Below are positions 1-64,000 of a DNA stretch of 64,000 nucleotides, in pieces; the first letter of the stretch is position 1; the number at the start of each line of letters is the position of its first letter. The stretch covers positions 1 to 64,000 of the forward strand of contig JAHCMI010000013.1 of the NCBI GenBank assembly GCA_019192545.1. The letters run 5' to 3'. The notes below the pieces were generated by a model that saw nothing but the letters and a program-made list of their open reading frames with translations, was not told where the DNA came from and made no database searches. Source of the stretch: Rivularia sp. MS3 (GTDB lineage: Bacteria; Cyanobacteriota; Cyanobacteriia; Cyanobacteriales; Nostocaceae). The position numbers were made by a program, and so were the translations under genes.

Positions 1-223
1 GGAGCCTCCTGCAAATAATGGCGGCGGAAGTCCAATGCCGCAAACACCGGAGCCTTCGCCAACAAATGGTGGTGGAAGCCCAATGCCGCAAACACCGGAG
101 CCTCCTCCAACAAATGGCGGTGGAAGTCCAATGCCACAAAAACCGGAGCCTTCAAATCCCCCAACAACAGAGCCTCCAGCTACCGAACCACCAGTTAAGG
201 AACCACCTCCGATATCTACTTAG
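1..223 (+). CDS. 3' end of a Pro-rich repeat protein (5' truncated by window)
   Basis: The frame starting at base 2 is open from the window edge to TAG at 221-223. It encodes about 73 residues made almost only of Pro, Gly, Asn, Glu and Thr. Three 16-residue units of the form EPxPTNGGGSPMPQTP are followed by a degenerate EPP-rich tail ending PPPIST. Such low-complexity tails are typical of surface, linker or cell-wall-associated regions, but the functional part of the protein lies outside the window, so no function can be given. Internal ATGs at 35, 83 and 131 sit at equivalent points in each repeat and are unlikely to be real starts. The downstream 320 bases hold repeats and no gene. Confidence 0.7.
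   Translation, partial: EPPANNGGGSPMPQTPEPSPTNGGGSPMPQTPEPPPTNGGGSPMPQKPEPSNPPTTEPPATEPPVKEPPPIST
2..145 (+). repeat. 48-bp in-frame tandem repeat (3 units)
   Basis: Three consecutive 48-bp units (2-49, 50-97, 98-145) code for the 16-residue Pro/Gly-rich repeat. Units differ by a few bases, and a fourth partial unit starts at 146. More copies probably lie upstream of the window. Confidence 0.9.
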
Positions 224-270
224 ATAAATATCATATTAGGCTTGCTTAATCGCTTATGAATAAAAATATA

Positions 271-328
271 TTTGTAGTTGCGCGGTGACTCGCTCAAGAT
301 TTTTGGGGCAAAGACACGCAACTACGAA
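271..328. repeat. Inverted repeat, TAGTTGCG...CGCAACTA type
   Basis: TTTGTAGTTGCG (271-282) pairs with CGCAACTACGAA (317-328) at 11 of 12 positions. The same arm sequence builds the larger hairpin at 63660-63731, so this is a dispersed intergenic repeat family. It shares the 224-542 gap with the MITE at 384-516; no gene is visible there. Confidence 0.6.
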
Positions 329-383
329 TTCCATATCATAAGTAATCAGACGTTGTATTGCTAACGCCGTCTCTACAAATTTA

Positions 384-516
384 AGAGGATGTTTGAAAAG
401 TATAGTTTTTATCACAATTCTCGGACGATCCCCCCTCTCCCCCCTATCCCCAGAGGGGGATTTAGGGGGATCTTGAAAGTTTCGAGTATCATTTATAGCG
501 CATCATTACATCCTCT
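384..516. mobile_element. MITE-like element, copy 1 (about 133 bp)
   Basis: The element starts AGAGGATGTTTGAAAAG and ends ACATCCTCT, giving terminal inverted repeats. The inside is palindromic, with a C-run/G-run core (CCCCCTCTCCCCCC ... AGGGGGAT) flanked by TATAGTTTTTATC and CGAGTATCATTTATAG. A second copy at 41947-42104 shares both ends and the core, which defines the boundaries. It has no coding capacity. Non-autonomous movement by a transposase elsewhere is an inference. Confidence 0.7.
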
Positions 517-542
517 AAAGCTTGTTTGGGCAACGGCGATTT

Positions 543-2864
543 TTAATTCCAAGGTTCTGTAGGAGCATCTGCATCTTTCAAAGGTATAGTATCTATCGAT
601 GAGTTATCTCCTAAAAAATTAGAATCTGTCAATTGACAAATTGCTTCAAGTGCTTCTACGGCTGACTTATACCTCAATTCATGATTATCAAGTACCATTT
701 TGCTAAGAATTTGGGCAAAAGCTTTACTAGTAGTTGCTTTATCAGTCCATTGAACTTCTTGGTTTTCGTCTATTGGTAATTCATGAGGGGGTATACCAGT
801 TAAAAAGAAGATACCTATCATTCCTACAGCATAAATATCGCTGCTGTATTGCGGGTATCCCAAACATTGTTCTCGCGGTGCATAACCTTTTGTTCCAATA
901 CCAATCGTAAAGGCTGTTTGCTCTTGAGAATTGATTACTTGAGTAGATACTTGTTTTACAGCCCCGAAGTCAATCAATACTAACTTGCCGTCTGAGTGCC
1001 GTCGGATAATATTGCTAGGTTTTATATCGCGATGAATTACACCTTTATTGTGTACAAAAACTAATGTTTGCAATAAATCTTTGAGTATTTCAATTACTTC
1101 TGGTTCAAAAAAACGTTCTTCTAAAGATATTGCTTTATTTAAGGGATGCCCGATGATATGTTCTTGAACTAAATAAAATTCTTCTTCTTCTTCAAAGTAA
1201 GCTAGAAGTTGAGGAATTTGATTGTGATTACCTAATACTTGTAGAGTTTGAGCTTCTGATTTGAATAAGCGTCTAGCTACTTGCAATTGTTCCGTTTTGT
1301 TATTTACTGGCTTGAGTTGCTTGACAACACATCGTGGATTGCCTGGAAGCTTCGTATCTTCTGCAATATAAGTCTCGCTGAATCCACCAGAACCTAAAAC
1401 TTCAACTATTTTATATCTACCATCTAATATTTTTCCCGATATTTCTTTTAAACGCTGTCCTAATAAATCTTTTAAATCATCTTGCTGAGATATTATCTCC
1501 TGTACGACGCGATTTGAAGCGTGCCTTTGTAAAATGTTAACAAGTTGAGTTTTCCTTAACTTTTCACGAGCCACTTCGGTTCCTAAATAGCAAAGTCCAA
1601 CCGTAGAAATTGCAAATATCGGTAGACTAGTAGGAAGAAATAACTGAGCGTAAACAAACAAACTGTAACTAATTCCTGCCCAACCTACAGCAAGAACAAT
1701 ACTAGTTACAAATCTCGTTGTACCTTGTCTGACTCTAGCAATCAACAGCGTAGAACCGCCGACTAAAAATAGTACAAAAAAACTACGATGTAATGAAGTA
1801 GAAAGTGGGGAAGAAATTGCTTTTCCTTCCATTAAAGTTGCGATCGCATTGGCATGAATTTCGACTCCAGACATTTTTTCTGGATACAGCCAGTCAGAAG
1901 ATAAAGCAATTTGGTGGTAATCTTCTCCTTTTTGCGTTCTAGCAGTAGAGCCGATTAGAACAATTTTGTCTTTGAATACTTTTCCGCCTTGTAAATTGGT
2001 ATCCCAAAATTCCGGCTCAAAAACATTCCAAAAGGAAAAAGTTTTAAATGTTCCCGCTCCTCCATAAAAATAGATGCGATCGCCTTTTGGTTGTGGATAT
2101 TCAATATTGGCGGCGATTAATACGGATTGATCGAATGAAGGCATAGCGCTGGGAATTATGCCATCTTCCTCTGCAAGTTGCTTGAGAAAAACATTTGCTA
2201 ATTTATGAACTTTAGCATCTATCTCTAAAGGAAAGTTTACGGTTCCGATAGATACCGAAGTACTGCGAAATTGCTGATGCGGCAGCACTAACTGCCAAGA
2301 AATTCCTTGGTAAGACTCAGATTTTTCGTAGAGTGCGGCTAAAGTAACTTTATCTCCATAACGGTTTAGCGAGTTAATAAGTTCTTTATCGTCGGCTTGC
2401 CCGTGACTGCTTGGATAGTCAAAAAGTATATCTACGGCTACATGACGCGCACCAGCTTGAATCAATTTTTCAATCACAAGGGCGTATGCTTCGCGTCGAA
2501 AAGGAAAAGACTTGAGCAGTTCTAAATAAGATTGAGAATTTATTTCATAAGACTGCTTAGGAAGTAATATTGAATCATCATCTATAGCCAGAATGACAAT
2601 ATCTTTTGGGGGAGTTTCTTTTCCTCGTACTAAATAAAAAACGCTTGCTGCTTGATTTTCTATCCAAATCGCTAAGCCATTGCCAGAACCTGCTAGCAAT
2701 ACAGCCCCTGCTACCGAGGCACCTGCAAGAATATGACCTAAACGAGCCATCATCTTAAAAGAGTGTGCCGATACGGTGGAAGTAGCTTGTTTCGGAAGAC
2801 TTAGCAGTTTCTTGGCAGCAGACACATATTTTTTAGTTATGTTATATGTAGGTTCTTCTGCCAT
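543..2864 (-). CDS. CHASE2-domain serine/threonine protein kinase
   Basis: Membrane-bound receptor kinase of 773 residues, presumed to pass an extracytoplasmic signal to cytoplasmic Ser/Thr phosphorylation. One transmembrane segment lies near residues 43-67, followed by a CHASE2 sensor domain (about 70-345, with the typical VILAIDDDS and KIVLIGSTA stretches). Three membrane helices follow (about 360-430), then a kinase domain (about 484-745). Kinase motifs are intact: G-loop GSGGFSETY, VVK lysine (K515), HRDIKPSN (611-618) and DFG (632-634). The activation segment ends GYAPREQ, a usual cyanobacterial variant of APE. The gene stands alone. A 7-bp hairpin (TTACACG/CGTGTAA, 2908-2927) lies in its 5' region. 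The ligand is unknown. Confidence 0.9.
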   Translation of the reverse strand: MAEEPTYNITKKYVSAAKKLLSLPKQATSTVSAHSFKMMARLGHILAGASVAGAVLLAGSGNGLAIWIENQAASVFYLVRGKETPPKDIVILAIDDDSILLPKQSYEINSQSYLELLKSFPFRREAYALVIEKLIQAGARHVAVDILFDYPSSHGQADDKELINSLNRYGDKVTLAALYEKSESYQGISWQLVLPHQQFRSTSVSIGTVNFPLEIDAKVHKLANVFLKQLAEEDGIIPSAMPSFDQSVLIAANIEYPQPKGDRIYFYGGAGTFKTFSFWNVFEPEFWDTNLQGGKVFKDKIVLIGSTARTQKGEDYHQIALSSDWLYPEKMSGVEIHANAIATLMEGKAISSPLSTSLHRSFFVLFLVGGSTLLIARVRQGTTRFVTSIVLAVGWAGISYSLFVYAQLFLPTSLPIFAISTVGLCYLGTEVAREKLRKTQLVNILQRHASNRVVQEIISQQDDLKDLLGQRLKEISGKILDGRYKIVEVLGSGGFSETYIAEDTKLPGNPRCVVKQLKPVNNKTEQLQVARRLFKSEAQTLQVLGNHNQIPQLLAYFEEEEEFYLVQEHIIGHPLNKAISLEERFFEPEVIEILKDLLQTLVFVHNKGVIHRDIKPSNIIRRHSDGKLVLIDFGAVKQVSTQVINSQEQTAFTIGIGTKGYAPREQCLGYPQYSSDIYAVGMIGIFFLTGIPPHELPIDENQEVQWTDKATTSKAFAQILSKMVLDNHELRYKSAVEALEAICQLTDSNFLGDNSSIDTIPLKDADAPTEPWN

Positions 2865-3918
2865 ATTGTATTTGAAGTTTATTTACGTACAACAATGCCG
2901 TTCGGCTTTACACGCTATTTCGTGTAAGTTACTCTATTTATAATACTTAAATATAAATCTATAGATATGAAAATATTATACACCTATCAAGTATTGTTCG
3001 ATGTAATTTTTTGTAGTTATATATCAGTAAATTTTCTGCTACAGAATCAATACCGCTTGAGTTATTGAAGAAGAGTATTAGCTTAATTAAGTAGATTGAA
3101 AATAAAGGAGAAACTGCTTCCTTCCTAAATGGATTGCAAGCAAAAATGTATATACTTCATATTTTAATTGTATGTAGGCTTTATGCTATGCCTGTAGCAG
3201 AAAGAGAACTAATACTTTTTCCTAATATATTAAATTATTTTTACAAGTAAGTTTTAATACGGCAAAAATATTTTATCGAAGTTCTTTGAAGCGTTTTAAT
3301 AACTGAAAATGCAATGTTGAGTTGCGTCTTTCAAGTTTTAGGTTAGACATATTGCTTTATTAATTTAAGATGATTTCCCCTGTAGGAGTGGGTACTCTAT
3401 TATCTGTAAGCTATTGTTAAAAATCTTGACACCCATCACTTTCTAGATACTCCAAAGCTAGAAAGCTAATGAAATGCTTCTTAGTTATAGATAAGAAACT
3501 ATACATTACTTCTTTTTTTCAGTTCTTCAGTACTTAAGCAGGCATTTATTCAAAATCATAAAAACCCCATACTCCAATCTTAATAGTATCGGATGCTCAA
3601 GCCTCAAACTATAGCTTGAGAGTTAGTTACCGGCTTTAGGAGTAAACTTAACTAATATACAGCTAAAAACTCTGTTACTTAGTCAATTTTATTGGTAGAT
3701 TTTGATTACAGGGTGCCTATAAGCATATCAAGGGTGACAAACAATCTCTTGTTTTAACCACAGTTTAATCATTTAGTCAATCTCTGAAATTGGCACATGA
3801 TAGATAAAAGCTATACATGACAATATAATTTATATACGAGGCGCGAATTTGTCATTTTATTATTGCTATAATCTATTGTTCAATCTAGATTCATTTATAT
3901 TTAATGGTGTAATTTCCT
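2865..3918. other. Intergenic region, about 1 kb, no recognisable gene
   Basis: AT-rich spacer between the divergent kinase and NYN genes. Apart from the TTACACG/CGTGTAA hairpin at 2908-2927, I see no gene, RNA or repeat I can name. It must hold both promoters. Confidence 0.5.
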
Positions 3919-4440
3919 ATGGAATCTCATATGACTCGTCTGTCTATTTTTGTAGACGGAAACAATATGTTCTATGCTCAACAAAAAAACGGTTGGTTTT
4001 TCGACCCACGACGAGTATTAGAATACTTCAAATACGAGCAAATACATACAAATTTAATTAATGCATTTTGGTATACTGGCTTAAAAGACCCACAGGATCA
4101 ACGAGGTTTTCGAGACGCTCTAATTAGTTTAGGATATACGGTACGAACTAAAATACTAAAAGAATACTATGATGATTCCTCCGGACGTTACTCTCAAAAA
4201 GCTAATTTAGATATTGAAATTGTTGTAGATATGTTTAATACAGTAGACCAATATGACAGAGTAATTTTATTTAGTGGAGATGGAGATTTTGAAAGAGCAA
4301 TTGAATTATTACGCTCGAAAAACACTCATATAACTGTAGTATCTACAGAGGGAATGATAGCAAGAGAATTACGTAATGCCACCGATAGATATATTGATTT
4401 AAATGAAATTCGAGACAGTATAGAAAAAACTGAAGCGTAG
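3919..4440 (+). CDS. NYN-domain (LabA/DUF88-type) PIN-like protein
   Basis: A 173-residue protein that is a single NYN domain, a PIN-like fold thought to act as a metal-dependent ribonuclease. Visible signature: an N-terminal strand ending [10 protein letters not shown] (D13, N15), an acidic residue D98 followed by D104, and LFSGDGDF (D121, D123). These are the clustered acids expected of the active site. LabA of Synechococcus, a clock-output factor, belongs to this family, but same function is not implied. ATG at 3919 or at 3931 (MTRLS) could be the start. Neither has a clear Shine-Dalgarno sequence, and the motif begins soon after the second. leuA starts 94 bases downstream, perhaps separately transcribed. 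Confidence 0.85.
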
Positions 4441-4534
4441 AGAAACTTTACAATTATTAAGAAAATTAATAGTAAAAAAAATTAAACTAGAAAGTATTGT
4501 TAGGCACAAGGAATTAATCAACAAAAACAAGGTT

Positions 4535-6127
4535 ATGACAAGTAATTCAGAACGAATCATTATTTTTGATACTACGCTTCGAGATGGGGAACAATCTCCG
4601 GGAGCAGCGTTAAATATTGATGAAAAGTTGGCTATTGCTAAGCAGTTAGCCCGTTTGGGTGTGGACGTAATTGAAGCGGGTTTTGCTTTTACAAGCCCAG
4701 GAGATTTTGAAGCTGTTAGCAGGATTGCTCAAACTGTAGGTACAGAAAATGGCCCAGTAATTTGCAGTTTGGCAAGAGCGAAAAAAGATGATATTAAGGC
4801 AGCCGCAGAAGCAATAAAGCCAGCAGCAAAAAGTAGAATTCACACTTTTTTAGCAACTTCTGATATTCATCTTAAATATAAGTTGAGAAAAACTAGGGAA
4901 GAGGTGCTATCAATTGCTGAAGAAATGGTTGCTTATGCTAAAAGTTTCACTGATGATATAGAATTTTCACCAGAAGATGCGGGACGTTCCGATCCAGAAT
5001 TTCTTTATCAAGTTTTGGAACGAGTGATTGCGGCAGGAGCTACGACAGTTAATATTCCCGATACTGTTGGTTATATAACTCCAAGCGAATTTGGAGCTTT
5101 AATTAAGGGAATTAAAGATAATGTCCCTAATATAGATAAAGCAATTATTTCGGTTCACGGGCACAATGATTTAGGATTAGCTGTTGCAAACTTTTTAGAA
5201 GCAGTAAAAAATGGTGCAAGACAATTAGAATGTACTATTAACGGTATTGGAGAACGGGCAGGGAATGCAGCTTTGGAAGAGTTGGTAATGGCTCTGCACG
5301 TTCGCAGACAATACTTTAATCCTTTTTTGGGACGAGCAGTTGATTCGGAAGCAGGATTAACTAATATTGATACTCAGCAGATATATAAAACTTCTCGCTT
5401 AGTTTCTAATTTAACGGGAATGTTGGTGCAGCCAAACAAAGCAATTGTGGGGACAAATGCTTTTGCTCACGAATCTGGAATTCATCAAGATGGGGTGTTG
5501 AAAAACAAGCTCACCTATGAAATCATGGACGCTGAGTCAATTGGTTTGACAGAAAACCAAATTGTTTTGGGTAAATTATCCGGAAGAAATGCAGTTCGTA
5601 CTCGTTTGAGAGAATTAGGTTTTGAACTCTCAGAAAATGATTTGAACAAAGCATTTATCAGATTTAAGGAAGTTGCTGACAAAAAGAAAGAAATCACCGA
5701 TTGGGATTTAGAAGCGCTTGTAAATGATGAAATTCAACAAGCACCCGATCTGTTTAAATTAGAATTGGTACAGGTTTCTTGTGGTAGCAATGCAAGCCCA
5801 ACAGCAACCGTAACTCTACGTAACCCCCAAGGAGAAGAATTAACTGATGCAGCTATTGGTACTGGTCCGGTAGATGCTGTATATAAAGCAATTAATCGAG
5901 TGGTCAATGTACCGAATAAATTGATTGAATTTTCCGTACAATCCGTAACTGCTGGTATTGATGCGATTGGGGAAGTTACCATCCGCTTAAAGTACGAGGA
6001 TAAAATTTATTCGGGTCGTTCGGCGAATACAGATATTATTGTTGCATCGGCTCAAGCTTATGTAAATGCGCTTAATAGGTTGTATGGTGCATTACTTAAT
6101 AAGCAAAAGCAGCAAGTAACCGCATAG
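4535..6127 (+). CDS. leuA: 2-isopropylmalate synthase
   Basis: First committed enzyme of leucine biosynthesis: condenses acetyl-CoA with 2-oxoisovalerate in the cytoplasm. The 530-residue length is normal for the bacterial short LeuA. The N-terminal TIM barrel carries [16 protein letters not shown] (residues about 11-26). The metal-binding HGHNDLG and the [14 protein letters not shown] helix lie near 208-255. A linker leads to the C-terminal LeuA regulatory domain (about 400-520), where leucine normally binds. The gene is followed by a strong intrinsic terminator at 6163-6192. No leader peptide or T-box-like attenuator is apparent upstream. No other leu gene is near, as is usual in cyanobacteria. 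Confidence 0.97.
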
Positions 6128-6162
6128 TATATATTGTCAAACAGTTACTCTAAATATATAGG

Positions 6163-6192
6163 AACCCGGTATCTCTAAGATATCGGGTTTTT
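6163..6192 (+). terminator. Rho-independent terminator of leuA
   Basis: AACCCGGTATCT (6163-6174), a CTA loop, AGATATCGGGTT (6178-6189), then a T-run to 6192. The 12-bp stem has one G-U pair. It lies 36 bases after the leuA stop. Confidence 0.9.
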
Positions 6193-6662
6193 GATTCAAG
6201 GATTTCTAAATATTTACATTCGCTTCGGGTTATAAACCTAAAGCTAGTAGCAAAACTCCTATAAATTTTACATCATGCAGCATTGCCAGAAACCCAGTTT
6301 CTTGCCGATTTCACCACGAGATAATAATGTTTTAGGGACTTATTCCGGGTTTCTTTGTACTTATTGAGAATGGTGCAAGATATAAAATAAATAGGACTAA
6401 TTAAACTCAAGTTAAAAGGGTAACAATTACCAAACAGCAATTAAAATCTTGGTTCTTCAGTACTTAGTATGCTATTAAAATAGTCGTATTTGGGCAGTCG
6501 GCAGTCGGCAGTCGGAAGGAAATAAAGTAAAGTTGTTAAAAAACAAATATATTAAGTATCGAATCCTTACACAGTAAGTGTTATCAGATTTTTTTATTGA
6601 AAATTTAGCATAGTAACAACTGAAGAGCCAAAATCTTATAAATATTATAATTAATTCCAATA
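6193..6662. repeat. Intergenic spacer with heptamer repeat (GGCAGTC)x3 at 6493-6513
   Basis: The spacer between the leuA terminator and the glycosyltransferase holds no gene I can support. Three perfect tandem copies of GGCAGTC lie at 6493-6513. Short tandem heptamers of this kind (STRR) are known from heterocystous cyanobacteria. Confidence 0.7.
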
Positions 6663-7667
6663 ATGACTTTAGTTACAATTATTATTACTTCTTATAATAA
6701 AGCTGCATATTTAGAGCAAGCCGTTAAAAGTGTTTTAGCGCAAAGCTATTCTAATATTGAATGTATTATTGTTGATGATGGTTCAACGGATAATACAGCA
6801 AAAATAGCTCAAGATTTGATTGCTAAATATCCGCAAATACAGTATTTTCTCAAACCCAATGGTGGTATCTCTTCGGCGCGTAATTTTGGTAATAGTAAAG
6901 CAAGCGGGGAGTGGATTCAGTTTTTAGATGCAGATGATTGGATTCATCAAGATAAAATAAAAGTTCAGTTAGAATATTTGCAAAACTGTTCGGAACGAGA
7001 TGTTTTTGCATACGCCGACTATGAAAGAGTTTATGTTGATGAAAACCATCGAATTACTCAGCATTTACCTCATAAAGTTGGTTCATTATCCAGGGATAAG
7101 TTAATTAATAGATTGTTAATTTGCCCTGATTTTTTAGCTAATTCTCCTTTTCCTTTGTTGCAGCAAGCAATGCTGTTTAAAAAAAGTATTTTTGATAATT
7201 ATCAGTTTGATGAAACTTTAAAAGCTTGTGAAGATAGGGAATTAATGGTGAATTTATTGATGAATGGTAATATTTCCTATGTTTATACACCGATTGTTGG
7301 TGCTTATTATAGAAAACATTCTACAAATTTAACAGATAATGGTTTGTTGATGCGAGAGTCTTACATTCGCTATTTTGAAATTGTTAAACATAAATATGGA
7401 GATGCAATTAGCTTAAATAATAAAAGTCTAAGTTTGTTAGTAGATAAAGCGATAGAATTAAAAGATACCTATTTACTTGCAAGAGTGGCTAGATTGATTA
7501 AATTCCCAACTTATATTTTTAATGGCAATATAAGAGTTAGTAATTATTTAATTTTGAGAACTCTTTACACGATTAGATTAGCTTTACCCAACTTTATTTT
7601 ATACAAACATCGTAGAGGTCCGCGTTCTCAGAAGATTATAGCTTGGTTCTCTAAATTTAAAATATAG
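6663..7667 (+). CDS. Family 2 glycosyltransferase (GT-A fold)
   Basis: A 334-residue inverting glycosyltransferase expected to move a sugar from a nucleotide-sugar donor onto a glycan or lipid acceptor at the cytoplasmic face of the membrane. Residues 1-110 show the classical GT2 order: VTIIITSYN, the donor-binding IIVDDGSTDNT, the NGGISSARN helix, and the metal-binding DADD motif at the end of FLDADDW. A conserved CEDRELM stretch (about 190) lies in the acceptor half. No membrane helix is evident. The acceptor and sugar cannot be inferred because no other polysaccharide gene is adjacent. ATG at 6663 follows an AT-rich leader without a clear Shine-Dalgarno sequence. Confidence 0.92.
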   Translation: MTLVTIIITSYNKAAYLEQAVKSVLAQSYSNIECIIVDDGSTDNTAKIAQDLIAKYPQIQYFLKPNGGISSARNFGNSKASGEWIQFLDADDWIHQDKIKVQLEYLQNCSERDVFAYADYERVYVDENHRITQHLPHKVGSLSRDKLINRLLICPDFLANSPFPLLQQAMLFKKSIFDNYQFDETLKACEDRELMVNLLMNGNISYVYTPIVGAYYRKHSTNLTDNGLLMRESYIRYFEIVKHKYGDAISLNNKSLSLLVDKAIELKDTYLLARVARLIKFPTYIFNGNIRVSNYLILRTLYTIRLALPNFILYKHRRGPRSQKIIAWFSKFKI

Positions 7668-7721
7668 CAGTTTTCAGTTGAGTCCAATACACTCGAAACC
7701 TCACCCCGCGCCCTCCGCGCA

Positions 7722-7760
7722 CCCCTCTCCGCTATTTTGGAGAGGAGAAGGGGAGTGTAT
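7722..7760. repeat. CCCCTCTCC/GGAGAGG hairpin
   Basis: CCCCTCTCC, a short loop GCTATTTT, then GGAGAGGAGAAGGGG form a hairpin between the convergent genes at 7667 and 7837. It may help termination but lacks a T-run; it more likely belongs to the dispersed cyanobacterial repeats. A HIP1 site GCGATCGC lies just downstream, near 7797. Confidence 0.4.
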
Positions 7761-7836
7761 AATGTACCGATTACGTATCCTTGAATTAAATGCTTCGCGA
7801 TCGCTATTATTTTTTATCGCACTGTAAAACACTTTA

Positions 7837-8787
7837 CTATTGAGATTCTATACTATTAATAAATTTTTCAATTGCTTTTAAATAAGAGTTATCTCCAGGT
7901 TTATAAATCTGAAAATGCCCTGCTTGAGGAACTTTGAATAATTGTTTGGGTTCGGGTGCTAAATTATATAACCTACTACTCATATATGAGGGTACAACAC
8001 TATCTGCGGTTCCATGAATGAATAAAACCGGAACCTGTAATTTTTTGATTTTGGCAATTGAATTAAATTTTTGTGTCAGCAATAAATCAATCGGAAATAT
8101 TTTTAACCAATCTTGCTGTTTAACTGTTTCAGCCATCGAGGTAAAAGAACTTTGCACAATTAAACCACCTGCTTGAGGATGTTTAACTGCTAAATCAATC
8201 GCAACTGCACCTCCTAAAGATTCTCCATAAATAATAATATCTTTTGGGGAGATACGTCTTTGATTCACCAGATAATTCCATGTTGTTTGAGAATCTTGAT
8301 AAATTTGTGATTCGTTAGGATGTTGGTTTCCTTTGCTTTCACCAAATCCTCGATAGTCAACAACTAAAACTGAAAATCCTAGCTGTTGCATTGCTTGAAT
8401 TCTTGCTAAATTATTGTAGTAACTTTTATTGCCTCCAGCACCGCAAAAATACAAAATAGTTTTTGGAGAAGAAAGAATTTTTACAGGTTCATTTGGGATT
8501 GAATCTATTTTTTCATTGAATTTAGGGGCATCAAACCACCAACCGTCTAAATATTCGTTTGTATTATTAGCAGTATGATTAGCAATTGAGATTCTGATAT
8601 TTTGATATTTCAAATTAAAATCTGGAGCCGTGGGAAGCATTTGCAGTTCAACTTGAGGACGAAATATTAAATAATGCTGCTGTAAATATAAGTATAAAGA
8701 AAACGAAGCGTAAAATATTGAAGTGAATAAGAAGCAAGTTAATAGCAGTTTACGACGAACAAAGGACAGATTCAAAGAACTTGTCAC
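7837..8787 (-). CDS. Membrane-anchored alpha/beta hydrolase (BEM46-like)
   Basis: A 316-residue serine hydrolase. An uncleaved N-terminal membrane segment (about 13-34) is followed by an alpha/beta hydrolase fold. An oxyanion-side loop FCGAGGNKSYY (about 114) and the DYRGFGES strand-turn are present. The nucleophile elbow is GESLGG (S190). The acid is D262 in HGTADSVVP and the base H291 in AGHFQ, so the triad is complete. This layout fits the BEM46/ABHD13-like esterase group. The natural substrate is unknown. The gene is convergent with the glycosyltransferase and stands alone. Confidence 0.87.
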   Translation of the reverse strand: MTSSLNLSFVRRKLLLTCFLFTSIFYASFSLYLYLQQHYLIFRPQVELQMLPTAPDFNLKYQNIRISIANHTANNTNEYLDGWWFDAPKFNEKIDSIPNEPVKILSSPKTILYFCGAGGNKSYYNNLARIQAMQQLGFSVLVVDYRGFGESKGNQHPNESQIYQDSQTTWNYLVNQRRISPKDIIIYGESLGGAVAIDLAVKHPQAGGLIVQSSFTSMAETVKQQDWLKIFPIDLLLTQKFNSIAKIKKLQVPVLFIHGTADSVVPSYMSSRLYNLAPEPKQLFKVPQAGHFQIYKPGDNSYLKAIEKFINSIESQ

Positions 8788-8894
8788 AGTGATTTCCCCT
8801 ATTTATTAATTCATAAATCTCTTCACAATATTATTTATAGATTCCGTAAAGTTATTAGTCAAAAATGGTTTTTTTGTCAGGAAATAATCATTTT

Positions 8895-10361
8895 TCATTC
8901 AACAATTATTTTCGCTAGTTTACGAATTCCCTCGGTAAGCTCTGTTTCTTTAAGTTCTCCGTAACCAAAGATAAATTCGCACTTAGAATGGGCTGTAAAA
9001 TAATGCGGTTTAGCAGACATCATTCCTATACCAACTTTTGCAGCGCCTTGAATTATCTCTTCATCACTTAAATTAGTTTTGAAGCGTACCATCAAGTGAA
9101 TTCCTGCTTTTTCTCCTAAAATATGGGCACGTTTACCAAAGTTTTTGTTTATCGCTGTCACTAAAATCTGCCGACGTTGATTATATACTGAACGCATTTT
9201 TCTAATATGACGTTCTAAATATCCCGATTCTATAAAGTCTGCAAGTGCCTGCTGTTCTAATATTGGTAAATGTCTGTCATTCAACCATTTTGCACGAGTA
9301 AAGATTGCAACTAAACTTTTAGGAAGTACTAAGTAACCAATTCTTAAAGATGGAAACAATACTTTTGAAAAAGTCCCGATGTAAAGTACCGAATCGCTTT
9401 TATCTAAACCTTGTAATGCCGGGATTGGTTTTTCGTCATATCGGTATTCGCTGTCATAATCATCTTCAATAATTAAAGCTCCGCTATGTTGTGCCCAATG
9501 CAATAATTCTAAGCGTCGCGGTAATGATAAAATTGCCCCGGTAGGAAACTGATGAGAAGGAGTGACATAAACCAATCTAACGTTTTTTTCTACGCTATTG
9601 ACTAACTCTTTTACTAATAAACCATAACTATCTACCGTAACTGGTAAAATTTGAGCTTGTTGAGTTTCAAAAATAATTCTGGCGCTTAAATAGCCGGGGT
9701 TTTCTATGGCTATTGTTTCCCCAGGTTCAACTAATAAACGTAAAATTAAATCCAGTGCTTGCTGCGTACCGTTAGTAATTAATATCTGTTCCGGTTCGCA
9801 ATTAACCGCACGCGAGCGAGCTAAATAACGTTTGATTGCTTCTCGCAAAGGTTGATAACCATTAGGCTCTTTGGAATAATCAAGCCAATTTAAATCAGCG
9901 TTACAGTAACGCGATAATAATTTTCGCCATGTTTTTATCGGAAACTCACTCAGTGATGGTGTTCCATAACGAAAGTTTATTTGTAATTCCGGCTCTGCAA
10001 TTCTAGGGACATTTTCTATATCGGTTAAAGTCTTGCCGTATTGAGATAATTTAATCGATGAAACGTTGATTTTGTTGATACTTTCTATTGGCTTTATCTC
10101 AATTAAATCATCCGGAATTTGCTGACAGACGAAGGTACCCGAACCCGTAACTGTTTCTAAATAACCTTCGCTTAAAAGTTGTTCGTAACTTGTAGAAACT
10201 GTAAAACGAGAAATTAACAAATTTTTAGCTAAAAAACGGGTAGAAGGAATACGTTCTCCCGGTGTTAATCTGCCGCACAAAATTGCTTGACGCAGTTGTT
10301 CGTACAGTTGCTGGTGCAAGGGTTTGGATGAATTCTTATCGAGGGCGATCGCTAAATCCAT
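8895..10361 (-). CDS. MocR/PdxR-type PLP-dependent transcriptional regulator
   Basis: A fusion of a GntR-type winged helix-turn-helix (about residues 10-80, PLHQQLYEQLR ... GSGTFV) and a fold-type-I aminotransferase domain (about 130-480), used as a PLP or effector sensor in MocR regulators. The aminotransferase half keeps the PLP contacts: EDDYDSEY near 300 and the Schiff-base lysine K333 in GTFSKVLFP. The chosen ATG at 10361 puts the HTH at the usual distance from the N-terminus. An upstream in-frame ATG at 10391 would add ten atypical residues. PdxR usually sits beside pdxST; here it is divergent from a TrkA-C membrane protein, so its target is not clear. A HIP1 site lies in the 5' coding end. 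Confidence 0.88.
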   Translation of the reverse strand: MDLAIALDKNSSKPLHQQLYEQLRQAILCGRLTPGERIPSTRFLAKNLLISRFTVSTSYEQLLSEGYLETVTGSGTFVCQQIPDDLIEIKPIESINKINVSSIKLSQYGKTLTDIENVPRIAEPELQINFRYGTPSLSEFPIKTWRKLLSRYCNADLNWLDYSKEPNGYQPLREAIKRYLARSRAVNCEPEQILITNGTQQALDLILRLLVEPGETIAIENPGYLSARIIFETQQAQILPVTVDSYGLLVKELVNSVEKNVRLVYVTPSHQFPTGAILSLPRRLELLHWAQHSGALIIEDDYDSEYRYDEKPIPALQGLDKSDSVLYIGTFSKVLFPSLRIGYLVLPKSLVAIFTRAKWLNDRHLPILEQQALADFIESGYLERHIRKMRSVYNQRRQILVTAINKNFGKRAHILGEKAGIHLMVRFKTNLSDEEIIQGAAKVGIGMMSAKPHYFTAHSKCEFIFGYGELKETELTEGIRKLAKIIVE

Positions 10362-10662
10362 AAACTGGATATTATTAATTTTTGTAAACAAATATTTTGA
10401 TATTTAATAAAGCATGAATAGAAGTTTTGCATAAACAGTTGATTTGCCAACATATCAATAATTTTCTGTTTTGATTATCTCCCTATGGTTTTATTATTAA
10501 TAATTTTTTAAATCTTACTTCAGAAAGAAGCCGCTATCTAGGATTATTAGCAAAAATCTTAAGCAGTAAAAAGCGACATGCTCGTGAGAAAACAGCGAAC
10601 AGTGAACAGTTAGGAGTTAAAAGTTAACAAGTATTTCTAATTATTGTGTTTATCTATTGCCT

Positions 10663-10683
10663 AATGCCCAATGCCCAATGCCC
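10663..10683. repeat. Heptamer repeat (AATGCCC)x3 in divergent promoter region
   Basis: Three tandem AATGCCC units stand 26 bases before the 10709 start codon. The 10362-10708 spacer also carries a GAACAGTGAACAGT direct repeat near 10597. No other feature is recognised. It must contain promoters for both divergent genes. Confidence 0.7.
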
Positions 10684-10708
10684 GAATATCCATTCATCAT
10701 AAAAAAAC

Positions 10709-11512
10709 ATGGCTGCTTTAGTTTCCGTACTCGTCGCGATTAGCTTATCATTACTTATCACTCGCATTGCTACCGAAGCGCTAACTTTAACAGGGCTTTC
10801 TCGTTCTTCTGCGGGGTTTCAAGCACGTTCGGCTTTTACTGGTTCTGGTTTTACTACTAATGAATCGGAACAAGTTGTTAATCATCCGGTGCGACGACGG
10901 ATAATTATGTGGCTGATGTTTCTTGGTAATGCCGGTATTATTACGGTTATTTCTTCTTTAGTCTTAACTTTTATTTCTACTGGTGGATTAGATGAATGGC
11001 TACCTCGTTTATTGCTACTCTTCCTAGGAATTGGATTGTTGTGGGTGATTTCGAGCAATCGCGCTTTCAACCGCTTTCTGACTCGCTGGGTACGAGGGGC
11101 TTTGAAACGTTGGACAGATTTGGATATAAGAGATTACGCGAGTTTGTTACATCTCAAAGGTGACTATCAGGTGATGGAAATTCAGGTAGAGGCAGGGGAT
11201 TGGTTGGCGAATAAAAGACTTGATGAGCTAAATTTGCGGGAAGAAGGTATTGTTGTTTTAGGGATTCAACGCTCGGATAAAACTTATATTGGCGCGCCCC
11301 ACGGTTCAACTTGTATTTCTCCGGGTGATTTGCTGATTTTATACGGACGTAAATTAGGTTTAATGGAGTTAGATACTCGTGATGCTGGTGCAACTGGGCA
11401 GCAAGCCCATGAAGAAGCAATTGCTGCACAGCAACAAATCGAGCAAGAACAAGATAATTTAGATATTTTTTCTCAAGAAAAAAATCGGCGAATACAGATT
11501 AGTGAAAGTTAA
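10709..11512 (+). CDS. Membrane protein with C-terminal TrkA-C (RCK_C) domain
   Basis: A 267-residue protein with membrane helices at about 2-22, 66-90 and 95-112 and a TrkA-C ligand-binding domain at about 150-222 (YQVMEIQVEAG ... ISPGDLLILYGR). TrkA-C domains bind nucleotides or other small ligands and gate cation transport. Between helices 1 and 2 the stretch SAFTGSGFTT resembles a pore loop of Trk/Ktr-type potassium transporters, but only one copy is present, whereas those transporters carry four in one chain. It could form an oligomeric channel or be a regulatory subunit; this is inference. The tail is Gln/Glu-rich. Divergent from the MocR regulator. Confidence 0.75.
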   Translation: MAALVSVLVAISLSLLITRIATEALTLTGLSRSSAGFQARSAFTGSGFTTNESEQVVNHPVRRRIIMWLMFLGNAGIITVISSLVLTFISTGGLDEWLPRLLLLFLGIGLLWVISSNRAFNRFLTRWVRGALKRWTDLDIRDYASLLHLKGDYQVMEIQVEAGDWLANKRLDELNLREEGIVVLGIQRSDKTYIGAPHGSTCISPGDLLILYGRKLGLMELDTRDAGATGQQAHEEAIAAQQQIEQEQDNLDIFSQEKNRRIQISES

Positions 11513-11524
11513 AGTAATAAAGTT

Positions 11525-13819
11525 TTACTTAGCACTAAGATTTTGCTGCAAAAATGCCTCAATTTCTTCTAGTTCGCATTGCTTAGCCAATTTCAAAATT
11601 TTCTGAGTAAAAAGCATATATTTACTGTTGCGTTGAGCAATTTCTTCAGTAGTTTTGAGAATCTTGCTTAATGAGCCATGCTGAGCTAATTCTAATAGCT
11701 GTTGTAAGTCTTCTACGGCTGGTAAATTGAGTTGTGCATCATCTTGATAAATCGCAGGAGATAATTTAATATCGTCAGTTTCGCCGTATTCCCAAATTAG
11801 TTTTAAATGTTTAGCTAAAACTACAAGTAAATCCTCTACATTTATCGGTTTGGGTAGAAAATTATCGGCACCTGCATCTAAACTTTTCATTCTATCCATA
11901 TCTGACACCGATGCTGAAGAAACAATTACATTAATATGCTTAATTTCTGAGTCATTGCGTAGGTGTTCAAGCATTTCAAAGCCGTCCATTTCAGGCATCA
12001 TAATATCAGTGATAATCAAATCGAACGGTTGCTGTTTAGCTTTTAGTAATGCTTGTTTACCGTTTCGCGTTTCAGTCAGTTTAAACCCTAGGGGTTCTAA
12101 TAATCCGATTAAAACCGAGCGATTTTCACATACATCATCTACTATCAGAATATGGCGAGGCATACCAAAGTAACCTACAATCTGTCCTTGATTATTTTGG
12201 GATATATTTTGCGTCCAATTATCAGGAATGCTAAAGCTAAGCTCAAAACTGAAAGTGCTACCTAACCCCAGTTGGCTCTCGACTTGAATCTTACTACCCA
12301 TAAGTTCAACAATTCTTTGGCTAATAGCTAAACCTAAACCAGTTCCCTCGGATTGGCATTTTTTGTCACCAACTTGTTTAAAAGAACTAAAGATTTGGGT
12401 TTGCTCGTTGTCAGAAATACCAATACCTGTATCTTCGATTTTAAACTTGATAGATACAATGGATTCTTCCTTTATAAATGCACGAGAATTAATGCATTCT
12501 ACTTTGAAGGTGACGCTGCCCTTAAATGTAAATTTGATCGCATTATTAAGCAGGTTAATCAGCACTTGACGAAGTCGTTTTTCATCTCCCAAAATGCTAA
12601 CAGGTAGATTATCATCTGGTTGATAAATGAAGTCAATTCCTTTTTGCTCGGCTTGCACCCGAATTATTTCTATGGCTCCTTGTAAGAAAGAAGGAAAGTG
12701 AATCTGTTTAAATTCTAATTCAAGTTTGCGAGCTTCAATTTTGGAAATATCTAAGATGTCATTAATAAGGGTAAGTAGATGAGAAGCGCATTGATGAATT
12801 ATTTGGGCACCACGATGTTCTTTTTCCTGTAGTTGATGTGAACGTTTAAGAATTTGAGCATAGCCAAGAATACCGTTGAGAGGGGTACGAAGTTCGTGGC
12901 TCATGTTGGCGAGAAATTCACTTTTTGCTTGGTTAGCGGCATCCGCAGCTTCTTTGGTATATTCAAGTTTTTCTGTATAGATTTGCTGTTCTTGTAAAAG
13001 TTGGTTAACACGATTAATTAGTTGATTAAAAGAAGAAGCCAGCAATCCGATTTCGTCTTTGGTGTTAATAACACTTTGTAAAGTAAAATTATCTTCTTCG
13101 GTAACCTGTAAAGCTATTTTCTTTAAACTTTGGATCGGGTAAGCAATTGTTCGACTTATATAAATAGCTAGAATTACTCCAATGGCGATAGATATTCCCA
13201 TACTAAAAATGATAATTTTAGTGCGTATTTTTTCAGCTTTAATTAAATAGGTTTCATAAAAACTCTCTTGTTGTTCTGCAATTTGATAAAACTCGGCTAA
13301 CCTATCGGCAACTTCAACAAAATCAGCAAAATCGCGGCTTTTAGCTAAATTAATTACCAGCTTTTCGGCTTTTTCTTTATTGTCAGGTGATGCAATTAAT
13401 AATGCATCAATCTCATTCACAACATCTAATGTTCGCGTTTTAAATTTAGCAACAGTTAATTTGTAGTCTTCGAGTAGTGGTTGCAAACCTTTTAATGTAA
13501 GAGCTTGACTGGATTGATTATGGATAGCTAACATCGTCTGAATTTTATCGATGCGTTCAATTAACTTCATACCTTCGCGATGAAAAGCTTGTTTATCTTG
13601 CAAATGAGGAGTTAGTTGCTTAGTAAGGCGATTGTACAAAATATCGACTTGCAATCTGCTGAGAAATTTTCTTTCTGTAGAAGCTTTTTGTCTAGCTTTT
13701 AATGCTTGTTGTTGATAATTATTTCCTATAAATAATCCCGTTCCCGTACCCAAAACTGCAATTGTTAATGCAAGTAAGTAACCGAAAATAATTTTATTTT
13801 TAATTTTCATTATTATCAA
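11525..13819 (-). CDS. HAMP hybrid sensor histidine kinase with receiver domain
   Basis: A 764-residue membrane sensor. Two membrane segments (about 10-31 and 201-221) bracket a helical periplasmic sensor of about 170 residues. Then come HAMP (222-275), a coiled coil, HisKA with SHELRTP (H308), HATPase ([17 protein letters not shown]) and REC (about 555-675, phosphoacceptor D605 in [11 protein letters not shown]). About 90 C-terminal residues of helical character follow, not a recognisable HPt domain. Start choice: ATG at 13819 or at 13810 (MKIKNK); the second begins a more typical membrane-anchor N-terminus. The start lies at the very edge of a decayed kinase remnant, so the original promoter may have been replaced. 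Signal unknown. Confidence 0.9.
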
Positions 13820-14555
13820 AGAGGCAATTCTATCAAAAATTCCGTTTCTTTACCTAATGTTGAGTTACAGCTGAGATTAGTTTGATGTTTACCACTATTG
13901 AATAGCTCGTTGATAATCCCAAACCCGTATTGCTGCCAACATAATTTGTAGTCAAAAATATGTCAAATATTTTACTAAAAACAAATTTATCAATACCAGG
14001 AATGGCCGCAACCGGCACATTTTTTTGTAGGGTGCTGTGACACTTTTACTATTTTTAAACGCAGTAATAACCTTTTTCAGTGTCACGCACCAATTAGTAT
14101 TATGATAATTGCGTAAGTCCTAAATACTAATACCATTATCTTTGAGTAAAGTATTGATTATTATAATCGGCTTAATTTCATGCTTGTATCGGCAGCATCA
14201 ATCAAATTACTGATAATATTCAGCAATACTTGATTCAATTCAGTTTGTAGGGTGCTGTGACGGGGAACCCATGAAACACTTTTAATGGTAACGGTAACTC
14301 TGTAACAACAATGTGTTTTTGTATTTTGAGACTATAATTAACTTGGTTAAGGACTTTAAACAGTTTTGTTTTTAACTGTTGTGCCGAAAACTTTGGTAAT
14401 AGCGACTGCCTAATTTCCCAATAATTACGAAACTGTACTAGCTTGCTGAAGCTTGCCTCTTGTTTCTTATCATCTTCTCGAACAGCATGACGTACAACTG
14501 TACTCAAACTATTATAAAGTTGTTTAAAAATTTGGTATTCATAAATGGTAGGCAT
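13820..14555 (-). pseudogene. Remnant of a Ser/Thr-His kinase paralogous to the 14704-20277 gene
   Basis: Both ends of a second giant kinase are present without its middle. The 5' part (14555 down to about 14400) encodes a stretch alignable to residues 11-63 of the intact neighbour (AVREDD, FSKLVQFRN versus AIREYD, FSELLQFRN). The 3' part (about 14240-13816) is nucleotide-similar to the HATPase end of the neighbour (+ strand 14703-14900 and 14985-15035), including the stop region. It is broken by frameshifts and by a roughly 128-bp insertion (about 13999-14126). An open frame of 106 codons (14555-14235) remains but is chimeric and unlikely to be functional. The leader motif is retained upstream (14582-14594). 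Confidence 0.8.
14024..14091. repeat. Small inverted-repeat insertion in the kinase remnant
   Basis: GGTGCTGTGACAC (14031-14043) pairs imperfectly with GTGTCACGCACC (14080-14091) inside the insertion. The 18-mer TTTGTAGGGTGCTGTGAC at 14024-14041 recurs exactly at 14244-14261. A GCGTAAGTCCT end, like the AGGACTT MITE family, follows near 14112. This looks like layered small-repeat insertion. Confidence 0.6.
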
Positions 14556-14581
14556 AATACTAAATCCCTGATGATTATGGA

Positions 14582-14594
14582 TTTAGTATTCCCA
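14582..14594 (-). promoter_or_regulatory. Kinase leader motif (copy c)
   Basis: The minus strand reads TGGGAATACTAAA, 27-39 bp before the remnant's ATG. The 42 bases from motif to ATG match about 33 of 42 positions of the leader of the 24092-27511 kinase. Confidence 0.6.
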
Positions 14595-14703
14595 CATATA
14601 ACTTAAAAATTATATTTTAAGTTTAAGTTTACCTACTGCTTTTGATAGTAGCTTTATAAGTATTGAAACCGAGTGATACGAATGCAGCTTTGTCTTATTT
14701 CTA

Positions 14704-17700
14704 TTAAAGTTGAAGAGGTAATTCGATTATAAATTCCGTACCTTCGCCTAATGTGGAATTACAACTGAGATTGCCTCGATGTTTTTCTACCACTATCGAA
14801 TAGCTAGTTGATAATCCTAACCCCGTACCGCTGCCTACGGGCTTTGTAGAGAAAAATGGATTGAATATATTATTTATAATCGATCTATCAATACCAATAC
14901 CATTATCCTTGATACTAATTAATACATTTTGGTTAGCTTGAAGCGAAGTACTAATAATAATTTTTGGTGTTTTGTCTTGCTTTTCTCGCAAAGCGTCAAC
15001 TGCATTTCCGATAATATTCATGAACACTTGATTTAATTCGGAAGCATAGCAATTGACTTTGGGCAGTTGACTATACTGCTTAATAACTTGAATTTCTTGA
15101 TATTTGGTATTAAATGTAAGTTTATGCTGTAAAACTAGAAGAGTGCTATCAATTCCAGCATGAATATCTACGGGTTTCATTTTGGCTTCATCCAAGCGAG
15201 AGAAGGTTTTAAATGATGAAACTATTTCACGAATGCGTTGCGTACCTATTTTCATTGAATCTAGCAGCTTTGGTAAGTCATATTTGACAAAATCGAGGTC
15301 TATATCAGAAATTTTTGCTTCTATTTCTGGTAAAGTTTGAGGATAAAGTTTTTGGTATAGATTAATTAATTCAATTAACCCTAAAGCATAATCATTCGCC
15401 GGTTCGAGATTACCGTATATGAAATTGATGGGGTTATTAATTTCGTGAGCAATACCAGCTACAAGTTGTCCCAAGCCGGACATTTTTTCGGTTTGAATTA
15501 ATTGAGATTGAGTGCGTTGTAATTTTGCTAAAGTAGATTCTAATTCAGCCGCTTTTTGGGTTACTTCTTCAGTTCTTTGTTGTACTTTTTGTTCTAAAGT
15601 ATGGGAATAGTTATCTAATTGGCTGTAGAGTTTGGCATTCTCTAAAGAAATTGCGGCTTGAGTGCAAAGCAAATTGAGGGTGTTTATGCGATTTCTTGTA
15701 AATGCGCCAATAACCAAGTTATTTTCTAAATAAAGTACACCAACTAATTTACTTCTATCTAAAATCGGCATACACAACAAGCTTTTCGTTTGCTGCTTTC
15801 GGAGATATTCGTCTGTGATAAAATCATTTTCAACGGTGCCGTTGTCTAGTACAACTGTTTTTAAACTTCGTTTAACATAGTTGATTACTGTGTTCGGAAT
15901 ATCTTTGCTGCTTGCAGATGGTAAACCTAGTAGATTTACATCCTGATTGTTTATTGATAAAGCTTCAACAATTAACTCATTGTCTTTATGCAATAGTAAA
16001 GCAGCTTTTTTTGCTCCCGCATTTTCCATAACTAATTGCATTAGTTTAGATATTAATTGTTTTAACTGAATTTCACTTGATAGTGCCTGTGTTGCTTTAA
16101 TAATGCTGGCAAAATCGAGAGCTTCAGAAATACTGCTGCTAGAACGATTAGTATGTATTTGCTGGCTGATTAATACCGATTGATTCAGACTTTCCAAACT
16201 GGTTTTATTTATGATTCGATTGCCCGAATGCTGTGTTTCTAATATTGGGATTAATTGTTTAGTGTAGCGTGTTTCTAAATCATGAATTTTAGCCGAACTT
16301 CCCCATTTTGCATAGCCAAAGTATGCTTTTTGTATATAGCTTTCTGCAATTTTTTCTTTATCCCAATTCAGATAGAATTCGGCAGCTTTTTCGTTAGCAA
16401 GAGCTTCTTCGCAAACAAAATTGTTTTCTTTGGCTCCATTTATAGCTTTGTCATACAGTTCAATTGCTTCAGCTTTATCTCCTAATACTCGATATTTTTC
16501 AGCTTCTACTAAATGGAATTTATGTAGATAATTCGGCGAAGCATTATTAGCCCAATACTGCATTTTTATTTGATTTTGCTCTACCTGCTCGATGATTTGA
16601 CTTTGCTCAATCTTATCTGCACTTTTATATCGAGCCAGTTTTACCAAGGAATCATAGAAATAAAATGAAACGATGCATACCATAGCCACTACACCGTCTA
16701 AATATTCCTGCGCTCGCACTGCATTTTCTGCTGCTGTTTCGTAGTCATGAAATAAATAACAAAGCTTGAGTTTAGCAATATACAGCAATGCTAAAGTTGT
16801 TCTATCATTAGCTTGCTCGTGTACAGATATCATCTGCGATTCATCATAAGCTTCACCAATCAAATTACAGCGATGCTGGGAACGGTTTAATAAATTGAGT
16901 ACAGTTTGCCGCGAAATATGTATCTGATGGAGAATATGCTCTTGCTTAAGTTGTTCTACAGCATCACCATAAACCGAAATTTCTGTCTCCAAGTTTTCTA
17001 ATTCTTTACCTATCAAAATACAGTCGAAGCAATAAAAAGAAGCAGAATATCCAGCAAATTCTAAATCACCTGCTTCTAAACCAACCTGATAAGCTTTGGT
17101 TAGCAAAGGTAGACTTTTGTGGACTGATTCTCGCCAATGTTTAATGAAATTTCCGACTAACAATAAAACTTTTGATTCGATATCTTTGCTGTTAAATTTA
17201 TCAACTAAATTTAATGCAAGTTGACCAAATTGCGTACCAGATTCGATATCATCAACTATACCGCACAAAATAAAACCGTACATTGCATAGCCGAAAGCTG
17301 AAGAAGATGTATTACCAAATTTGATGGATAAATTTACCATTTTCATGGCAATTAAAGGCAATAATTTTGGAAATGCAATATAAGCAGCGGGAGCGACGCT
17401 GGCTAAAATACGCATTGCTGCTGATTGATATGGATCTTCCATCTGTGGAAGATGCAGCAAGTCTGCAATTTGTCTATTTCTTAAGTTTGATTGAGTTTCT
17501 ACTAATGCTTGTTCAAAGTCAGATGGTAATGGCTTTTGGGGTAAATTTATATTTTTATCAATCAGTTTAAGTACGCTCAAAGCAATTGTTATTGCTTCTA
17601 ATAATTTAGTTTGAGCTATATTTCCATGAATTTTAGTGACGTAAATATTCACTTTATCGAGCAGTGTTTTTGCTTTTTGTAACACTACTGTAGAAAGTTG

Positions 17701-20277
17701 TTCTGCTGTATCAAAATCAGTATTTAGATAAGCCGTTTCAGCCGACTCTTCATAAAGTGCTAAAGTCAATTCGTATGAATAATGCCAACCATCTTCTCCT
17801 AATAAATCCCTAGCTACAGCAAAATATTTAAATGCTGCTGCATAAGCTGTAGAAAACTTGGCTTTTTTTCCTGCTTTTAAATTTAACCGAGCTAGTTCTT
17901 CTTTTTGAGCTTTAGTAACAATTAAATCTAATCCAAAATTTAGCTGATTGACAATATCAAAGATGTTTTCTTCTCTTTCTTGAAGTGAAAAGTTTTCTAA
18001 AATAAGTTGACCTAATTTAAAATGAGTAATCTGTTTTTGCTCTTTAGGAATCAGTAAATAAGCAGCTTGCTGAACCCTATCGTGCAGAAACCTATATCCT
18101 GGATTATTAATATTGTGATTAATGTTGACAGCAGCATTTGTATTTAGGCTTTCGTCATAAATATAAAATTTATAAGATTCGTTGGTAGGTAAAATTAAAC
18201 CTGATAGTAAAGCTTTCCACAAAGCATCTACGGTATCGGCTTTACTCTTTTCTGAGATAATTGCTAAAATATCTAAGTCAAATTGATTCCCCACACAGGC
18301 AGCTAACTTTAATATATTTTGAGTTTCGATTGGTAATTTATATAATTGTTGAGTCATTAGCTCAACCACATCATCGGTAACGGCTAATGCTTTTACCTTG
18401 GTGATATCGCATACCCATCCTCCTTGATTTATCCCCTTACAAGAAGAAGATTGAGGGTAATCAAATTTAATTAAATTATCTTCATAAAGCGATTTCAAAA
18501 ATTGCGTGCTAAAAAATGGATTCCCTTGAGTTTTTTGATAAATTAATTGCGTCAGCGGTTGTGCGGTTAATTGCGAACAATTGAGAGTATCGCTAATCAG
18601 TTGATTTAAGCTTTCTTCTTTCAAGGGTGTTAATGAAATTGTGTTAATTATCGCTTCTGCTTTGGCAATTGCAGATAAAGTTAGCTTCAAAGGATGAGCG
18701 GAAAAAACTTCATTATCGCGGTATGCGCCAATTAATAGCAAATATTTACTTTCTGCCTCGCTCATAAGCAACTGCATCAAGTTTAAAGATGCTGAATCAG
18801 CCCACTGTAAATCGTCTAAAAATATTACTAAAGGATGTTCTTTTGTTGTAAAAACCTGAATAAATTTTTTAAATAATAAATTAAATCTATTTTGTGCAGC
18901 AGCACCTGATAATTCAGCAACAGGTGGTTGTTTTCCAATAATTTGCTCTAATTCAGGAATCACATTTACAATGACTTCCGCATTATCCCCTAAAGCCTCT
19001 AAGATATCACTTTTCCAGTTTGATAATCGAGCGTCACTTTCACTAAACAATTGTCCGATCAAATTCCTAAAAGCTTGTACAAAAGCATCTAAAGGAGTAT
19101 TACGATTAAACTGATCGAACTTACCTTTAATAAAGTAACCGTTTTGTTTAACAATAGGTTTATGAACTTCGTTAATAATTGCTGTTTTACCAATTCCAGA
19201 AAAACCAGCTACTAGCATTAATTCGCTTTTATCTGTTGATGCTCTCTCGAATGCTAATAATAATTGTTTAACTTCTTTTTCCCTTCCATACAGTTTTTCG
19301 GGAATAATAAATCTCTCGCAGATATCTCTTTGAGCGATTTGAAAAGATTTTATCTCGTTAGTTTCTTGAAGCTGTCTTAAACAAATTTCTAAATCATGCT
19401 TTAAACCCAAAGCACTTTGATATCTATCTTCGGCATTTTTTGCCATTAATTTCATGACGATATCCGAAATTACTTGAGGAATTTCTTGTTCCCTCTCTTT
19501 AACAAGGAGGTTAGGGTGAGGTTTATTTATCGAAGGAGGAATTTTTGCAATATGACAATGCACCAACTCCATAGCATCATCCGACTGAAACGGTAATTCT
19601 CCAGTTAATAATTCGTAAAAAGTAACACCCAGAGAATAAAAATCAGTGCGATAATCAATTCCACGATTCATCCTTCCGGTTTGCTCTGGAGATATATACC
19701 CTAAAGTTCCTTCCAATACCGACGGATTCATTAAAGTTTGAATTTCTCGATTAAGCAAAGAAGCAATACTGAAATCGATTAATTTAATTTGTTTAGTTTC
19801 AGGATTAATTAAAATATTGGCTGATTTTATATCTTTATGAATTATTCGATGGTGATATAAAGCATCTAAAATATCGCATAAGGAAATTGCTACTTGCAGA
19901 AATTCTTCGAGAAAAATTTTAGTGAAGGCTGATGAGAGGACATCGTTACGAGAATTTGTATATGAAGTTTCGATACTAGTAAAATATTGTTTGAGAGAAA
20001 TTCCTCTTATATCTTCCATTACCAGAAAGTAGCCATTGTGATAAGGTTCTAAGCTATAGGTTTGGATTATTCCAGAGAAATTAATATTCTTAGCTATGCT
20101 GTATTGATTGCGAAATTGTAACAATTCGCTGAAACTAGGATGAGGATTTTTGAGTAGTTTAAGAACTACTGGTTTTTGGTCATATTCTCTAATAGCTCGA
20201 TATACTAAGGTTCTCGAACTATCGTAGAGCATTTCTAAGACATAGTATCCGGAAATCTTAATCTCAGTAGCAAACAT
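14704..20277 (-). CDS. Giant Ser/Thr kinase-ATPase-GAF-histidine kinase (HstK type)
   Basis: An 1857-residue cytoplasmic dual kinase. The Ser/Thr kinase domain (about 8-300) has HKDIKSANI (HKD rather than HRD, 147-149), DFS in place of DFG (168-170) and YISPEQ. The AAA/NACHT-like ATPase has Walker A GFSGIGKTA (about 358-366) and a Walker B-like IFLDDLQWAD. A long helical, TPR-like region runs to about 1350. A GAF domain (about 1380-1530), a coiled coil, HisKA AHEINNP (H1611) and HATPase (GTGLGLSTS) finish the chain; there is no receiver. This order matches the HstK family of heterocystous cyanobacteria. The DFS change is a reason to doubt ordinary Ser/Thr kinase activity, though it may be common in the family. 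It is preceded by the shared leader motif. Confidence 0.93.
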   Translation of the reverse strand: MFATEIKISGYYVLEMLYDSSRTLVYRAIREYDQKPVVLKLLKNPHPSFSELLQFRNQYSIAKNINFSGIIQTYSLEPYHNGYFLVMEDIRGISLKQYFTSIETSYTNSRNDVLSSAFTKIFLEEFLQVAISLCDILDALYHHRIIHKDIKSANILINPETKQIKLIDFSIASLLNREIQTLMNPSVLEGTLGYISPEQTGRMNRGIDYRTDFYSLGVTFYELLTGELPFQSDDAMELVHCHIAKIPPSINKPHPNLLVKEREQEIPQVISDIVMKLMAKNAEDRYQSALGLKHDLEICLRQLQETNEIKSFQIAQRDICERFIIPEKLYGREKEVKQLLLAFERASTDKSELMLVAGFSGIGKTAIINEVHKPIVKQNGYFIKGKFDQFNRNTPLDAFVQAFRNLIGQLFSESDARLSNWKSDILEALGDNAEVIVNVIPELEQIIGKQPPVAELSGAAAQNRFNLLFKKFIQVFTTKEHPLVIFLDDLQWADSASLNLMQLLMSEAESKYLLLIGAYRDNEVFSAHPLKLTLSAIAKAEAIINTISLTPLKEESLNQLISDTLNCSQLTAQPLTQLIYQKTQGNPFFSTQFLKSLYEDNLIKFDYPQSSSCKGINQGGWVCDITKVKALAVTDDVVELMTQQLYKLPIETQNILKLAACVGNQFDLDILAIISEKSKADTVDALWKALLSGLILPTNESYKFYIYDESLNTNAAVNINHNINNPGYRFLHDRVQQAAYLLIPKEQKQITHFKLGQLILENFSLQEREENIFDIVNQLNFGLDLIVTKAQKEELARLNLKAGKKAKFSTAYAAAFKYFAVARDLLGEDGWHYSYELTLALYEESAETAYLNTDFDTAEQLSTVVLQKAKTLLDKVNIYVTKIHGNIAQTKLLEAITIALSVLKLIDKNINLPQKPLPSDFEQALVETQSNLRNRQIADLLHLPQMEDPYQSAAMRILASVAPAAYIAFPKLLPLIAMKMVNLSIKFGNTSSSAFGYAMYGFILCGIVDDIESGTQFGQLALNLVDKFNSKDIESKVLLLVGNFIKHWRESVHKSLPLLTKAYQVGLEAGDLEFAGYSASFYCFDCILIGKELENLETEISVYGDAVEQLKQEHILHQIHISRQTVLNLLNRSQHRCNLIGEAYDESQMISVHEQANDRTTLALLYIAKLKLCYLFHDYETAAENAVRAQEYLDGVVAMVCIVSFYFYDSLVKLARYKSADKIEQSQIIEQVEQNQIKMQYWANNASPNYLHKFHLVEAEKYRVLGDKAEAIELYDKAINGAKENNFVCEEALANEKAAEFYLNWDKEKIAESYIQKAYFGYAKWGSSAKIHDLETRYTKQLIPILETQHSGNRIINKTSLESLNQSVLISQQIHTNRSSSSISEALDFASIIKATQALSSEIQLKQLISKLMQLVMENAGAKKAALLLHKDNELIVEALSINNQDVNLLGLPSASSKDIPNTVINYVKRSLKTVVLDNGTVENDFITDEYLRKQQTKSLLCMPILDRSKLVGVLYLENNLVIGAFTRNRINTLNLLCTQAAISLENAKLYSQLDNYSHTLEQKVQQRTEEVTQKAAELESTLAKLQRTQSQLIQTEKMSGLGQLVAGIAHEINNPINFIYGNLEPANDYALGLIELINLYQKLYPQTLPEIEAKISDIDLDFVKYDLPKLLDSMKIGTQRIREIVSSFKTFSRLDEAKMKPVDIHAGIDSTLLVLQHKLTFNTKYQEIQVIKQYSQLPKVNCYASELNQVFMNIIGNAVDALREKQDKTPKIIISTSLQANQNVLISIKDNGIGIDRSIINNIFNPFFSTKPVGSGTGLGLSTSYSIVVEKHRGNLSCNSTLGEGTEFIIELPLQL

Positions 20278-20308
20278 AGTTATAGTATTAAGTTTTTGAA
20301 GCTTTCAA

Positions 20309-20322
20309 ACTTAGTGTTCCCA
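20309..20322 (-). promoter_or_regulatory. Kinase leader motif (copy a)
   Basis: The minus strand reads TGGGAACACTAAGT, 32-45 bp before the ATG of the HstK-type gene. The rest of the 20278-20606 spacer holds no recognisable gene. Confidence 0.65.
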
Positions 20323-20606
20323 GATTTAGCCTCAAAACTTTAATGTTTATTTGAAAAATATATATTTATTTTTTGCACTTGTATAAAATAGATAAAAAAG
20401 TTGACTTCAACGCAAAAGTTCTCTTTTATTTCTACATATCGGGGTTTGAAATTACTTGGAATAGATTATCTCCAGACAATTTTGTTTTACGGATTAACAG
20501 TATAATTTTTTATAAAAATAAATTGGATTTATTGCCAGCGAACGTACCTTTTCATATTTTCTGAAACCGCTGTATCTGGAAAATATGCGTAGAAATTATA
20601 TAACAG

Positions 20607-21764
20607 TTAATAACCCTTTGAAAAATTGTCAGCTTCTGAATCTACGCTCTCGTTAAGACGACTTGCCAAAACGATCTCAAAAATAGCTCCTTGGGGCTGA
20701 TTATTTTTAACACAAATTTCTCCCCCATGAGCTTCCACCACCATTTTGCAGAAAGCTAAACCTAAGCCTATTTGAGAAATATCTGCCATTGAAGTTCCAA
20801 TTTCATATTTTTCAAAAATCTTTTCTCGCAATGCATCAGAAACACCAGCCCCAAAGTCAATAACCTGAATTTTGCAACTATTAGATGCACTAAATTCGAC
20901 CTTAACTACGATCTGACTATTCTCCGGGGAAAACTTAATTGCATTCGACAAAAGGTTATCAAGGGTTCGATGCATCATTGTGCTATCAACAAAAATTTTC
21001 TTGTTACATTCCTTTGGGAATTTACTTAACAACTGTTGATTTTTTCGAGCCGCGATTGTTTCAAAATTAGATATGGCTGACTGTATAAGCTCGCATATAT
21101 TAATCTCCGTACAATTAAGAGAAAATTTAGCAGATTTAAGCATTGCCATTGTCAGTAAGTCATCAATCAATACCTGTAGTGCTTGTGCTGAAGAATAAAT
21201 TCGAGTTAATTTATGCTGTTGCTTGTGTGCGGGATACTTACCACTTTGGAGAATTTCCACACCCAGCAAAATATCAGTCAGGGGATTTCGTAAATCGTGA
21301 ACTACCATATTTACCATGTCTTCCCGCAGCTTCAGCATGGATTGGAGTTCGTCATGCTGGTGTTTAATTCGCAGCATAGAGTTAACTCTAGCACGCAGTT
21401 CTACACCATTCACCGGCTTACTGATAAAGTCATCGGCACCGGATTTTAGACAGTTAGCTAAATCTTCTTTACTGCTAAGAGCCGTCACCATAATAATTGG
21501 CACCGATTGCCACTTGGGCATTGCTTTAATCTGTCTGCAAACTTCGATACCATCAATCCCCGGCATCATTACATCAAGCAAAATAATATCGGGTTCAAAG
21601 GTGCCCAGAGATAAAATTGCTTCTTCACCATTAGCGATATAGTGCAGTTGATAATCATAATTTTCTGCCCAAGCAGCTTTATTTAAATCAACGCTCAATA
21701 GGGTTTCAATTACATCAAAATTATCAGGCTCATCATCAATAACTAAAATAGATGCTTTTTTCAT
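20607..21764 (-). CDS. Receiver-histidine kinase (REC-HisKA-HATPase)
   Basis: A 385-residue soluble protein. REC (about 5-125) carries the acidic DDE pocket, phosphoacceptor D64 (LLDVMMPG) and K116. HisKA follows with VVHDLRNP (H156) and HATPase with DFGAGVS and GLGLAFC. A receiver placed before a transmitter lets a phosphorelay control the kinase. Its ATG overlaps the stop of the upstream 21761-23410 gene by four bases (ATGA), so the two are translationally coupled and very likely act in one pathway. No membrane or PAS sensor is present: the input is presumably the phosphorylation state of its receiver. Confidence 0.92.
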   Translation of the reverse strand: MKKASILVIDDEPDNFDVIETLLSVDLNKAAWAENYDYQLHYIANGEEAILSLGTFEPDIILLDVMMPGIDGIEVCRQIKAMPKWQSVPIIMVTALSSKEDLANCLKSGADDFISKPVNGVELRARVNSMLRIKHQHDELQSMLKLREDMVNMVVHDLRNPLTDILLGVEILQSGKYPAHKQQHKLTRIYSSAQALQVLIDDLLTMAMLKSAKFSLNCTEINICELIQSAISNFETIAARKNQQLLSKFPKECNKKIFVDSTMMHRTLDNLLSNAIKFSPENSQIVVKVEFSASNSCKIQVIDFGAGVSDALREKIFEKYEIGTSMADISQIGLGLAFCKMVVEAHGGEICVKNNQPQGAIFEIVLASRLNESVDSEADNFSKGY

Positions 21765-23410
21765 AAGGTATTCTCGCGAGCTGCTAACAAGTTTTGAATA
21801 GTGAATGACAACTGTTTGAGCTTAACTGGTTTGTTAAAGTATTCATTGGCTCCAGCTGCAAGACAACGTTCTCGGTTGCCTTTGATTGCTAAAGCTGTGA
21901 AGGCTATGATGGGTAAATCCGCTAAGTTTGGATTGCGACGGATTTGCTGCATTGCTTCCAATCCATTTATTCCCGGCATTTGAATATCCATTACAATCAA
22001 ATCGGGGTTTTTAGCATCAGCTAAATCAATAGCCTCCTGCCCGTTTCTCGCTAAAATCATTTGATAGCCTTTAGCTGTTAGGTAGCCGGAAATTGTAGTG
22101 ATATTAGCTTCGTTGTCTTCAGCTAGTAATATCAAAGGAGATACTGTTTGCTTTTGCTGGTTGGTTTGGATGCTAATGTCCGAGTCAACTTCTAATTCAC
22201 ATTCGTATGGTGTAGCACTATTGTAAGGTAGATCGACTGTGAAACAACTTCCTACCCCTACCTCACTGATAACCCCTACCCTTCCCCCATGAAGTTCAAC
22301 GATACGTTTCACCAGAGAAAGTCCGAAACCCGTTCCTTCATATTTTCGATTCAGATCGCTATCAATTTGCATAAAAGGCTTAAACAACTCGTCGAAATAT
22401 TCGGGATTAATACCAATGCCAGTATCTTTCACAGCAATTCGTAGATAATTTTGGCATAGGGAAGCGCTATCTAGTTGACTGCTTTGGGAATAAAGGCTGA
22501 CTTCAAAAGTAATACGTCCCTTTTCCGGAGTAAATTTAATTGCATTGGTAAGCAGATTAATTAAAACTTGCCGGATGCGTCTTTCATCTATAAACAAGTT
22601 GGGTAAATTTATTGGTAGCTTTGTTTCTATCTGGATACATTTTGAGCGAGCTTGTTGCTTTACAAAGGCTAGACTTGCCTGACAAAGCGGCATGATGGGA
22701 GTGCAGCTACAGTTTAGCTCTATGCTACTTAATTCTATTTTTGACAGATCCAGAATGTCGTTAATTAGTTGAAGTAAATGGGAAGCACTGCGTTCAATGG
22801 TTTGTAATGCTTTGAGTTGTTGGTCGTTTATCTTACCGAAAACCTGCTCTCGTAAACCTTCGTTCATACCCAAAATCACATTAAGGGGAGTGCGAAGTTC
22901 GTGACTCATGCTAGCAAGAAATTGGCTTTTGGCGATGTTTGCTTGTTCCGCAGCTTGTTTGGCTTGCTGTAATGACAGTACTTTAAGAGCTACTTGCTCC
23001 TCTAAATTTTGAGTCAGTTTTCTTAAATGTAAATGCGTTTTAATTCTAGCCAAAACTTCCTGTTCTTGAAATGGCTTAGTAATATAGTCTAATGCTCCTA
23101 ATTTAAAGCCCGTAATTTTACTATCTATATCTGCTAAAGCTGTAATAAAAATTATTGGAATATTGCAAGTTTTAGGATTAGCTTTGATTCTTTGGCAGAT
23201 TGCAAAACCATCCATCCCTGACATGTTTATACCTAATAAAATTAGATCGGGTAGTTTGCTTTCTAACTGTTTTAAAGCTCGTTGCTCATTAGTGGCGATC
23301 GCCACATCATAACCAGTAGTACTAAGTGTTTGAGAGAGTACATCTAAGTTGACCGGAATATCATCCACAATTAATATAAGACCTGTTGATTCTGCTTCTT
23401 CTTGATTCAT
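21761..23410 (-). CDS. Hybrid histidine kinase REC-HisKA-HATPase-REC with inactive first receiver
   Basis: A 549-residue soluble hybrid kinase. REC1 (about 10-130) has the acidic pocket VDD and K112 but reads LILLGINMSGMDG where the phosphoacceptor should be: residue 60 is Gly (GGT) instead of Asp (GAT). A coiled coil leads to HisKA (SHELRTP, H170), HATPase (DTGIGI, GTGFGLS) and REC2 (about 425-545) with an intact D475 (MDIQMPG). The transmitter-REC2 block is strikingly similar to that of the 24092-27511 kinase. The stop overlaps the start of the downstream REC-HK gene. REC1 may act as a phosphorylation-independent binding domain. Confidence 0.92.
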   Translation of the reverse strand: MNQEEAESTGLILIVDDIPVNLDVLSQTLSTTGYDVAIATNEQRALKQLESKLPDLILLGINMSGMDGFAICQRIKANPKTCNIPIIFITALADIDSKITGFKLGALDYITKPFQEQEVLARIKTHLHLRKLTQNLEEQVALKVLSLQQAKQAAEQANIAKSQFLASMSHELRTPLNVILGMNEGLREQVFGKINDQQLKALQTIERSASHLLQLINDILDLSKIELSSIELNCSCTPIMPLCQASLAFVKQQARSKCIQIETKLPINLPNLFIDERRIRQVLINLLTNAIKFTPEKGRITFEVSLYSQSSQLDSASLCQNYLRIAVKDTGIGINPEYFDELFKPFMQIDSDLNRKYEGTGFGLSLVKRIVELHGGRVGVISEVGVGSCFTVDLPYNSATPYECELEVDSDISIQTNQQKQTVSPLILLAEDNEANITTISGYLTAKGYQMILARNGQEAIDLADAKNPDLIVMDIQMPGINGLEAMQQIRRNPNLADLPIIAFTALAIKGNRERCLAAGANEYFNKPVKLKQLSFTIQNLLAARENTL

Positions 23411-23457
23411 ATATTTGTAGATTTTAAAATTTGCTTGGAGTGAAGATATTTATGAAG

Positions 23458-23544
23458 TCATTCTTCTATAGCATGTCTTAATATACAACTTGAATGCATA
23501 TCTTCTGTTTCTAAAACTGATGCTGAGGAGATAATTATAAACAT
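23458..23544 (-). pseudogene. Short receiver-domain relic
   Basis: The minus strand encodes a 28-codon stretch starting FIIISSASVLETEDM, like the beta4-loop of a receiver (compare [13 protein letters not shown] in the 11525-13819 kinase). A conserved kinase-type leader motif lies about 140 bp upstream at 23687-23700. Together they suggest a lost signalling gene in the 23411-24091 spacer. The rest of the spacer shows only a small ATGCCC/GGGCAT hairpin (23950-23969). Confidence 0.4.
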
Positions 23545-23686
23545 AAAGGTGTAAACTAAAAATTCTGGTTTTATTCTCTAATATATCTGTATGTCTGGGT
23601 TTGGAAATCTTGATTGATTTTTTCGCTTATAGGGTTTTTTAAGATGCTAACCATTCTACTTCCATATTTAATTTTAATGTTTCTGA

Positions 23687-23700
23687 ATTAAGTATTCCCA
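23687..23700 (-). promoter_or_regulatory. Kinase leader motif (copy f, orphan)
   Basis: The minus strand reads TGGGAATACTTAAT. About 30 bp further an ATG opens only eight codons before a stop. No intact gene follows closely, and the receiver relic lies downstream. Confidence 0.5.
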
Positions 23701-24091
23701 GATGATGAAAAAAAATTACGTTTAAGCTTATTTTTTTATTTTGTAATGGCTGGTTCGGCGGTTTGTATTTGCAATTATTTAACGTTGATGCGAGCAAATA
23801 AATCTTAAACGGAACGCGAACAGAAAACTTTATAGCTGAAAAATATAGCTCGATATCAATTATCTTTGATACTCTACATTTATTGTTTATAAATAATTAG
23901 AATATATTGCTTTACAGGCAATTACAGATAACAGTTTATATGTATAATTATGCCCGCACTCTAGGGCATGGTATTTAGCAATTTTGCTTAAAATAAAAAA
24001 AAGGGAACAAAAAAATAAAAATTTTCTAGCCGAAAAACGTAAGGAAAAAATATACCTGTATCTTAATGACTAATAGTTAAGCCTACTTTTG

Positions 24092-27000
24092 TCATAGGCT
24101 ATTCTCGTAAGCGGCTAACAATTGTTGAATGTTGATTGCTAATTGCTTGAGTTTGACAGGTTTGCTGAGGTAATCATTAGCTCCAGCAGCCAGACAACGT
24201 TCGCGATCGCCTTTCATTGCTAAAGCCGTCAAAGCAATTATAGGTATCTTTTCTAAGTTAGGGTTGCTCCGAATTTGCTGCATTGCTTCTATGCCATCCA
24301 TACCTGGCATTTGGATATCCATCAAAATCAACTGAGGCGCTTCGGAGTGGGCTAGAGCAATCGCTTCTTGTCCATTTTTAGCTAACAGCAAGCGATAGCC
24401 TTTCGCTCTGAGGTAGCCCGAAATCGTAATGATATTAGCTTCATTGTCCTCAACCAGTAAAATTAAGTCGGAAGCTCGTTCAACCGAATCGGTTGATTCA
24501 ATACTTAGGGCTTGCTGGGTTTTGATTCTATCAGAAGAAGATGTCTTTTTAATACAAGGTAGATAAATTGTAAAACGGCTTCCAACCCCTAGTTGGCTAG
24601 TTAAACCTACTCGTCCACCGTGGAGTTCTACAGTGCGTTTTACCAAGGCAAGCCCCAAACCGGTTCCCGCATATTGGCGATTCAGGGCACTATCAATTTG
24701 GACAAAGGGTTGAAACAGTTTTTTAGTATCTTTTGGCGCAATACCAATGCCTGTATCAACAACTGAAATTTGGAGAAAATTATCGGATGAATCATCAATA
24801 CAATCTCCCTCGGCAGAACTCTGCGGAACAGTCACTTCTAAAGTGATGCTGCCAGCATCTGGGGTGAATTTAACAGCATTGTTCAAGAGGTTAATTAAGA
24901 CTTGACGGATACGTCGCTCATCAACCAATAAATCGGGTGGTTCGTAGGGAAGTTTAGTTTCTAAATGGATGCGTTTTTTCAAAGCTTGTCGTTTGATAAA
25001 CGCTAAACTTGATTGACACAGTGGAGCGACATTAGTAGGAGTGATATCAAGTTCCAATTGACCTGATTCAATTTTAGCTACATCCAGGACATCGTTAATA
25101 AGTTCGAGCAAATGCGAACCACTGCTTTCAATGGTTTGTAATGCTTTAAGTTGTCGGTCGTTAATCGGGCCAAATACTTTTTCCTGTAACCCTTCGGTCA
25201 TACCTAGAATGGCATTTAGTGGGGTACGAAGTTCATGACTCATATTGGCAAGAAATTCATCTTTAAGCCGGGTAGCGCGGGCTAATTCTTGATTAGATAC
25301 AGCCAATTGCTGATTGCGCTCTGTTAGCTGCTGTTGGGCTTGTTGTCGTTCGCTTAATTGTTGCTGCAACTGTTCAAATAGGTTTGCTTGTTGAATGGCA
25401 ATTGCCAGCTGATTGGCAATTTGTTGTAAGAGTTCTGCTTCCGACTCCTGCCATACCCGTTTTTTCTCACATGCATGGACTACTAAAATTCCCCAAAGCT
25501 TATTGTTATCTCCTGAAGCAACCCATTGATGATTTTCGCTAGTATGCATTTCTTGCAAAATCGGCGCAACAATCTTAGATTTAATTTGACCCTCAATTGA
25601 ATAATGCACTAAGGATTCCGTCCAGATATCCTCTATTACATCAGGTACGATGCGAGGTTTACCCTGACAATAACAATCAAGTATATCTTGCGACCAAAGT
25701 TCGTTGTGCCAATTACAACCTTTTAAGTCAGTAAACTCACTAGATACAGCTTCTTCAACAATTTTGCTTTCACCATCGGCAAAAAATCGAAATATGATGA
25801 CGCGATCGCCATGCATTATATCTTTTACTTGTCGAGTAACTGTTGACAAAATTTCGTCAATATCTAATGATTCTCGAATTTGTTGAATAATCGCTCCTAG
25901 AGCTTGCTGTCGTCGTAGTTGTAGAGCAATCCTAGCTTCGGCTTGCTGCCGTACTATCAGTTCTGACTGAATTTGGTCGTAGAAACTAGCTTGCTGAATA
26001 CCGATTGCAAGTTGGTTCGCTAGTTGCTGAGTCAAATCAATTTCGGATTGCTCCCAGTGGCGAGTTGTAGCACATTGATGAATGCATAGCAAACCCCACA
26101 ACTGTTTGCCACAAAGTAACGGCATTACTAAATTAGCGCGAACTTCAAACTGACTTAAAACATCGCTATGACAATTACTTAGTTCATTGTTGTAAATGTC
26201 ATCGACTGCATAAAATCTGCCTTTAGAATAATTGGCACAAAGAGATGAAAAGTTACGACCAAAACAGTGAACTACTGAGGAAAATCCTTGTACAACTGAT
26301 TCAGCCACAAATTCGCCGTCGTCAAAGTTAGAGTCCGGATAAAACTTAAAAATGCCAACTCTATCGGCTTGAATCACTTGACGGATTTCTTTGCAGGCAG
26401 TATCGAAAATGGTTTGCAAATCGAGAGATTGTCGAATCCGCTGGGTGATTTCTCTGAGTAGTTTCTCTCGTTCTACCTGCTGACGAATAGTTTGCTCGGC
26501 TTCTTTACGTCCGGTAACGTCAAAGCGAATAGCTAGATACTGAAAAGGTTGTCCTTGTTCGTCTAAAAAAGGGATAAGAGTACTTTCTACCCAATAAAGA
26601 CTGCCATTCTTATTCCGATTACAAATTTGACCTCGCCAGATTTTTCCACTAGCGATATTAGCCCACAAGTCTTTAAAAAAACTGCGGGGATGATAGCCAG
26701 AATTGAGAATTCGATGAGTTTTGCCAATCAGTTCGTCGCGGGAATAGCCAGAGATGTCGCAGAAGCGATCGTTTACGTAGGTAATTGCTCCTGCGGTATC
26801 AGTAATAGCAACTATCGCAGATTGATCGAGGGCAAACTTGAAATCGGATAGTTCTTGAATTAACTGTTGTCGTTCTAACTCAACTTGCTTGCGCTGCTGA
26901 TTTATCAACGCATCACAGCCAGCTTCAACAGAATATTCTTGATTTTCTTGTAAGCCAATTTCTGTGCGATCGCGTTGATGAAAAAGTTGCAGATTCTCCA

Positions 27001-27511
27001 GTAAAATTGCTGTTTGAGTGCAGAGAAAGTTGAGTTTGAGGATGCGCTTATCCGTGAAGACACCAGCAGTTAAATGGTTACTTAAATACACAATGCCGAA
27101 CAATTTACCTTTGTTTAACAGAGGTAAACATAAAAGGCTACAAGGTTTTTCCTGAGAAAGATAGCTATCAATAACGGGTAAATCTGTATTAAAGTCGTCA
27201 ATTAATACCATTTCTTGGGTATTTTTGACATACTCAATTAACTGAATAGGCAAATTGGAATTAGCTTCAAGGGGTTCCGAACAAAGTTTTATGCTTTCAG
27301 AATTTGCAATAACTTCAACATGCCATACTCCATTGCAATCGGGAAGGATTAAGGAACAGTAATCTCCTCTAGAATTTTGCAAAATCAATTGGGTAATTTC
27401 AGGCAGAAGTTGATTTAATTGTGTAATATCCGAAAGTAATTGAAAGGCTTTGAAAATAGCCGTAAAATCTATAGGTTCTTCGTTGATAGAATACTCAACA
27501 ATACTAACCAT
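24092..27511 (-). CDS. GAF-PAS-GAF-GAF hybrid histidine kinase, candidate cyanobacteriochrome
   Basis: An 1139-residue soluble sensor. GAF1 spans about 20-175, PAS about 225-340, GAF2 about 360-505, GAF3 about 545-712, HisKA with SHELRTP (H759), HATPase to about 985, and REC about 1013-1135 (D1065 in MDIQMPG). GAF2 has the NCHSDVL ... FEVRANLVMPLL ... LWGLLCIHQC pattern of bilin-binding cyanobacteriochrome GAFs, with Cys447-His448 at the canonical attachment site. GAF3 has VHY there and lacks the Cys. No second Cys in DXCF position is seen in GAF2. GAF1 resembles the GAF of the HstK-type neighbour, and the PAS is nearly the same as one in the 42502-44985 kinase. Light sensing is inference from these residues. 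Confidence 0.92.
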   Translation of the reverse strand: MVSIVEYSINEEPIDFTAIFKAFQLLSDITQLNQLLPEITQLILQNSRGDYCSLILPDCNGVWHVEVIANSESIKLCSEPLEANSNLPIQLIEYVKNTQEMVLIDDFNTDLPVIDSYLSQEKPCSLLCLPLLNKGKLFGIVYLSNHLTAGVFTDKRILKLNFLCTQTAILLENLQLFHQRDRTEIGLQENQEYSVEAGCDALINQQRKQVELERQQLIQELSDFKFALDQSAIVAITDTAGAITYVNDRFCDISGYSRDELIGKTHRILNSGYHPRSFFKDLWANIASGKIWRGQICNRNKNGSLYWVESTLIPFLDEQGQPFQYLAIRFDVTGRKEAEQTIRQQVEREKLLREITQRIRQSLDLQTIFDTACKEIRQVIQADRVGIFKFYPDSNFDDGEFVAESVVQGFSSVVHCFGRNFSSLCANYSKGRFYAVDDIYNNELSNCHSDVLSQFEVRANLVMPLLCGKQLWGLLCIHQCATTRHWEQSEIDLTQQLANQLAIGIQQASFYDQIQSELIVRQQAEARIALQLRRQQALGAIIQQIRESLDIDEILSTVTRQVKDIMHGDRVIIFRFFADGESKIVEEAVSSEFTDLKGCNWHNELWSQDILDCYCQGKPRIVPDVIEDIWTESLVHYSIEGQIKSKIVAPILQEMHTSENHQWVASGDNNKLWGILVVHACEKKRVWQESEAELLQQIANQLAIAIQQANLFEQLQQQLSERQQAQQQLTERNQQLAVSNQELARATRLKDEFLANMSHELRTPLNAILGMTEGLQEKVFGPINDRQLKALQTIESSGSHLLELINDVLDVAKIESGQLELDITPTNVAPLCQSSLAFIKRQALKKRIHLETKLPYEPPDLLVDERRIRQVLINLLNNAVKFTPDAGSITLEVTVPQSSAEGDCIDDSSDNFLQISVVDTGIGIAPKDTKKLFQPFVQIDSALNRQYAGTGLGLALVKRTVELHGGRVGLTSQLGVGSRFTIYLPCIKKTSSSDRIKTQQALSIESTDSVERASDLILLVEDNEANIITISGYLRAKGYRLLLAKNGQEAIALAHSEAPQLILMDIQMPGMDGIEAMQQIRSNPNLEKIPIIALTALAMKGDRERCLAAGANDYLSKPVKLKQLAINIQQLLAAYENSL

Positions 27512-27536
27512 ATCACTGAAATCCTAATAGTTATGG

Positions 27537-27550
27537 ACTTAGTATTCCCA
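27537..27550 (-). promoter_or_regulatory. Kinase leader motif (copy b)
   Basis: The minus strand reads TGGGAATACTAAGT, 26-39 bp before the ATG of the GAF/PAS kinase. The whole 42-base leader is similar to that of the kinase remnant (copy c). Confidence 0.65.
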
Positions 27551-27726
27551 AATCTTTTGCAATAATTATTATTAAGATAGATTTTTAGATTTTTGTTAGA
27601 AAATAATAGTTGATTAATTTAGACCGTGATAGAATGAAATTTTGCTTGCGGTTGTTAATCAAAAGCATCATTAGGATAATAAAATATAATATATAGAATA
27701 AAACCGCAAAAAATATTTTCTCTTTT

Positions 27727-27888
27727 ATGACTTTGAAACCCCACTCAGAACAGGATAAGTCACAACCAAACAGCAGCAATGACGATACAGAAACAGAGAA
27801 CGAAAAAATTCTGTGTCCTCATTGCAAGCGCACGGCTACAAATGGCATCAAGTGTAAAGGGATTTGTGTAGCTGATGATGATTATTAG
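27727..27888 (+). CDS. Small Cys-rich protein (zinc-ribbon-like), 53 aa
   Basis: ATG at 27727 to TAG at 27886-27888. The N-terminal half is polar and acidic. The C-terminal half reads CPHCKRTATNG, then CKGICVADDDY, giving a CxxC...CxxxC arrangement that could bind zinc. Small cyanobacterial proteins with a very similar ATNGIKCxGICVAD core are familiar to me, which supports it being real, but I know of no function. It lies between the divergent kinase (start 27511) and the MOSC gene (28036), on the plus strand. Confidence 0.6.
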   Translation: MTLKPHSEQDKSQPNSSNDDTETENEKILCPHCKRTATNGIKCKGICVADDDY

Positions 27889-28035
27889 TCATTAGGAAAC
27901 GAGGATAGGAATTTACATCGGTTGCTTTTACAAAAGTGGACTGGTAATAAATATCAAAAGTGGCTATTGTAATCAACCACTGGCTAAATTAACCTATGCT
28001 TAAGTTTAAATTCAGCAATTATATAGAGGGTAAAT

Positions 28036-28818
28036 ATGCCCCATGTAGCCAAGATTTGCATCTATCCGATTAAATCTCTTGATGGGATAGAAGTAATGCA
28101 GGCAAAGGTTCTGGAAAGTGCTGCCTTAGAAGGCGACCGCCAATTTGCTATTTTTGACGAGCAAGGCAAATACGTTAATGCTAAATGCTATGAAAAAATC
28201 CATTTACTAAGGTCAAAATTCTATTTAGCAAATAAGATTATTTCGTTGCAAGTTGAAGATGGCGACACAGAAGAAAGTTTCGATATAGAGTCTGAAAAAC
28301 AGCATTTAGAAGCGTGGTTAAGTAACTTTTTTGGTTTTAATGTGACATTGCAAGAAAATTTAATTACTGGCTTCCCTGATGATACAGTTTCACCGGGACC
28401 AACTATAGTTAGCACTGCCACTTTAAAAGAAGTTGCTTCCTGGTATTCAGAATTAACTGAAGAAGCTATCCGTCGTCGAATGCGTACTACTATCGAAATT
28501 GATGGAGTTCCAGCTTTTTGGGAAGATAAATTATTTTCTGAAAACGGTAGTATGATTAATTTTAAAATTGGAAATTTACATTTTGTAGGTGTAAATCCCT
28601 GTCAACGCTGTATTGTTCCAACTCGAAATGCAGTTACAGGAAAAGTTAATTGTGATTTTCAGAAAATATTTATTAATAAGCGTAGAGAAACTTTACCAGG
28701 ATGGGTAAATAAATCCCGTTTCAATCATTATTACAAATTGGCGGTAAATACTAGATTAGCTAGTAAAAAACTAGAGAATCAAGTGATTAAAATTGGCGAT
28801 GAAATAACTCTATTGTAG
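28036..28818 (+). CDS. MOSC-domain protein (mARC/YcbX-like)
   Basis: A 260-residue protein with an N-terminal beta-barrel MOSC_N region (about 1-100, ICIYPIKSLDG and EGDRQFAIFD) and a C-terminal MOSC domain (about 110-258). The conserved cysteine lies in NPCQRCIVPTRN (about 193-204), the position that coordinates molybdenum in mARC and YcbX. Such proteins carry sulfurated Moco and reduce N-hydroxylated compounds. The C-terminal 2Fe-2S ferredoxin domain of YcbX is absent, so an external electron donor is needed. The stop codon TAG is part of a GTAGGGTG repeat. Likely monocistronic. Confidence 0.88.
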   Translation: MPHVAKICIYPIKSLDGIEVMQAKVLESAALEGDRQFAIFDEQGKYVNAKCYEKIHLLRSKFYLANKIISLQVEDGDTEESFDIESEKQHLEAWLSNFFGFNVTLQENLITGFPDDTVSPGPTIVSTATLKEVASWYSELTEEAIRRRMRTTIEIDGVPAFWEDKLFSENGSMINFKIGNLHFVGVNPCQRCIVPTRNAVTGKVNCDFQKIFINKRRETLPGWVNKSRFNHYYKLAVNTRLASKKLENQVIKIGDEITLL

Positions 28819-28882
28819 GGTGTAATACGGCTTATAATAATTTGCGGACAAAACGAAAAGGTTGGTTTTACCGTAATGCACC
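28819..28882. repeat. REP-like inverted repeat abutting the MOSC stop codon
   Basis: GGTGTAATACGG (28819-28830) and CCGTAATGCACC (28871-28882) pair at 10 of 12 positions. The preceding GTAG supplies the MOSC stop. GTAGGGTGxxTTACGG repeats are common between cyanobacterial genes. Confidence 0.6.
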
Positions 28883-28944
28883 ACCAGATTCTAGAAAAAA
28901 ACCAGAGACGCGCTCGTACAAAGAGAAAAGAAAGAATAAGTTAA

Positions 28945-29424
28945 ATGCATGATGATATAAACCTCAATATTAGAGAAACAACTCCAAAAGAAGATTCGGT
29001 TATTGCAGAACATTTTTATCTGATGTGGTTGGATATCGGAGTAGTTGAAAATTACATTAAATCTAACCACCGCAGTCTAACTTTAGAATTTATCAAACAA
29101 GCTCGTCAAAAATTATTTTATAAAGGCTTTGCGGCAGAAGTTGACGACATAATAATAGGTTCTGCAAGCTGTCAGTTGTTTAACGGCTTATATCCACTAA
29201 TTTTAGAAGAAGAATATCGTAAATACGGATATATTTGGGGTGTCTACGTTGCACCATCTCACCGTAAAAAAGGAATCGCCAAACAATTAACAAACGCCAC
29301 AATTGAGCATTTGAAATCTATCAACTGTACAAAAGCTATTTTAAACGCTTCACCAGCAGGAAAACCGGTTTACGAAAACTTAGGTTTTTTACCAAATAAC
29401 GCAATACAATTAAATTTAATCTAA
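28945..29424 (+). CDS. GNAT-family N-acetyltransferase
   Basis: A 159-residue acetyl-CoA-dependent acetyltransferase. The core motif A is VYVAPSHRKKGIAKQL (about 110-125), containing the R-x-x-G-x-A pyrophosphate loop, followed by the helix THATIEHL-like segment and a C-terminal strand with VYENLGF (motif B, about 146-152). The N-terminal 60 residues are helical and specify the substrate, which is unknown. Small-molecule or peptide acetylation is possible. It follows the MOSC gene by 126 bases that contain a REP-like hairpin, so cotranscription is uncertain. Confidence 0.85.
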   Translation: MHDDINLNIRETTPKEDSVIAEHFYLMWLDIGVVENYIKSNHRSLTLEFIKQARQKLFYKGFAAEVDDIIIGSASCQLFNGLYPLILEEEYRKYGYIWGVYVAPSHRKKGIAKQLTNATIEHLKSINCTKAILNASPAGKPVYENLGFLPNNAIQLNLI

Positions 29425-29652
29425 TTACTCCCTTATCGCTCTAAAATTACCTATCTCTTTTTGTGTCTTTCCTCTGCGCTCTCTGCGGTTTTGTAATCGG
29501 TAATCTTCTAACTGTATAGGAGTAATCTAACATTTTTTATTAATCTCAAGAAGTCCAAATAAATACGGTTTCTTGTTTCCTAAGCGTGAATATATTCAGG
29601 GGGAATCATGAATAAACCGAGTTTTTGATAACGCTATTAATAAGTAAAAACG

Positions 29653-30351
29653 ATGCCTAATTCAAACAACGCAAATAACCAACAACTTACACCAAGCAAA
29701 CGCAGTAAAATTAAAAGATTACCCAAACGCGGGAATTACGAAACTCAAGTTATTTACAATATCTTAGACGAAGCATTAATTTGTCATGTTGGATTTACAC
29801 TAAACAATCAACCCTTTGTTATCCCTACAGCTTACGGAAGAATAGACAATAAACTTTATATTCACGGTTCGCCAGCAAGCCGAATGTTACGTACTTTAAA
29901 TCAAGGTATCGAAGTATGCGTCACGGTAACTTTATTAGATGGACTCGTATTAGCACGTTCTGCTTTCCATCATTCCATGAATTATCGTTCTGTAGTTATA
30001 TTCGGTACTGCTACATTAGTTAATGACACCGAAGAGAAAAATGAAGCGCTGCGAGCTTTCACAGAACATATTATACCCGGACGTTGGCAAGAAGTACGCC
30101 AGCCAAACAAACAAGAATTGCAGGGAACGATGGTTCTTTCCTTACCTTTAACAGAAGCATCTGCAAAGCTGCGTACTGGTAATCCTGTAGATGACGAAGC
30201 GGATTATGATTTACCAGTGTGGGCTGGTGTTTTACCATTACAGATGGTTCCAGGTAAAGCTATTGATGATGAGCGTTTAATTGCAGGTGTTGAAATTCCC
30301 TATTACATCAAAAATTATGCTCGCAATCAACCAAAAACCACATCTTCATGA
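29653..30351 (+). CDS. Pyridoxamine 5'-phosphate oxidase-like FMN-binding split-barrel protein
   Basis: A 232-residue protein of the flavin-nucleotide-binding (NimA/PPOX-like) group. The split barrel spans about 20-180: ALICHVGFTLNNQPFVIPT, then LYIHGSPASRML, where the His and Ser would contact flavin phosphate, and VCVTVTLLDGLVLARSAFHHS. The C-terminal GVLPLQMVPG tail is typical of this group. No true PdxH substrate motifs are evident, so flavin- or F420-dependent reduction of an unknown compound is more likely than PLP synthesis. It stands alone and is followed by a hairpin terminator shared with the convergent gene. Confidence 0.85.
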   Translation: MPNSNNANNQQLTPSKRSKIKRLPKRGNYETQVIYNILDEALICHVGFTLNNQPFVIPTAYGRIDNKLYIHGSPASRMLRTLNQGIEVCVTVTLLDGLVLARSAFHHSMNYRSVVIFGTATLVNDTEEKNEALRAFTEHIIPGRWQEVRQPNKQELQGTMVLSLPLTEASAKLRTGNPVDDEADYDLPVWAGVLPLQMVPGKAIDDERLIAGVEIPYYIKNYARNQPKTTSS

Positions 30352-30580
30352 ATAGCGCTCATATCCCCTTAAAATTAATACTTTTGAGTTCAAAAGAATT
30401 TTCCTGTAATTTCAAACGTTTTAGGTTTTAGGTGGTTATGTTTTCACAATGTAGATACAGCAATTCTATGTGAGTTGTAAAAAATTAGATATTAGAAACC
30501 CCGGTTTCTATAACGATGGCTAATGATGATTTAAGAGTGCTATATCTATCATCTTTGTATCTTAAAAGTCAATTGACATT

Positions 30581-30612
30581 AAAAGGGCACAGCCATGCTG
30601 TACCCTTTTATT
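30581..30612. terminator. Bidirectional hairpin terminator
   Basis: AAAAGGGCACAGC (30581-30593), CAT loop, GCTGTACCCTTTT (30597-30609), with T-rich flanks on both strands. It lies between convergent genes ending at 30351 (+) and 30745 (-). The remaining 30352-30744 spacer shows no gene. Confidence 0.8.
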
Positions 30613-30744
30613 TGATATTGATAGGATGCCTAAGAAAGGAAGTTAAAACAATCAGATTACAAATCGAAGTATCACATATTGTATAGCTTGCTAACTGATA
30701 ACTTTAACCTGGCATTTATAAGCATACAAAAGTATTTCTACTAC

Positions 30745-31272
30745 CTAACGAACTCTAACGTATCGAGAATGTACCCAGTATTCGCCTTCAGGAGAATCGA
30801 GTTGATACCATCCATTTTGCTCGTTTACGAGTCTCACTGACTGTCCAGAAGGCAGAGAACCAATCTTTGTATAGTTAACACCAGGACCTCGACGAACATT
30901 TAATCTAGTGCGAACTTGAACAACTCCGGTTGCAGTTCCGTTGCCAATCTGGCTATTAGGGAAACGACCACCCGTACCGGAATAGCCCATTGCTGCAAGA
31001 GTTCTAGGCCCAGCAATACCATCTACTCTCAAATTATTCGCACGCTGAAATCTCATTACAGCAGCTTTGGTAATAGAGCCATAGTATCCAGTAGAAGAAA
31101 CGGTTCTAGGAAAGTAACCTCTGTTTCGGAGTTCTGTCTGTATAGCTCGAACGTTATAACCAGTTGTACCCTGTTTTAAAGTTAAAGCTTGAGCAGCACT
31201 TGCAGCAGTTATAACTGAACCGGCGATAGCAGCAGAAATAACAAATTTAGATAAGCTTCCTAATTTTTTCAT
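30745..31272 (-). CDS. Secreted peptidoglycan-binding / SH3-domain protein
   Basis: A 175-residue exported protein. A typical signal peptide (KK, hydrophobic core, cleavage near ASAAQA, about residue 30) is followed by a PG_binding_1 domain (about 32-95, GYNVRAIQTELRNRGYF ... VDGIAGPRTLAAMG). A bacterial SH3 domain ends the protein (about 110-175, LNVRRGPGVNYTKIG ... GWYQL). Both modules bind cell-wall peptide or glycan; no catalytic domain is present, so a wall-attachment or regulatory role is likely. Start chosen at 31272 because AGAGGA (31281-31286 on the complement) gives good Shine-Dalgarno spacing. The ATG at 31281 overlaps that sequence. Confidence 0.9.
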   Translation of the reverse strand: MKKLGSLSKFVISAAIAGSVITAASAAQALTLKQGTTGYNVRAIQTELRNRGYFPRTVSSTGYYGSITKAAVMRFQRANNLRVDGIAGPRTLAAMGYSGTGGRFPNSQIGNGTATGVVQVRTRLNVRRGPGVNYTKIGSLPSGQSVRLVNEQNGWYQLDSPEGEYWVHSRYVRVR

Positions 31273-31281
31273 TTTCAACAT

Positions 31282-31796
31282 CCTCTGTTAATAAGCATTA
31301 ATTAAAAATCGATTCAAGCCAGTATTTATATGTTAGATATCTATCAAAACACCGCGCTTATTTCATTTATATTGTTTTTTTAATACTATGTCTTCAGTAT
31401 TAAAACTTAGCCAGAGAATATTTGAAGAATTTAATTAATTTCATAATTTTTCGGCATTTTCTCACAGGTATAGACAAACTTTATATTTTTAATTGCATGT
31501 TAATAGAAATGCACTCAAATATTTCCGTATTAAAAGTAAGATTCTTATTAATTAGTTAAATAAAATCAAATAAAAAGGTATTAACACGTATGCTTAATTA
31601 AAATAAAGTAGCATTATATCGGTATTGATAGAGATAATTACGGAGTCCTTGAGGCTCTAAGCTGTTGCGTGAGGGTACGAATATAAAATAATGTAGTAAT
31701 AATAATAGTTGTCTACCAAGTCAACTTTAAGGTGTGTATCGTACAAGGGTAAAAATATATCTTCCCCTACTCCCGCAGGAAGCTTGCCTCCAGAAA
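31282..31796. other. Intergenic region upstream of the secreted protein, no gene seen
   Basis: AT-rich leader and spacer. A stretch near 31645-31745 is less AT-rich but has no recognisable gene or RNA. The last bases before 31797 would be the guide-proximal flank if the adjoining element is an omega-RNA. Confidence 0.4.
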
Positions 31797-32085
31797 TTTG
31801 ACACTCCCCATCAATTAATTGAAGGGGATTCTTGCTTCAACCGTCCGCCCTAGAAATCTAAATACGAAAATATTCAAACCTCCCCGTTTGGATACGTCCA
31901 CAAGCTCACACGGACTGCCCGACCGCATTTGAAATGATTTATTAAATTTTTCACTTTGACTCCCATATTTGTACAAGATTTTGGGCTTATTGCCCCCAGG
32001 GTTCCGGATCGGGGTCTGTCCGCTAGACCTACTAGGCTTTTTATATGTGCGCATTACCGCTTCGAGTAATATACCACAAAAAGTA
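31797..32085 (+). ncRNA. Candidate stand-alone HEARO / omega-RNA (IscB-type) element
   Basis: A GC-richer, structure-prone island in AT-rich surroundings. It begins TGACACTCCCC, forms CCCC...GGGG around TCAATTAATTGA, then GGATTCTTGCTTCAACC. Later come GTCC-ACAAGCTCACAC-GGAC (about 31900), GGGC-TTATT-GCCC (about 31985), CCGGATCGGGG and ATTAC-CGCTTCGA-GTAAT (about 32055). Size, the edge sequence and these blocks resemble what I remember of HEARO RNAs that precede IscB genes. The edge also resembles IS200/IS605 ends. No iscB or tnpB frame follows; the next plus-strand ATG opens only 15 codons. A 79-codon minus-strand frame (32054-31815) is probably a by-product. Rfam HEARO assignment is untested. 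Confidence 0.45.
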
Positions 32086-32467
32086 ATGGGACTGGCGACT
32101 AAAGTCGCGAGCGCACTACACCCCCATAATTAGAAATTAGCGGCACTGTGCGCGGTTCCGGTAGATTTGTTCGAGTACTAGCTAGAACTTACGTAACTAA
32201 CATATTTTACTCGTAGGGTGCTTGTACACCGATCGCTAAAATAGTTTATATAGGTTATCACCAAGCAACTTGATTTGTTGCTATCAAAATGCCTAAAATT
32301 TTCTTCAAAAAAATTTGCAAGACTATTCTTTCAAAAGATAAGACTTAATATAGGATATTTAATTCCTTTGCGCGCTTACTATTAAAAATTTATTGATATG
32401 ACCTTGATACATTAATATTAATAGTAATCATGAAAAGCCCACTTTTTTAAGGGATTGGTGAATATCA
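32086..32467. other. Intergenic spacer with CGACT/AGTCG and GTAGGGTG repeats
   Basis: GCGACTAAAGTCGC (about 32096-32110) is a perfect small palindrome of a dispersed type. GTAGGGTGCTTGTACACC lies near 32214. No gene is evident before the methyltransferase. Confidence 0.5.
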
Positions 32468-33298
32468 ATGTCTGAGAATAAAACAGTTAACCTACCTTAC
32501 TTTGATGCATTATTAAAAGACTTTCAAAAAGATAAAACAGAAATAATTCAAAGCTTTGGAAATCACGTCCACTGGGGTTATTGGGAAAATCCAAATTCAG
32601 CAGATGGTTCCATAGAAGATTTTACTCAAGCAGCAGAAAATTTATCTCAAAAAGTATATAATTCCGGAAAAATAGCCGATAACATGCGCGTTTTAGACTG
32701 CGGCTGTGGTTTCGGTGGAACTATTGCTAGTCTAAACCAACGTTTCAATAATATGCAGTTAACTGGATTAAATATTGACTCCCGTCAACTGGCAAGAGCT
32801 AGACAACAAGTTCAACCCCGCGCCCAGAATAAAATAGAATTTGTTGAAGCAGATGCTTGCGAACTACCTTTTGAAAATAATTCCTTCGATGCAGTACTTG
32901 CTGTGGAGTGTATATTTCATTTTCCCAGTAGAGAGCGTTTTTTCCAAGAAGCATTGCGAGTTCTCAAACCAGGAGGAACCCTTGCTATCAGCGACTTTGT
33001 ACCCAGACAAATAATTATTCCCTTCACAAAAATAGGCTCCGAATTAGCAAAAGACACTTTGCACAAAGCTCTCGGATATGTAGATGTCAACTTTAGTATT
33101 ACCGATTACCGTAAATTGTCAAAGGAGACAGGTTTCAAACCGTTAATAGAAGCAGATATTACTCGGAATACTTTACCAACCTATTCCCTGGTAAGAAAAT
33201 TACAAAATAAAGAAGATAAAATAATTAATTTTGCAGAAAAACTAAGTCGTTGGAGAGTAATTCGTTATTTGGTTTTGTCTTACAAGAAAATTGATTAA
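32468..33298 (+). CDS. SAM-dependent class I methyltransferase
   Basis: A 276-residue enzyme. The N-terminal 75 residues include HWGYWENP, a stretch seen in methyltransferases acting on small lipophilic or natural-product substrates (UbiE/tocopherol/SmtA-like group). The Rossmann core has motif I VLDCGCGFGG (about 78-87), an acidic LNID at the end of beta2, VEADACELPF and the post-motif PGGTLAISDF. The C-terminal 90 residues form a substrate cap. The methyl acceptor is unknown. It is convergent with the ATP-grasp gene, with only nine bases between the stop codons and no terminator seen, so the transcripts may overlap. Confidence 0.87.
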   Translation: MSENKTVNLPYFDALLKDFQKDKTEIIQSFGNHVHWGYWENPNSADGSIEDFTQAAENLSQKVYNSGKIADNMRVLDCGCGFGGTIASLNQRFNNMQLTGLNIDSRQLARARQQVQPRAQNKIEFVEADACELPFENNSFDAVLAVECIFHFPSRERFFQEALRVLKPGGTLAISDFVPRQIIIPFTKIGSELAKDTLHKALGYVDVNFSITDYRKLSKETGFKPLIEADITRNTLPTYSLVRKLQNKEDKIINFAEKLSRWRVIRYLVLSYKKID

Positions 33299-33307
33299 TT
33301 TAAATTA

Positions 33308-34063
33308 TTATTTCTTGTAATTGGATAAAAGCTCCTCCCATCGAGCTAAAATCAAATCTGTGTATTTTTTCCTATCAATACTATAAGCTCCAACAGCAAA
33401 ACCGTCGTTCATTTCCACTAACGCAGTTTCTCCAGAATCTAAAACCCCAAAATCAATTGCATAACCGGCATAAGATTCTCCTGTTTCATCGAGACATTCA
33501 ATCGCTTGCTGGACTTTTTCAACATCTATAAAAATATCAGCATTTCCATCATAAAAATCAATACTTATAATTTCAGAATTAATAATATAGACTCTATATT
33601 CGCTCATCCAAGAAATAACCTCAGAACAAAGCAACTTTTCCTGACGCGATACCCCATAAATTTTAGATAAATCGTATTCCGTTTCAAACACACAACCGGT
33701 AAAACGTTTCCGACGAGTCGCGGGTTTAGCAAATATTGGCGGATACATACCACTTAAAAGTCTTCTTTCCAATTCAGAAACTGTAGATATCCACGTTTTT
33801 CGATACATCAAATAATTCAAACAAGCTGGATAATCATTTACTAAAGGTTCTGGAATTCCAAGCTGTTTTAATGCTCCCAAAACACATGCCATATCCCCAA
33901 CAACCAAAGATTGATTATCAAGCGGCAACTGTCTTCTTGTAATCCGTTTTTCTGTATAAAAATGAATTGGAATGCCTCTTTCCGTTAAGTCTTCGCTAAC
34001 AAGTTGCTCCTCGTCTCGGAGTCTTCCACATCCTTGCTGTTGAATAAAAGCTTTAGAAATCAA
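33308..34063 (-). CDS. ATP-grasp domain protein (DUF4343-like)
   Basis: A 251-residue protein that I assign to the ATP-grasp superfamily from its C-terminal pattern AYAIDFGVL...ALVEMNDGFAVGAY (about 200-227), where D, E and N would bind Mg-ATP. Upstream FAKPATRRKRFTGCVF (about 112-127) fits the nucleotide-binding lysine loop. DUF4343-type proteins of this size are widespread, and their ligase reaction is unknown. The short tail-to-tail distance to the methyltransferase may be coincidence, but joint tailoring of a metabolite would be possible. Neither gene has a dedicated biosynthetic neighbour. Confidence 0.7.
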   Translation of the reverse strand: MISKAFIQQQGCGRLRDEEQLVSEDLTERGIPIHFYTEKRITRRQLPLDNQSLVVGDMACVLGALKQLGIPEPLVNDYPACLNYLMYRKTWISTVSELERRLLSGMYPPIFAKPATRRKRFTGCVFETEYDLSKIYGVSRQEKLLCSEVISWMSEYRVYIINSEIISIDFYDGNADIFIDVEKVQQAIECLDETGESYAGYAIDFGVLDSGETALVEMNDGFAVGAYSIDRKKYTDLILARWEELLSNYKK

Positions 34064-34133
34064 CTTCTTTACTCCTTCCCCCCTCCGCGTACCGAGGCTG
34101 CAAAAACTATAATTCGTGAATTTATTAATACAT

Positions 34134-34251
34134 AGGACTTATGCACTCGTGACGAAAAATCAAGGTTTGTGATTACTATCTCCTTTCAGGAGACGCTACG
34201 CTAACGCGCAGCGAATAATGACGTAAGTTCGTAGCCCGTGCGTAAGTCCTG
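34134..34251. mobile_element. MITE with AGGACTT termini and 7-bp target duplication
   Basis: Starts AGGACTTATGCAC and ends GTGCGTAAGTCCT, 12 of 13 positions inverted-complementary. Directly repeated AATACAT borders both sides (34127-34133 and 34252-34258), as a target-site duplication. The inside carries GAGACGCTACGCTAACGCGCAGCG. Related ends occur at 57963-57980 and near 14112. No coding capacity. It occupies most of the 34064-34388 spacer. Confidence 0.75.
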
Positions 34252-34388
34252 AATACATTTACTAACCTATTCCAAAACTTAAAAAATTAACAAGTATAAA
34301 TACTGTACCTATATGTTACAAATAAAAGCTATATTCAAAACTCGTCATAAAAAGTGTGCAAGGCAAGGGGTGCATCTACCCATTTACT

Positions 34389-35834
34389 ATGAATCAAGCA
34401 CAAATCCCATCATGGCAAAAGGTTCGCGCTACATTCCAACAAATTTGGGGCTATGAAGATTTTCGTTCACCTCAAGGCGAAATTGTTCAAAGTCTACTGG
34501 CGAAAAAAGATGCATTAATCATTATGCCTACCGGCGGAGGTAAATCAATTTGCTTCCAACTTCCCGCACTTTTACAAACTGGTTTAACTTTAGTGGTTTC
34601 TCCCTTAGTTGCACTAATGGAAAACCAGGTACAGGAATTAAAAGAACGAAAACTTTCGGCAGCACTAATACATAGCCAATTATCTGTTTCTCAACGCCGT
34701 CAAACCCTACAAGCGTTAGAAAGACAGCAGTTGAGATTACTTTACCTGTCTCCAGAAACTTTACTGAGTCCCCCAGTATGGGAAAGATTATCTCACCCAC
34801 AACTGGAAATAAATGGCTTGATACTGGACGAAGCTCATTGCTTGGTACAATGGGGAGATACATTCAGACCGGCATATCGAAGATTAGGGGCAGTTAGACC
34901 AGCGCTACTTAAGACAAAAAGAAGAGGAACAAAAATAGCGCTAGCCGCTTTTACTGCCACCGCCGACCCTTTAGCCCAAACTGTAATTTTAGAAACTTTA
35001 CGACTACAGCAACCTGCTATATTTAAGCTGAATCCTTATAGAAATAATCTTAACCCGAACGTCCGGATTATTTGGACTCCCCAAGGAAGACAACAACAAT
35101 TATTAAAGTTTATTCATAAAAATCAATATTCTTCGGGATTAGTCTACGTTCGCACGCGAAAGGATAGCGAGAATTTAGCGGCATGGTTGGCACAAAAAGG
35201 TCATAAAACAGCTAGCTATCATGGTGGATTAGCTGCCGAAGTTAGACGCGAGATTGAAACTAACTGGTTAAATGGAAAAATACTCTTTGTAGTTTGTACA
35301 TCAGCTTTCGGTATGGGAATTAACAAGCCCGATGTCCGATGGGTGATTCACTTTCAAGCGCCGTTATTGTTATCGGAATACGTTCAGGAAATTGGACGTG
35401 CAGGAAGAGACGGAAAATCAGCACAAGCACTAACATTAATTAGCGAACCTACCGGATTTCTGAATCCAGAAGACAAGCAAAGACAGAAATTTTTTGAAGA
35501 AAAGCTGCGAGAGCAACAGCTAAAAGCCACACAATTAATTAAAAAATTACCGCCTGTCGGAGAAGTCGAAGCAGTAGGGCAAAAAATTCCCGATGCTGCT
35601 TTAGCATTGTCTTTGCTGCATAGCATGGGTAAATTAAAGTGGATCGATCCTTTTAATTACATTATTCAGAAAAACTCACAAAAGAAAAGCAATCAGCGAT
35701 CGCACCCCCGAAATCAAATGCGTGAGTATCTAACTACAAAAAAATGTCGCTGGCAATTTTTATTAAATGCCTTTGGATTTGAAAAAGAAGCAGCAAATCT
35801 AAGCTGCGGGCATTGCGATAATTGCCGGAAGTGA
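34389..35834 (+). CDS. recQ: RecQ-family ATP-dependent DNA helicase (short form)
   Basis: A 3'-5' DNA helicase of 481 residues for recombination and repair. Helicase motifs run in order: PTGGGKSICFQLP (Walker A), SPLVALMENQV, LDEAHCLVQWG (DEAH and aromatic-rich loop), FTATADP, YVRTRKDS, FGMGINKPDVRWVIH and EIGRAGRDG (arginine finger). The C-terminus ends in a zinc-binding region CRWQFLL ... CGHCDNC. The winged-helix is reduced and the HRDC domain is absent, so this is shorter than E. coli RecQ (609-610 residues). ATG at 34389 is preferred to 34356 because it starts MNQAQIPSWQKV, the usual helical N-terminus. Confidence 0.93.
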   Translation: MNQAQIPSWQKVRATFQQIWGYEDFRSPQGEIVQSLLAKKDALIIMPTGGGKSICFQLPALLQTGLTLVVSPLVALMENQVQELKERKLSAALIHSQLSVSQRRQTLQALERQQLRLLYLSPETLLSPPVWERLSHPQLEINGLILDEAHCLVQWGDTFRPAYRRLGAVRPALLKTKRRGTKIALAAFTATADPLAQTVILETLRLQQPAIFKLNPYRNNLNPNVRIIWTPQGRQQQLLKFIHKNQYSSGLVYVRTRKDSENLAAWLAQKGHKTASYHGGLAAEVRREIETNWLNGKILFVVCTSAFGMGINKPDVRWVIHFQAPLLLSEYVQEIGRAGRDGKSAQALTLISEPTGFLNPEDKQRQKFFEEKLREQQLKATQLIKKLPPVGEVEAVGQKIPDAALALSLLHSMGKLKWIDPFNYIIQKNSQKKSNQRSHPRNQMREYLTTKKCRWQFLLNAFGFEKEAANLSCGHCDNCRK

Positions 35835-35940
35835 AGAGAGGGAAGAGGGGGTAGAAGCAGAAGAATAAATAAATAACAATTATTACCAATTACCAATTAC
35901 CAACTACCAATGCCCGATGCCCAATTCCCCAATTCCAAAT

Positions 35941-36936
35941 TTAAAATTGCTGTAAAAAGCGCAAATCGCTAGCATAAACACGGCGGATATCATCGAGTTG
36001 ATGTAACACCATAGCAAAACGCTCTACCCCAAACCCAGCAGCGAATCCCGTGTATACTTCTGGATCGTAACCTACGGCTTTTAAAACATTGGGATCTACC
36101 ATACCGCAACCCATCACTTCTAACCAGCGTCCGTTCCACCTTAAATCAACTTCTGCTGAAGGCTCTGTGAACGGAAAATAACTTGCCCGGAAGCGAATAT
36201 CTTCCACCTCACCGAACATTGCTTCCAAAAACTCTTTGACGGTACCTTTAAGGTCGGTGAAAGTTAATCCTTCGTCAACTGCCAAAAGTTCGATTTGATG
36301 GAATACTGCTGCATGAGTTGCGTCTACAGTATCTCTTCGGTAAACTCTTCCCGGTGCAATAATCCGAATCGGTGGTTCGCTTTCTTCCATAAACCGAATT
36401 TGTACCGAAGAAGTATGAGTCCGCAACATATTGCCATCCGGAAGATAAAAAGTATCCTGCATGTCACGGGCTGGATGATCTGGGGGAGTATTGAGCGCTT
36501 CAAAATTATAATAATCGCTTTCCATTTCCGGGCCAGCAGCAACCGTGTAACCCATACCGACAAAAATATCTAGCGCTCGGTCAATAACGCTATTTAACGG
36601 GTGAATCCGACCTTGGGGACGAAACACTCCGGGCATAGTCACATCAATGGTTTCTGCTTCAATCTGCGCTTGGATTTTCGCAGTTTCCAAAGCTACACGC
36701 TGCTTATCTAAATTATTTTGTAAAGCTTCCTTAACAACATTGGCGATCGCGCCAATTTTTGGTCTTTCTTCTGCGCTTAATTTTCCCATACCGCGCAGTA
36801 AAACACCCAACTGCCCTTTCTTGCCGAGATAATTAACCCTAAGTTCCTCCAAGCTTTCCAAAGAATCAGCGCTACTTATTGCTTTGAGTGCTTCAATACG
36901 TAATTCTTCTAATTGAGATTGTAAATCGCTAGTCAT
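35941..36936 (-). CDS. pheS: Phenylalanine-tRNA ligase alpha subunit
   Basis: Class II aminoacyl-tRNA synthetase catalytic subunit that charges tRNA-Phe together with PheT, which is not in this window. The 331-residue length is normal. An N-terminal coiled coil (about 1-90) is followed by [19 protein letters not shown] (motif 1 region), [16 protein letters not shown] (motif 2) and the C-terminal [15 protein letters not shown] (motif 3). Helical KKGQLG and [10 protein letters not shown], with the substrate-binding His-Thr-Ser, are present. Five tandem AGTTATG heptamers start two bases before the ATG, so the 5' untranslated region is made of repeats. Confidence 0.97.
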
Positions 36937-36937
36937 T

Positions 36938-36972
36938 AGTTATGAGTTATGAGTTATGAGTTATGAGTTATG
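36938..36972. repeat. Heptamer repeat (AGTTATG)x5 in pheS leader
   Basis: Five perfect tandem copies, then AGTTATT. Directly adjacent to the pheS start codon (36934-36936 on the complement), in the place where a ribosome binding site would lie. Confidence 0.85.
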
Positions 36973-37060
36973 AGTTATTAGTCATTGACGACGAGCAAAC
37001 CAACTCACATTAGTAATAATGCCATTGATGCGTTAAAAGCTACTATAAAAAGCGAACTGG

Positions 37061-37117
37061 GCATCGCGTATGGGCTACCTAGCTCTGCTTCCACGCAATA
37101 TTTACGGTACGCGATGC
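37061..37117. repeat. Inverted repeat GCATCGCGTA...TACGCGATGC
   Basis: Ten-base arms (37061-37070, 37108-37117) are perfectly complementary, with CCACGCAA and TGCGTGAA as further partial pairing. Lies in the 36973-37342 spacer, which also carries ACTCATA/ACTCCTA heptamer-like runs near 37268-37305 and no gene. Confidence 0.6.
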
Positions 37118-37342
37118 TAGCCGCTAGCTGCGTGAATGGATGGGCACCCTCATTTTAAGTAGGTTAGCTTTGCAAATCATAATGCTGAAAAAGAGAGTAG
37201 TTTGTTCGGCAGTAGAAAGTAGGAATAAGGTTTTCAAGGCAAAATTCATTCTTTTACTTAAATTCATAACTCATAACTTATAACTCCTAACTCATAACTC
37301 TTAACTGCTAAATTGGCTTAGTGGTAGTTGAGAATAGCAATA

Positions 37343-38149
37343 ATGAGATTATTAATTTCTAATGATGATGGTATTTACGCAAAAGGTGTGCGTACTTTAG
37401 CTAATACGATGGCAGAAGCCGGTCATGATGTAAGTGTAGTTTGTCCGGATCGGGAACGTTCAGCAACGGGACACGGCTTGACTTTACATCAACCGATTCG
37501 TGCCGAAATTGTAGAATCAATTTTTCACCCTAAGATAAAGGCTTGGGCTTGTGATGGTACCCCTTCGGACTGCGTAAAGTTAGCACTATGGGCTTTACTG
37601 GATTCACCTCCACAATTAGTTCTTTCTGGAATAAATCAAGGTGCTAATTTGGGCACGGAAATACTGTATTCTGGCACTGTTTCAGCAGCAATGGAAGGCT
37701 TGATAGAAGGTATTCCCAGCATTGCATTTAGCCTAACTAGTTATTCTTCGAGTAATTTTGAAGTTGGGGCTGATTTTGCCAAAACACTTGTCGAACAACT
37801 AAGCCAAAAAGCAAAGCTTGATTCAATGTTACTAAACGTAAATATTCCCGCAGTCGAATCCTCACAGATAAAAGGTGTGAAATTTACTCGTCAAGGAGTG
37901 CGGCGTTACGTTGATGTATTTAATAAACGAGTAGATCCACGGGGCAAAACTTACTATTGGTTAACAGGAGAAGTTCTTGAAGATGTAGAACCGCCAGTTA
38001 ATTATAATTTACCCGAAAATATACCTATTGATGTGAGTGTTGTACAAGATAATTATATCAGTATTACTCCTTTACATTACAACCTTACTTATGCGGATGG
38101 ATTTAAACAGCTAGCCCAGAGGGAATTACAGTTTAATTCAAATATTTGA
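37343..38149 (+). CDS. surE: 5'/3'-nucleotidase SurE
   Basis: A metal-dependent phosphatase that removes 5' or 3' phosphates from nucleotides and is linked to survival in stationary phase. The protein has 268 residues. The N-terminus [15 protein letters not shown] carries the metal-binding Asp pair. [14 protein letters not shown] and the [19 protein letters not shown] stretch (about 88-106) provide further active-site Asn and Ser residues. ATG at 37343 is chosen because the family starts directly with this strand; an upstream TTG at 37328 would add five residues. It is isolated between repeats, with no operon partner. Confidence 0.95.
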
Positions 38150-38215
38150 AGTCGAAAAATCAAGCTTTTTCGGAGGTTAAATGCATTACAGCAAAATATA
38201 GGTTATAAAGTAAAA

Positions 38216-38240
38216 ACGTCTATAAAAAACATATAGACGT
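38216..38240. repeat. ACGTCTATA/TATAGACGT hairpin downstream of surE
   Basis: A perfect nine-base stem with a seven-base A-rich loop, 66 bases after the surE stop. No T-run follows, so termination is possible but unproven. Confidence 0.5.
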
Positions 38241-38427
38241 ATAGTTAAACTTATATTCATAAGTTTAAAAGAGACTCGCATTTATAAGCGAAAATACCGT
38301 TGAAAAGTATGTACTGTGACCATTTAATTAACCCTTTTACAACAAAGGGTAAGACAATATTAATTAAACTCATGTCTAGTAAAATTTTTTGTATTGTTCG
38401 CCCGCTCAATCTTGACAAGTAACACTC

Positions 38428-39315
38428 ATGTCTAGGAAAGAGAATCAATTTACCGTAAAATTTTGGGGTGTTCGCGGCAGTATTCCTTGTCCGGGATCTC
38501 AAACCGTCCGTTATGGAGGTAATACCCCTTGCGTAGAGATGCAAGTGGGCGACAAACGCTTTATCTTCGATGGAGGCACGGGAATCCACGTTTTAGGACA
38601 GTCTTTATTACCTAAAATGCCGTTAGAAGCTTATCTTTTCTTTACCCATTCTCACTGGGATCACGTGCAGGGATTTCCGTTCTTTACTCCTGGATTTGTA
38701 GCAGGCAATAAATTTCATATTTATGGGGCAGTAGCCCCAGATGGCTCTACTGTGGAACAGCGTTTAAACGACCAAATGCTGCATCCCAACTTTCCCGTAC
38801 CTTTACAAATTATGCAGTCCAATTTGGATTTTTGCGAGGTGATACCGGGAAAGACGATTCATATAGAAGATATTGCCATAGAAACCGCAGCGTTGAACCA
38901 TCCAGGTGAATCGGTGGGGTATCGGGTTAATTGGCAAGGTGGTTCTGCCGTATATGTCACTGATACCGAACATTACCCAGATAAATTGGATGAAAATGTT
39001 TTAAGGCTTGCTGATAAAGCCGATATTCTAATTTATGATTCAACTTATACTGATGACGAATATTATTCTCCAACATCACCTAAAATTGGCTGGGGTCATT
39101 CTACCTGGCAAGAAGCTGTAAAAATCGCTAAAGCCGCAGAGGTAAAAACTTTAGTTATTTTCCACCACGATCCATCTCATGATGATGAATTTTTAGACCG
39201 TATTGGACAAGAAGCTAAAGAAAAATTCCCCGGTGCGGTCATGGCTAGGGAAGGAATGGTACTAAAAGTTACAATGAATATTCCTTTATCAAACAGTTTT
39301 CCTATTAGAAGATAA
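38428..39315 (+). CDS. MBL-fold metallo-hydrolase
   Basis: A 295-residue metallo-beta-lactamase-fold protein, probably a phosphodiesterase-type hydrolase. Metal ligands are seen in FTHSHWDHVQGFPFF (HxHxDH, about 69-83), a further His in AALNHPGESVGYR (about 150), an Asp in YDSTYTDDEY (about 200) and a late His pair in VIFHHDPSHDD. The opening KFWGVRGSIPCPG is characteristic of a conserved MBL subgroup that includes proteins fused to response regulators in other bacteria. The substrate is unknown. ATG at 38428. No signal peptide. Confidence 0.88.
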   Translation: MSRKENQFTVKFWGVRGSIPCPGSQTVRYGGNTPCVEMQVGDKRFIFDGGTGIHVLGQSLLPKMPLEAYLFFTHSHWDHVQGFPFFTPGFVAGNKFHIYGAVAPDGSTVEQRLNDQMLHPNFPVPLQIMQSNLDFCEVIPGKTIHIEDIAIETAALNHPGESVGYRVNWQGGSAVYVTDTEHYPDKLDENVLRLADKADILIYDSTYTDDEYYSPTSPKIGWGHSTWQEAVKIAKAAEVKTLVIFHHDPSHDDEFLDRIGQEAKEKFPGAVMAREGMVLKVTMNIPLSNSFPIRR

Positions 39316-39413
39316 TTGATATAAAGCTTTTATCGCCAAGCAATTATAGAATTTGGATTAAATTGGTATTCGAGAGCCTTAGTTAAAATATCTATGGCAA
39401 GTTGGGAATAGAT

Positions 39414-39441
39414 AATGGGTAATGGGTAATGGGTAATGGGC
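39414..39441. repeat. Heptamer repeat (AATGGGT)x4
   Basis: Three AATGGGT units and one AATGGGC unit, in the spacer between the MBL gene and ribF. Confidence 0.8.
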
Positions 39442-39480
39442 ATTGGGTATTAGGGATAAAAATTATAAAATTAATTTATA

Positions 39481-39529
39481 ACTCCTAACTCCTAACTCCT
39501 AACTCTTAACTCCTAACACCTAACCCCTT
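39481..39529. repeat. Heptamer repeat (ACTCCTA)n
   Basis: Three perfect ACTCCTA units followed by ACTCTTA, ACTCCTA, ACACCTA and a degenerate end. The same heptamer returns at 40651-40680. Confidence 0.8.
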
Positions 39530-39576
39530 TACACCTTTACTTCCCGCATTGTTAAACATCTCGTCCCAATATTGAC

Positions 39577-40572
39577 GTGCCAAATCTGTCTAAAAATGGG
39601 TGTTCTGTGTGGGTTACTTCTTCAACCGAATTAATTCAAACTCCTACTGCTGTTGCCCTTGGTAAATTTGATGGCGTTCATCGCGGTCATCAAAGGGTAA
39701 TCCAGCCAATTTTGCATAAACCAGCAGACGCAGAACGTATTTACCCAACTGTTATTACATTTCTTCCGCATCCTCAAGAGTTTTTTACCGGTAAACCTAG
39801 AACTTTGTTGACTCCTTTGGATGAAAAAGTTCAGCAGTTAGAACTGCTTGGGGTAGAACAACTTGTACTAATTCCCTTCGATAAAGAATTATCTGCTTTA
39901 ACTCCCGAACAGTTTGTAGAACAAATTATCGTAGAAAAATTGCAAGCTGCAAGAATCAGCGTCGGACAAGATTTTTGTTTTGGTTCCAAGCGTAGCGGTA
40001 CCGCAATGGATTTACAGGTACTTGTGGCCGAGTATGGTATCCCGGTTACTATCGTTCCTTTAATAACTCACGAAGACGATTTTTCCACAGATGAAGAGGC
40101 AGAACGCATCAGCACCTCGCTTATTCGTCAAAAACTTGAAATTGGCGATATTGAAAGAGCCAATCAATTACTGGGAAGGGCTTATACTCTTATGGGCACT
40201 GTAGTCAAAGGGCAGCAGCTTGGTAGAACCATTGGTTTTCCTACTGCTAATTTGCAGTTACCCCCAGATAAGTTTTTGCCCCGTCAAGGAGTTTACGCCG
40301 TCCGAGTTGCTCGCATCAACAATCAGGATACAGCTTTAAACAACTGCTGGGGAGTCATGAACATTGGCGATCGCCCTACGGTAAACGGTACTCATCCTAC
40401 CGTAGAAGTACATATTTTAGATTGGTCTGGAGATTTATATGACAAAAAGCTGCAAATACAATTAGTCAAATTTATCAGACCGGAAGAAAAATTTAGTGAT
40501 TTGGCAGCCCTTAAAGCCCAAATTCAACGAGACTGCACCACCGCTAGGAACTTTTTTAGTCAAGGGCGTTAG
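39577..40572 (+). CDS. ribF: Bifunctional riboflavin kinase / FAD synthetase
   Basis: Makes FMN from riboflavin and then FAD. The protein has 331 residues. The N-terminal FAD synthetase domain shows VALGKFDGVHRGHQ (adenylyltransferase HxGH-like motif, residues about 26-39) and TFLPHPQEFF. The C-terminal flavokinase domain shows GRTIGFPTANL and the PTVNGTHPTVEVHILD stretch with the catalytic Glu. GTG at 39577 is taken as start; a second in-frame GTG at 39607 gives VWVTSS, also a plausible cyanobacterial N-terminus, and neither has a strong Shine-Dalgarno sequence. It may be cotranscribed with the MoxR gene 147 bases downstream, although that spacer is repeat-filled. Confidence 0.93.
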   Translation: MPNLSKNGCSVWVTSSTELIQTPTAVALGKFDGVHRGHQRVIQPILHKPADAERIYPTVITFLPHPQEFFTGKPRTLLTPLDEKVQQLELLGVEQLVLIPFDKELSALTPEQFVEQIIVEKLQAARISVGQDFCFGSKRSGTAMDLQVLVAEYGIPVTIVPLITHEDDFSTDEEAERISTSLIRQKLEIGDIERANQLLGRAYTLMGTVVKGQQLGRTIGFPTANLQLPPDKFLPRQGVYAVRVARINNQDTALNNCWGVMNIGDRPTVNGTHPTVEVHILDWSGDLYDKKLQIQLVKFIRPEEKFSDLAALKAQIQRDCTTARNFFSQGR

Positions 40573-40650
40573 TTTACTCCAACTCTGGGAACAATATATT
40601 AGGGCATGGGGAATGGGGCATGGGGAGACAAAAGGACAAGGATAAATTAA

Positions 40651-40710
40651 ATCCCTAACTCCTAACTCCTAACTCCCAATCCAAAATCCGAAATCTAAAA
40701 TCCAAAATCC
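40651..40710. repeat. ACTCCTA heptamers and AAAATCC octamer-like repeats
   Basis: CTAACTCCTAACTCCTAA is followed by CCAAAATCCGAAATCT and TCCAAAATCC. Low-complexity repeats of this type fill the ribF-MoxR spacer up to ten bases before the MoxR ATG. Confidence 0.7.
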
Positions 40711-40719
40711 TATTGGTGC

Positions 40720-41628
40720 ATGAGAGACAAAATTGACGCTCTGACACAAAATCTAGCTCTTACCATTGTTGGTAAATCTGAAGCAATCCGTTTGGTATTA
40801 GTCGCTTTATTGGGTGGGGGACATGCTTTACTTGAAGATGTTCCTGGAGTTGGTAAAACTCTGCTGGCAAAATCCTTAGCTCGTTCTATTGATGGTAAAT
40901 TTCAACGGCTACAGTGTACGCCAGACTTGTTACCTACTGATATTACTGGTACAAATATCTGGAACCCTAAAACTGGTGAATTCACTTTTCTTGAAGGTCC
41001 AATTTTTGCCAACGTCATGCTCGCAGACGAAATTAACCGCGCTACACCCCGCACTCAATCGGCATTGCTCGAAGTTATGGAAGAAGGGCAGGTAACAGTC
41101 GATGGTGTCTCTCGTGCCGTTCCCGCACCATTTTTTGTCATCGCAACACAAAACCCGGTTGAATATCAAGGAACTTTTCCTTTACCAGAAGCGCAAATGG
41201 ATAGATTTATGCTTTCCTTAAGTTTGGGCTATCCTACAGAACAAGAAGAGTTACAAATGTTATCTCGGCTCCAAGACAACAGTAAATTTACTGACTTAAA
41301 ACCCTGCATTACTTTAGCTGAAGTTGAAGAATTACAGCGAATTTGTGCCGGTATTCGGGTAGAAGCTTCGTTACAGCAATACATACTCGACTTGGTGAGA
41401 GCTACAAGGTGCGATGAAGAAATTACTCTCGGTATCAGCCCTAGGGGTACTGTAGCTTTACACCGCGCCACACAAGCTTTTGCCTATCTTTCTGGACGAG
41501 ATTATGCAATTCCCGATGACGTGAAGTTTATTGCTCCTTACGTTTTGAGTCACCGTTTGATTCCTGTAGGAGGAAGAAGAGCGCAAACTGTAATGGAGCG
41601 TTTGTTGCGAGTTGTGGCGATTCCGTAA
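40720..41628 (+). CDS. MoxR-family AAA+ ATPase
   Basis: A 302-residue AAA+ chaperone-like ATPase. MoxR proteins usually assemble or activate metal-dependent or von Willebrand factor A partner proteins. Walker A is EDVPGVGKTLLAKS (about 38-51), Walker B VMLADEINRA (about 102-111), sensor 1 FVIATQNPVE, and the arginine-finger region PLPEAQMDRFM. The C-terminal lid includes SPRGTVALHRATQAFA. No VWA or DUF58 gene, its usual partner, follows here; instead a decayed gene and repeats do. Confidence 0.92.
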   Translation: MRDKIDALTQNLALTIVGKSEAIRLVLVALLGGGHALLEDVPGVGKTLLAKSLARSIDGKFQRLQCTPDLLPTDITGTNIWNPKTGEFTFLEGPIFANVMLADEINRATPRTQSALLEVMEEGQVTVDGVSRAVPAPFFVIATQNPVEYQGTFPLPEAQMDRFMLSLSLGYPTEQEELQMLSRLQDNSKFTDLKPCITLAEVEELQRICAGIRVEASLQQYILDLVRATRCDEEITLGISPRGTVALHRATQAFAYLSGRDYAIPDDVKFIAPYVLSHRLIPVGGRRAQTVMERLLRVVAIP

Positions 41629-41645
41629 ATCAGCGAACAGTTGTG

Positions 41646-41674
41646 GGTGTGTTATGGCTTCAGCCTAACGCACC
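41646..41674. repeat. REP-like hairpin GGTGTGTTATGGC/GCCTAACGCACC
   Basis: A near-perfect stem with a TTCA loop, 18 bases after the MoxR stop. It is related to other GGTGxxTTA repeats and may end transcription of MoxR in practice. Confidence 0.6.
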
Positions 41675-41711
41675 AGGGTATGTAATTATCAAAATATATT
41701 ATTAAGTGAAA

Positions 41712-42414
41712 TTTTGCGTCATTTGATAAACTAAAATCTCTATATTGGGATTTTTTATTAGTTCCCTTCGACTATGCTCTAACAGAACCTGTAATTACAA
41801 CTGTCCTAAGATTTTTGAAATCTGAATTCAATGAAGTTTTAAATGATTTTATAGAATATAATTTAAAGGAAAGTTATAGAAAAAGTATTTAGCAATAATA
41901 TTGAATCAAATTCAAAAAGTAGAACTGAGTTTCTATATTCAGCACTTAAAGGATGGGCGGAAAAGTATAGTTTTTATCGTAATTCTCGGATGATCCCCCC
42001 TCCCCCCCCTTTTTAAAGGGGGGTTAAAGTCCCCCAATTTAGCGGCGGATTTAGGGGGATATCAAACGTTTCGAGTATAATTTATAGCTTTCAAAACATC
42101 CTCTTAGATACGATTTAAGAGATGCTTTAGATAAAGATTTGATTTTACTATATTTCAACTACCAGCATATTCTGAACAACGATGAATTTATAGCTTCAGC
42201 AGCACTATTTGAATTTGCTCATCTTCTAGGAGTTGAATTCGACGAACAAATGCTTAACTTATATATTTCATATTGCCGAGAAATCTGGCGCGTTATTCCT
42301 TTTTATAAAGCTGTGATTGTTTGTGAAAAACCACGAGTTTCATGGAATAAAAATCCTTTAATATATGCGAATAAACTACCAAATTTAAGTTTTTTGGATG
42401 GTTATAGTATTTAG
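41712..42414 (+). pseudogene. Broken gene of unknown family, split by a MITE
   Basis: Three open pieces lie in order. About 41712-41892 encodes 51 sense codons with YWDFLLVPFDYALTEP and LRFLKSEFNEVLNDF and no start codon. A short segment to about 41946 has two competing readings. After the MITE, 42105-42414 encodes RYDLRDALDKDL ... FEFAHLLGVEFDEQML and ends with a normal stop. The first two pieces are joined by a frame break and the last two are separated by the 158-bp element. No family is recognised. Whether all pieces come from one gene is inference. Confidence 0.45.
41947..42104. mobile_element. MITE-like element, copy 2 (about 158 bp)
   Basis: Shares ends and core with the element at 384-516: left AAAGGATGGGCGGAAAAG (decayed), TATAGTTTTTATC, CTCGGATGATCCCCCC, a longer G/C-run core, CGAGTATAATTTATAG, and right end CTTTCAAAACATCCTCT. 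The right end is the inverted complement of copy 1's left end. TA flanks both sides (TTA before, TAGA after), as expected of IS630/Tc1-type MITEs. It sits inside a decayed coding region. Confidence 0.7.
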
Positions 42415-42501
42415 ATTTATCTGATGTTGGGTTACGACACGATAAATACAATTTTCGTTACAAATCAATTTTTTTCGCGTCTAACCCAACCTACTCATTA
42501 A

Positions 42502-44985
42502 CTATTTATAAACACACTGTCTTATTGGAATCGTAATTATAAACTTGGTTCCTTCTCCGGGTGCGGAAACACATTTTAAAAAACCACAATGTTTTTCTAC
42601 AACAACTTGATAGCTAATTGATAATCCCATGCCCGTACCTTTTCCTACAGCTTTAGTTGTAAAAAATGGGTCAAAAAGTCTGGTTTTTATGTCTTCGGAA
42701 ATTCCCTTACCATTGTCCGAAATCGAAATTTGTACTTGCTTACATCCGATTAATTCTGTTTTGATGCAAATAGTCGGAAGATTCTCATCCCAAACTCTTT
42801 CTTCTAATGCATCAAGTGCATTCGCTAAAATATTCATGAACACCTGATTTAATTGACCAGCATAGCATTCTATCTGCGGTAAATTACCATAATCTTTGAT
42901 AATTTCAATTCTAGGGCGTTCGACTTTAGGTTTGATGCGGTGTTCTAAAATCATCAAAGTACTATCGATTCCTTGATGAATATCAACTTCTTTCATCTGG
43001 GCTTCATCCATGCGGGAAAATGTACGCAAAGAAGTTACTATTTCACGAATTCTTTGCGCTCCAACTTTCATCGAATTTAAAAGCTTGGGTAAATCTTGGA
43101 CTACAAAATCTAAGTCTAATTCTTCAGTTAGTTCCTGTATTTCTGATGCAGGCTGAGGATATTTCTGACGATAAATTTCAATGATTTCTAATAGACTTTG
43201 AGCGTAATTGTTGGCATGACTAAGATTTCCATAGATAAAGTTAACGGGGTTATTTATTTCGTGAGCGACACCTGCCACTAGTTGCCCCAACCCAGACATT
43301 TTTTCGCTTTGTACTAGCTGTGCTTGAGCTTTTTGTAGTTCTGATAGAGTAGTTTCTAAGTCTTGTGCTTTTTTATTTAATTGCGTTTCGGCTTGTTTGC
43401 GAGCAGTAATATCGTTACGAATAGCAATATACTGCTGCGGTTTGTCTTCTGGATTTAGAATTGGCACGATAGTTGTTTCTACCCAGTAGAGGCTTCCATC
43501 TTTAGCACGGTTTTGAATTTCTCCCCGCCAAACTTTACCGCTACTGATTTCTTTCCACATCTGGGTGAAGAAAGATTTAGGATGGTAGCACGAGTTGATA
43601 ATTCGATGATTTTTACCGATTAATTCTTGGCGATTATATTGAGATATTTCACAAAATTTATCGTTAACATATTCAATATTGCCATTTTTATCTGTAATTG
43701 CAACAATAGCAGATTGATCTAAAGCGAATTTAATATCAGCAGATTCTTTTAAAGAATTTTGTAATGCTATTTCAGCTTGTCTGCGTTCGGTAATATTTAA
43801 TGCCGTAGCTACAAGTCTATATACTTTTCCAGAATTATCTTTTAAAGGATTGATAGTATTTAACCACCAAGTTTGTTGATTTTTAAAAGTTACAGATTGT
43901 TCAAAGGAACAAGATTTACCAGTTTCTAAACATTGACGATAATTTTGAGATAATGCAACACCTTCGACTTCTCCAAACAGTTCTTCCGGAGTTTTACCGA
44001 TAACCTGGGTTCTATTTAAACCGCTACTGATTTCTGCGCTTGTATTTACTCCCGCATAACGAAAATCGCCATTCTCAGCAACATCGATAACAATTAAAGC
44101 GTTGTCAGCACCATCGTAAACTGTGCGAAGAAACTGCTCTTGCTTTTGTAATTGTTCTTCAGCTTGCTTACGTTCGGTAATATCTGATGCCATTGAAGCA
44201 ATACCGACTATTTCACCATTAGCAGCTATCAACGGATAGTTATACCATTCACAAATAATTTTTCTACCATCTTTAGTCAGATTCTCATTAGTACTGAGCA
44301 TCCTTTGTTTTTGATTAACAAATTCATTGAGGATTGTTTCCAAGCTGGTTTTGAAATCGTCAGTTACTAAAAACTCAAAACTACGACCTAAAACTTCGCT
44401 TTTGCTATATCCAAAAATCTGTTCTGCGGCTTGATTCCATTCTTTAATTTCAAACTTACGATTCCACTCAATTACTGCTAGGGGAGTTTGTTGAACCATC
44501 AATGCTAAACGTCGCTGCTGAGATTCTATTAGTTGAGCTTGTTGTAATTTATGGGTGCTGATATCTTCAATGCGACAAAGCATACCGCTAATTTCTCCAG
44601 AGGCATTAATTAAAGGGTTTTTGCGGATATCTAACCACATTTTCTCGCCAGAAGCTGAAGTTAATATTCTTGTATGTTGAAAACTATTATTGTTTTCGAT
44701 TACATGGCGATCGCCTGCAAAACTATCACTTGCAAGGCGATTATTCAAAAAGTCGAACATGAGATTATTCAAAGGTAATTCGTCATCCGTTTTACCAATA
44801 ATCTGATGAGGAGAAGTTAAACCAATAGCTTTAGCAAAAGCTAAATTACAACCTTGAAAAACTAAATCGTTATTTTTCCAATATATTAATTCTGGTAAAT
44901 TGTCAATTACCAATTGAGATGTAGGTAAAGAATTTACTGCTTTTTCGTTATGGGATTGTAAATACTTAAATTCTGCCGGTAGCAT
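42502..44985 (-). CDS. Multi-PAS sensor histidine kinase
   Basis: An 827-residue soluble kinase with four PAS/PAC units (about 25-150, 158-283, 286-410 and 418-540, each ending in a D-I/L-TxRKQAE-type signalling helix). A coiled coil leads to HisKA AHEINNP (H575) and HATPase (SDNGKGIS, GTGMGLSIS). There is no receiver, so phosphate must go to a separate regulator. PAS4 (ALDQSAIVAITDKNG ... HPKSFF ... WVETT) is nearly a copy of the PAS in the 24092-27511 kinase. The transmitter is of the same AHEINNP type as the HstK-like gene and the 45341-49525 kinase. It starts 29 bp after the shared leader motif. No transmembrane segments; ligands unknown. Confidence 0.92.
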   Translation of the reverse strand: MLPAEFKYLQSHNEKAVNSLPTSQLVIDNLPELIYWKNNDLVFQGCNLAFAKAIGLTSPHQIIGKTDDELPLNNLMFDFLNNRLASDSFAGDRHVIENNNSFQHTRILTSASGEKMWLDIRKNPLINASGEISGMLCRIEDISTHKLQQAQLIESQQRRLALMVQQTPLAVIEWNRKFEIKEWNQAAEQIFGYSKSEVLGRSFEFLVTDDFKTSLETILNEFVNQKQRMLSTNENLTKDGRKIICEWYNYPLIAANGEIVGIASMASDITERKQAEEQLQKQEQFLRTVYDGADNALIVIDVAENGDFRYAGVNTSAEISSGLNRTQVIGKTPEELFGEVEGVALSQNYRQCLETGKSCSFEQSVTFKNQQTWWLNTINPLKDNSGKVYRLVATALNITERRQAEIALQNSLKESADIKFALDQSAIVAITDKNGNIEYVNDKFCEISQYNRQELIGKNHRIINSCYHPKSFFTQMWKEISSGKVWRGEIQNRAKDGSLYWVETTIVPILNPEDKPQQYIAIRNDITARKQAETQLNKKAQDLETTLSELQKAQAQLVQSEKMSGLGQLVAGVAHEINNPVNFIYGNLSHANNYAQSLLEIIEIYRQKYPQPASEIQELTEELDLDFVVQDLPKLLNSMKVGAQRIREIVTSLRTFSRMDEAQMKEVDIHQGIDSTLMILEHRIKPKVERPRIEIIKDYGNLPQIECYAGQLNQVFMNILANALDALEERVWDENLPTICIKTELIGCKQVQISISDNGKGISEDIKTRLFDPFFTTKAVGKGTGMGLSISYQVVVEKHCGFLKCVSAPGEGTKFIITIPIRQCVYK

Positions 44986-45013
44986 AAGCTTATTTTAAAC
45001 GCATTACTAATAA

Positions 45014-45027
45014 ACTTAGTGTTCCCA
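45014..45027 (-). promoter_or_regulatory. Kinase leader motif (copy d)
   Basis: The minus strand reads TGGGAACACTAAGT, 29-42 bp before the ATG of the four-PAS kinase. It is identical to copy a. The rest of the 44986-45340 spacer holds no gene. Confidence 0.65.
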
Positions 45028-45340
45028 TATTGGCTTTATAAATAAACAGTCAAGCAATCATATCTTATACATTGACAATAAACCGGATTTATTAATTGTA
45101 TATCAAGAGAAAAGTGTTTTTACTATAGTAATCTTAGTGAATACGTCTAGGTAGGTAGACTTCGTTTATGTAGTAATACCTGGTGCCATATTAATAACAA
45201 AATTCTGATGAATCATTTAGCATTGCGATAAAATAAGAAACCGGCGTTTATTTATGCTTGATGACAAAAATATAATAGATGTGCGAGTTAATACTTATTA
45301 TAATTAAGAAAATCAACAATCTAATTTAATCTAGATCGAT

Positions 45341-48300
45341 TTACATAGCTATATGATGGCAGCTAACAGGTATTTGAATTTGAAATTCCGTACCTTCTCC
45401 CAAAGTGGAAATACAGTTTAATTGTCCATCATGCTGCTCAACTATAATCTGGTAGCTCATAGATAGTCCTAAACCAGTACCTTTACCTACAGGCTTTGTT
45501 GTAAAAAATGGGTCGAATAACCGAGAAAGATTATCTTCAGGAATACCGTAACCATTATCAATAATACTAATCTGCACGATATTCTGACCGATTAATTTAG
45601 TTAAAATACGAATTTGAGGATATTCATTTTCGGATATTTGGTTATTTTTGATTGCTTCTTCTAAAGCATCAATTGCATTATTTAAAATATTCAGAAAGAC
45701 TTGATTTAGTTTTCCTGCGTAACATTCAATTAAAGGTATGTCGCCAAATTCCTTGGTAATTATAATTGCGGCTCGATGCGGTTGAGTTTCCAAGCTATTC
45801 TGCAAAATCATTAAGGTACTATCGATACTTTCGTGAATATCAACTTTTTTTAATTCTGCTTCGTCTAAACGGGAAAAAGTTCTTAATGAAAGTACAATTT
45901 GAGCAATTCTTTCTGCTCCAGTCTTCATTGATTTAATAATTGAAGGTAAATCTTCTAGCAGATAATCAAATTCTATTTCTTGAATAAATTCCTTTGCTTC
46001 TATACTTTCGGGAAAGTTACGTTGATAAATTTCGATCAGTTTTAATAAGTCTTCAAAATATTCTTGCGTGTAAATCAAATTAGCATCGATAAAATTAACT
46101 GGATTGTTGATTTCATGAGCGATACCAGCTACTAATTGTCCCAAACTGGACATTTTCTCGCTCTGAATTAGCTGTACTTGAGTACGTTGTAATTGCAAGA
46201 GAGTATTTTCTAACTCTTGAGTTTGTTGACGTAATTTTGCTTCTGCTTGTTTGCGTTCGGTTATATCTCTAAAATAGAAAATCTTACCGTAATTATTTCC
46301 ATCTAAAGAATTGACTGAAGCAATATATCGCTCAAAAGTTTTTCCATTCTTTAAATAAATCTCGTTACGACAACTTTTTTCTGGATACTTAAATATATAT
46401 TCTAGGGTAGATACAAATTCTTCCGGCTTGTCTAATTTTTCTAGCATTGCAGCGAAAATTTGTTCGTGTTTACCTGTATCAATCACAGAGCGATTAATTT
46501 CCCATAATTCCAGAAAACGCTGATTATACGAGATTGATTCACGATATTCGTCAACAACTAAAATGCCATCAATGGAAGCTTCTTGCTGTGCTTGTAAAAT
46601 TGAATTAGTCCTAAGTAAAGACTGTTCGGCTAGTTTACGTTCGGTAATATCTCGAAAATACCAAACTCTACCAAAATATTCTCCTTTTAAAGAACTGATA
46701 GGAGCGCAATAGCGTTCAAAAGTGCGTCCATCGCCTAAATCAATTTCATCTCTAATAGATTTTTCTACATCATTAGATAAATTTTCTACTTCATTAATAA
46801 ATTTTCCTACATTTGTAAATTTATCTACGATAGATACTAAAAACTGGTTTTCATCTTTGGTGTTGATGACTGACTGAGGGATTTGCCATAACTCTACAAA
46901 ACGCTGATTGCACGATAGTATATTTTGATTTTCATCTACTACTAAAATTCCATCAATGGCAGCTTCCTGTTGAGCTTGTAACATTGCATTACTAAGCAAC
47001 AAAGCTTTTTCTGCTTGTTTCCGTTCGGTTATATCTAAAACGAAACCATGCCAAAGAATAGTTCCATTTTGCAATTTTTCGGGACGGGCACGGCTTTTTA
47101 TCCACTTTATGTTCCCGCCAGGAAGAACTATTCTTCCTTCATGTTCCCAAGGTTCAACATTTTTAACAGAAATTTCCATAGACATTTTAAAGGCTTTCAA
47201 ATCATTTGGATGAGCTCTTGAAAAAATCAAACTGGCATCTGCTTCAATTTGTTCTGGCTTCAAATCATAAATTTCATAGCAACCCGAACTTACATAAGGA
47301 AAAGTCATCGAACCATCAGCACATAATTGAAACTGATAAAGCATTCCAGGTACATTTGCTGCTAGCTTCTGTACTTTAGCCTCAGTATTTTTTCGTTCTT
47401 CGATTTCAGCCTGCAAAACTTTATTTGTCTTAGTTAATTCTTTTGTTCTTATCAAAACCAGGGATTCCATTTCATCATAAGCTGATTGTAAGGCTTTTTC
47501 TGTTTGCTTAAGATGAGTTATATCTGTAATAAATCCATTCCAAATAATTGAACCGTCTGATTGTTTTTGCGGACGAGATGCAGCTTTCATCCATTGAATT
47601 TGTTCGGATGATTTGCTTAAACGCCCTTCCCAATAAAATGGTTCTAAAGTTTTTGCTGAATTCTTTAAACAGGTATCAAATGTTTTGTAATCTTCTGGAT
47701 GTATCATTGAGAAGAATAAATTTGATTCTGCTTGAATATCTTCTGCTTGTATATTTAATAGTTCATAACTGCCAGGGCTTGCGTAAGGAAAAGACATTGA
47801 GCCGTCAGCATCAATTTTGAATTGATAAAGCATTCCCGGTACATTTGCCGATAGCTTCTTAAATTTCTCCTCGCTTTCGCGCAAAGTAGCTTCTGCTTGC
47901 TTTTGAGCGGTAATATCTGTACTGGTGCTGATAATACGATAAACTCTACCGCTATCGTTTGATAGTGGGGTTAAAGTAGTTAGTAACAATATTTCTTTGT
48001 CTTCAAGTCTTAGTGTTTCTTCAAAAGTAATCGGTTTTCCCTTAAGCAGGCAGTCTTGATTTCTTTGTTCTATTTCCTTTCCGAAAACTTCCCCTAACAC
48101 TTTTGAGGGAGCTTTACCTACTACTTGCTGATTGCTTAAACCTGAAACTAACTCTGTTGCTTTATTAATTCCGAAATAATGAATATTATTATCTTTTGTG
48201 ACTTCATAAACAACAATTCCTAGTTCCACTCCATCATAAATAGTGCGAAGAAATGCTTCGTTTTGAGCTAAAGCTTCTTCTACCTGCTTACGCTCGGTAA

Positions 48301-49525
48301 TATCTTCAACTGTTGCCAGCACTCCTACTATATTTCCCTGTGAATCGCGCAAGGGAATTTTGTTAGTATCCAACCAAACTTGTTTACCATCTGCTTGTTG
48401 CTTCTTCTCGACAATATGTAATTCTGGGATGCCAGACTCTATGACTCGCTTATCCCATTCTCGATAAAGTTCGCACTGTTCTTTTGTTTCGTACAATTCA
48501 TAATCAGTTTTGCCTCGGATTTCCTCTACGGAACTTAAACCCCATACATCAGCAATTTTTTGATTGCAGCCAAGAAAAATACTATTGCAATCTTTCCAAA
48601 AAATAATTTGAGGGATGCTGTCTACTACTAACTGTAAAAATTTCTTTGACTCTATCAATTCTTCTTGAAATTGATGACGAGAAACTATAACTCCCAAACA
48701 TTGAGCAGCAATTTGTAAAATTAACTTTTCGCTATCTAGCCATTGACGCTCTTTGCTACAGCTATCGAAGCGAATATATCCCCAAAAACTGCCTGCGATC
48801 TGAATTGGTATTACTAAAATTGAATTAATATTTGCAGCTTCTAAATCTTGCCGTTCGGAATCAGGAAAATCATTTACAGAGCCTGCAATTATCTCTTCTT
48901 TCACAAGAATAGAATGCCATCGTGGAAAAATATCGCATTCTGCTTCAAATTGATTATTTGACCAACTTTTATTAAAATTATTCGTTACTATAGAAACTCG
49001 ATCTACTTTCACCGCACTTCCTAAATCCCTTAAAGTATGATTAATGGATTCGGTAAAATTGCTGCTATTTCCGATATTATTTATTGCTTTAATAACACTT
49101 TTAGCAAATTCATCTTGAGAATGAGAAGCGGTTATTTCTTTAATAGTACCTACGACGAATTGATTTCCCGCATCATCATATAATAAAGATTTTTTTGTCG
49201 AAACAATATAAACTATTCCTCGGGCATCTTTAAAATATCCTTTATCTTCATAGCTCATACCTGAAGTGAATATTAATTCATCTTTCTCCCAGAAAATATC
49301 GGCTTGTTCGTTTGAGAAAAATTCGTAGTCAGATTTACCAATCAGTTCTTCTCTTTGATAACCCGTCAACTGACAAAAAGCATTATTAAGAAATATCCAG
49401 TTATGTTTTCGATCTTTGACAAAAATTGGGTCAGATACACTATTGATTATTTCAAGCAAAAAACTTTGAGAAAGGTAATTCCCAGAGTTATCTGCTGGTA
49501 GATAGGAGTTCATTGGCGGAGTCAT
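45341..49525 (-). CDS. Seven-PAS plus GAF sensor histidine kinase
   Basis: A 1394-residue soluble kinase. PAS (about 17-130), GAF (about 135-290), then six more PAS units to about 1085, a coiled coil, HisKA AHEINNP (H1137) and HATPase (DNGYGIP, GTGLGLSMS). There is no receiver. Two internal tandem duplications are plain. The units starting LSANVPGMLYQF and LAANVPGMLYQF are one pair. The units with ASIDGILVVDE-type cores (AAIDGILVVDENQN and ASIDGILVVDEYRE), each followed by GxTFERY and YFRDITERK, are the other. The PAS set suggests integration of several redox, oxygen or small-ligand cues, but no heme or flavin residue can be assigned by eye. Confidence 0.92.
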   Translation of the reverse strand: MTPPMNSYLPADNSGNYLSQSFLLEIINSVSDPIFVKDRKHNWIFLNNAFCQLTGYQREELIGKSDYEFFSNEQADIFWEKDELIFTSGMSYEDKGYFKDARGIVYIVSTKKSLLYDDAGNQFVVGTIKEITASHSQDEFAKSVIKAINNIGNSSNFTESINHTLRDLGSAVKVDRVSIVTNNFNKSWSNNQFEAECDIFPRWHSILVKEEIIAGSVNDFPDSERQDLEAANINSILVIPIQIAGSFWGYIRFDSCSKERQWLDSEKLILQIAAQCLGVIVSRHQFQEELIESKKFLQLVVDSIPQIIFWKDCNSIFLGCNQKIADVWGLSSVEEIRGKTDYELYETKEQCELYREWDKRVIESGIPELHIVEKKQQADGKQVWLDTNKIPLRDSQGNIVGVLATVEDITERKQVEEALAQNEAFLRTIYDGVELGIVVYEVTKDNNIHYFGINKATELVSGLSNQQVVGKAPSKVLGEVFGKEIEQRNQDCLLKGKPITFEETLRLEDKEILLLTTLTPLSNDSGRVYRIISTSTDITAQKQAEATLRESEEKFKKLSANVPGMLYQFKIDADGSMSFPYASPGSYELLNIQAEDIQAESNLFFSMIHPEDYKTFDTCLKNSAKTLEPFYWEGRLSKSSEQIQWMKAASRPQKQSDGSIIWNGFITDITHLKQTEKALQSAYDEMESLVLIRTKELTKTNKVLQAEIEERKNTEAKVQKLAANVPGMLYQFQLCADGSMTFPYVSSGCYEIYDLKPEQIEADASLIFSRAHPNDLKAFKMSMEISVKNVEPWEHEGRIVLPGGNIKWIKSRARPEKLQNGTILWHGFVLDITERKQAEKALLLSNAMLQAQQEAAIDGILVVDENQNILSCNQRFVELWQIPQSVINTKDENQFLVSIVDKFTNVGKFINEVENLSNDVEKSIRDEIDLGDGRTFERYCAPISSLKGEYFGRVWYFRDITERKLAEQSLLRTNSILQAQQEASIDGILVVDEYRESISYNQRFLELWEINRSVIDTGKHEQIFAAMLEKLDKPEEFVSTLEYIFKYPEKSCRNEIYLKNGKTFERYIASVNSLDGNNYGKIFYFRDITERKQAEAKLRQQTQELENTLLQLQRTQVQLIQSEKMSSLGQLVAGIAHEINNPVNFIDANLIYTQEYFEDLLKLIEIYQRNFPESIEAKEFIQEIEFDYLLEDLPSIIKSMKTGAERIAQIVLSLRTFSRLDEAELKKVDIHESIDSTLMILQNSLETQPHRAAIIITKEFGDIPLIECYAGKLNQVFLNILNNAIDALEEAIKNNQISENEYPQIRILTKLIGQNIVQISIIDNGYGIPEDNLSRLFDPFFTTKPVGKGTGLGLSMSYQIIVEQHDGQLNCISTLGEGTEFQIQIPVSCHHIAM

Positions 49526-49571
49526 CTATTGCTAATCAGCTTGATAATTGCTGCTTGTATAGCCTCATCTC

Positions 49572-49583
49572 CTATTATTCCCA
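49572..49583 (-). promoter_or_regulatory. Weak kinase leader motif (copy e)
   Basis: The minus strand reads TGGGAATAATAG, 47-58 bp before the ATG of the seven-PAS kinase. Only the first eight bases match the consensus strictly, and spacing is longer than in the other copies. Confidence 0.35.
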
Positions 49584-49786
49584 ATCTTGAGTGTATTTAA
49601 ACAGAAGTCGAAAAATAAATAGTCCAGCGATCGCGGTTGAGTGATGTTAGGAATCTTCTGCGAACGTATTAATAGTACTTCTAGCGTCAATGTTGTTGTT
49701 AAAACTTTAATGGCTGCCCATCATACAGTCTTAGCCTAAAGGTTTTCTTTTGATTGGGCAGCTTTAAATTTTTTATTACAAATTTT

Positions 49787-50677
49787 TCAAAGAATTAAAT
49801 GCTTGTTTAATAGTCCAACTGTAATTTCAAGTCTTTCTAAATGAGGTAAAACACCAGTATCTGGTATTACATAAAAATTACTAATGGCATGTGGATTTAA
49901 ATCAGCTAAACGTTTTCCTAGCTTGACGTTAATAAATTGTGCTTTCTCGCCCCAAAGTATATCTGTAGGTACGGTTAATTGTTTGATATACAAACTTAAA
50001 TCAAAGTACAAATCGCCTCGTAAAAACGCTAAAGCTGCAAATATAGCATTAGGTTGTTGGGCTGAAGCTAAGTAAGCCTGAACAATTTCTTCTGATATTC
50101 GTTTGGGTTTTGCAAATAGAAAACTTTGCAAAAAATTTCTGACTGCAATTTCATTTTCCGCACCCAATTTATAAATTAAATTATCTAATAATGGTGTATT
50201 GATAACTTCTAAAGGAAGCCTACGCCCGCTACCTTGTCCAAAATCATCAAATCCAGAAGGGCAGCAAAGAAATAAACTACGAAACAACTGCGGTTGTTGA
50301 ATGGCCAAACGAATAGTTAAAGCAGCAGTGATGGAAGAAGCTACAATTGTTACAGGCTCTCGACAAACTTGTTTGATAAATTCTGCAATAGTGGTGATGT
50401 AATCGTTAATCTGATAATTTCTCACCGGATGAGAAGATTCACCCCACCCAATCAAATCTGGGGCAAAAATGCGATGAGTTGCAGCAAAAGCAGAATATAC
50501 TTTTGACCATTCGTAAGCAGAAGCACCACCACCGAAGTTATGTAAAAAAACTATTTGGGGTAAATTTTCAATTTCAGCAATATCCCAAGGTGCAGCAGTT
50601 TGGGTGTAGTAAACCATTGCTCCGAGAGATGTTTGAATAATTTTATGTCCAAAACCAGGAGGTTGAAATTGAAGCAT
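49787..50677 (-). CDS. Alpha/beta-fold hydrolase
   Basis: A 296-residue alpha/beta hydrolase. Opening strands lead to VFLHNFGGGASAYEW (oxyanion His-Asn-Phe-Gly) and FAPDLIGWGES. The nucleophile elbow reads VASSITAAL, where the usual G-x-S-x-G is A-S-S-I-T, so the active Ser is plausible but the motif is atypical. The acid would lie near ILWGEKAQFI, where the expected Asp is not obvious, and the base His is in LPHLERLE. Close relatives in cyanobacteria may therefore be weak or non-hydrolytic. Start: ATG at 50677 (MLQFQPPGFG); the upstream TTG at 50701 would add eight residues. Confidence 0.8.
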   Translation of the reverse strand: MLQFQPPGFGHKIIQTSLGAMVYYTQTAAPWDIAEIENLPQIVFLHNFGGGASAYEWSKVYSAFAATHRIFAPDLIGWGESSHPVRNYQINDYITTIAEFIKQVCREPVTIVASSITAALTIRLAIQQPQLFRSLFLCCPSGFDDFGQGSGRRLPLEVINTPLLDNLIYKLGAENEIAVRNFLQSFLFAKPKRISEEIVQAYLASAQQPNAIFAALAFLRGDLYFDLSLYIKQLTVPTDILWGEKAQFINVKLGKRLADLNPHAISNFYVIPDTGVLPHLERLEITVGLLNKHLIL

Positions 50678-50793
50678 AAGGGGAGGAAGAATAGGGGACA
50701 ATGGGACAAGGGGAAGTTAGAAGTTAAAAAAAGTTAAACAATTTTATTCTTCGCCTTTAACCTTTACCCTTCAGCCTTAATAATTGCTAATTG

Positions 50794-51288
50794 TTACTTT
50801 TTACCAATGTGTGCGAGTTCGTCGAGATTATCGCCATTAATATGATATGCTTGACCGAATCCAATTACAAAACGACCTTTGTAGGGAGTAAGCTTAAAAA
50901 TACGAAAATCCCCTAAACCGCGCAGCATTTCAATTATTTCGCCGAAACGCTCTGCAAAATCATTGACAACCTGTTTCCATTCGTTAGTTTCGCGCTCTAT
51001 TAAAGTCGCAGTACAATCATAATCTAACCTGCGACGAGCAAATATTTGTGGGGCTTGAGCTTCGTCTTCAATAAACAAAACACTTGCCTTTTGATTGACG
51101 TTAAGATTTTGCGTATGTGTTGAAAGCCCGCTAACGTAAATATAAATATTTTTCGATTCGTCTATTACAAAGGGAGTATAACTACCGTTGGGAATTCCTT
51201 CTTTATTTACCGTACTGATAATAAGGCTCTGAAATTGTTGGATAAATTTTTGATATTCTGCTGTGACCTTTTCGATTTGGTTCATCAT
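50794..51288 (-). CDS. HugZ-like heme utilisation / PPOX-family protein
   Basis: A 164-residue split-barrel protein resembling HugZ, the heme-binding and degrading PPOX relative. Visible features: FQSLIISTVNKEGIPNGSYTPF (beta1-2), IYIYVSGLSTHTQNL (phosphate-binding loop), ASVLFIEDEAQAPQIFARRRL, and a C-terminal FVIGFGQAYHING (about 137-149). The AYHI histidine is where HugZ enzymes carry heme-related residues. Heme iron recovery is a reasonable guess but not proven. Starts ATGATG at 51288/51285. No TonB-dependent or heme transporter is adjacent. Confidence 0.82.
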   Translation of the reverse strand: MMNQIEKVTAEYQKFIQQFQSLIISTVNKEGIPNGSYTPFVIDESKNIYIYVSGLSTHTQNLNVNQKASVLFIEDEAQAPQIFARRRLDYDCTATLIERETNEWKQVVNDFAERFGEIIEMLRGLGDFRIFKLTPYKGRFVIGFGQAYHINGDNLDELAHIGKK

Positions 51289-51953
51289 ACTAATTAGCTG
51301 TACTTAGAGATATTGTTGACAGATTTACTTGACGACGCGAATTGATTAAAAATAAAAACAACTTCTAAGTTTTCTATAACTAAAAGCTGTCTGTATGCTT
51401 GTTACAAAAATTTATATATGAATTGATATATGAATTTTTGTGAGATTTTTTGTATAAATTTTTGTATAAATTTTTGTATAAAATTATATATTTGAATATA
51501 GTATCTCTCATAGTTTGATAATACCCAGTTTATCAATAATTAGGTCTTATCGAAATTAGAGTTTGGTTTTTCTATCGGGTTTATAAATATGCTTAATTTT
51601 TGCTCGCGGTCTTTACTTGGTAGCAAATTTGACTTATTTGCAAAATTATCTACCGTGCATAAATGCTAATTGATTTGCAATGGGCGATTAATACCGATGT
51701 CATTGCTTTTAAAAAGCAGTTCTCGATTGTTACTTATAATATGTATTATCTTATGGTTGATTGATTGACTAATTCTATGGCTTGAAATCTAGCTAGTTTC
51801 GATTTCGGTTTTGAGGAATTAAGTTTTTTAATTAAGGCGGTTGAAATCCGTAGCATCATTGCTTTGCAACCAACCGGTAGCTTTTGTACGCGAAGATTGC
51901 ATTTTTTGTTTGAATAAATCTTTGTTCATTCTATAGCCAATACTCCAACTATT
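51289..51953. repeat. Spacer with 12-bp AT-rich tandem repeat at 51451-51486
   Basis: Three copies of TGTATAAATTTT (the last degenerate) lie at 51451-51486. No gene or RNA is recognised in the rest of this 665-bp divergent spacer. Confidence 0.6.
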
Positions 51954-52625
51954 ATGACTGAGTTTCACGAAATGTTGAATCTGCTCGAAGCCGAGAGAGA
52001 GCGTTATATATTAGAGGCTGGACGTTTAGAACGTCGCTTACAATCGATTCGCACTCAAGTGTCTGCCATAGATAACTTAATATCGGGTTATATCGAAGAA
52101 AATCTTCACCATAAATTCGATCAACATTTTCCTCAATCCGAGACTCAAGCATATTTAGAAGCAGGTAGACTTAACTATAATAATCTATCGATTAATGAAA
52201 ATACTGAAAATCAGTCAAACTCGAATGCTGATTTTGATAAGAAAGAACTTAATCTCGCAGATAACTATGATGAGTCGCCATCGCAGCAACAAAAACTTGA
52301 TATTTCTGATATTCCAAAAATGAAGGTAGCTAGGCAATCAGAAAGTTTGCCGATGTTACCCGAATATAAAGGGTATTCTATCAAAAACGCCGTTCTTATC
52401 TTAATGCGCCGCCAACCCGAAAATCATTTTCATATCCATGATATTGTTGACAATTTATACAGAGATAATTTAACGCGCAAACAACGCGATACTGCGAGGG
52501 TAAGCGTTACCAAAGCTTTATCCCTGGGTTTTAAATCCGGTTTATGGTTTAAAGTTTTGCATTCTAAGGGGGTATACACGTTAACTTATAAAAAAGGGGT
52601 AACTGCTAAAACCCCTAAAGATTAA
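51954..52625 (+). CDS. Coiled-coil protein with C-terminal winged-helix domain
   Basis: A 223-residue protein of unknown function. Residues 1-50 form a Glu/Arg-rich coiled coil, 60-140 are a polar, likely disordered linker, and 145-215 look like a winged helix (YSIKNAVLILMRRQP ... FHIHDIVDNLYRDN ... RVSVTKALSLGFKSGLW ... GVYTL). This resembles HARE-HTH-type domains that connect DNA-binding or chromatin-like modules. A DNA-binding, dimeric regulator is plausible. It is isolated, and its downstream region (52626-52849) is AT-rich without features. Confidence 0.6.
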   Translation: MTEFHEMLNLLEAERERYILEAGRLERRLQSIRTQVSAIDNLISGYIEENLHHKFDQHFPQSETQAYLEAGRLNYNNLSINENTENQSNSNADFDKKELNLADNYDESPSQQQKLDISDIPKMKVARQSESLPMLPEYKGYSIKNAVLILMRRQPENHFHIHDIVDNLYRDNLTRKQRDTARVSVTKALSLGFKSGLWFKVLHSKGVYTLTYKKGVTAKTPKD

Positions 52626-52849
52626 TAAGTTTAAGTAATTGGATTTAATCGGATTGAATTAAAATTAAATTATTTTTCTTTAAATATATAATTTTTAACG
52701 TTTACAATTTAAAAAATTATATAATTAAAACCTCAATATAAAAGCAAAGACTAAAAGTATTAAAAGTTACATAGAAACGATTTCGCCCGGTCTCGATTAG
52801 CTCAATATAATTTAATCAAATAATTGAAGATTAAGAAAAATTAAAATAA

Positions 52850-53242
52850 TTGCAAACTCGAATCATTCAAATGCTGGTTGATGTTAGCAGCGTGCAGGAA
52901 TTCGTACATAGTGATGAAGTTATCCATCGAGATAATAAATTGGTTTTAATTGATTTTGGTGCGGTTAAGCAAATGCGAACCTAGATGGCAACATCTTCAA
53001 CAGTAAATACTGTTACTATTAGCACTCCTGGATATATAAGCGCAGAGCAATCCCAAGGAAAACCGCGCCTAAACAGCGATATATATGCGTTAGGTTTGAG
53101 TGGCATATTACAGCTATTTCAAAAATTTAAATCATATCGCTCTCCAGAAGTACTTATTGCCCAATTTATGTTAACGGCAGTTTGTTTTTATTCAATAGCT
53201 GAATTTATCTATCTGCGAGTAGAAAATAAAGCAAGAAGTTAG
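52850..53242 (+). pseudogene. Decayed Ser/Thr protein kinase fragment
   Basis: One frame reads VIHRD, then directly NKLVLIDFGAVKQM, a TAG stop (52982-52984), and onward TPGYISAEQSQGKPRLNSDIYALG. The catalytic loop has lost the K-P-x-N residues (about ten codons deleted), and the DFG segment is cut off from the activation segment by the in-frame stop. Comparable intact text (HRDIKPSN, LVLIDFGAVKQ, SDIYAVG) is in the 543-2864 kinase. The last 45 codons (from about 53110) look like a membrane segment not belonging to a kinase core. The N-lobe is missing. Confidence 0.85.
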
Positions 53243-53289
53243 AATTAAAAAACATATAATAAATCAAAGCAGCACCAATATATATTAAA

Positions 53290-53463
53290 ATGTTTAAAAA
53301 TCCATTAAATTTACTTGGCTTTGCTTTTATAATAGTAGCAATAGTGTTAGTGGGTAGACTTGTACGTCATAAATGATTTTAACGTCAAGATATATTATTA
53401 TTAGTAATTGCATATTTCATTAGCGGTATAATATTTTTAAATCAAAAGTGGTATAGACAATAA
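53290..53463 (+). pseudogene. Small two-helix membrane protein with in-frame stops
   Basis: ATG at 53290 opens 28 codons with one hydrophobic helix (LLGFAFIIVAIVLVGRL) to TGA at 53374. A second stop (TAA) follows two codons later, and the same frame continues with a second helix (DILLLVIAYFISGIIFL) to TAA at 53461. Same-frame continuation suggests a recently broken protein of about 57 residues, or a real 28-residue peptide. Family unknown. Confidence 0.35.
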
Positions 53464-53664
53464 TTTATCCAGGTACATATAATATTACTGACAATTTATA
53501 ATTTAGTTTACACTATAGAAAGCATTCCTTTAAAAGTTAATAGGTAGTAGAATCAGCAAATAGGAGATAATCAGGCAAGAGTTAGAATAATTGATTATTA
53601 ATGATAATTGAATTAATGATTAAATTAACTTCTAACTTTAGAGTTCATAACTTATAACTTAAAC

Positions 53665-55143
53665 ATGTGGGATTTAAATAGATTCATTAAAACTCTAACC
53701 TTCTTTGAAGTAATCCCGATGCTTAATTGGGTACAGGATTTATTCAAAGGTGTTAAGACGGATAATCCAGATAAATTAATTGGAGCAAAAACAGTGGGTG
53801 TAGTATTAGTCGCAGGTGCAACAGGTGGCGTTGGTAAACGAGTCGTGCAGCGACTGATTGATAAAGGTTACAAAGTAAGATGTTTGGTACGCGATATCGC
53901 TAAAGCTAGGTCAATTCTTGACGATAAAGCCGATTTAGTAGTAGCAGATATTACTAAAGCTGAGACTTTGAATTCTTTATTAATGACGAATATTCAAGCC
54001 GTTATTTGCTGTACTGCGGTGCGAGTACAACCGGTTGAAGGTGATACCCCAGATAGAGCCAAATACAATCAGGGTGTTAAATTTTATATGCCCGAAGTTG
54101 TTGGCGATACTCCGGAAAATGTAGAATACAAAGGAGTAAAAAACTTAGTAGAAGCTGCAAAAAAACACTTACTTCCATCAAACGAAAGAATACTATTTGA
54201 TTTTAGTAATTCATCTGTAGAGATAAAAAATGTATGGGGTGCTGTAGATGATGTAGTTATGGGTGGAGTTAGTCAAAGTAATATTCGATTGTCTTCAGAT
54301 ACAGCAGTATTTTCTGGTAATGTTTCGACTGAAAACTCCGGTGGATTTGCTTCAGTTAGAACTAAAAATTTCGACCCTTCTTTTAATTTATCCGGTTATA
54401 AAGGTATTGAAATTCGCGTTAAAGGAGATGGAAAACGCTACAAATTCATCTTGCGTACAGAAACAAATTGGGATGGTATCGGCTACTGTTATTCTTTCGA
54501 TACCCAAACAGATGCTTGGATAAACGTTAAGATTCCGTTTACAGATTTAATACCCGTTTTTCGTGCCAAAACAGTACGGGATGCTCCGACGATTGATGTC
54601 AATAAAATTTGTTCGTTTCAATTAATGTTGAGCAAATTTGAATACGATGGAGGACTAAATCCTAATTTTTCGGCTGGAAATTTTGCATTAGAAGTTGAAA
54701 CAATTAAGGCTTACGGCAAAGAAGAATTACCACAATTTGTTTTAGTAAGTTCGGCAGGAGTCACTCGTCCCGGAAGACCTGGTATAAACTTAGAAGAAGA
54801 ACCTCCAGCAGTAAAATTAAACGACCAACTCGGAGGGATTCTGACTTGGAAATTAAAAGGAGAAGATAGTTTAAGAACAAGTGAAATTCCTTACACTATA
54901 ATTAGACCATGTGCCTTAACAGAAGAGCCAGGTGGTAAAGAATTAATTTTGGAGCAAGGTGATAATATCAAAGGTAAAATCAGCCGCGAAGATATTGCTA
55001 AACTTTGCGTACAAACTTTACAACAACCTTTAGCCTGTAATGTAACTTTCGAGGTAAAAGAAGGAGAAAATAACGCTAGCTATATAGATTGGGAAGAACT
55101 GTTTAAAACAGTTGATCGCGATAAATTACCAATCGGCGGTTAA
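53665..55143 (+). CDS. Atypical SDR with inserted CIA30 domain (HCF173-like)
   Basis: A 492-residue protein. An NAD(P)-binding Rossmann start is VVLVAGATGGVGKRVV (about 47-62). The fold is interrupted by a CIA30 domain at about 180-345 (WGAVDDVVMGGVSQS ... GGFASVRTKN ... LRTETNWDG), then resumes with FVLVSSAGVTRPG and YTIIRPCALTEEPGG. CIA30 insertion in an atypical SDR is the architecture of plant HCF173, which assists psbA mRNA translation; complex I assembly factors share CIA30. A role in photosystem biogenesis is plausible but inferred. ATG at 53665; another at 53719 (MLNWVQDLF) is possible. A small secreted coiled-coil gene follows 41 bases later. Confidence 0.85.
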   Translation: MWDLNRFIKTLTFFEVIPMLNWVQDLFKGVKTDNPDKLIGAKTVGVVLVAGATGGVGKRVVQRLIDKGYKVRCLVRDIAKARSILDDKADLVVADITKAETLNSLLMTNIQAVICCTAVRVQPVEGDTPDRAKYNQGVKFYMPEVVGDTPENVEYKGVKNLVEAAKKHLLPSNERILFDFSNSSVEIKNVWGAVDDVVMGGVSQSNIRLSSDTAVFSGNVSTENSGGFASVRTKNFDPSFNLSGYKGIEIRVKGDGKRYKFILRTETNWDGIGYCYSFDTQTDAWINVKIPFTDLIPVFRAKTVRDAPTIDVNKICSFQLMLSKFEYDGGLNPNFSAGNFALEVETIKAYGKEELPQFVLVSSAGVTRPGRPGINLEEEPPAVKLNDQLGGILTWKLKGEDSLRTSEIPYTIIRPCALTEEPGGKELILEQGDNIKGKISREDIAKLCVQTLQQPLACNVTFEVKEGENNASYIDWEELFKTVDRDKLPIGG

Positions 55144-55184
55144 AATCTATATTCGCCTTGTCCCCTTTTCCCCATTTCCATTTT

Positions 55185-55532
55185 ATGTTTAAAAAGTTAT
55201 TGTCCGTAATCTTTTTAGTCATTATACTTTGGGGTAGTTTACTTTCGGGTAAAGCTTATTCTGGCTTATTTGAATCCCGTTTGAATAATTTAGAATCAGA
55301 TTTTTACCGTTTAGAATCTCAAGTAAACCGTATAGAAACACAATTAAATCGAGTTGGTGCTTCTGGGCAAAAAATTCCAAATCAGCCTTTATCTCAACCT
55401 CGCCGAAGAAGATTATCGCAGCGACAACGTGACAAAATGTTTGATAGACTCGCAACTCTGGTAATTGAACTCAAGCAAGATATTCAACAATTACAAAAGC
55501 GAGTTTCTCAATTAGAAAAAACTAATAATTGA
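55185..55532 (+). CDS. Small exported coiled-coil protein
   Basis: A 115-residue protein. An N-terminal hydrophobic segment (about 4-24, LSVIFLVIILWGSLLS) ending GKAYSG acts as signal peptide or anchor. Two heptad-rich stretches follow (LNNLESDFYRLESQVNRIE, about 32-50, and a C-terminal LIELKQDIQQLQKRVSQLE) separated by a basic RRRRLSQRQRD linker. Function unknown. ATG at 55185 directly precedes the signal-like sequence; a TTG at 55158 would add nine residues that spoil it. Probably cotranscribed with the SDR-CIA30 gene. Confidence 0.65.
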   Translation: MFKKLLSVIFLVIILWGSLLSGKAYSGLFESRLNNLESDFYRLESQVNRIETQLNRVGASGQKIPNQPLSQPRRRRLSQRQRDKMFDRLATLVIELKQDIQQLQKRVSQLEKTNN

Positions 55533-55584
55533 GAAATCTTATCCTGGCGATAAAAGTTCTTCAAGTAATCACTAACAACTAACT

Positions 55585-56343
55585 ATGAATCTTCTTACCT
55601 ATGTAATGCATTTAGCGGGTTCTGGCGCAAGTGCTTATTTTAGCGCTCTTCAAATTCGCGATATCAAAACACGTCCAAATATTTTAGCAGGATTCCAATT
55701 AGCTGAATCTGGCTCTGTTCCTTTTTTAACTAATCTTAGTCAACGTGCTGCTGCTGAAGGTGATATGTGGCTCTCAGAAAAATTAGCAAAGCACGCAGAA
55801 GACGAAAAAAGACACGGGCAAATTTTTGCTCATGCACTTAAACAGCTTGATAAAAAAGTTCGAGACTTTAAAAGCCAGTCATCAGATAAAAACGCAAACA
55901 GTAATGGTGAAAAGAAATCAAAACAACGGAGTTCTTTTTTCGGTACATATTATCAAGGTTACGAAGGAGAGCAGTTAAAAGCAGAAAACATTGACTGGAA
56001 TGTTTTTATGGCTAGTACCTACATATTAGAATTGGATGCTAGCAAAGACTTTGCTCGGATGGCGAAAGCTTTACCAGAAAATGATTATAAAGCTCGTAAC
56101 CTTAAATTAGGAATGCTCAACATTGCTAAAGACGAAACAACTCATGCAGCATATCTCTACGAAGCAATGAATCGTAGAATGAATGCAATTGAGGTGCAGC
56201 AACTTATTGATGAATGGAGACAACGTAAAGTAAATGCGATTACGGCATATGTTACTAACAAGTTGCAAGGTACAGACAATACACCTTCCTTGGTAGAGGA
56301 AGAGAAATCGTCAGAAAAAGAAGCCGAGTTAGTAGTTGCTTAA
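55585..56343 (+). CDS. Ferritin-like di-iron domain protein
   Basis: A 252-residue all-helical protein. Metal-ligand candidates sit as in ferritin-like four-helix bundles: Glu in FQLAESGSV (about 37), EDEKRHG (about 73-79, ExxRH), Glu in YILELDASK (about 149) and KDETTHAAYLYE (about 192-203, ExxH). This resembles di-iron hydroxylases or rubrerythrin-like proteins rather than storage ferritin. A Lys/Ser-rich insertion (about 95-120) lies between the helix pairs. It follows the SDR-CIA30 and coiled-coil genes on the same strand, 52 bases away, so one transcript is possible. Substrate unknown. Confidence 0.8.
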   Translation: MNLLTYVMHLAGSGASAYFSALQIRDIKTRPNILAGFQLAESGSVPFLTNLSQRAAAEGDMWLSEKLAKHAEDEKRHGQIFAHALKQLDKKVRDFKSQSSDKNANSNGEKKSKQRSSFFGTYYQGYEGEQLKAENIDWNVFMASTYILELDASKDFARMAKALPENDYKARNLKLGMLNIAKDETTHAAYLYEAMNRRMNAIEVQQLIDEWRQRKVNAITAYVTNKLQGTDNTPSLVEEEKSSEKEAELVVA

Positions 56344-56409
56344 CTAAACTTATTGTATAGTTTAGGTCTTTAGCTATTTGACGGAATAACTTTTAGTTTT
56401 GCAATATGC

Positions 56410-56433
56410 GTTCCCAGTCTGGAGACTGGGAAC
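56410..56433. repeat. Perfect palindrome GTTCCCAGTCT-GG-AGACTGGGAAC
   Basis: An 11-bp perfect stem with a two-base centre between convergent genes (56343 + and 56459 -). It is a dispersed repeat type in cyanobacterial genomes as I remember them, and may act as a terminator. Confidence 0.8.
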
Positions 56434-56458
56434 AAGAGCAAAATTAAGCAAAAAATTG

Positions 56459-56596
56459 TTAAATGCGGGAATACATAGTCATCATGGTTAACAATACAGC
56501 TAAACCACATATCCAAAGTGCTAACATTCCCCAACTAACAGAGTCGCTCTGCAATCTTCGCCATAAACTATTTTTTAAATTATTGCGAATTGCCAT
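56459..56596 (-). CDS. Small single-membrane-span protein, 45 aa
   Basis: The minus-strand ATG at 56596 is preceded by GGAGGG with good spacing. The product has a basic N-terminus (RNNLKNSLWRRLQSDS), one hydrophobic helix (WGMLALWICGLAVLLTMM) and a short tail, ending at TAA 56459-56461. The strong Shine-Dalgarno sequence and the plausible topology (positive-inside) make it a real small-protein candidate. The size is like that of small thylakoid or photosystem-associated proteins, but I do not recognise a family. Confidence 0.6.
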   Translation of the reverse strand: MAIRNNLKNSLWRRLQSDSVSWGMLALWICGLAVLLTMMTMYSRI

Positions 56597-57102
56597 TTGT
56601 ATACCCTCCGATTCTTAGTTAGATCCCATTCTTTAAGCATTCATAATTTTTTGATGCATAATATCTCTAATTTTTCTCAAATAATGCTTGAGAAAAAGAT
56701 TGAGAAAGATACTTAAAACTTAGATTGCTTATCCGAACTAGATACCAGACTGCCTGTATACTACTGAACTCAAAACCATATGCAGCGCTCGCTACTGCAA
56801 GCACTGAAGAACATGTTTCTAGAAACTATTTTTTTATGTCTATTTTTATTTTCCCATAAGTAATACTTTCTACTAAATTTATTAACCTGTTTCGCAAAGA
56901 ATCTTAATGCTGATTTTTGTCATCAAATAAAAATATTAATTACAACATTGAAAGAGATATATATTCAGTAATTATAATTAAATTTAGTTACCCGCAAATA
57001 ATGAAACAAGCTATAAAAACCTATTGCGGTAAGCTTATCCGGTTTGTTTCAATTAGCATATAGAATCAATTAGCTTTGTGATTAAAAAGTTAGTATAAAT
57101 AC
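56597..57102. other. Divergent spacer, no gene recognised
   Basis: AT-rich region between the 45-aa protein gene and the 57103 gene. Only promoter and untranslated sequence is expected. No repeat or RNA identified. Confidence 0.5.
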
Positions 57103-57954
57103 ATGACCGATATTCGTAAACTAATTAACCAGTTAGCTACTGAGGAAAATAAGTTACTTTCTACAGAGTTTATTGCACCTTGTGTATTAAAAGGTAAGGT
57201 ATTAACTCGCATTGCAGGAATGGCTTACACTTTTATTCCTGAACCCGAAGATTTTGAAGGTTGGGGTATTTTTAAACCGATAAATTCAAAGCAAGCGGCT
57301 TTTATTGAAGAGCCTAGTTTACCTTTAATTTGCGAATATTTAAAAAAGTTTCAACCCCTACGTTTAAGACTTGTGTACCCGTTGCAGGGACAAACATGGT
57401 TAGCCTATGCAGTAAATGAAGCTGATATGCTACAGCGTTGCGGTTATTGCAAACCCGTACCCGTACATCTGGTTAGTGAAGCAGTACAGTTTGAAGTTGT
57501 AATAGCCCGTACAGACGGTGCTGCTTGGTGGTTTGACGAGTGCGATCGCCGTGGGGATGTGATGGTAGCTCAAAAATTGCGAGAACAACTTCAAAAGCTA
57601 ACACCACCGCAAAATTTGCGTTTTAAAGGTATGACACCAGAAATGCGAACGGTTTATGATTTAGTAACACAGCAAGCCGAAGAATTCAGCGATTTAGTGC
57701 GACAGCAACGAGACGAAAAACTATTGCAAGAAGCTTTAAAAATGGGAGGCGGGGAATTACAACAATGGAGCGATCGCCAAGATTATTGGGTTGTAGAATG
57801 GATTACCAGCAATGGCGAACAACATACCAGTGCCATATCTAAAGATGATTTAACCGTTATGAGTGCGGGTATTTGTTTAAGCGGTGAAGATGAAAAATTT
57901 GATTTGCAATCCCTGGTGGGTGTAGTTGAAAGACGAGATGTAGAAGATGATTAA
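57103..57954 (+). CDS. Conserved-looking protein of unknown function, first of a ThiF-linked set
   Basis: A 283-residue soluble protein. No catalytic motif is recognised. Features seen: an N-terminal beta-rich region with VLTRIAGMAYTFIPEPEDFEGWGIFKP (about 31-57, in two parts), LRLVYPLQGQTWLAYAVNEADM, a CGYC pair (about 112-115), WWFDECDRRGD (about 147-157), a Gln/Glu-rich helix (about 185-210), and a C-terminal WVVEWITSNGEQHTSAISK unit. The regular mixture of WW/aromatic and charged segments argues for a real, conserved protein. The ThiF-like gene follows 137 bases later on the same strand, past a small palindromic repeat. Confidence 0.7.
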   Translation: MTDIRKLINQLATEENKLLSTEFIAPCVLKGKVLTRIAGMAYTFIPEPEDFEGWGIFKPINSKQAAFIEEPSLPLICEYLKKFQPLRLRLVYPLQGQTWLAYAVNEADMLQRCGYCKPVPVHLVSEAVQFEVVIARTDGAAWWFDECDRRGDVMVAQKLREQLQKLTPPQNLRFKGMTPEMRTVYDLVTQQAEEFSDLVRQQRDEKLLQEALKMGGGELQQWSDRQDYWVVEWITSNGEQHTSAISKDDLTVMSAGICLSGEDEKFDLQSLVGVVERRDVEDD

Positions 57955-57962
57955 ATTAAATC

Positions 57963-57980
57963 AGGACTTGCGTAAGTCCT
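57963..57980. repeat. Palindrome AGGACTTGCGTAAGTCCT
   Basis: Eighteen bases built from the two ends of the AGGACTT MITE family (compare 34134-34251) joined without an interior. ATTAAA occurs on both sides. It looks like a minimal or excised relic. Confidence 0.7.
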
Positions 57981-58091
57981 AATTAAAAAAGATTATTTTT
58001 TGTTGCGGTTTTAGCCCGATAGCATACAAAGTTAACTTCACACTCTATTGCGCTCAACACAAATGCTAGGAGCATCAATTCCCTATAGCCT

Positions 58092-58733
58092 ATGAACAGC
58101 ATTTTTTATCACGAACAGCTACACCGTACATCTGCATTAATGACGAAACTACGAGACTTTCCCGTAACCATATGTGGTGCGGGTGCATTAGGTGGTAATA
58201 TTGCTGAAAGTCTTGCCCGTTCGGGGTTTGGTAAACTGCAAATTGTTGATAAAGACCGCATCGAAGAACGTAACCTATCTACCCAACCATATTACCGTTC
58301 CGATGTCGGAGCATATAAAGCCAAGATTTTAACAAATAGTCTTTATAGGGCTTTGGGTATTGCAGTTAATGGACTTTCACAAGAATTAACCAGCAACAAC
58401 GCAAAACAGCTATTAACAGATAGTGCCCTTGTAATTGATACCTTTGATAATAGTACTAGTCGTCAAATTGTCAAAGATTGCTGTATTAACGAACAAATAC
58501 CCTGTCTTCATGTCGGTTTAGCTGAGGATTATGCCGAAATTCTCTGGAATTCGATTTATCGCGTACCAAGTCCAGCAAACGATGATGTCTGCGATTACCC
58601 TTTAGCACGCAATCTAGTAACTTTAGCTGTTGCCACAGCTTGCGAAGTTACGATTAACTTTGTAGCTACCGCAGAGCAAAAGAGTTTTACTATTACCTTA
58701 AATGATTTTGCTATTAAGCTTTTTGAAAAGTAA
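58092..58733 (+). CDS. ThiF/E1-like Rossmann protein
   Basis: A 213-residue protein of the E1/ThiF/MoeB superfamily, which adenylates the C-terminus of ubiquitin-like or sulfur-carrier proteins. Seen: VTICGAGALGGN (nucleotide loop, 25-36), IVDKDRIEERNLSTQ (51-65, with D53), DVGAYKAK (71-78) and VIDTFDN (114-120). The usual Arg of the NLxRQ motif is Thr here (NLSTQ). No paired CxxC zinc site is present, and no obvious catalytic Cys loop beyond C167 in DDVCDYP. The fold is secure, but canonical adenylation is doubtful. No ThiS/MoaD/ubiquitin-like partner is encoded nearby. It is flanked by unknown proteins on the same strand. Confidence 0.82.
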   Translation: MNSIFYHEQLHRTSALMTKLRDFPVTICGAGALGGNIAESLARSGFGKLQIVDKDRIEERNLSTQPYYRSDVGAYKAKILTNSLYRALGIAVNGLSQELTSNNAKQLLTDSALVIDTFDNSTSRQIVKDCCINEQIPCLHVGLAEDYAEILWNSIYRVPSPANDDVCDYPLARNLVTLAVATACEVTINFVATAEQKSFTITLNDFAIKLFEK

Positions 58734-58908
58734 AAAAGTCTCCTCGTTTTAATTCTGAGTATTGCAAATATTTTATCCGGAAAGTATTAATACCTTCCGA
58801 AGCAAGAGTGTATAATTGAGTCTACTTACTTGCTTACTTGTTAAAACTTTATACTTGAGGCATAAGTACGCTTTATTAATATTAGGGATTAAAACGAAAC
58901 AATATATT

Positions 58909-59169
58909 ATGGAGCATAACGAACAAGAACAACGTAACGGCGCGGCGAAAGAGTTTCAAGAATCCCTAGATCAGTTGCAAAATTTGTTAGAAGAGAATCA
59001 AACAGAAGAAAAACCAGAAAAAGATTTGCAAATTGGCAATAATTCCCAAAAGCCTGCTAATCAGAAGTCACCCAAATTCGATTTAGCTGAGTGGGAAGAT
59101 GCAATGGCTGATATTGATCAATACTTTGAAAGTAAAAATGAACAAACTCAACAAAGTGATGGGACTTAA
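58909..59169 (+). CDS. Small acidic protein, third of the ThiF-linked set
   Basis: An 86-residue, very acidic and Gln/Asn-rich protein. Residues 1-45 are predicted helical (KEFQESLDQLQNLLEEN), a polar linker follows, and the C-terminus has a conserved-looking segment SPKFDLAEWEDAMADIDQYF (about 56-75). Start at ATG 58909 is chosen since the upstream in-frame sequence from 58816 is untypical. No function is known to me. Shared strand and position suggest a link to the ThiF-like gene, though 175 bases separate them. Confidence 0.6.
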   Translation: MEHNEQEQRNGAAKEFQESLDQLQNLLEENQTEEKPEKDLQIGNNSQKPANQKSPKFDLAEWEDAMADIDQYFESKNEQTQQSDGT

Positions 59170-59296
59170 TAACTAATAACTTGAATTGCAGCAGCTAAAA
59201 TTAACTATTAGCTAATTCGTAGCAGTAAATATAGCACTATGTATTTAGTTAGGGTCTTAATTAAAGCTGAAATCTATTATAACTCGTAACTCATGA

Positions 59297-59350
59297 ACCT
59301 TTGACCTTTAACCTTTAACCTTTAACCTTCAACCCTTTACCCTTTACCTT
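59297..59350. repeat. Heptamer repeat (CCTTTAA/CCTTTAC)n
   Basis: A run of about seven CCTTTxA heptamers (CCTTTGA, CCTTTAA x3, CCTTCAA, CCCTTTAC-type) between convergent genes. Confidence 0.75.
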
Positions 59351-59368
59351 CGCGTAGCGCTATAGCTG

Positions 59369-60151
59369 CTAAGCACAAAGTTTCTGTCGCTGCGCTTCAT
59401 ACAATATTAAGGCTGCTGTAATAGCTACGTTTAAAGATTCAACTCCCGGTTGAAGCGGAATTTTGACGTTTAAATCTGCCATTTGCGCTAAATCGGCTGA
59501 TAAACCAGCGCCTTCATTACCCAGTAAAATCATACTTGGTTTTTGCCAATCGACTTGCCAATAAGTTAAATTTGCATCCGGTAAAGTCGCGACTACTTGC
59601 ATTTGGGCAAGTTTAGCTTGTGATACTGTTTGTCGCAAATCTTCACTTATTTGCATCGGTAAGCGAAACCATTGTCCGGCGCTAGCACGCAGAACCTTGG
59701 GATTATCTAAATCAACACTATTTTTGCTTAACCACAAACCCGACGCAGAGGCAGCAGCAGCAGTACGAATTATAGTTCCTAAATTACCAGGATCTTGCAC
59801 CGTTTCTAAAGCTATCTGCAAGCCACTAAAGGCGATGTCAGCCATAGCATAGTTTCTTTGAGCAGTCGCCACCACACCTGATGGTTGTACCGTGGTAGAC
59901 AGTGCTTTCATTACATCATCGCTGACAACAAGAGCGCGATCGCTTTTTTGGGCGATCGTCTGCCAAAGTTGTTCGTGGGATGCTTGCCACCCCGAAGTAC
60001 AACAGACGCTAACCAAAGGATAATTTGTCGCACAAGCTTCTTCTAATAAATGCGTTCCTTCCAATAAAAATAATTCTTGTTTGCGCCTCTCTTTGCTAGA
60101 GTGGAGCTTACGAATTTGTTTTACTAAAGGATTTTGTAAACTGGTTAGCAC
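59369..60151 (-). CDS. SpoU/TrmH-family RNA 2'-O-methyltransferase
   Basis: A 260-residue SPOUT-class RNA ribose methyltransferase using SAM. An N-terminal substrate-binding domain (about 1-95, LVKQIRKLHSSKERRKQELFLLEG) precedes the catalytic knot. Motif 1 is ETVQDPGNLGTIIRTAAA (about 116-133), motif 2 ILLGNEGAGLS (about 209-219) and motif 3 IPLQPGVESLNVAITAALILYEA (about 230-252, given in part). These are the three SpoU motifs. The target may be 23S rRNA or tRNA and cannot be told from sequence. The gene ends next to a heptamer repeat and is divergent from the tRNA-Leu/murA region. Confidence 0.93.
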   Translation of the reverse strand: MLTSLQNPLVKQIRKLHSSKERRKQELFLLEGTHLLEEACATNYPLVSVCCTSGWQASHEQLWQTIAQKSDRALVVSDDVMKALSTTVQPSGVVATAQRNYAMADIAFSGLQIALETVQDPGNLGTIIRTAAAASASGLWLSKNSVDLDNPKVLRASAGQWFRLPMQISEDLRQTVSQAKLAQMQVVATLPDANLTYWQVDWQKPSMILLGNEGAGLSADLAQMADLNVKIPLQPGVESLNVAITAALILYEAQRQKLCA

Positions 60152-60263
60152 GATTTTTGATTTTTCCGACAGCGTTCCGTTAAGAATTCCAACGTTATAG
60201 AAACTGTCTAAGACTCTTTCATATATAAAAAACCTGACTTGTGAAAAGTTCTAACTAAAGTAG

Positions 60264-60347
60264 TGCGGAACCCGGGACTTGAACCCGGAAGCCTTGTGGG
60301 GCACTAGAACCTGAATCTAGCGCGTCTACCAATTCCGCCAGTTCCGC
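60264..60347 (-). tRNA. tRNA-Leu (anticodon CAG)
   Basis: The minus strand gives acceptor GCGGAAC/GTTCCGC (7 bp), D-arm with GGCGGAATTGGTAGACGC, anticodon stem CTAGA/TCTAG with loop TTCAGGT (CAG), long variable arm typical of tRNA-Leu, and the T-loop GGGTTCAAGTCCC. About 84 nt. CCA is not encoded. Confidence 0.95.
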
Positions 60348-60594
60348 TTTATTTATTGACAATTGTTGATTGTTACTTAATTATTTTATTTTGTCAAGAA
60401 AATAACTTTTGCTTCCAAGGGTGGGAAAACAATGTCTTAATAATCAACTGGTTAGTCACCGATAACTGCTTGCTGTTTACTGTTTACTGTTCGCTGATAA
60501 CTGAGTATATGTATCGCGGATATGTAGACAAATGGATTCTTTACTGTAGAATCAAAACCAACTTCCTTCCTTTATAAAATCCATTAATTACTAT

Positions 60595-62004
60595 ATGGAG
60601 GATAGAATTATTAATACTTCTAACGGTTTACCAGAAACGAATTCATCTCCTCAAGCGGACTCCTCAGTCTTGAAAGTTTGGGGCGGTCGCCAGATGGAAG
60701 GTAATGTAACTATTAGCGGAGCTAAAAATTCTGCTTTAGTATTGCTGGCTGGGGCTTTATTATGTTCGGGGGATTGTCGCATCCGTAACGTTCCTTCGTT
60801 AGCTGACGTATCTCGCATGGGTGAGGTTTTGTCAGCTTTAGGAATGCGCTTGTCTCGTAATGGAAACATTATTGATATTAATGCTAGTGAAATTACTACT
60901 TCCAAAGCTCCTTACGAATTAGTTACTCAGTTAAGAGCAAGCTTTTTTGCTATCGGCCCGCTTCTGGCAAGACTTGGAGAAGCCCAAATGCCTTTACCTG
61001 GCGGTTGTGCAATCGGAGCAAGACCTGTAGATCTTCACGTTCGGGGTTTGCAAGCAATGGGAGCGGAAGTGCAAATAGAACATGGTATTTGTAATGCTCG
61101 CGTTACTGATGGCAGTCGCCGTTTGAAAGGTGCCAAAATTTACCTGGATTTTCCCAGCGTTGGAGCCACCGAAACATTAATTATGGCTGCTACTTTGGCA
61201 GATGGCGAAACAGTTATTGAAAACGCCGCACGCGAGCCAGAAGTAGTTGACTTAGCTAACTTCTGTATTTCGATGGGCGCAAAAATTGCAGGAGCCGGAA
61301 CCAGTAAAATTGTCATTAATGGAGTTCCTCAACTACATTCTACTGATTACAGCGTGATTCCCGATCGCATCGAAGCTGGTACCTTCTTACTTGCAGGAGC
61401 TATTACTCGTTCGGATTTGATACTATCCCCCGTGCTGCCAGAGCATTTAATGCCGGTGATTGCCAAGTTAGAGGAAATTGGGGTTCCTGTAATTGAAGAA
61501 CAACAAAATACTCTGCGTATCAAACCGGCGGAAATTCTGAAGGCAACAGACATTGAAACTTTGCCCCATCCAGGTTTCCCCACCGATATGCAAGCGCCAT
61601 TTATGTCGTTGCTAGCAGTAGCAGAAGGCGATAGCATCATTAACGAAACCGTATTTGAAAATCGTTTGCGTCATGCTTCTGAGTTGAATCGCTTGGGAGC
61701 AGATATTCGTGTTAAAGGCAATTCTGCTTTTGTCAGAGGAGTACCACAGCTATCTGGGGCACCTGTGGAAGGTACTGACTTACGAGCTGCTGCTGCTATG
61801 GTAGTAGCCGCTTTAGCAGCAAGCGGTGAAACTACAATAAAAGGATTAAAATACCTTGACCGTGGTTACGATAGATTAGATTTAAAATTACAGAAACTAG
61901 GAGCCAGAATCGAGCGCGTAGAAAACATTGAGGCAGACGCATCGGCAACAGAAACAGAAAATGCTACAGATACCAGTAATGGTACTGCTTCTATTTCTAA
62001 TTAA
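60595..62004 (+). CDS. murA: UDP-N-acetylglucosamine 1-carboxyvinyltransferase
   Basis: First committed step of peptidoglycan synthesis: transfers enolpyruvate from PEP to UDP-GlcNAc in the cytoplasm. The protein has 469 residues, longer than the typical 418-420 because of about 22 extra N-terminal and 30 extra C-terminal, low-complexity residues ([12 protein letters not shown]). Key parts: [11 protein letters not shown] (conserved Lys and Asn), [16 protein letters not shown], and [16 protein letters not shown] with the fosfomycin-sensitive active-site Cys. Further DRIEAGTF and GFPTDMQAP are present. A GGAGG-like stretch overlaps the ATG itself, so the Shine-Dalgarno sequence is not decisive. 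A hairpin follows at 62094. Confidence 0.97.
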
Positions 62005-62093
62005 GCGAACTGTGCTTTGTAATAAATAAATGGTTTAGAGTTTTGGATTTTAGCGATTAAATTTACAACTCATAACTCATAACTTACAGCTAT

Positions 62094-62128
62094 AACAAAG
62101 GTAGGCGGGCTGCTCGTCTACCTTTGTT
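62094..62128 (+). terminator. Hairpin terminator downstream of murA
   Basis: AACAAAGGTAGGCG and CGTCTACCTTTGTT form a 14-bp stem with one G-U pair and a GGCTGCT loop. It is followed by a T-rich but not pure run. Confidence 0.75.
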
Positions 62129-62205
62129 GTAGTTATACTAATTTTTAGGGGTTGTTTGACTAGCCCCAAAACATAGTTTTCTTTTTGTAGAGCTTGCAAC
62201 AACCC

Positions 62206-63084
62206 ATGTCCTCATTCGCAAAATCCCAATTAATCGGTTTAAAAGCTGACTATTTCCGCCATCCCCTTGATAAAGAGGCAACCGCCGCCCTCAAGCAGAT
62301 TCCTGGACTAGATATGATGGTAAGGAATCTTTTAGGCCCCTTAGCAGAGCAAGTTTTTTATGTAGAAAATATTGCCTCCAGTGTTTTAGTAAGTGATAAA
62401 CAGCTACCGGAATTACACAAATTAACTCTAGAAGCCTGCAAGATACTTGATATCGAGCCTCCGCAACTCTACATTAAACAACACCCCGCTCCTAACGCTT
62501 ATACCTTTGCAATGCGAGGTAAGCAACCTTTTGTGGTGCTGCATACTTCCTTGATTGACATGCTCACACCAGAAGAAACTCAAGCAGTTATTGCTCATGA
62601 GTTAGGACATCTCAAGTGCGATCACAGCGTTTATTTAACCCCTGTAAATATCTTGATTTTAGCTGCTACAGCATTGCCTAATATCGGCGCAGTTTTGGCT
62701 CAAGCAATTCAAGCACAACTTTTGGAATGGGTTCGCTGCGCTGAATTTACTTGCGATCGCGCTGCCTTGTTAGCAACTCAAGATCCCAAAGTTGTCATGT
62801 CGGTGTTGATGAAATTAGCGGGTGGTTCACCTACTATTGCTCCCCAACTAAATCTTGAAGCATTTATCGAACAAGCCCGCGCTTACGACGATATCAGTAA
62901 AAATGAACTGGGAGAAATGGTCAAAGCTGCAAGAACTGCACAATTAACGCATCCCGTACCAGTACTGCGTGCCAGAGAAATTGACAGGTGGGCAAGCAGC
63001 AAAGATTATGAAAAGTTGTTGCAAAACCAAAAAATAGGTTATAATAGTGAAGTTGAGTCCAAGGGCCGGTGGCGGAATTGGTAG
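62206..63084 (+). CDS. M48-family zinc metallopeptidase
   Basis: A 292-residue peptidase. A zinc site HELGHLKCDH (HExxH, about 136-145) is followed by a third ligand Glu in CAEFTCDRAAL (about 176-186), as in HtpX/Ste24-type enzymes. Hydrophobic stretches near LTPVNILILAATALPNIGAVL (about 148-168, in part) suggest membrane association. Role: protein quality control in the membrane is likely. ATG at 62206 is preferred over the TTG at 62194. Oddly, the last seven codons and the TAG stop lie inside tRNA-Leu(CAA), a 22-bp overlap on the same strand, so the protein's C-terminus (KGRWRNW) is encoded by the tRNA's 5' end. Confidence 0.9.
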   Translation: MSSFAKSQLIGLKADYFRHPLDKEATAALKQIPGLDMMVRNLLGPLAEQVFYVENIASSVLVSDKQLPELHKLTLEACKILDIEPPQLYIKQHPAPNAYTFAMRGKQPFVVLHTSLIDMLTPEETQAVIAHELGHLKCDHSVYLTPVNILILAATALPNIGAVLAQAIQAQLLEWVRCAEFTCDRAALLATQDPKVVMSVLMKLAGGSPTIAPQLNLEAFIEQARAYDDISKNELGEMVKAARTAQLTHPVPVLRAREIDRWASSKDYEKLLQNQKIGYNSEVESKGRWRNW

Positions 63085-63144
63085 ACGCAGCAGACTCAAA
63101 ATCTGCCGCCGCAAGGCGTGAGAGTTCGAGTCTCTCCCGGCCCA
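63063..63144 (+). tRNA. tRNA-Leu (anticodon CAA)
   Basis: Acceptor GGGCCGG/CCGGCCC, D-arm GGCGGAATTGGTAGACGC, anticodon stem GCAGA/TCTGC with loop CTCAAAA (CAA), long variable arm, T-loop GAGTTCGAGTCTC, discriminator A. About 82 nt. CCA is not encoded. It overlaps the end of the M48 peptidase gene. Confidence 0.95.
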
Positions 63145-63659
63145 TACCAAGCATAAAGTAGCTACAAAGAAATACTTCAATTTAAGCTTTTCTACTTACA
63201 GTAGGAAGGCTTTTTTGATTTTGCTAGATAATACAGCAAATTTTAAGTTGAGGAGAATACACTATTACCTCACGTAGCTTGCGTGGCGCGAATGAGCCAT
63301 ATTACGTTCGCGTAGCGTCTCCCGGAGGGAGATATTACGAATTATCCTCACTCTGCCCAACCGTCACCCCTCTCCTTATCAAATCTACCGTGTACACACA
63401 ACGCCGAGGGTTGAAAACCCCCGTCTAATAGCTGAAGTCGTCTAAAGACGACTAAAAAATTACCTAAAAGTAAAACACGATAATTTAAATTTAGTCCTAA
63501 GTAGTTAAACATAATTAATTTCAAAATGTCATTGCGAGTGGAACGGAGTGAAACGAAGCAACCGCAAGGATTAGAATTAATTCTCTCAATTTTTAATAAG
63601 AGTAAATAATTTTGTTCACTTACTTATTTATTTCACATTTTGCACTCAAAGGTGTGATT
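63145..63659. repeat. Repeat-rich intergenic region
   Basis: No gene seen. It contains TCTCCC-GGA-GGGAGA next to GCGTAGCG (about 63313-63335), an AGTCGTC-TAAA-GACGACT palindrome (about 63437-63454) and an ATTGCGAGTGGAACGGAG-type repeat (about 63531-63560). All belong to dispersed cyanobacterial families. Confidence 0.6.
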
Positions 63660-63731
63660 GTTCGTAGTTGCGAGTTGCGCTTCAGCGCCTCATACATCAG
63701 AATTAGGAGGCGCTGAAGCGCAACTACGAAC
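63660..63731. repeat. Large hairpin, 25-bp stem
   Basis: The right arm GAGGCGCTGAAGCGCAACTA plus CGAAC pairs completely with the left arm, except that the left arm carries a seven-base duplication (GAGTTGC). It is the same arm family as 271-328. Confidence 0.8.
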
Positions 63732-63991
63732 TAAAATAGAAACTTATCAAAATCTTGAAGCTGAAACTTATTAAGCTGTTCGGGCAAAAATATATATTGA
63801 TTTCCGGAAAATAATAAAAGAGCAATGTATCTATACAAATAGTATTAACTTTATTGTTTATGTTTTTTGCTCAGATGAGGTTGAATTTTGTGACTTTGGT
63901 TGAAATACGGGTTGGATAGCAATCAAAATCTAGTTTCAATAGGCTTATTGGCTGTATGACAATCAATAGTAAGTCTGCGTATGATGTTATT

Positions 63992-63997
63992 AGGAGG
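63992..63997 (+). promoter_or_regulatory. Shine-Dalgarno AGGAGG at window end
   Basis: A perfect AGGAGG three bases before the window edge suggests that a plus-strand gene starts within the next ten or so bases. The 63732-63991 stretch upstream would then be its promoter and leader. Confidence 0.5.
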
Positions 63998-64000
63998 TTA

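Follow-up and report, generated by a model that had tools for sequence, protein, structure and literature searches.

The J-Box is an extended -10 element of the SigJ-dependent hormogonium promoters of Nostoc punctiforme, SigJ being the sigma factor that activates genes of motile filaments, i.e., hormogonia (Gonzalez et al., 2019; PMC6495340). It is present in 93 of the 118 promoters of three SigJ clusters, the gvpA start lies 10 bp from the centre of aAtacT, and pilB is preceded by J-Boxes in many cyanobacteria (PMC6495340). The consensus, GGGaAtacT, is also printed in PMC7204071, and the three G of the core are invariant (PMC6495340; PMC7204071; PMC11407516). Moreover, a start site with a J-Box one off from the consensus was lost in a sigJ deletion (PMC11407516), beside which another J-Box case is given in PMC12188702. 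The cbSTKIII dual kinases are the second system relevant here; Zhang et al. (2007; PMC2176072) named Alr2258 as HstK and reported domain shuffling, and a common promoter is not mentioned in the passages of that article consulted.

In the window, by which we mean the whole stretch of 64,000 nucleotides of Rivularia sp. MS3 DNA that was analysed, the following kinase genes and remnants (hereafter called by the position of their start) were identified:

14704..20277, minus strand: HstK/cbSTKIII-type dual kinase, 1857 aa (Pkinase, AAA_16, GAF, HisKA, HATPase)
24092..27511, minus strand: chimeric kinase, probably HstK-derived, 1139 aa (protein and leader comparison)
42502..44985, minus strand: PAS/HisKA/HATPase kinase, 827 aa (head not HstK-like)
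14235..14555, minus strand: HstK head remnant, 106 aa (hmmsearch against HstK heads, E 2.4e-6)
14553..14594, minus strand: box of the remnant, perfect 12-bp inverted repeat and ATG (inverted repeat seen in the sequence)

Like the cbSTKIII/HstK proteins (PMC2176072), the product of 14704-20277 carries an N-terminal Ser/Thr kinase (STK) domain, a GAF domain, and C-terminal HisKA and HATPase domains. Unlike them, kinase 27511 is without the Ser/Thr kinase and AAA part, and a domain scan of 24092-27511 gave no Pkinase match, hence no N-terminal STK domain.

The initial annotation had reported a shared motif before three intact kinases and one kinase remnant, and this was borne out. On the minus strand, TGGGAAYACTAAGT is exact at 20309-20322, 27537-27550, and 45014-45027, and recurs with one mismatch at 14581-14594; from the motif end to the ATG there are 31 nt (20277), 25 nt (27511), 28 nt (44985), and 25 nt (14555). 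These exact copies are the only three in the genome (9,193,454 bases in 174 contigs), against a chance expectation, at a GC content of 36.4%, of about 0.001 per window and 0.2 per genome (hand arithmetic); with at most one mismatch, 13 sites were found genome-wide versus 7 for the reversed pattern. A supposed orphan copy at 23687-23700 is indeed present, with two mismatches to TGGGAAYACTAAGT and its nine-base core unbroken, and probably precedes a decayed HstK head; both inexact copies, at 14581-14594 and 23687-23700, stand before broken gene heads. The weaker copy proposed before 49525, in turn, was at chance level: 49570-49583 has three mismatches to the motif, as have 15 sites in the window (shuffled mean 10.6, sd 3.25), and a profile search using related leaders ranked it below matches of E 5.9.

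The inner nine bases of the motif, GGGAAYACT, are the published J-Box core, of which the window holds five:

20313..20321, minus strand: J-Box core GGGAACACT, before the HstK-type kinase 14704-20277; predicted start near 20305
27541..27549, minus strand: J-Box core GGGAATACT, before the chimeric kinase 24092-27511; predicted start near 27533
45018..45026, minus strand: J-Box core GGGAACACT, before the PAS kinase 42502-44985; predicted start near 45010
14585..14593, minus strand: J-Box core GGGAATACT, before the HstK head remnant
23691..23699, minus strand: J-Box core GGGAATACT, before the probable decayed HstK head

The predicted starts 20305, 27533, and 45010 were placed by hand from the published J-Box spacing (PMC6495340). 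The resemblance to the SigJ J-Box promoters of N. punctiforme comprises the core GGGaAtacT, its orientation, a weakly conserved upstream region, and a box before pilB, whereas the common extended flank of the kinase leaders sets them apart (PMC6495340). Upstream of the core, most columns in the profile of 61 strict leaders are rich in A/T and carry little information, apart from some signal at -17 and -11/-10, in agreement with the weakly conserved AT-rich -35 region of J-Box promoters; likewise, both the window kinases and the leaders of their relatives have the box in forward orientation close upstream of the gene. GGGaAtacT would here carry a lineage-specific flank, with T before it and AAGT or AAAT after it.

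We regard the motif as very probably the -10 element (J-Box) of a SigJ-type promoter, through which SigJ would switch on the kinases in hormogonium differentiation, with most copies common by descent and the 44985 box belonging to a separate gene. From the published spacing, transcription by SigJ-RNA polymerase is expected to begin about 7-8 nt past the core, so that the 5' UTR at the three intact kinases would measure about 22-28 nt (by hand), and SigJ would induce kinases 20277, 27511, and 44985 during hormogonium differentiation; recognition by SigJ, the start sites, and hormogonium expression are what we infer from the box. Among the roles suggested earlier for the motif, that of a promoter or transcription start fits best, its core being the SigJ J-Box, and support for an operator was not found. 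Among the papers listed by literature searches with the motif strings, none was on cyanobacteria by title, and among those listed by phrase searches none bore on the motif by title. As signalling targets of SigJ, the hmp and ptx systems are named (section 7 of PMC6495340), and dual kinases are not named in the passages of that article consulted; in the literature searched, dual kinases with J-Boxes were not found stated, and the supplementary regulon lists of PMC6495340 may record them. The element itself is known; the dual kinases are new as its targets.

Across the Rivularia genome, the GGGAAYACT core occurs at 105 sites versus 41 for the reversed control. One form, TGGGAATACT, stands 39 nt before the ATG of the best pilB match, which scores below the cut-off of its model. 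When 100 of the 105 core sites were crossed with 139 of the 150 HATPase matches (11 of those with the lowest scores were omitted), nine cores lay before or within same-strand kinase frames, compared with none after flipping the strands and with 1, 2, 2, 2, 3, and 4 in six coordinate shifts; the enrichment before kinases for which a test had been proposed is thus seen in this genome. Two of the nine are the window remnants, which stand before the next intact kinase, and the other seven belong to 20277, 27511, 44985, and the kinases on C111, C112, C13, and C91. From core end to ATG there are 29 nt at C111, while the core lies 70 nt from a GTG at C112, 113 nt from the start at C13, and 132 nt at C91, so that the last three, at 70 nt or more, could reflect chance placement. 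An eighth core-bearing kinase, on C166, was found via its protein. Considering the six HstK-type genes examined in this genome, a strict core precedes three (20277, C111, C166), a relaxed core one (C93), and neither form the remaining two.

It is also conceivable that another sigma factor, such as SigF, reads the box, or that a transcription factor binds it. Two sigma genes of this genome exceed the cut-off of NF005644 (the NCBIfam SigF model) and neither exceeds that of TIGR02980, both being only candidates for SigJ; the presence of two SigF-type genes would suit such a reader, and SigF has been proposed as a possible reader of J-Boxes where SigJ is absent (PMC6495340). Nevertheless, deletion strains of N. 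punctiforme tie the box to SigJ (PMC6495340; PMC11407516), and we consider a different reader improbable.

Regarding the origin of the copies, a profile of 80 HstK-type leaders with their first codons matched 20277 (E 6.2e-9), 27511 (E 6.3e-9), 14555 (E 1.9e-8), and 23700 (E 6.9e-6). With a downstream-only leader profile the matches were weak (E 0.007-0.013) and surpassed by one at 35168, on the other strand and inside an ORF (E 0.0035); consequently, leader homology rests on the full profile together with the protein evidence. At the protein level, residues 14-191 of kinase 27511 share 54% identity with residues 1382-1559 of the C111 HstK, and its first residues (MVSIVEYSINEEP) look, by eye, like HstK starts. 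For kinase 27511, the best explanation is descent from an HstK through loss of the Ser/Thr kinase and AAA part, with the leader and first codons kept; its present form resembles a fusion of an HstK leader and start to the HstK GAF region. The stretch following 23700 aligned with HstK heads at E 2.3 and is probably another HstK head remnant. Judged by these comparisons, the box is common by descent to the intact HstK 20277, the chimera 27511, the remnant 14555, and probably the remnant at 23700. The earlier view that the motif is not a by-product of coding homology accordingly does not hold for 27511 and 14555, nor probably for 23700, given the leader profile and protein matches. The suggested mark of gene-head exchange is upheld in part: HstK-type heads keep their leader, and 27511 has the look of an HstK-like join.

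Kinase 44985 behaves differently. Its leader matched the HstK leader profile weakly (E 0.039), in the box part, and the gene appears to be a separate one that bears a J-Box of its own. Among 11 relatives, out of 80 matched loci, a strict core stands just before the start codon in two; a same-genus orthologue has it with its first base 43 nt ahead of the ATG, and one MAG relative 24 nt before an in-frame ATG. The strict core was absent in nine of the 11, two of them Nostoc at 52-53% identity.

In a wider sampling, the exact 14-mer was found in 88 of 192 Nostocaceae genomes, at 137 places (hand count), and its reversed form at 23 places in 23 genomes. Of 30 forward places (30 genomes, one place each), 18 were followed 10-60 nt downstream by the ATG of an ORF of 100 aa or more, versus none of the 23 reversed places, all of which were included. 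A Pfam scan of ten proteins encoded behind boxes, nine from relatives and one (L051) from this genome, left seven without a match and gave a kinase domain in none (one of the ten, L026, with dCache and HAMP, is incomplete at the locus end); the box is therefore not restricted to kinases.

Each of 80 family genomes (80/80) gave matches to the Ser/Thr-kinase head of 14704-20277 at E of at most 0.001, of which the weakest are other kinases. Taken from the top of the head-match list, with a few matches skipped, 108 Nostocaceae HstK-type leaders (28 loci and 80 fetched stretches) contained a strict core in 75 cases and a relaxed core in 96; locus L103 was excluded because its frame was not found. 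In the 80 leaders of this set with a strict or relaxed core and a spacing of 25-38, the distance from core end to ATG is 29 nt in 35 leaders and 30 nt in another 16 (51/80 together), and Shine-Dalgarno-like four-mers precede the ATG in 30, against a shuffled mean of 7.6. Outside Nostocaceae, 17 HstK-type loci had no strict core and one relaxed core, and seven further in-family loci comprised one strict (at -83), one relaxed, four with none, and one unread. Furthermore, in a tree of 57 heads, most box-bearing genes fall in one supported clade, whose 33 rows are 20 strict, 9 relaxed, and 4 without the core. Conservation at related kinases, which the initial annotation had proposed to verify by leader alignment, was thus observed, and the motif also occurs before non-kinase genes.

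These data bear on whether the copies are a mere by-product of the common descent of HstK-type leaders, devoid of present function. The leader homology among 20277, 27511, 14555, and 23700 would be expected on such an account, as would the finding that two of these four loci are broken genes. However, the core is kept in most sampled Nostocaceae leaders at near-constant spacing, coincides with a published promoter box, and also precedes non-HstK genes, which makes this account highly unlikely.

The box tail is often repeated in inverted form ahead of the ATG, and at the 14555 remnant this repeat is perfect over 12 bp (z -3.8), which raises the alternative of a regulatory RNA leader whose conserved unit is a hairpin masking the ribosome site. 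Over 80 leaders, own arms matched better than permuted arms in 500 of 500 permutations (0/500 reached the mean). In the covariation test, made on 35 leaders all with a spacing of 29, 227 of 280 cells are paired if G-U counts as a pair, a number reached in 2 of 2000 permutations that leave relatedness and leader subtypes uncontrolled, and sliding the arms gave lower counts (44-132). By Watson-Crick pairing alone, in contrast, 206 of 280 cells pair, which was reached in 56 of 2000 such permutations, and the most variable stem pair of these equally spaced leaders showed no association. A stem of at least seven Watson-Crick pairs is present in just 18 of the 80 leaders, folding was no better than shuffles in four of the five window leaders, and Rfam gave nothing at gathering thresholds within 11000-52000. 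Moreover, a SigJ start would fall downstream of the left arm. The results for the 5'-UTR element suggested earlier are mixed and mostly weak, and we hold a regulatory RNA leader to be very improbable.

A combined scheme, which we also consider very improbable, would place an expanded and often tandem dual-kinase family of Nostocaceae under the hormogonium sigma factor and let the box serve as a hairpin arm as well: in transcripts reading through from the gene next to it, this arm would mask the ribosome site, while those initiated at the box would lack the arm and be translated. The late genes of phage T4 offer a parallel, with read-through transcripts masked and promoter-started ones translated.

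In brief, under the SigJ-type promoter reading, a large and little-studied group of cyanobacterial dual kinases would come under the likely control of a regulator of motile-filament development, and such control would predict, in a testable way, when and in which cell type these kinases act. It would also explain the puzzling common motif, as a promoter box that remains with the gene heads during rearrangement of the kinase bodies.

The kinase at 24092-27511 (-) is a mosaic, in which the leader and the GAF region are HstK-like (HstK denoting the cbSTKIII-type dual Ser/Thr-His kinase), and the PAS region (aa 206-385) shares 50% identity with aa 400-563 of the neighbour kinase 42502-44985 (-). 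At the remnant of an HstK head, a 12-bp inverted repeat without mismatch (14553-14594 (-); arms AATACTAAATCC/GGATTTAGTATT; -12.9 kcal/mol, z -3.8) lies immediately 5' of the ATG.

Between the HstK gene (14704-20277) and the probable decayed head at 23700, a receiver/His-kinase gene pair with overlapping ends was located (20607-23410 (-)). Moreover, an additional protein-kinase-like ORF was detected at the window edge (543-2864 (-)), with an E of 6e-9 against the HstK head profile.

In relatives, HstK-type genes occur in same-strand rows, with a spacing of ~5.5 kb:

Genome G029, contig C1, 6.940-6.969 Mb, one strand: HstK-type row of loci L177, L195, L196 and L243
Genome G302, contig C6, 2.244-2.283 Mb, one strand: HstK-type row
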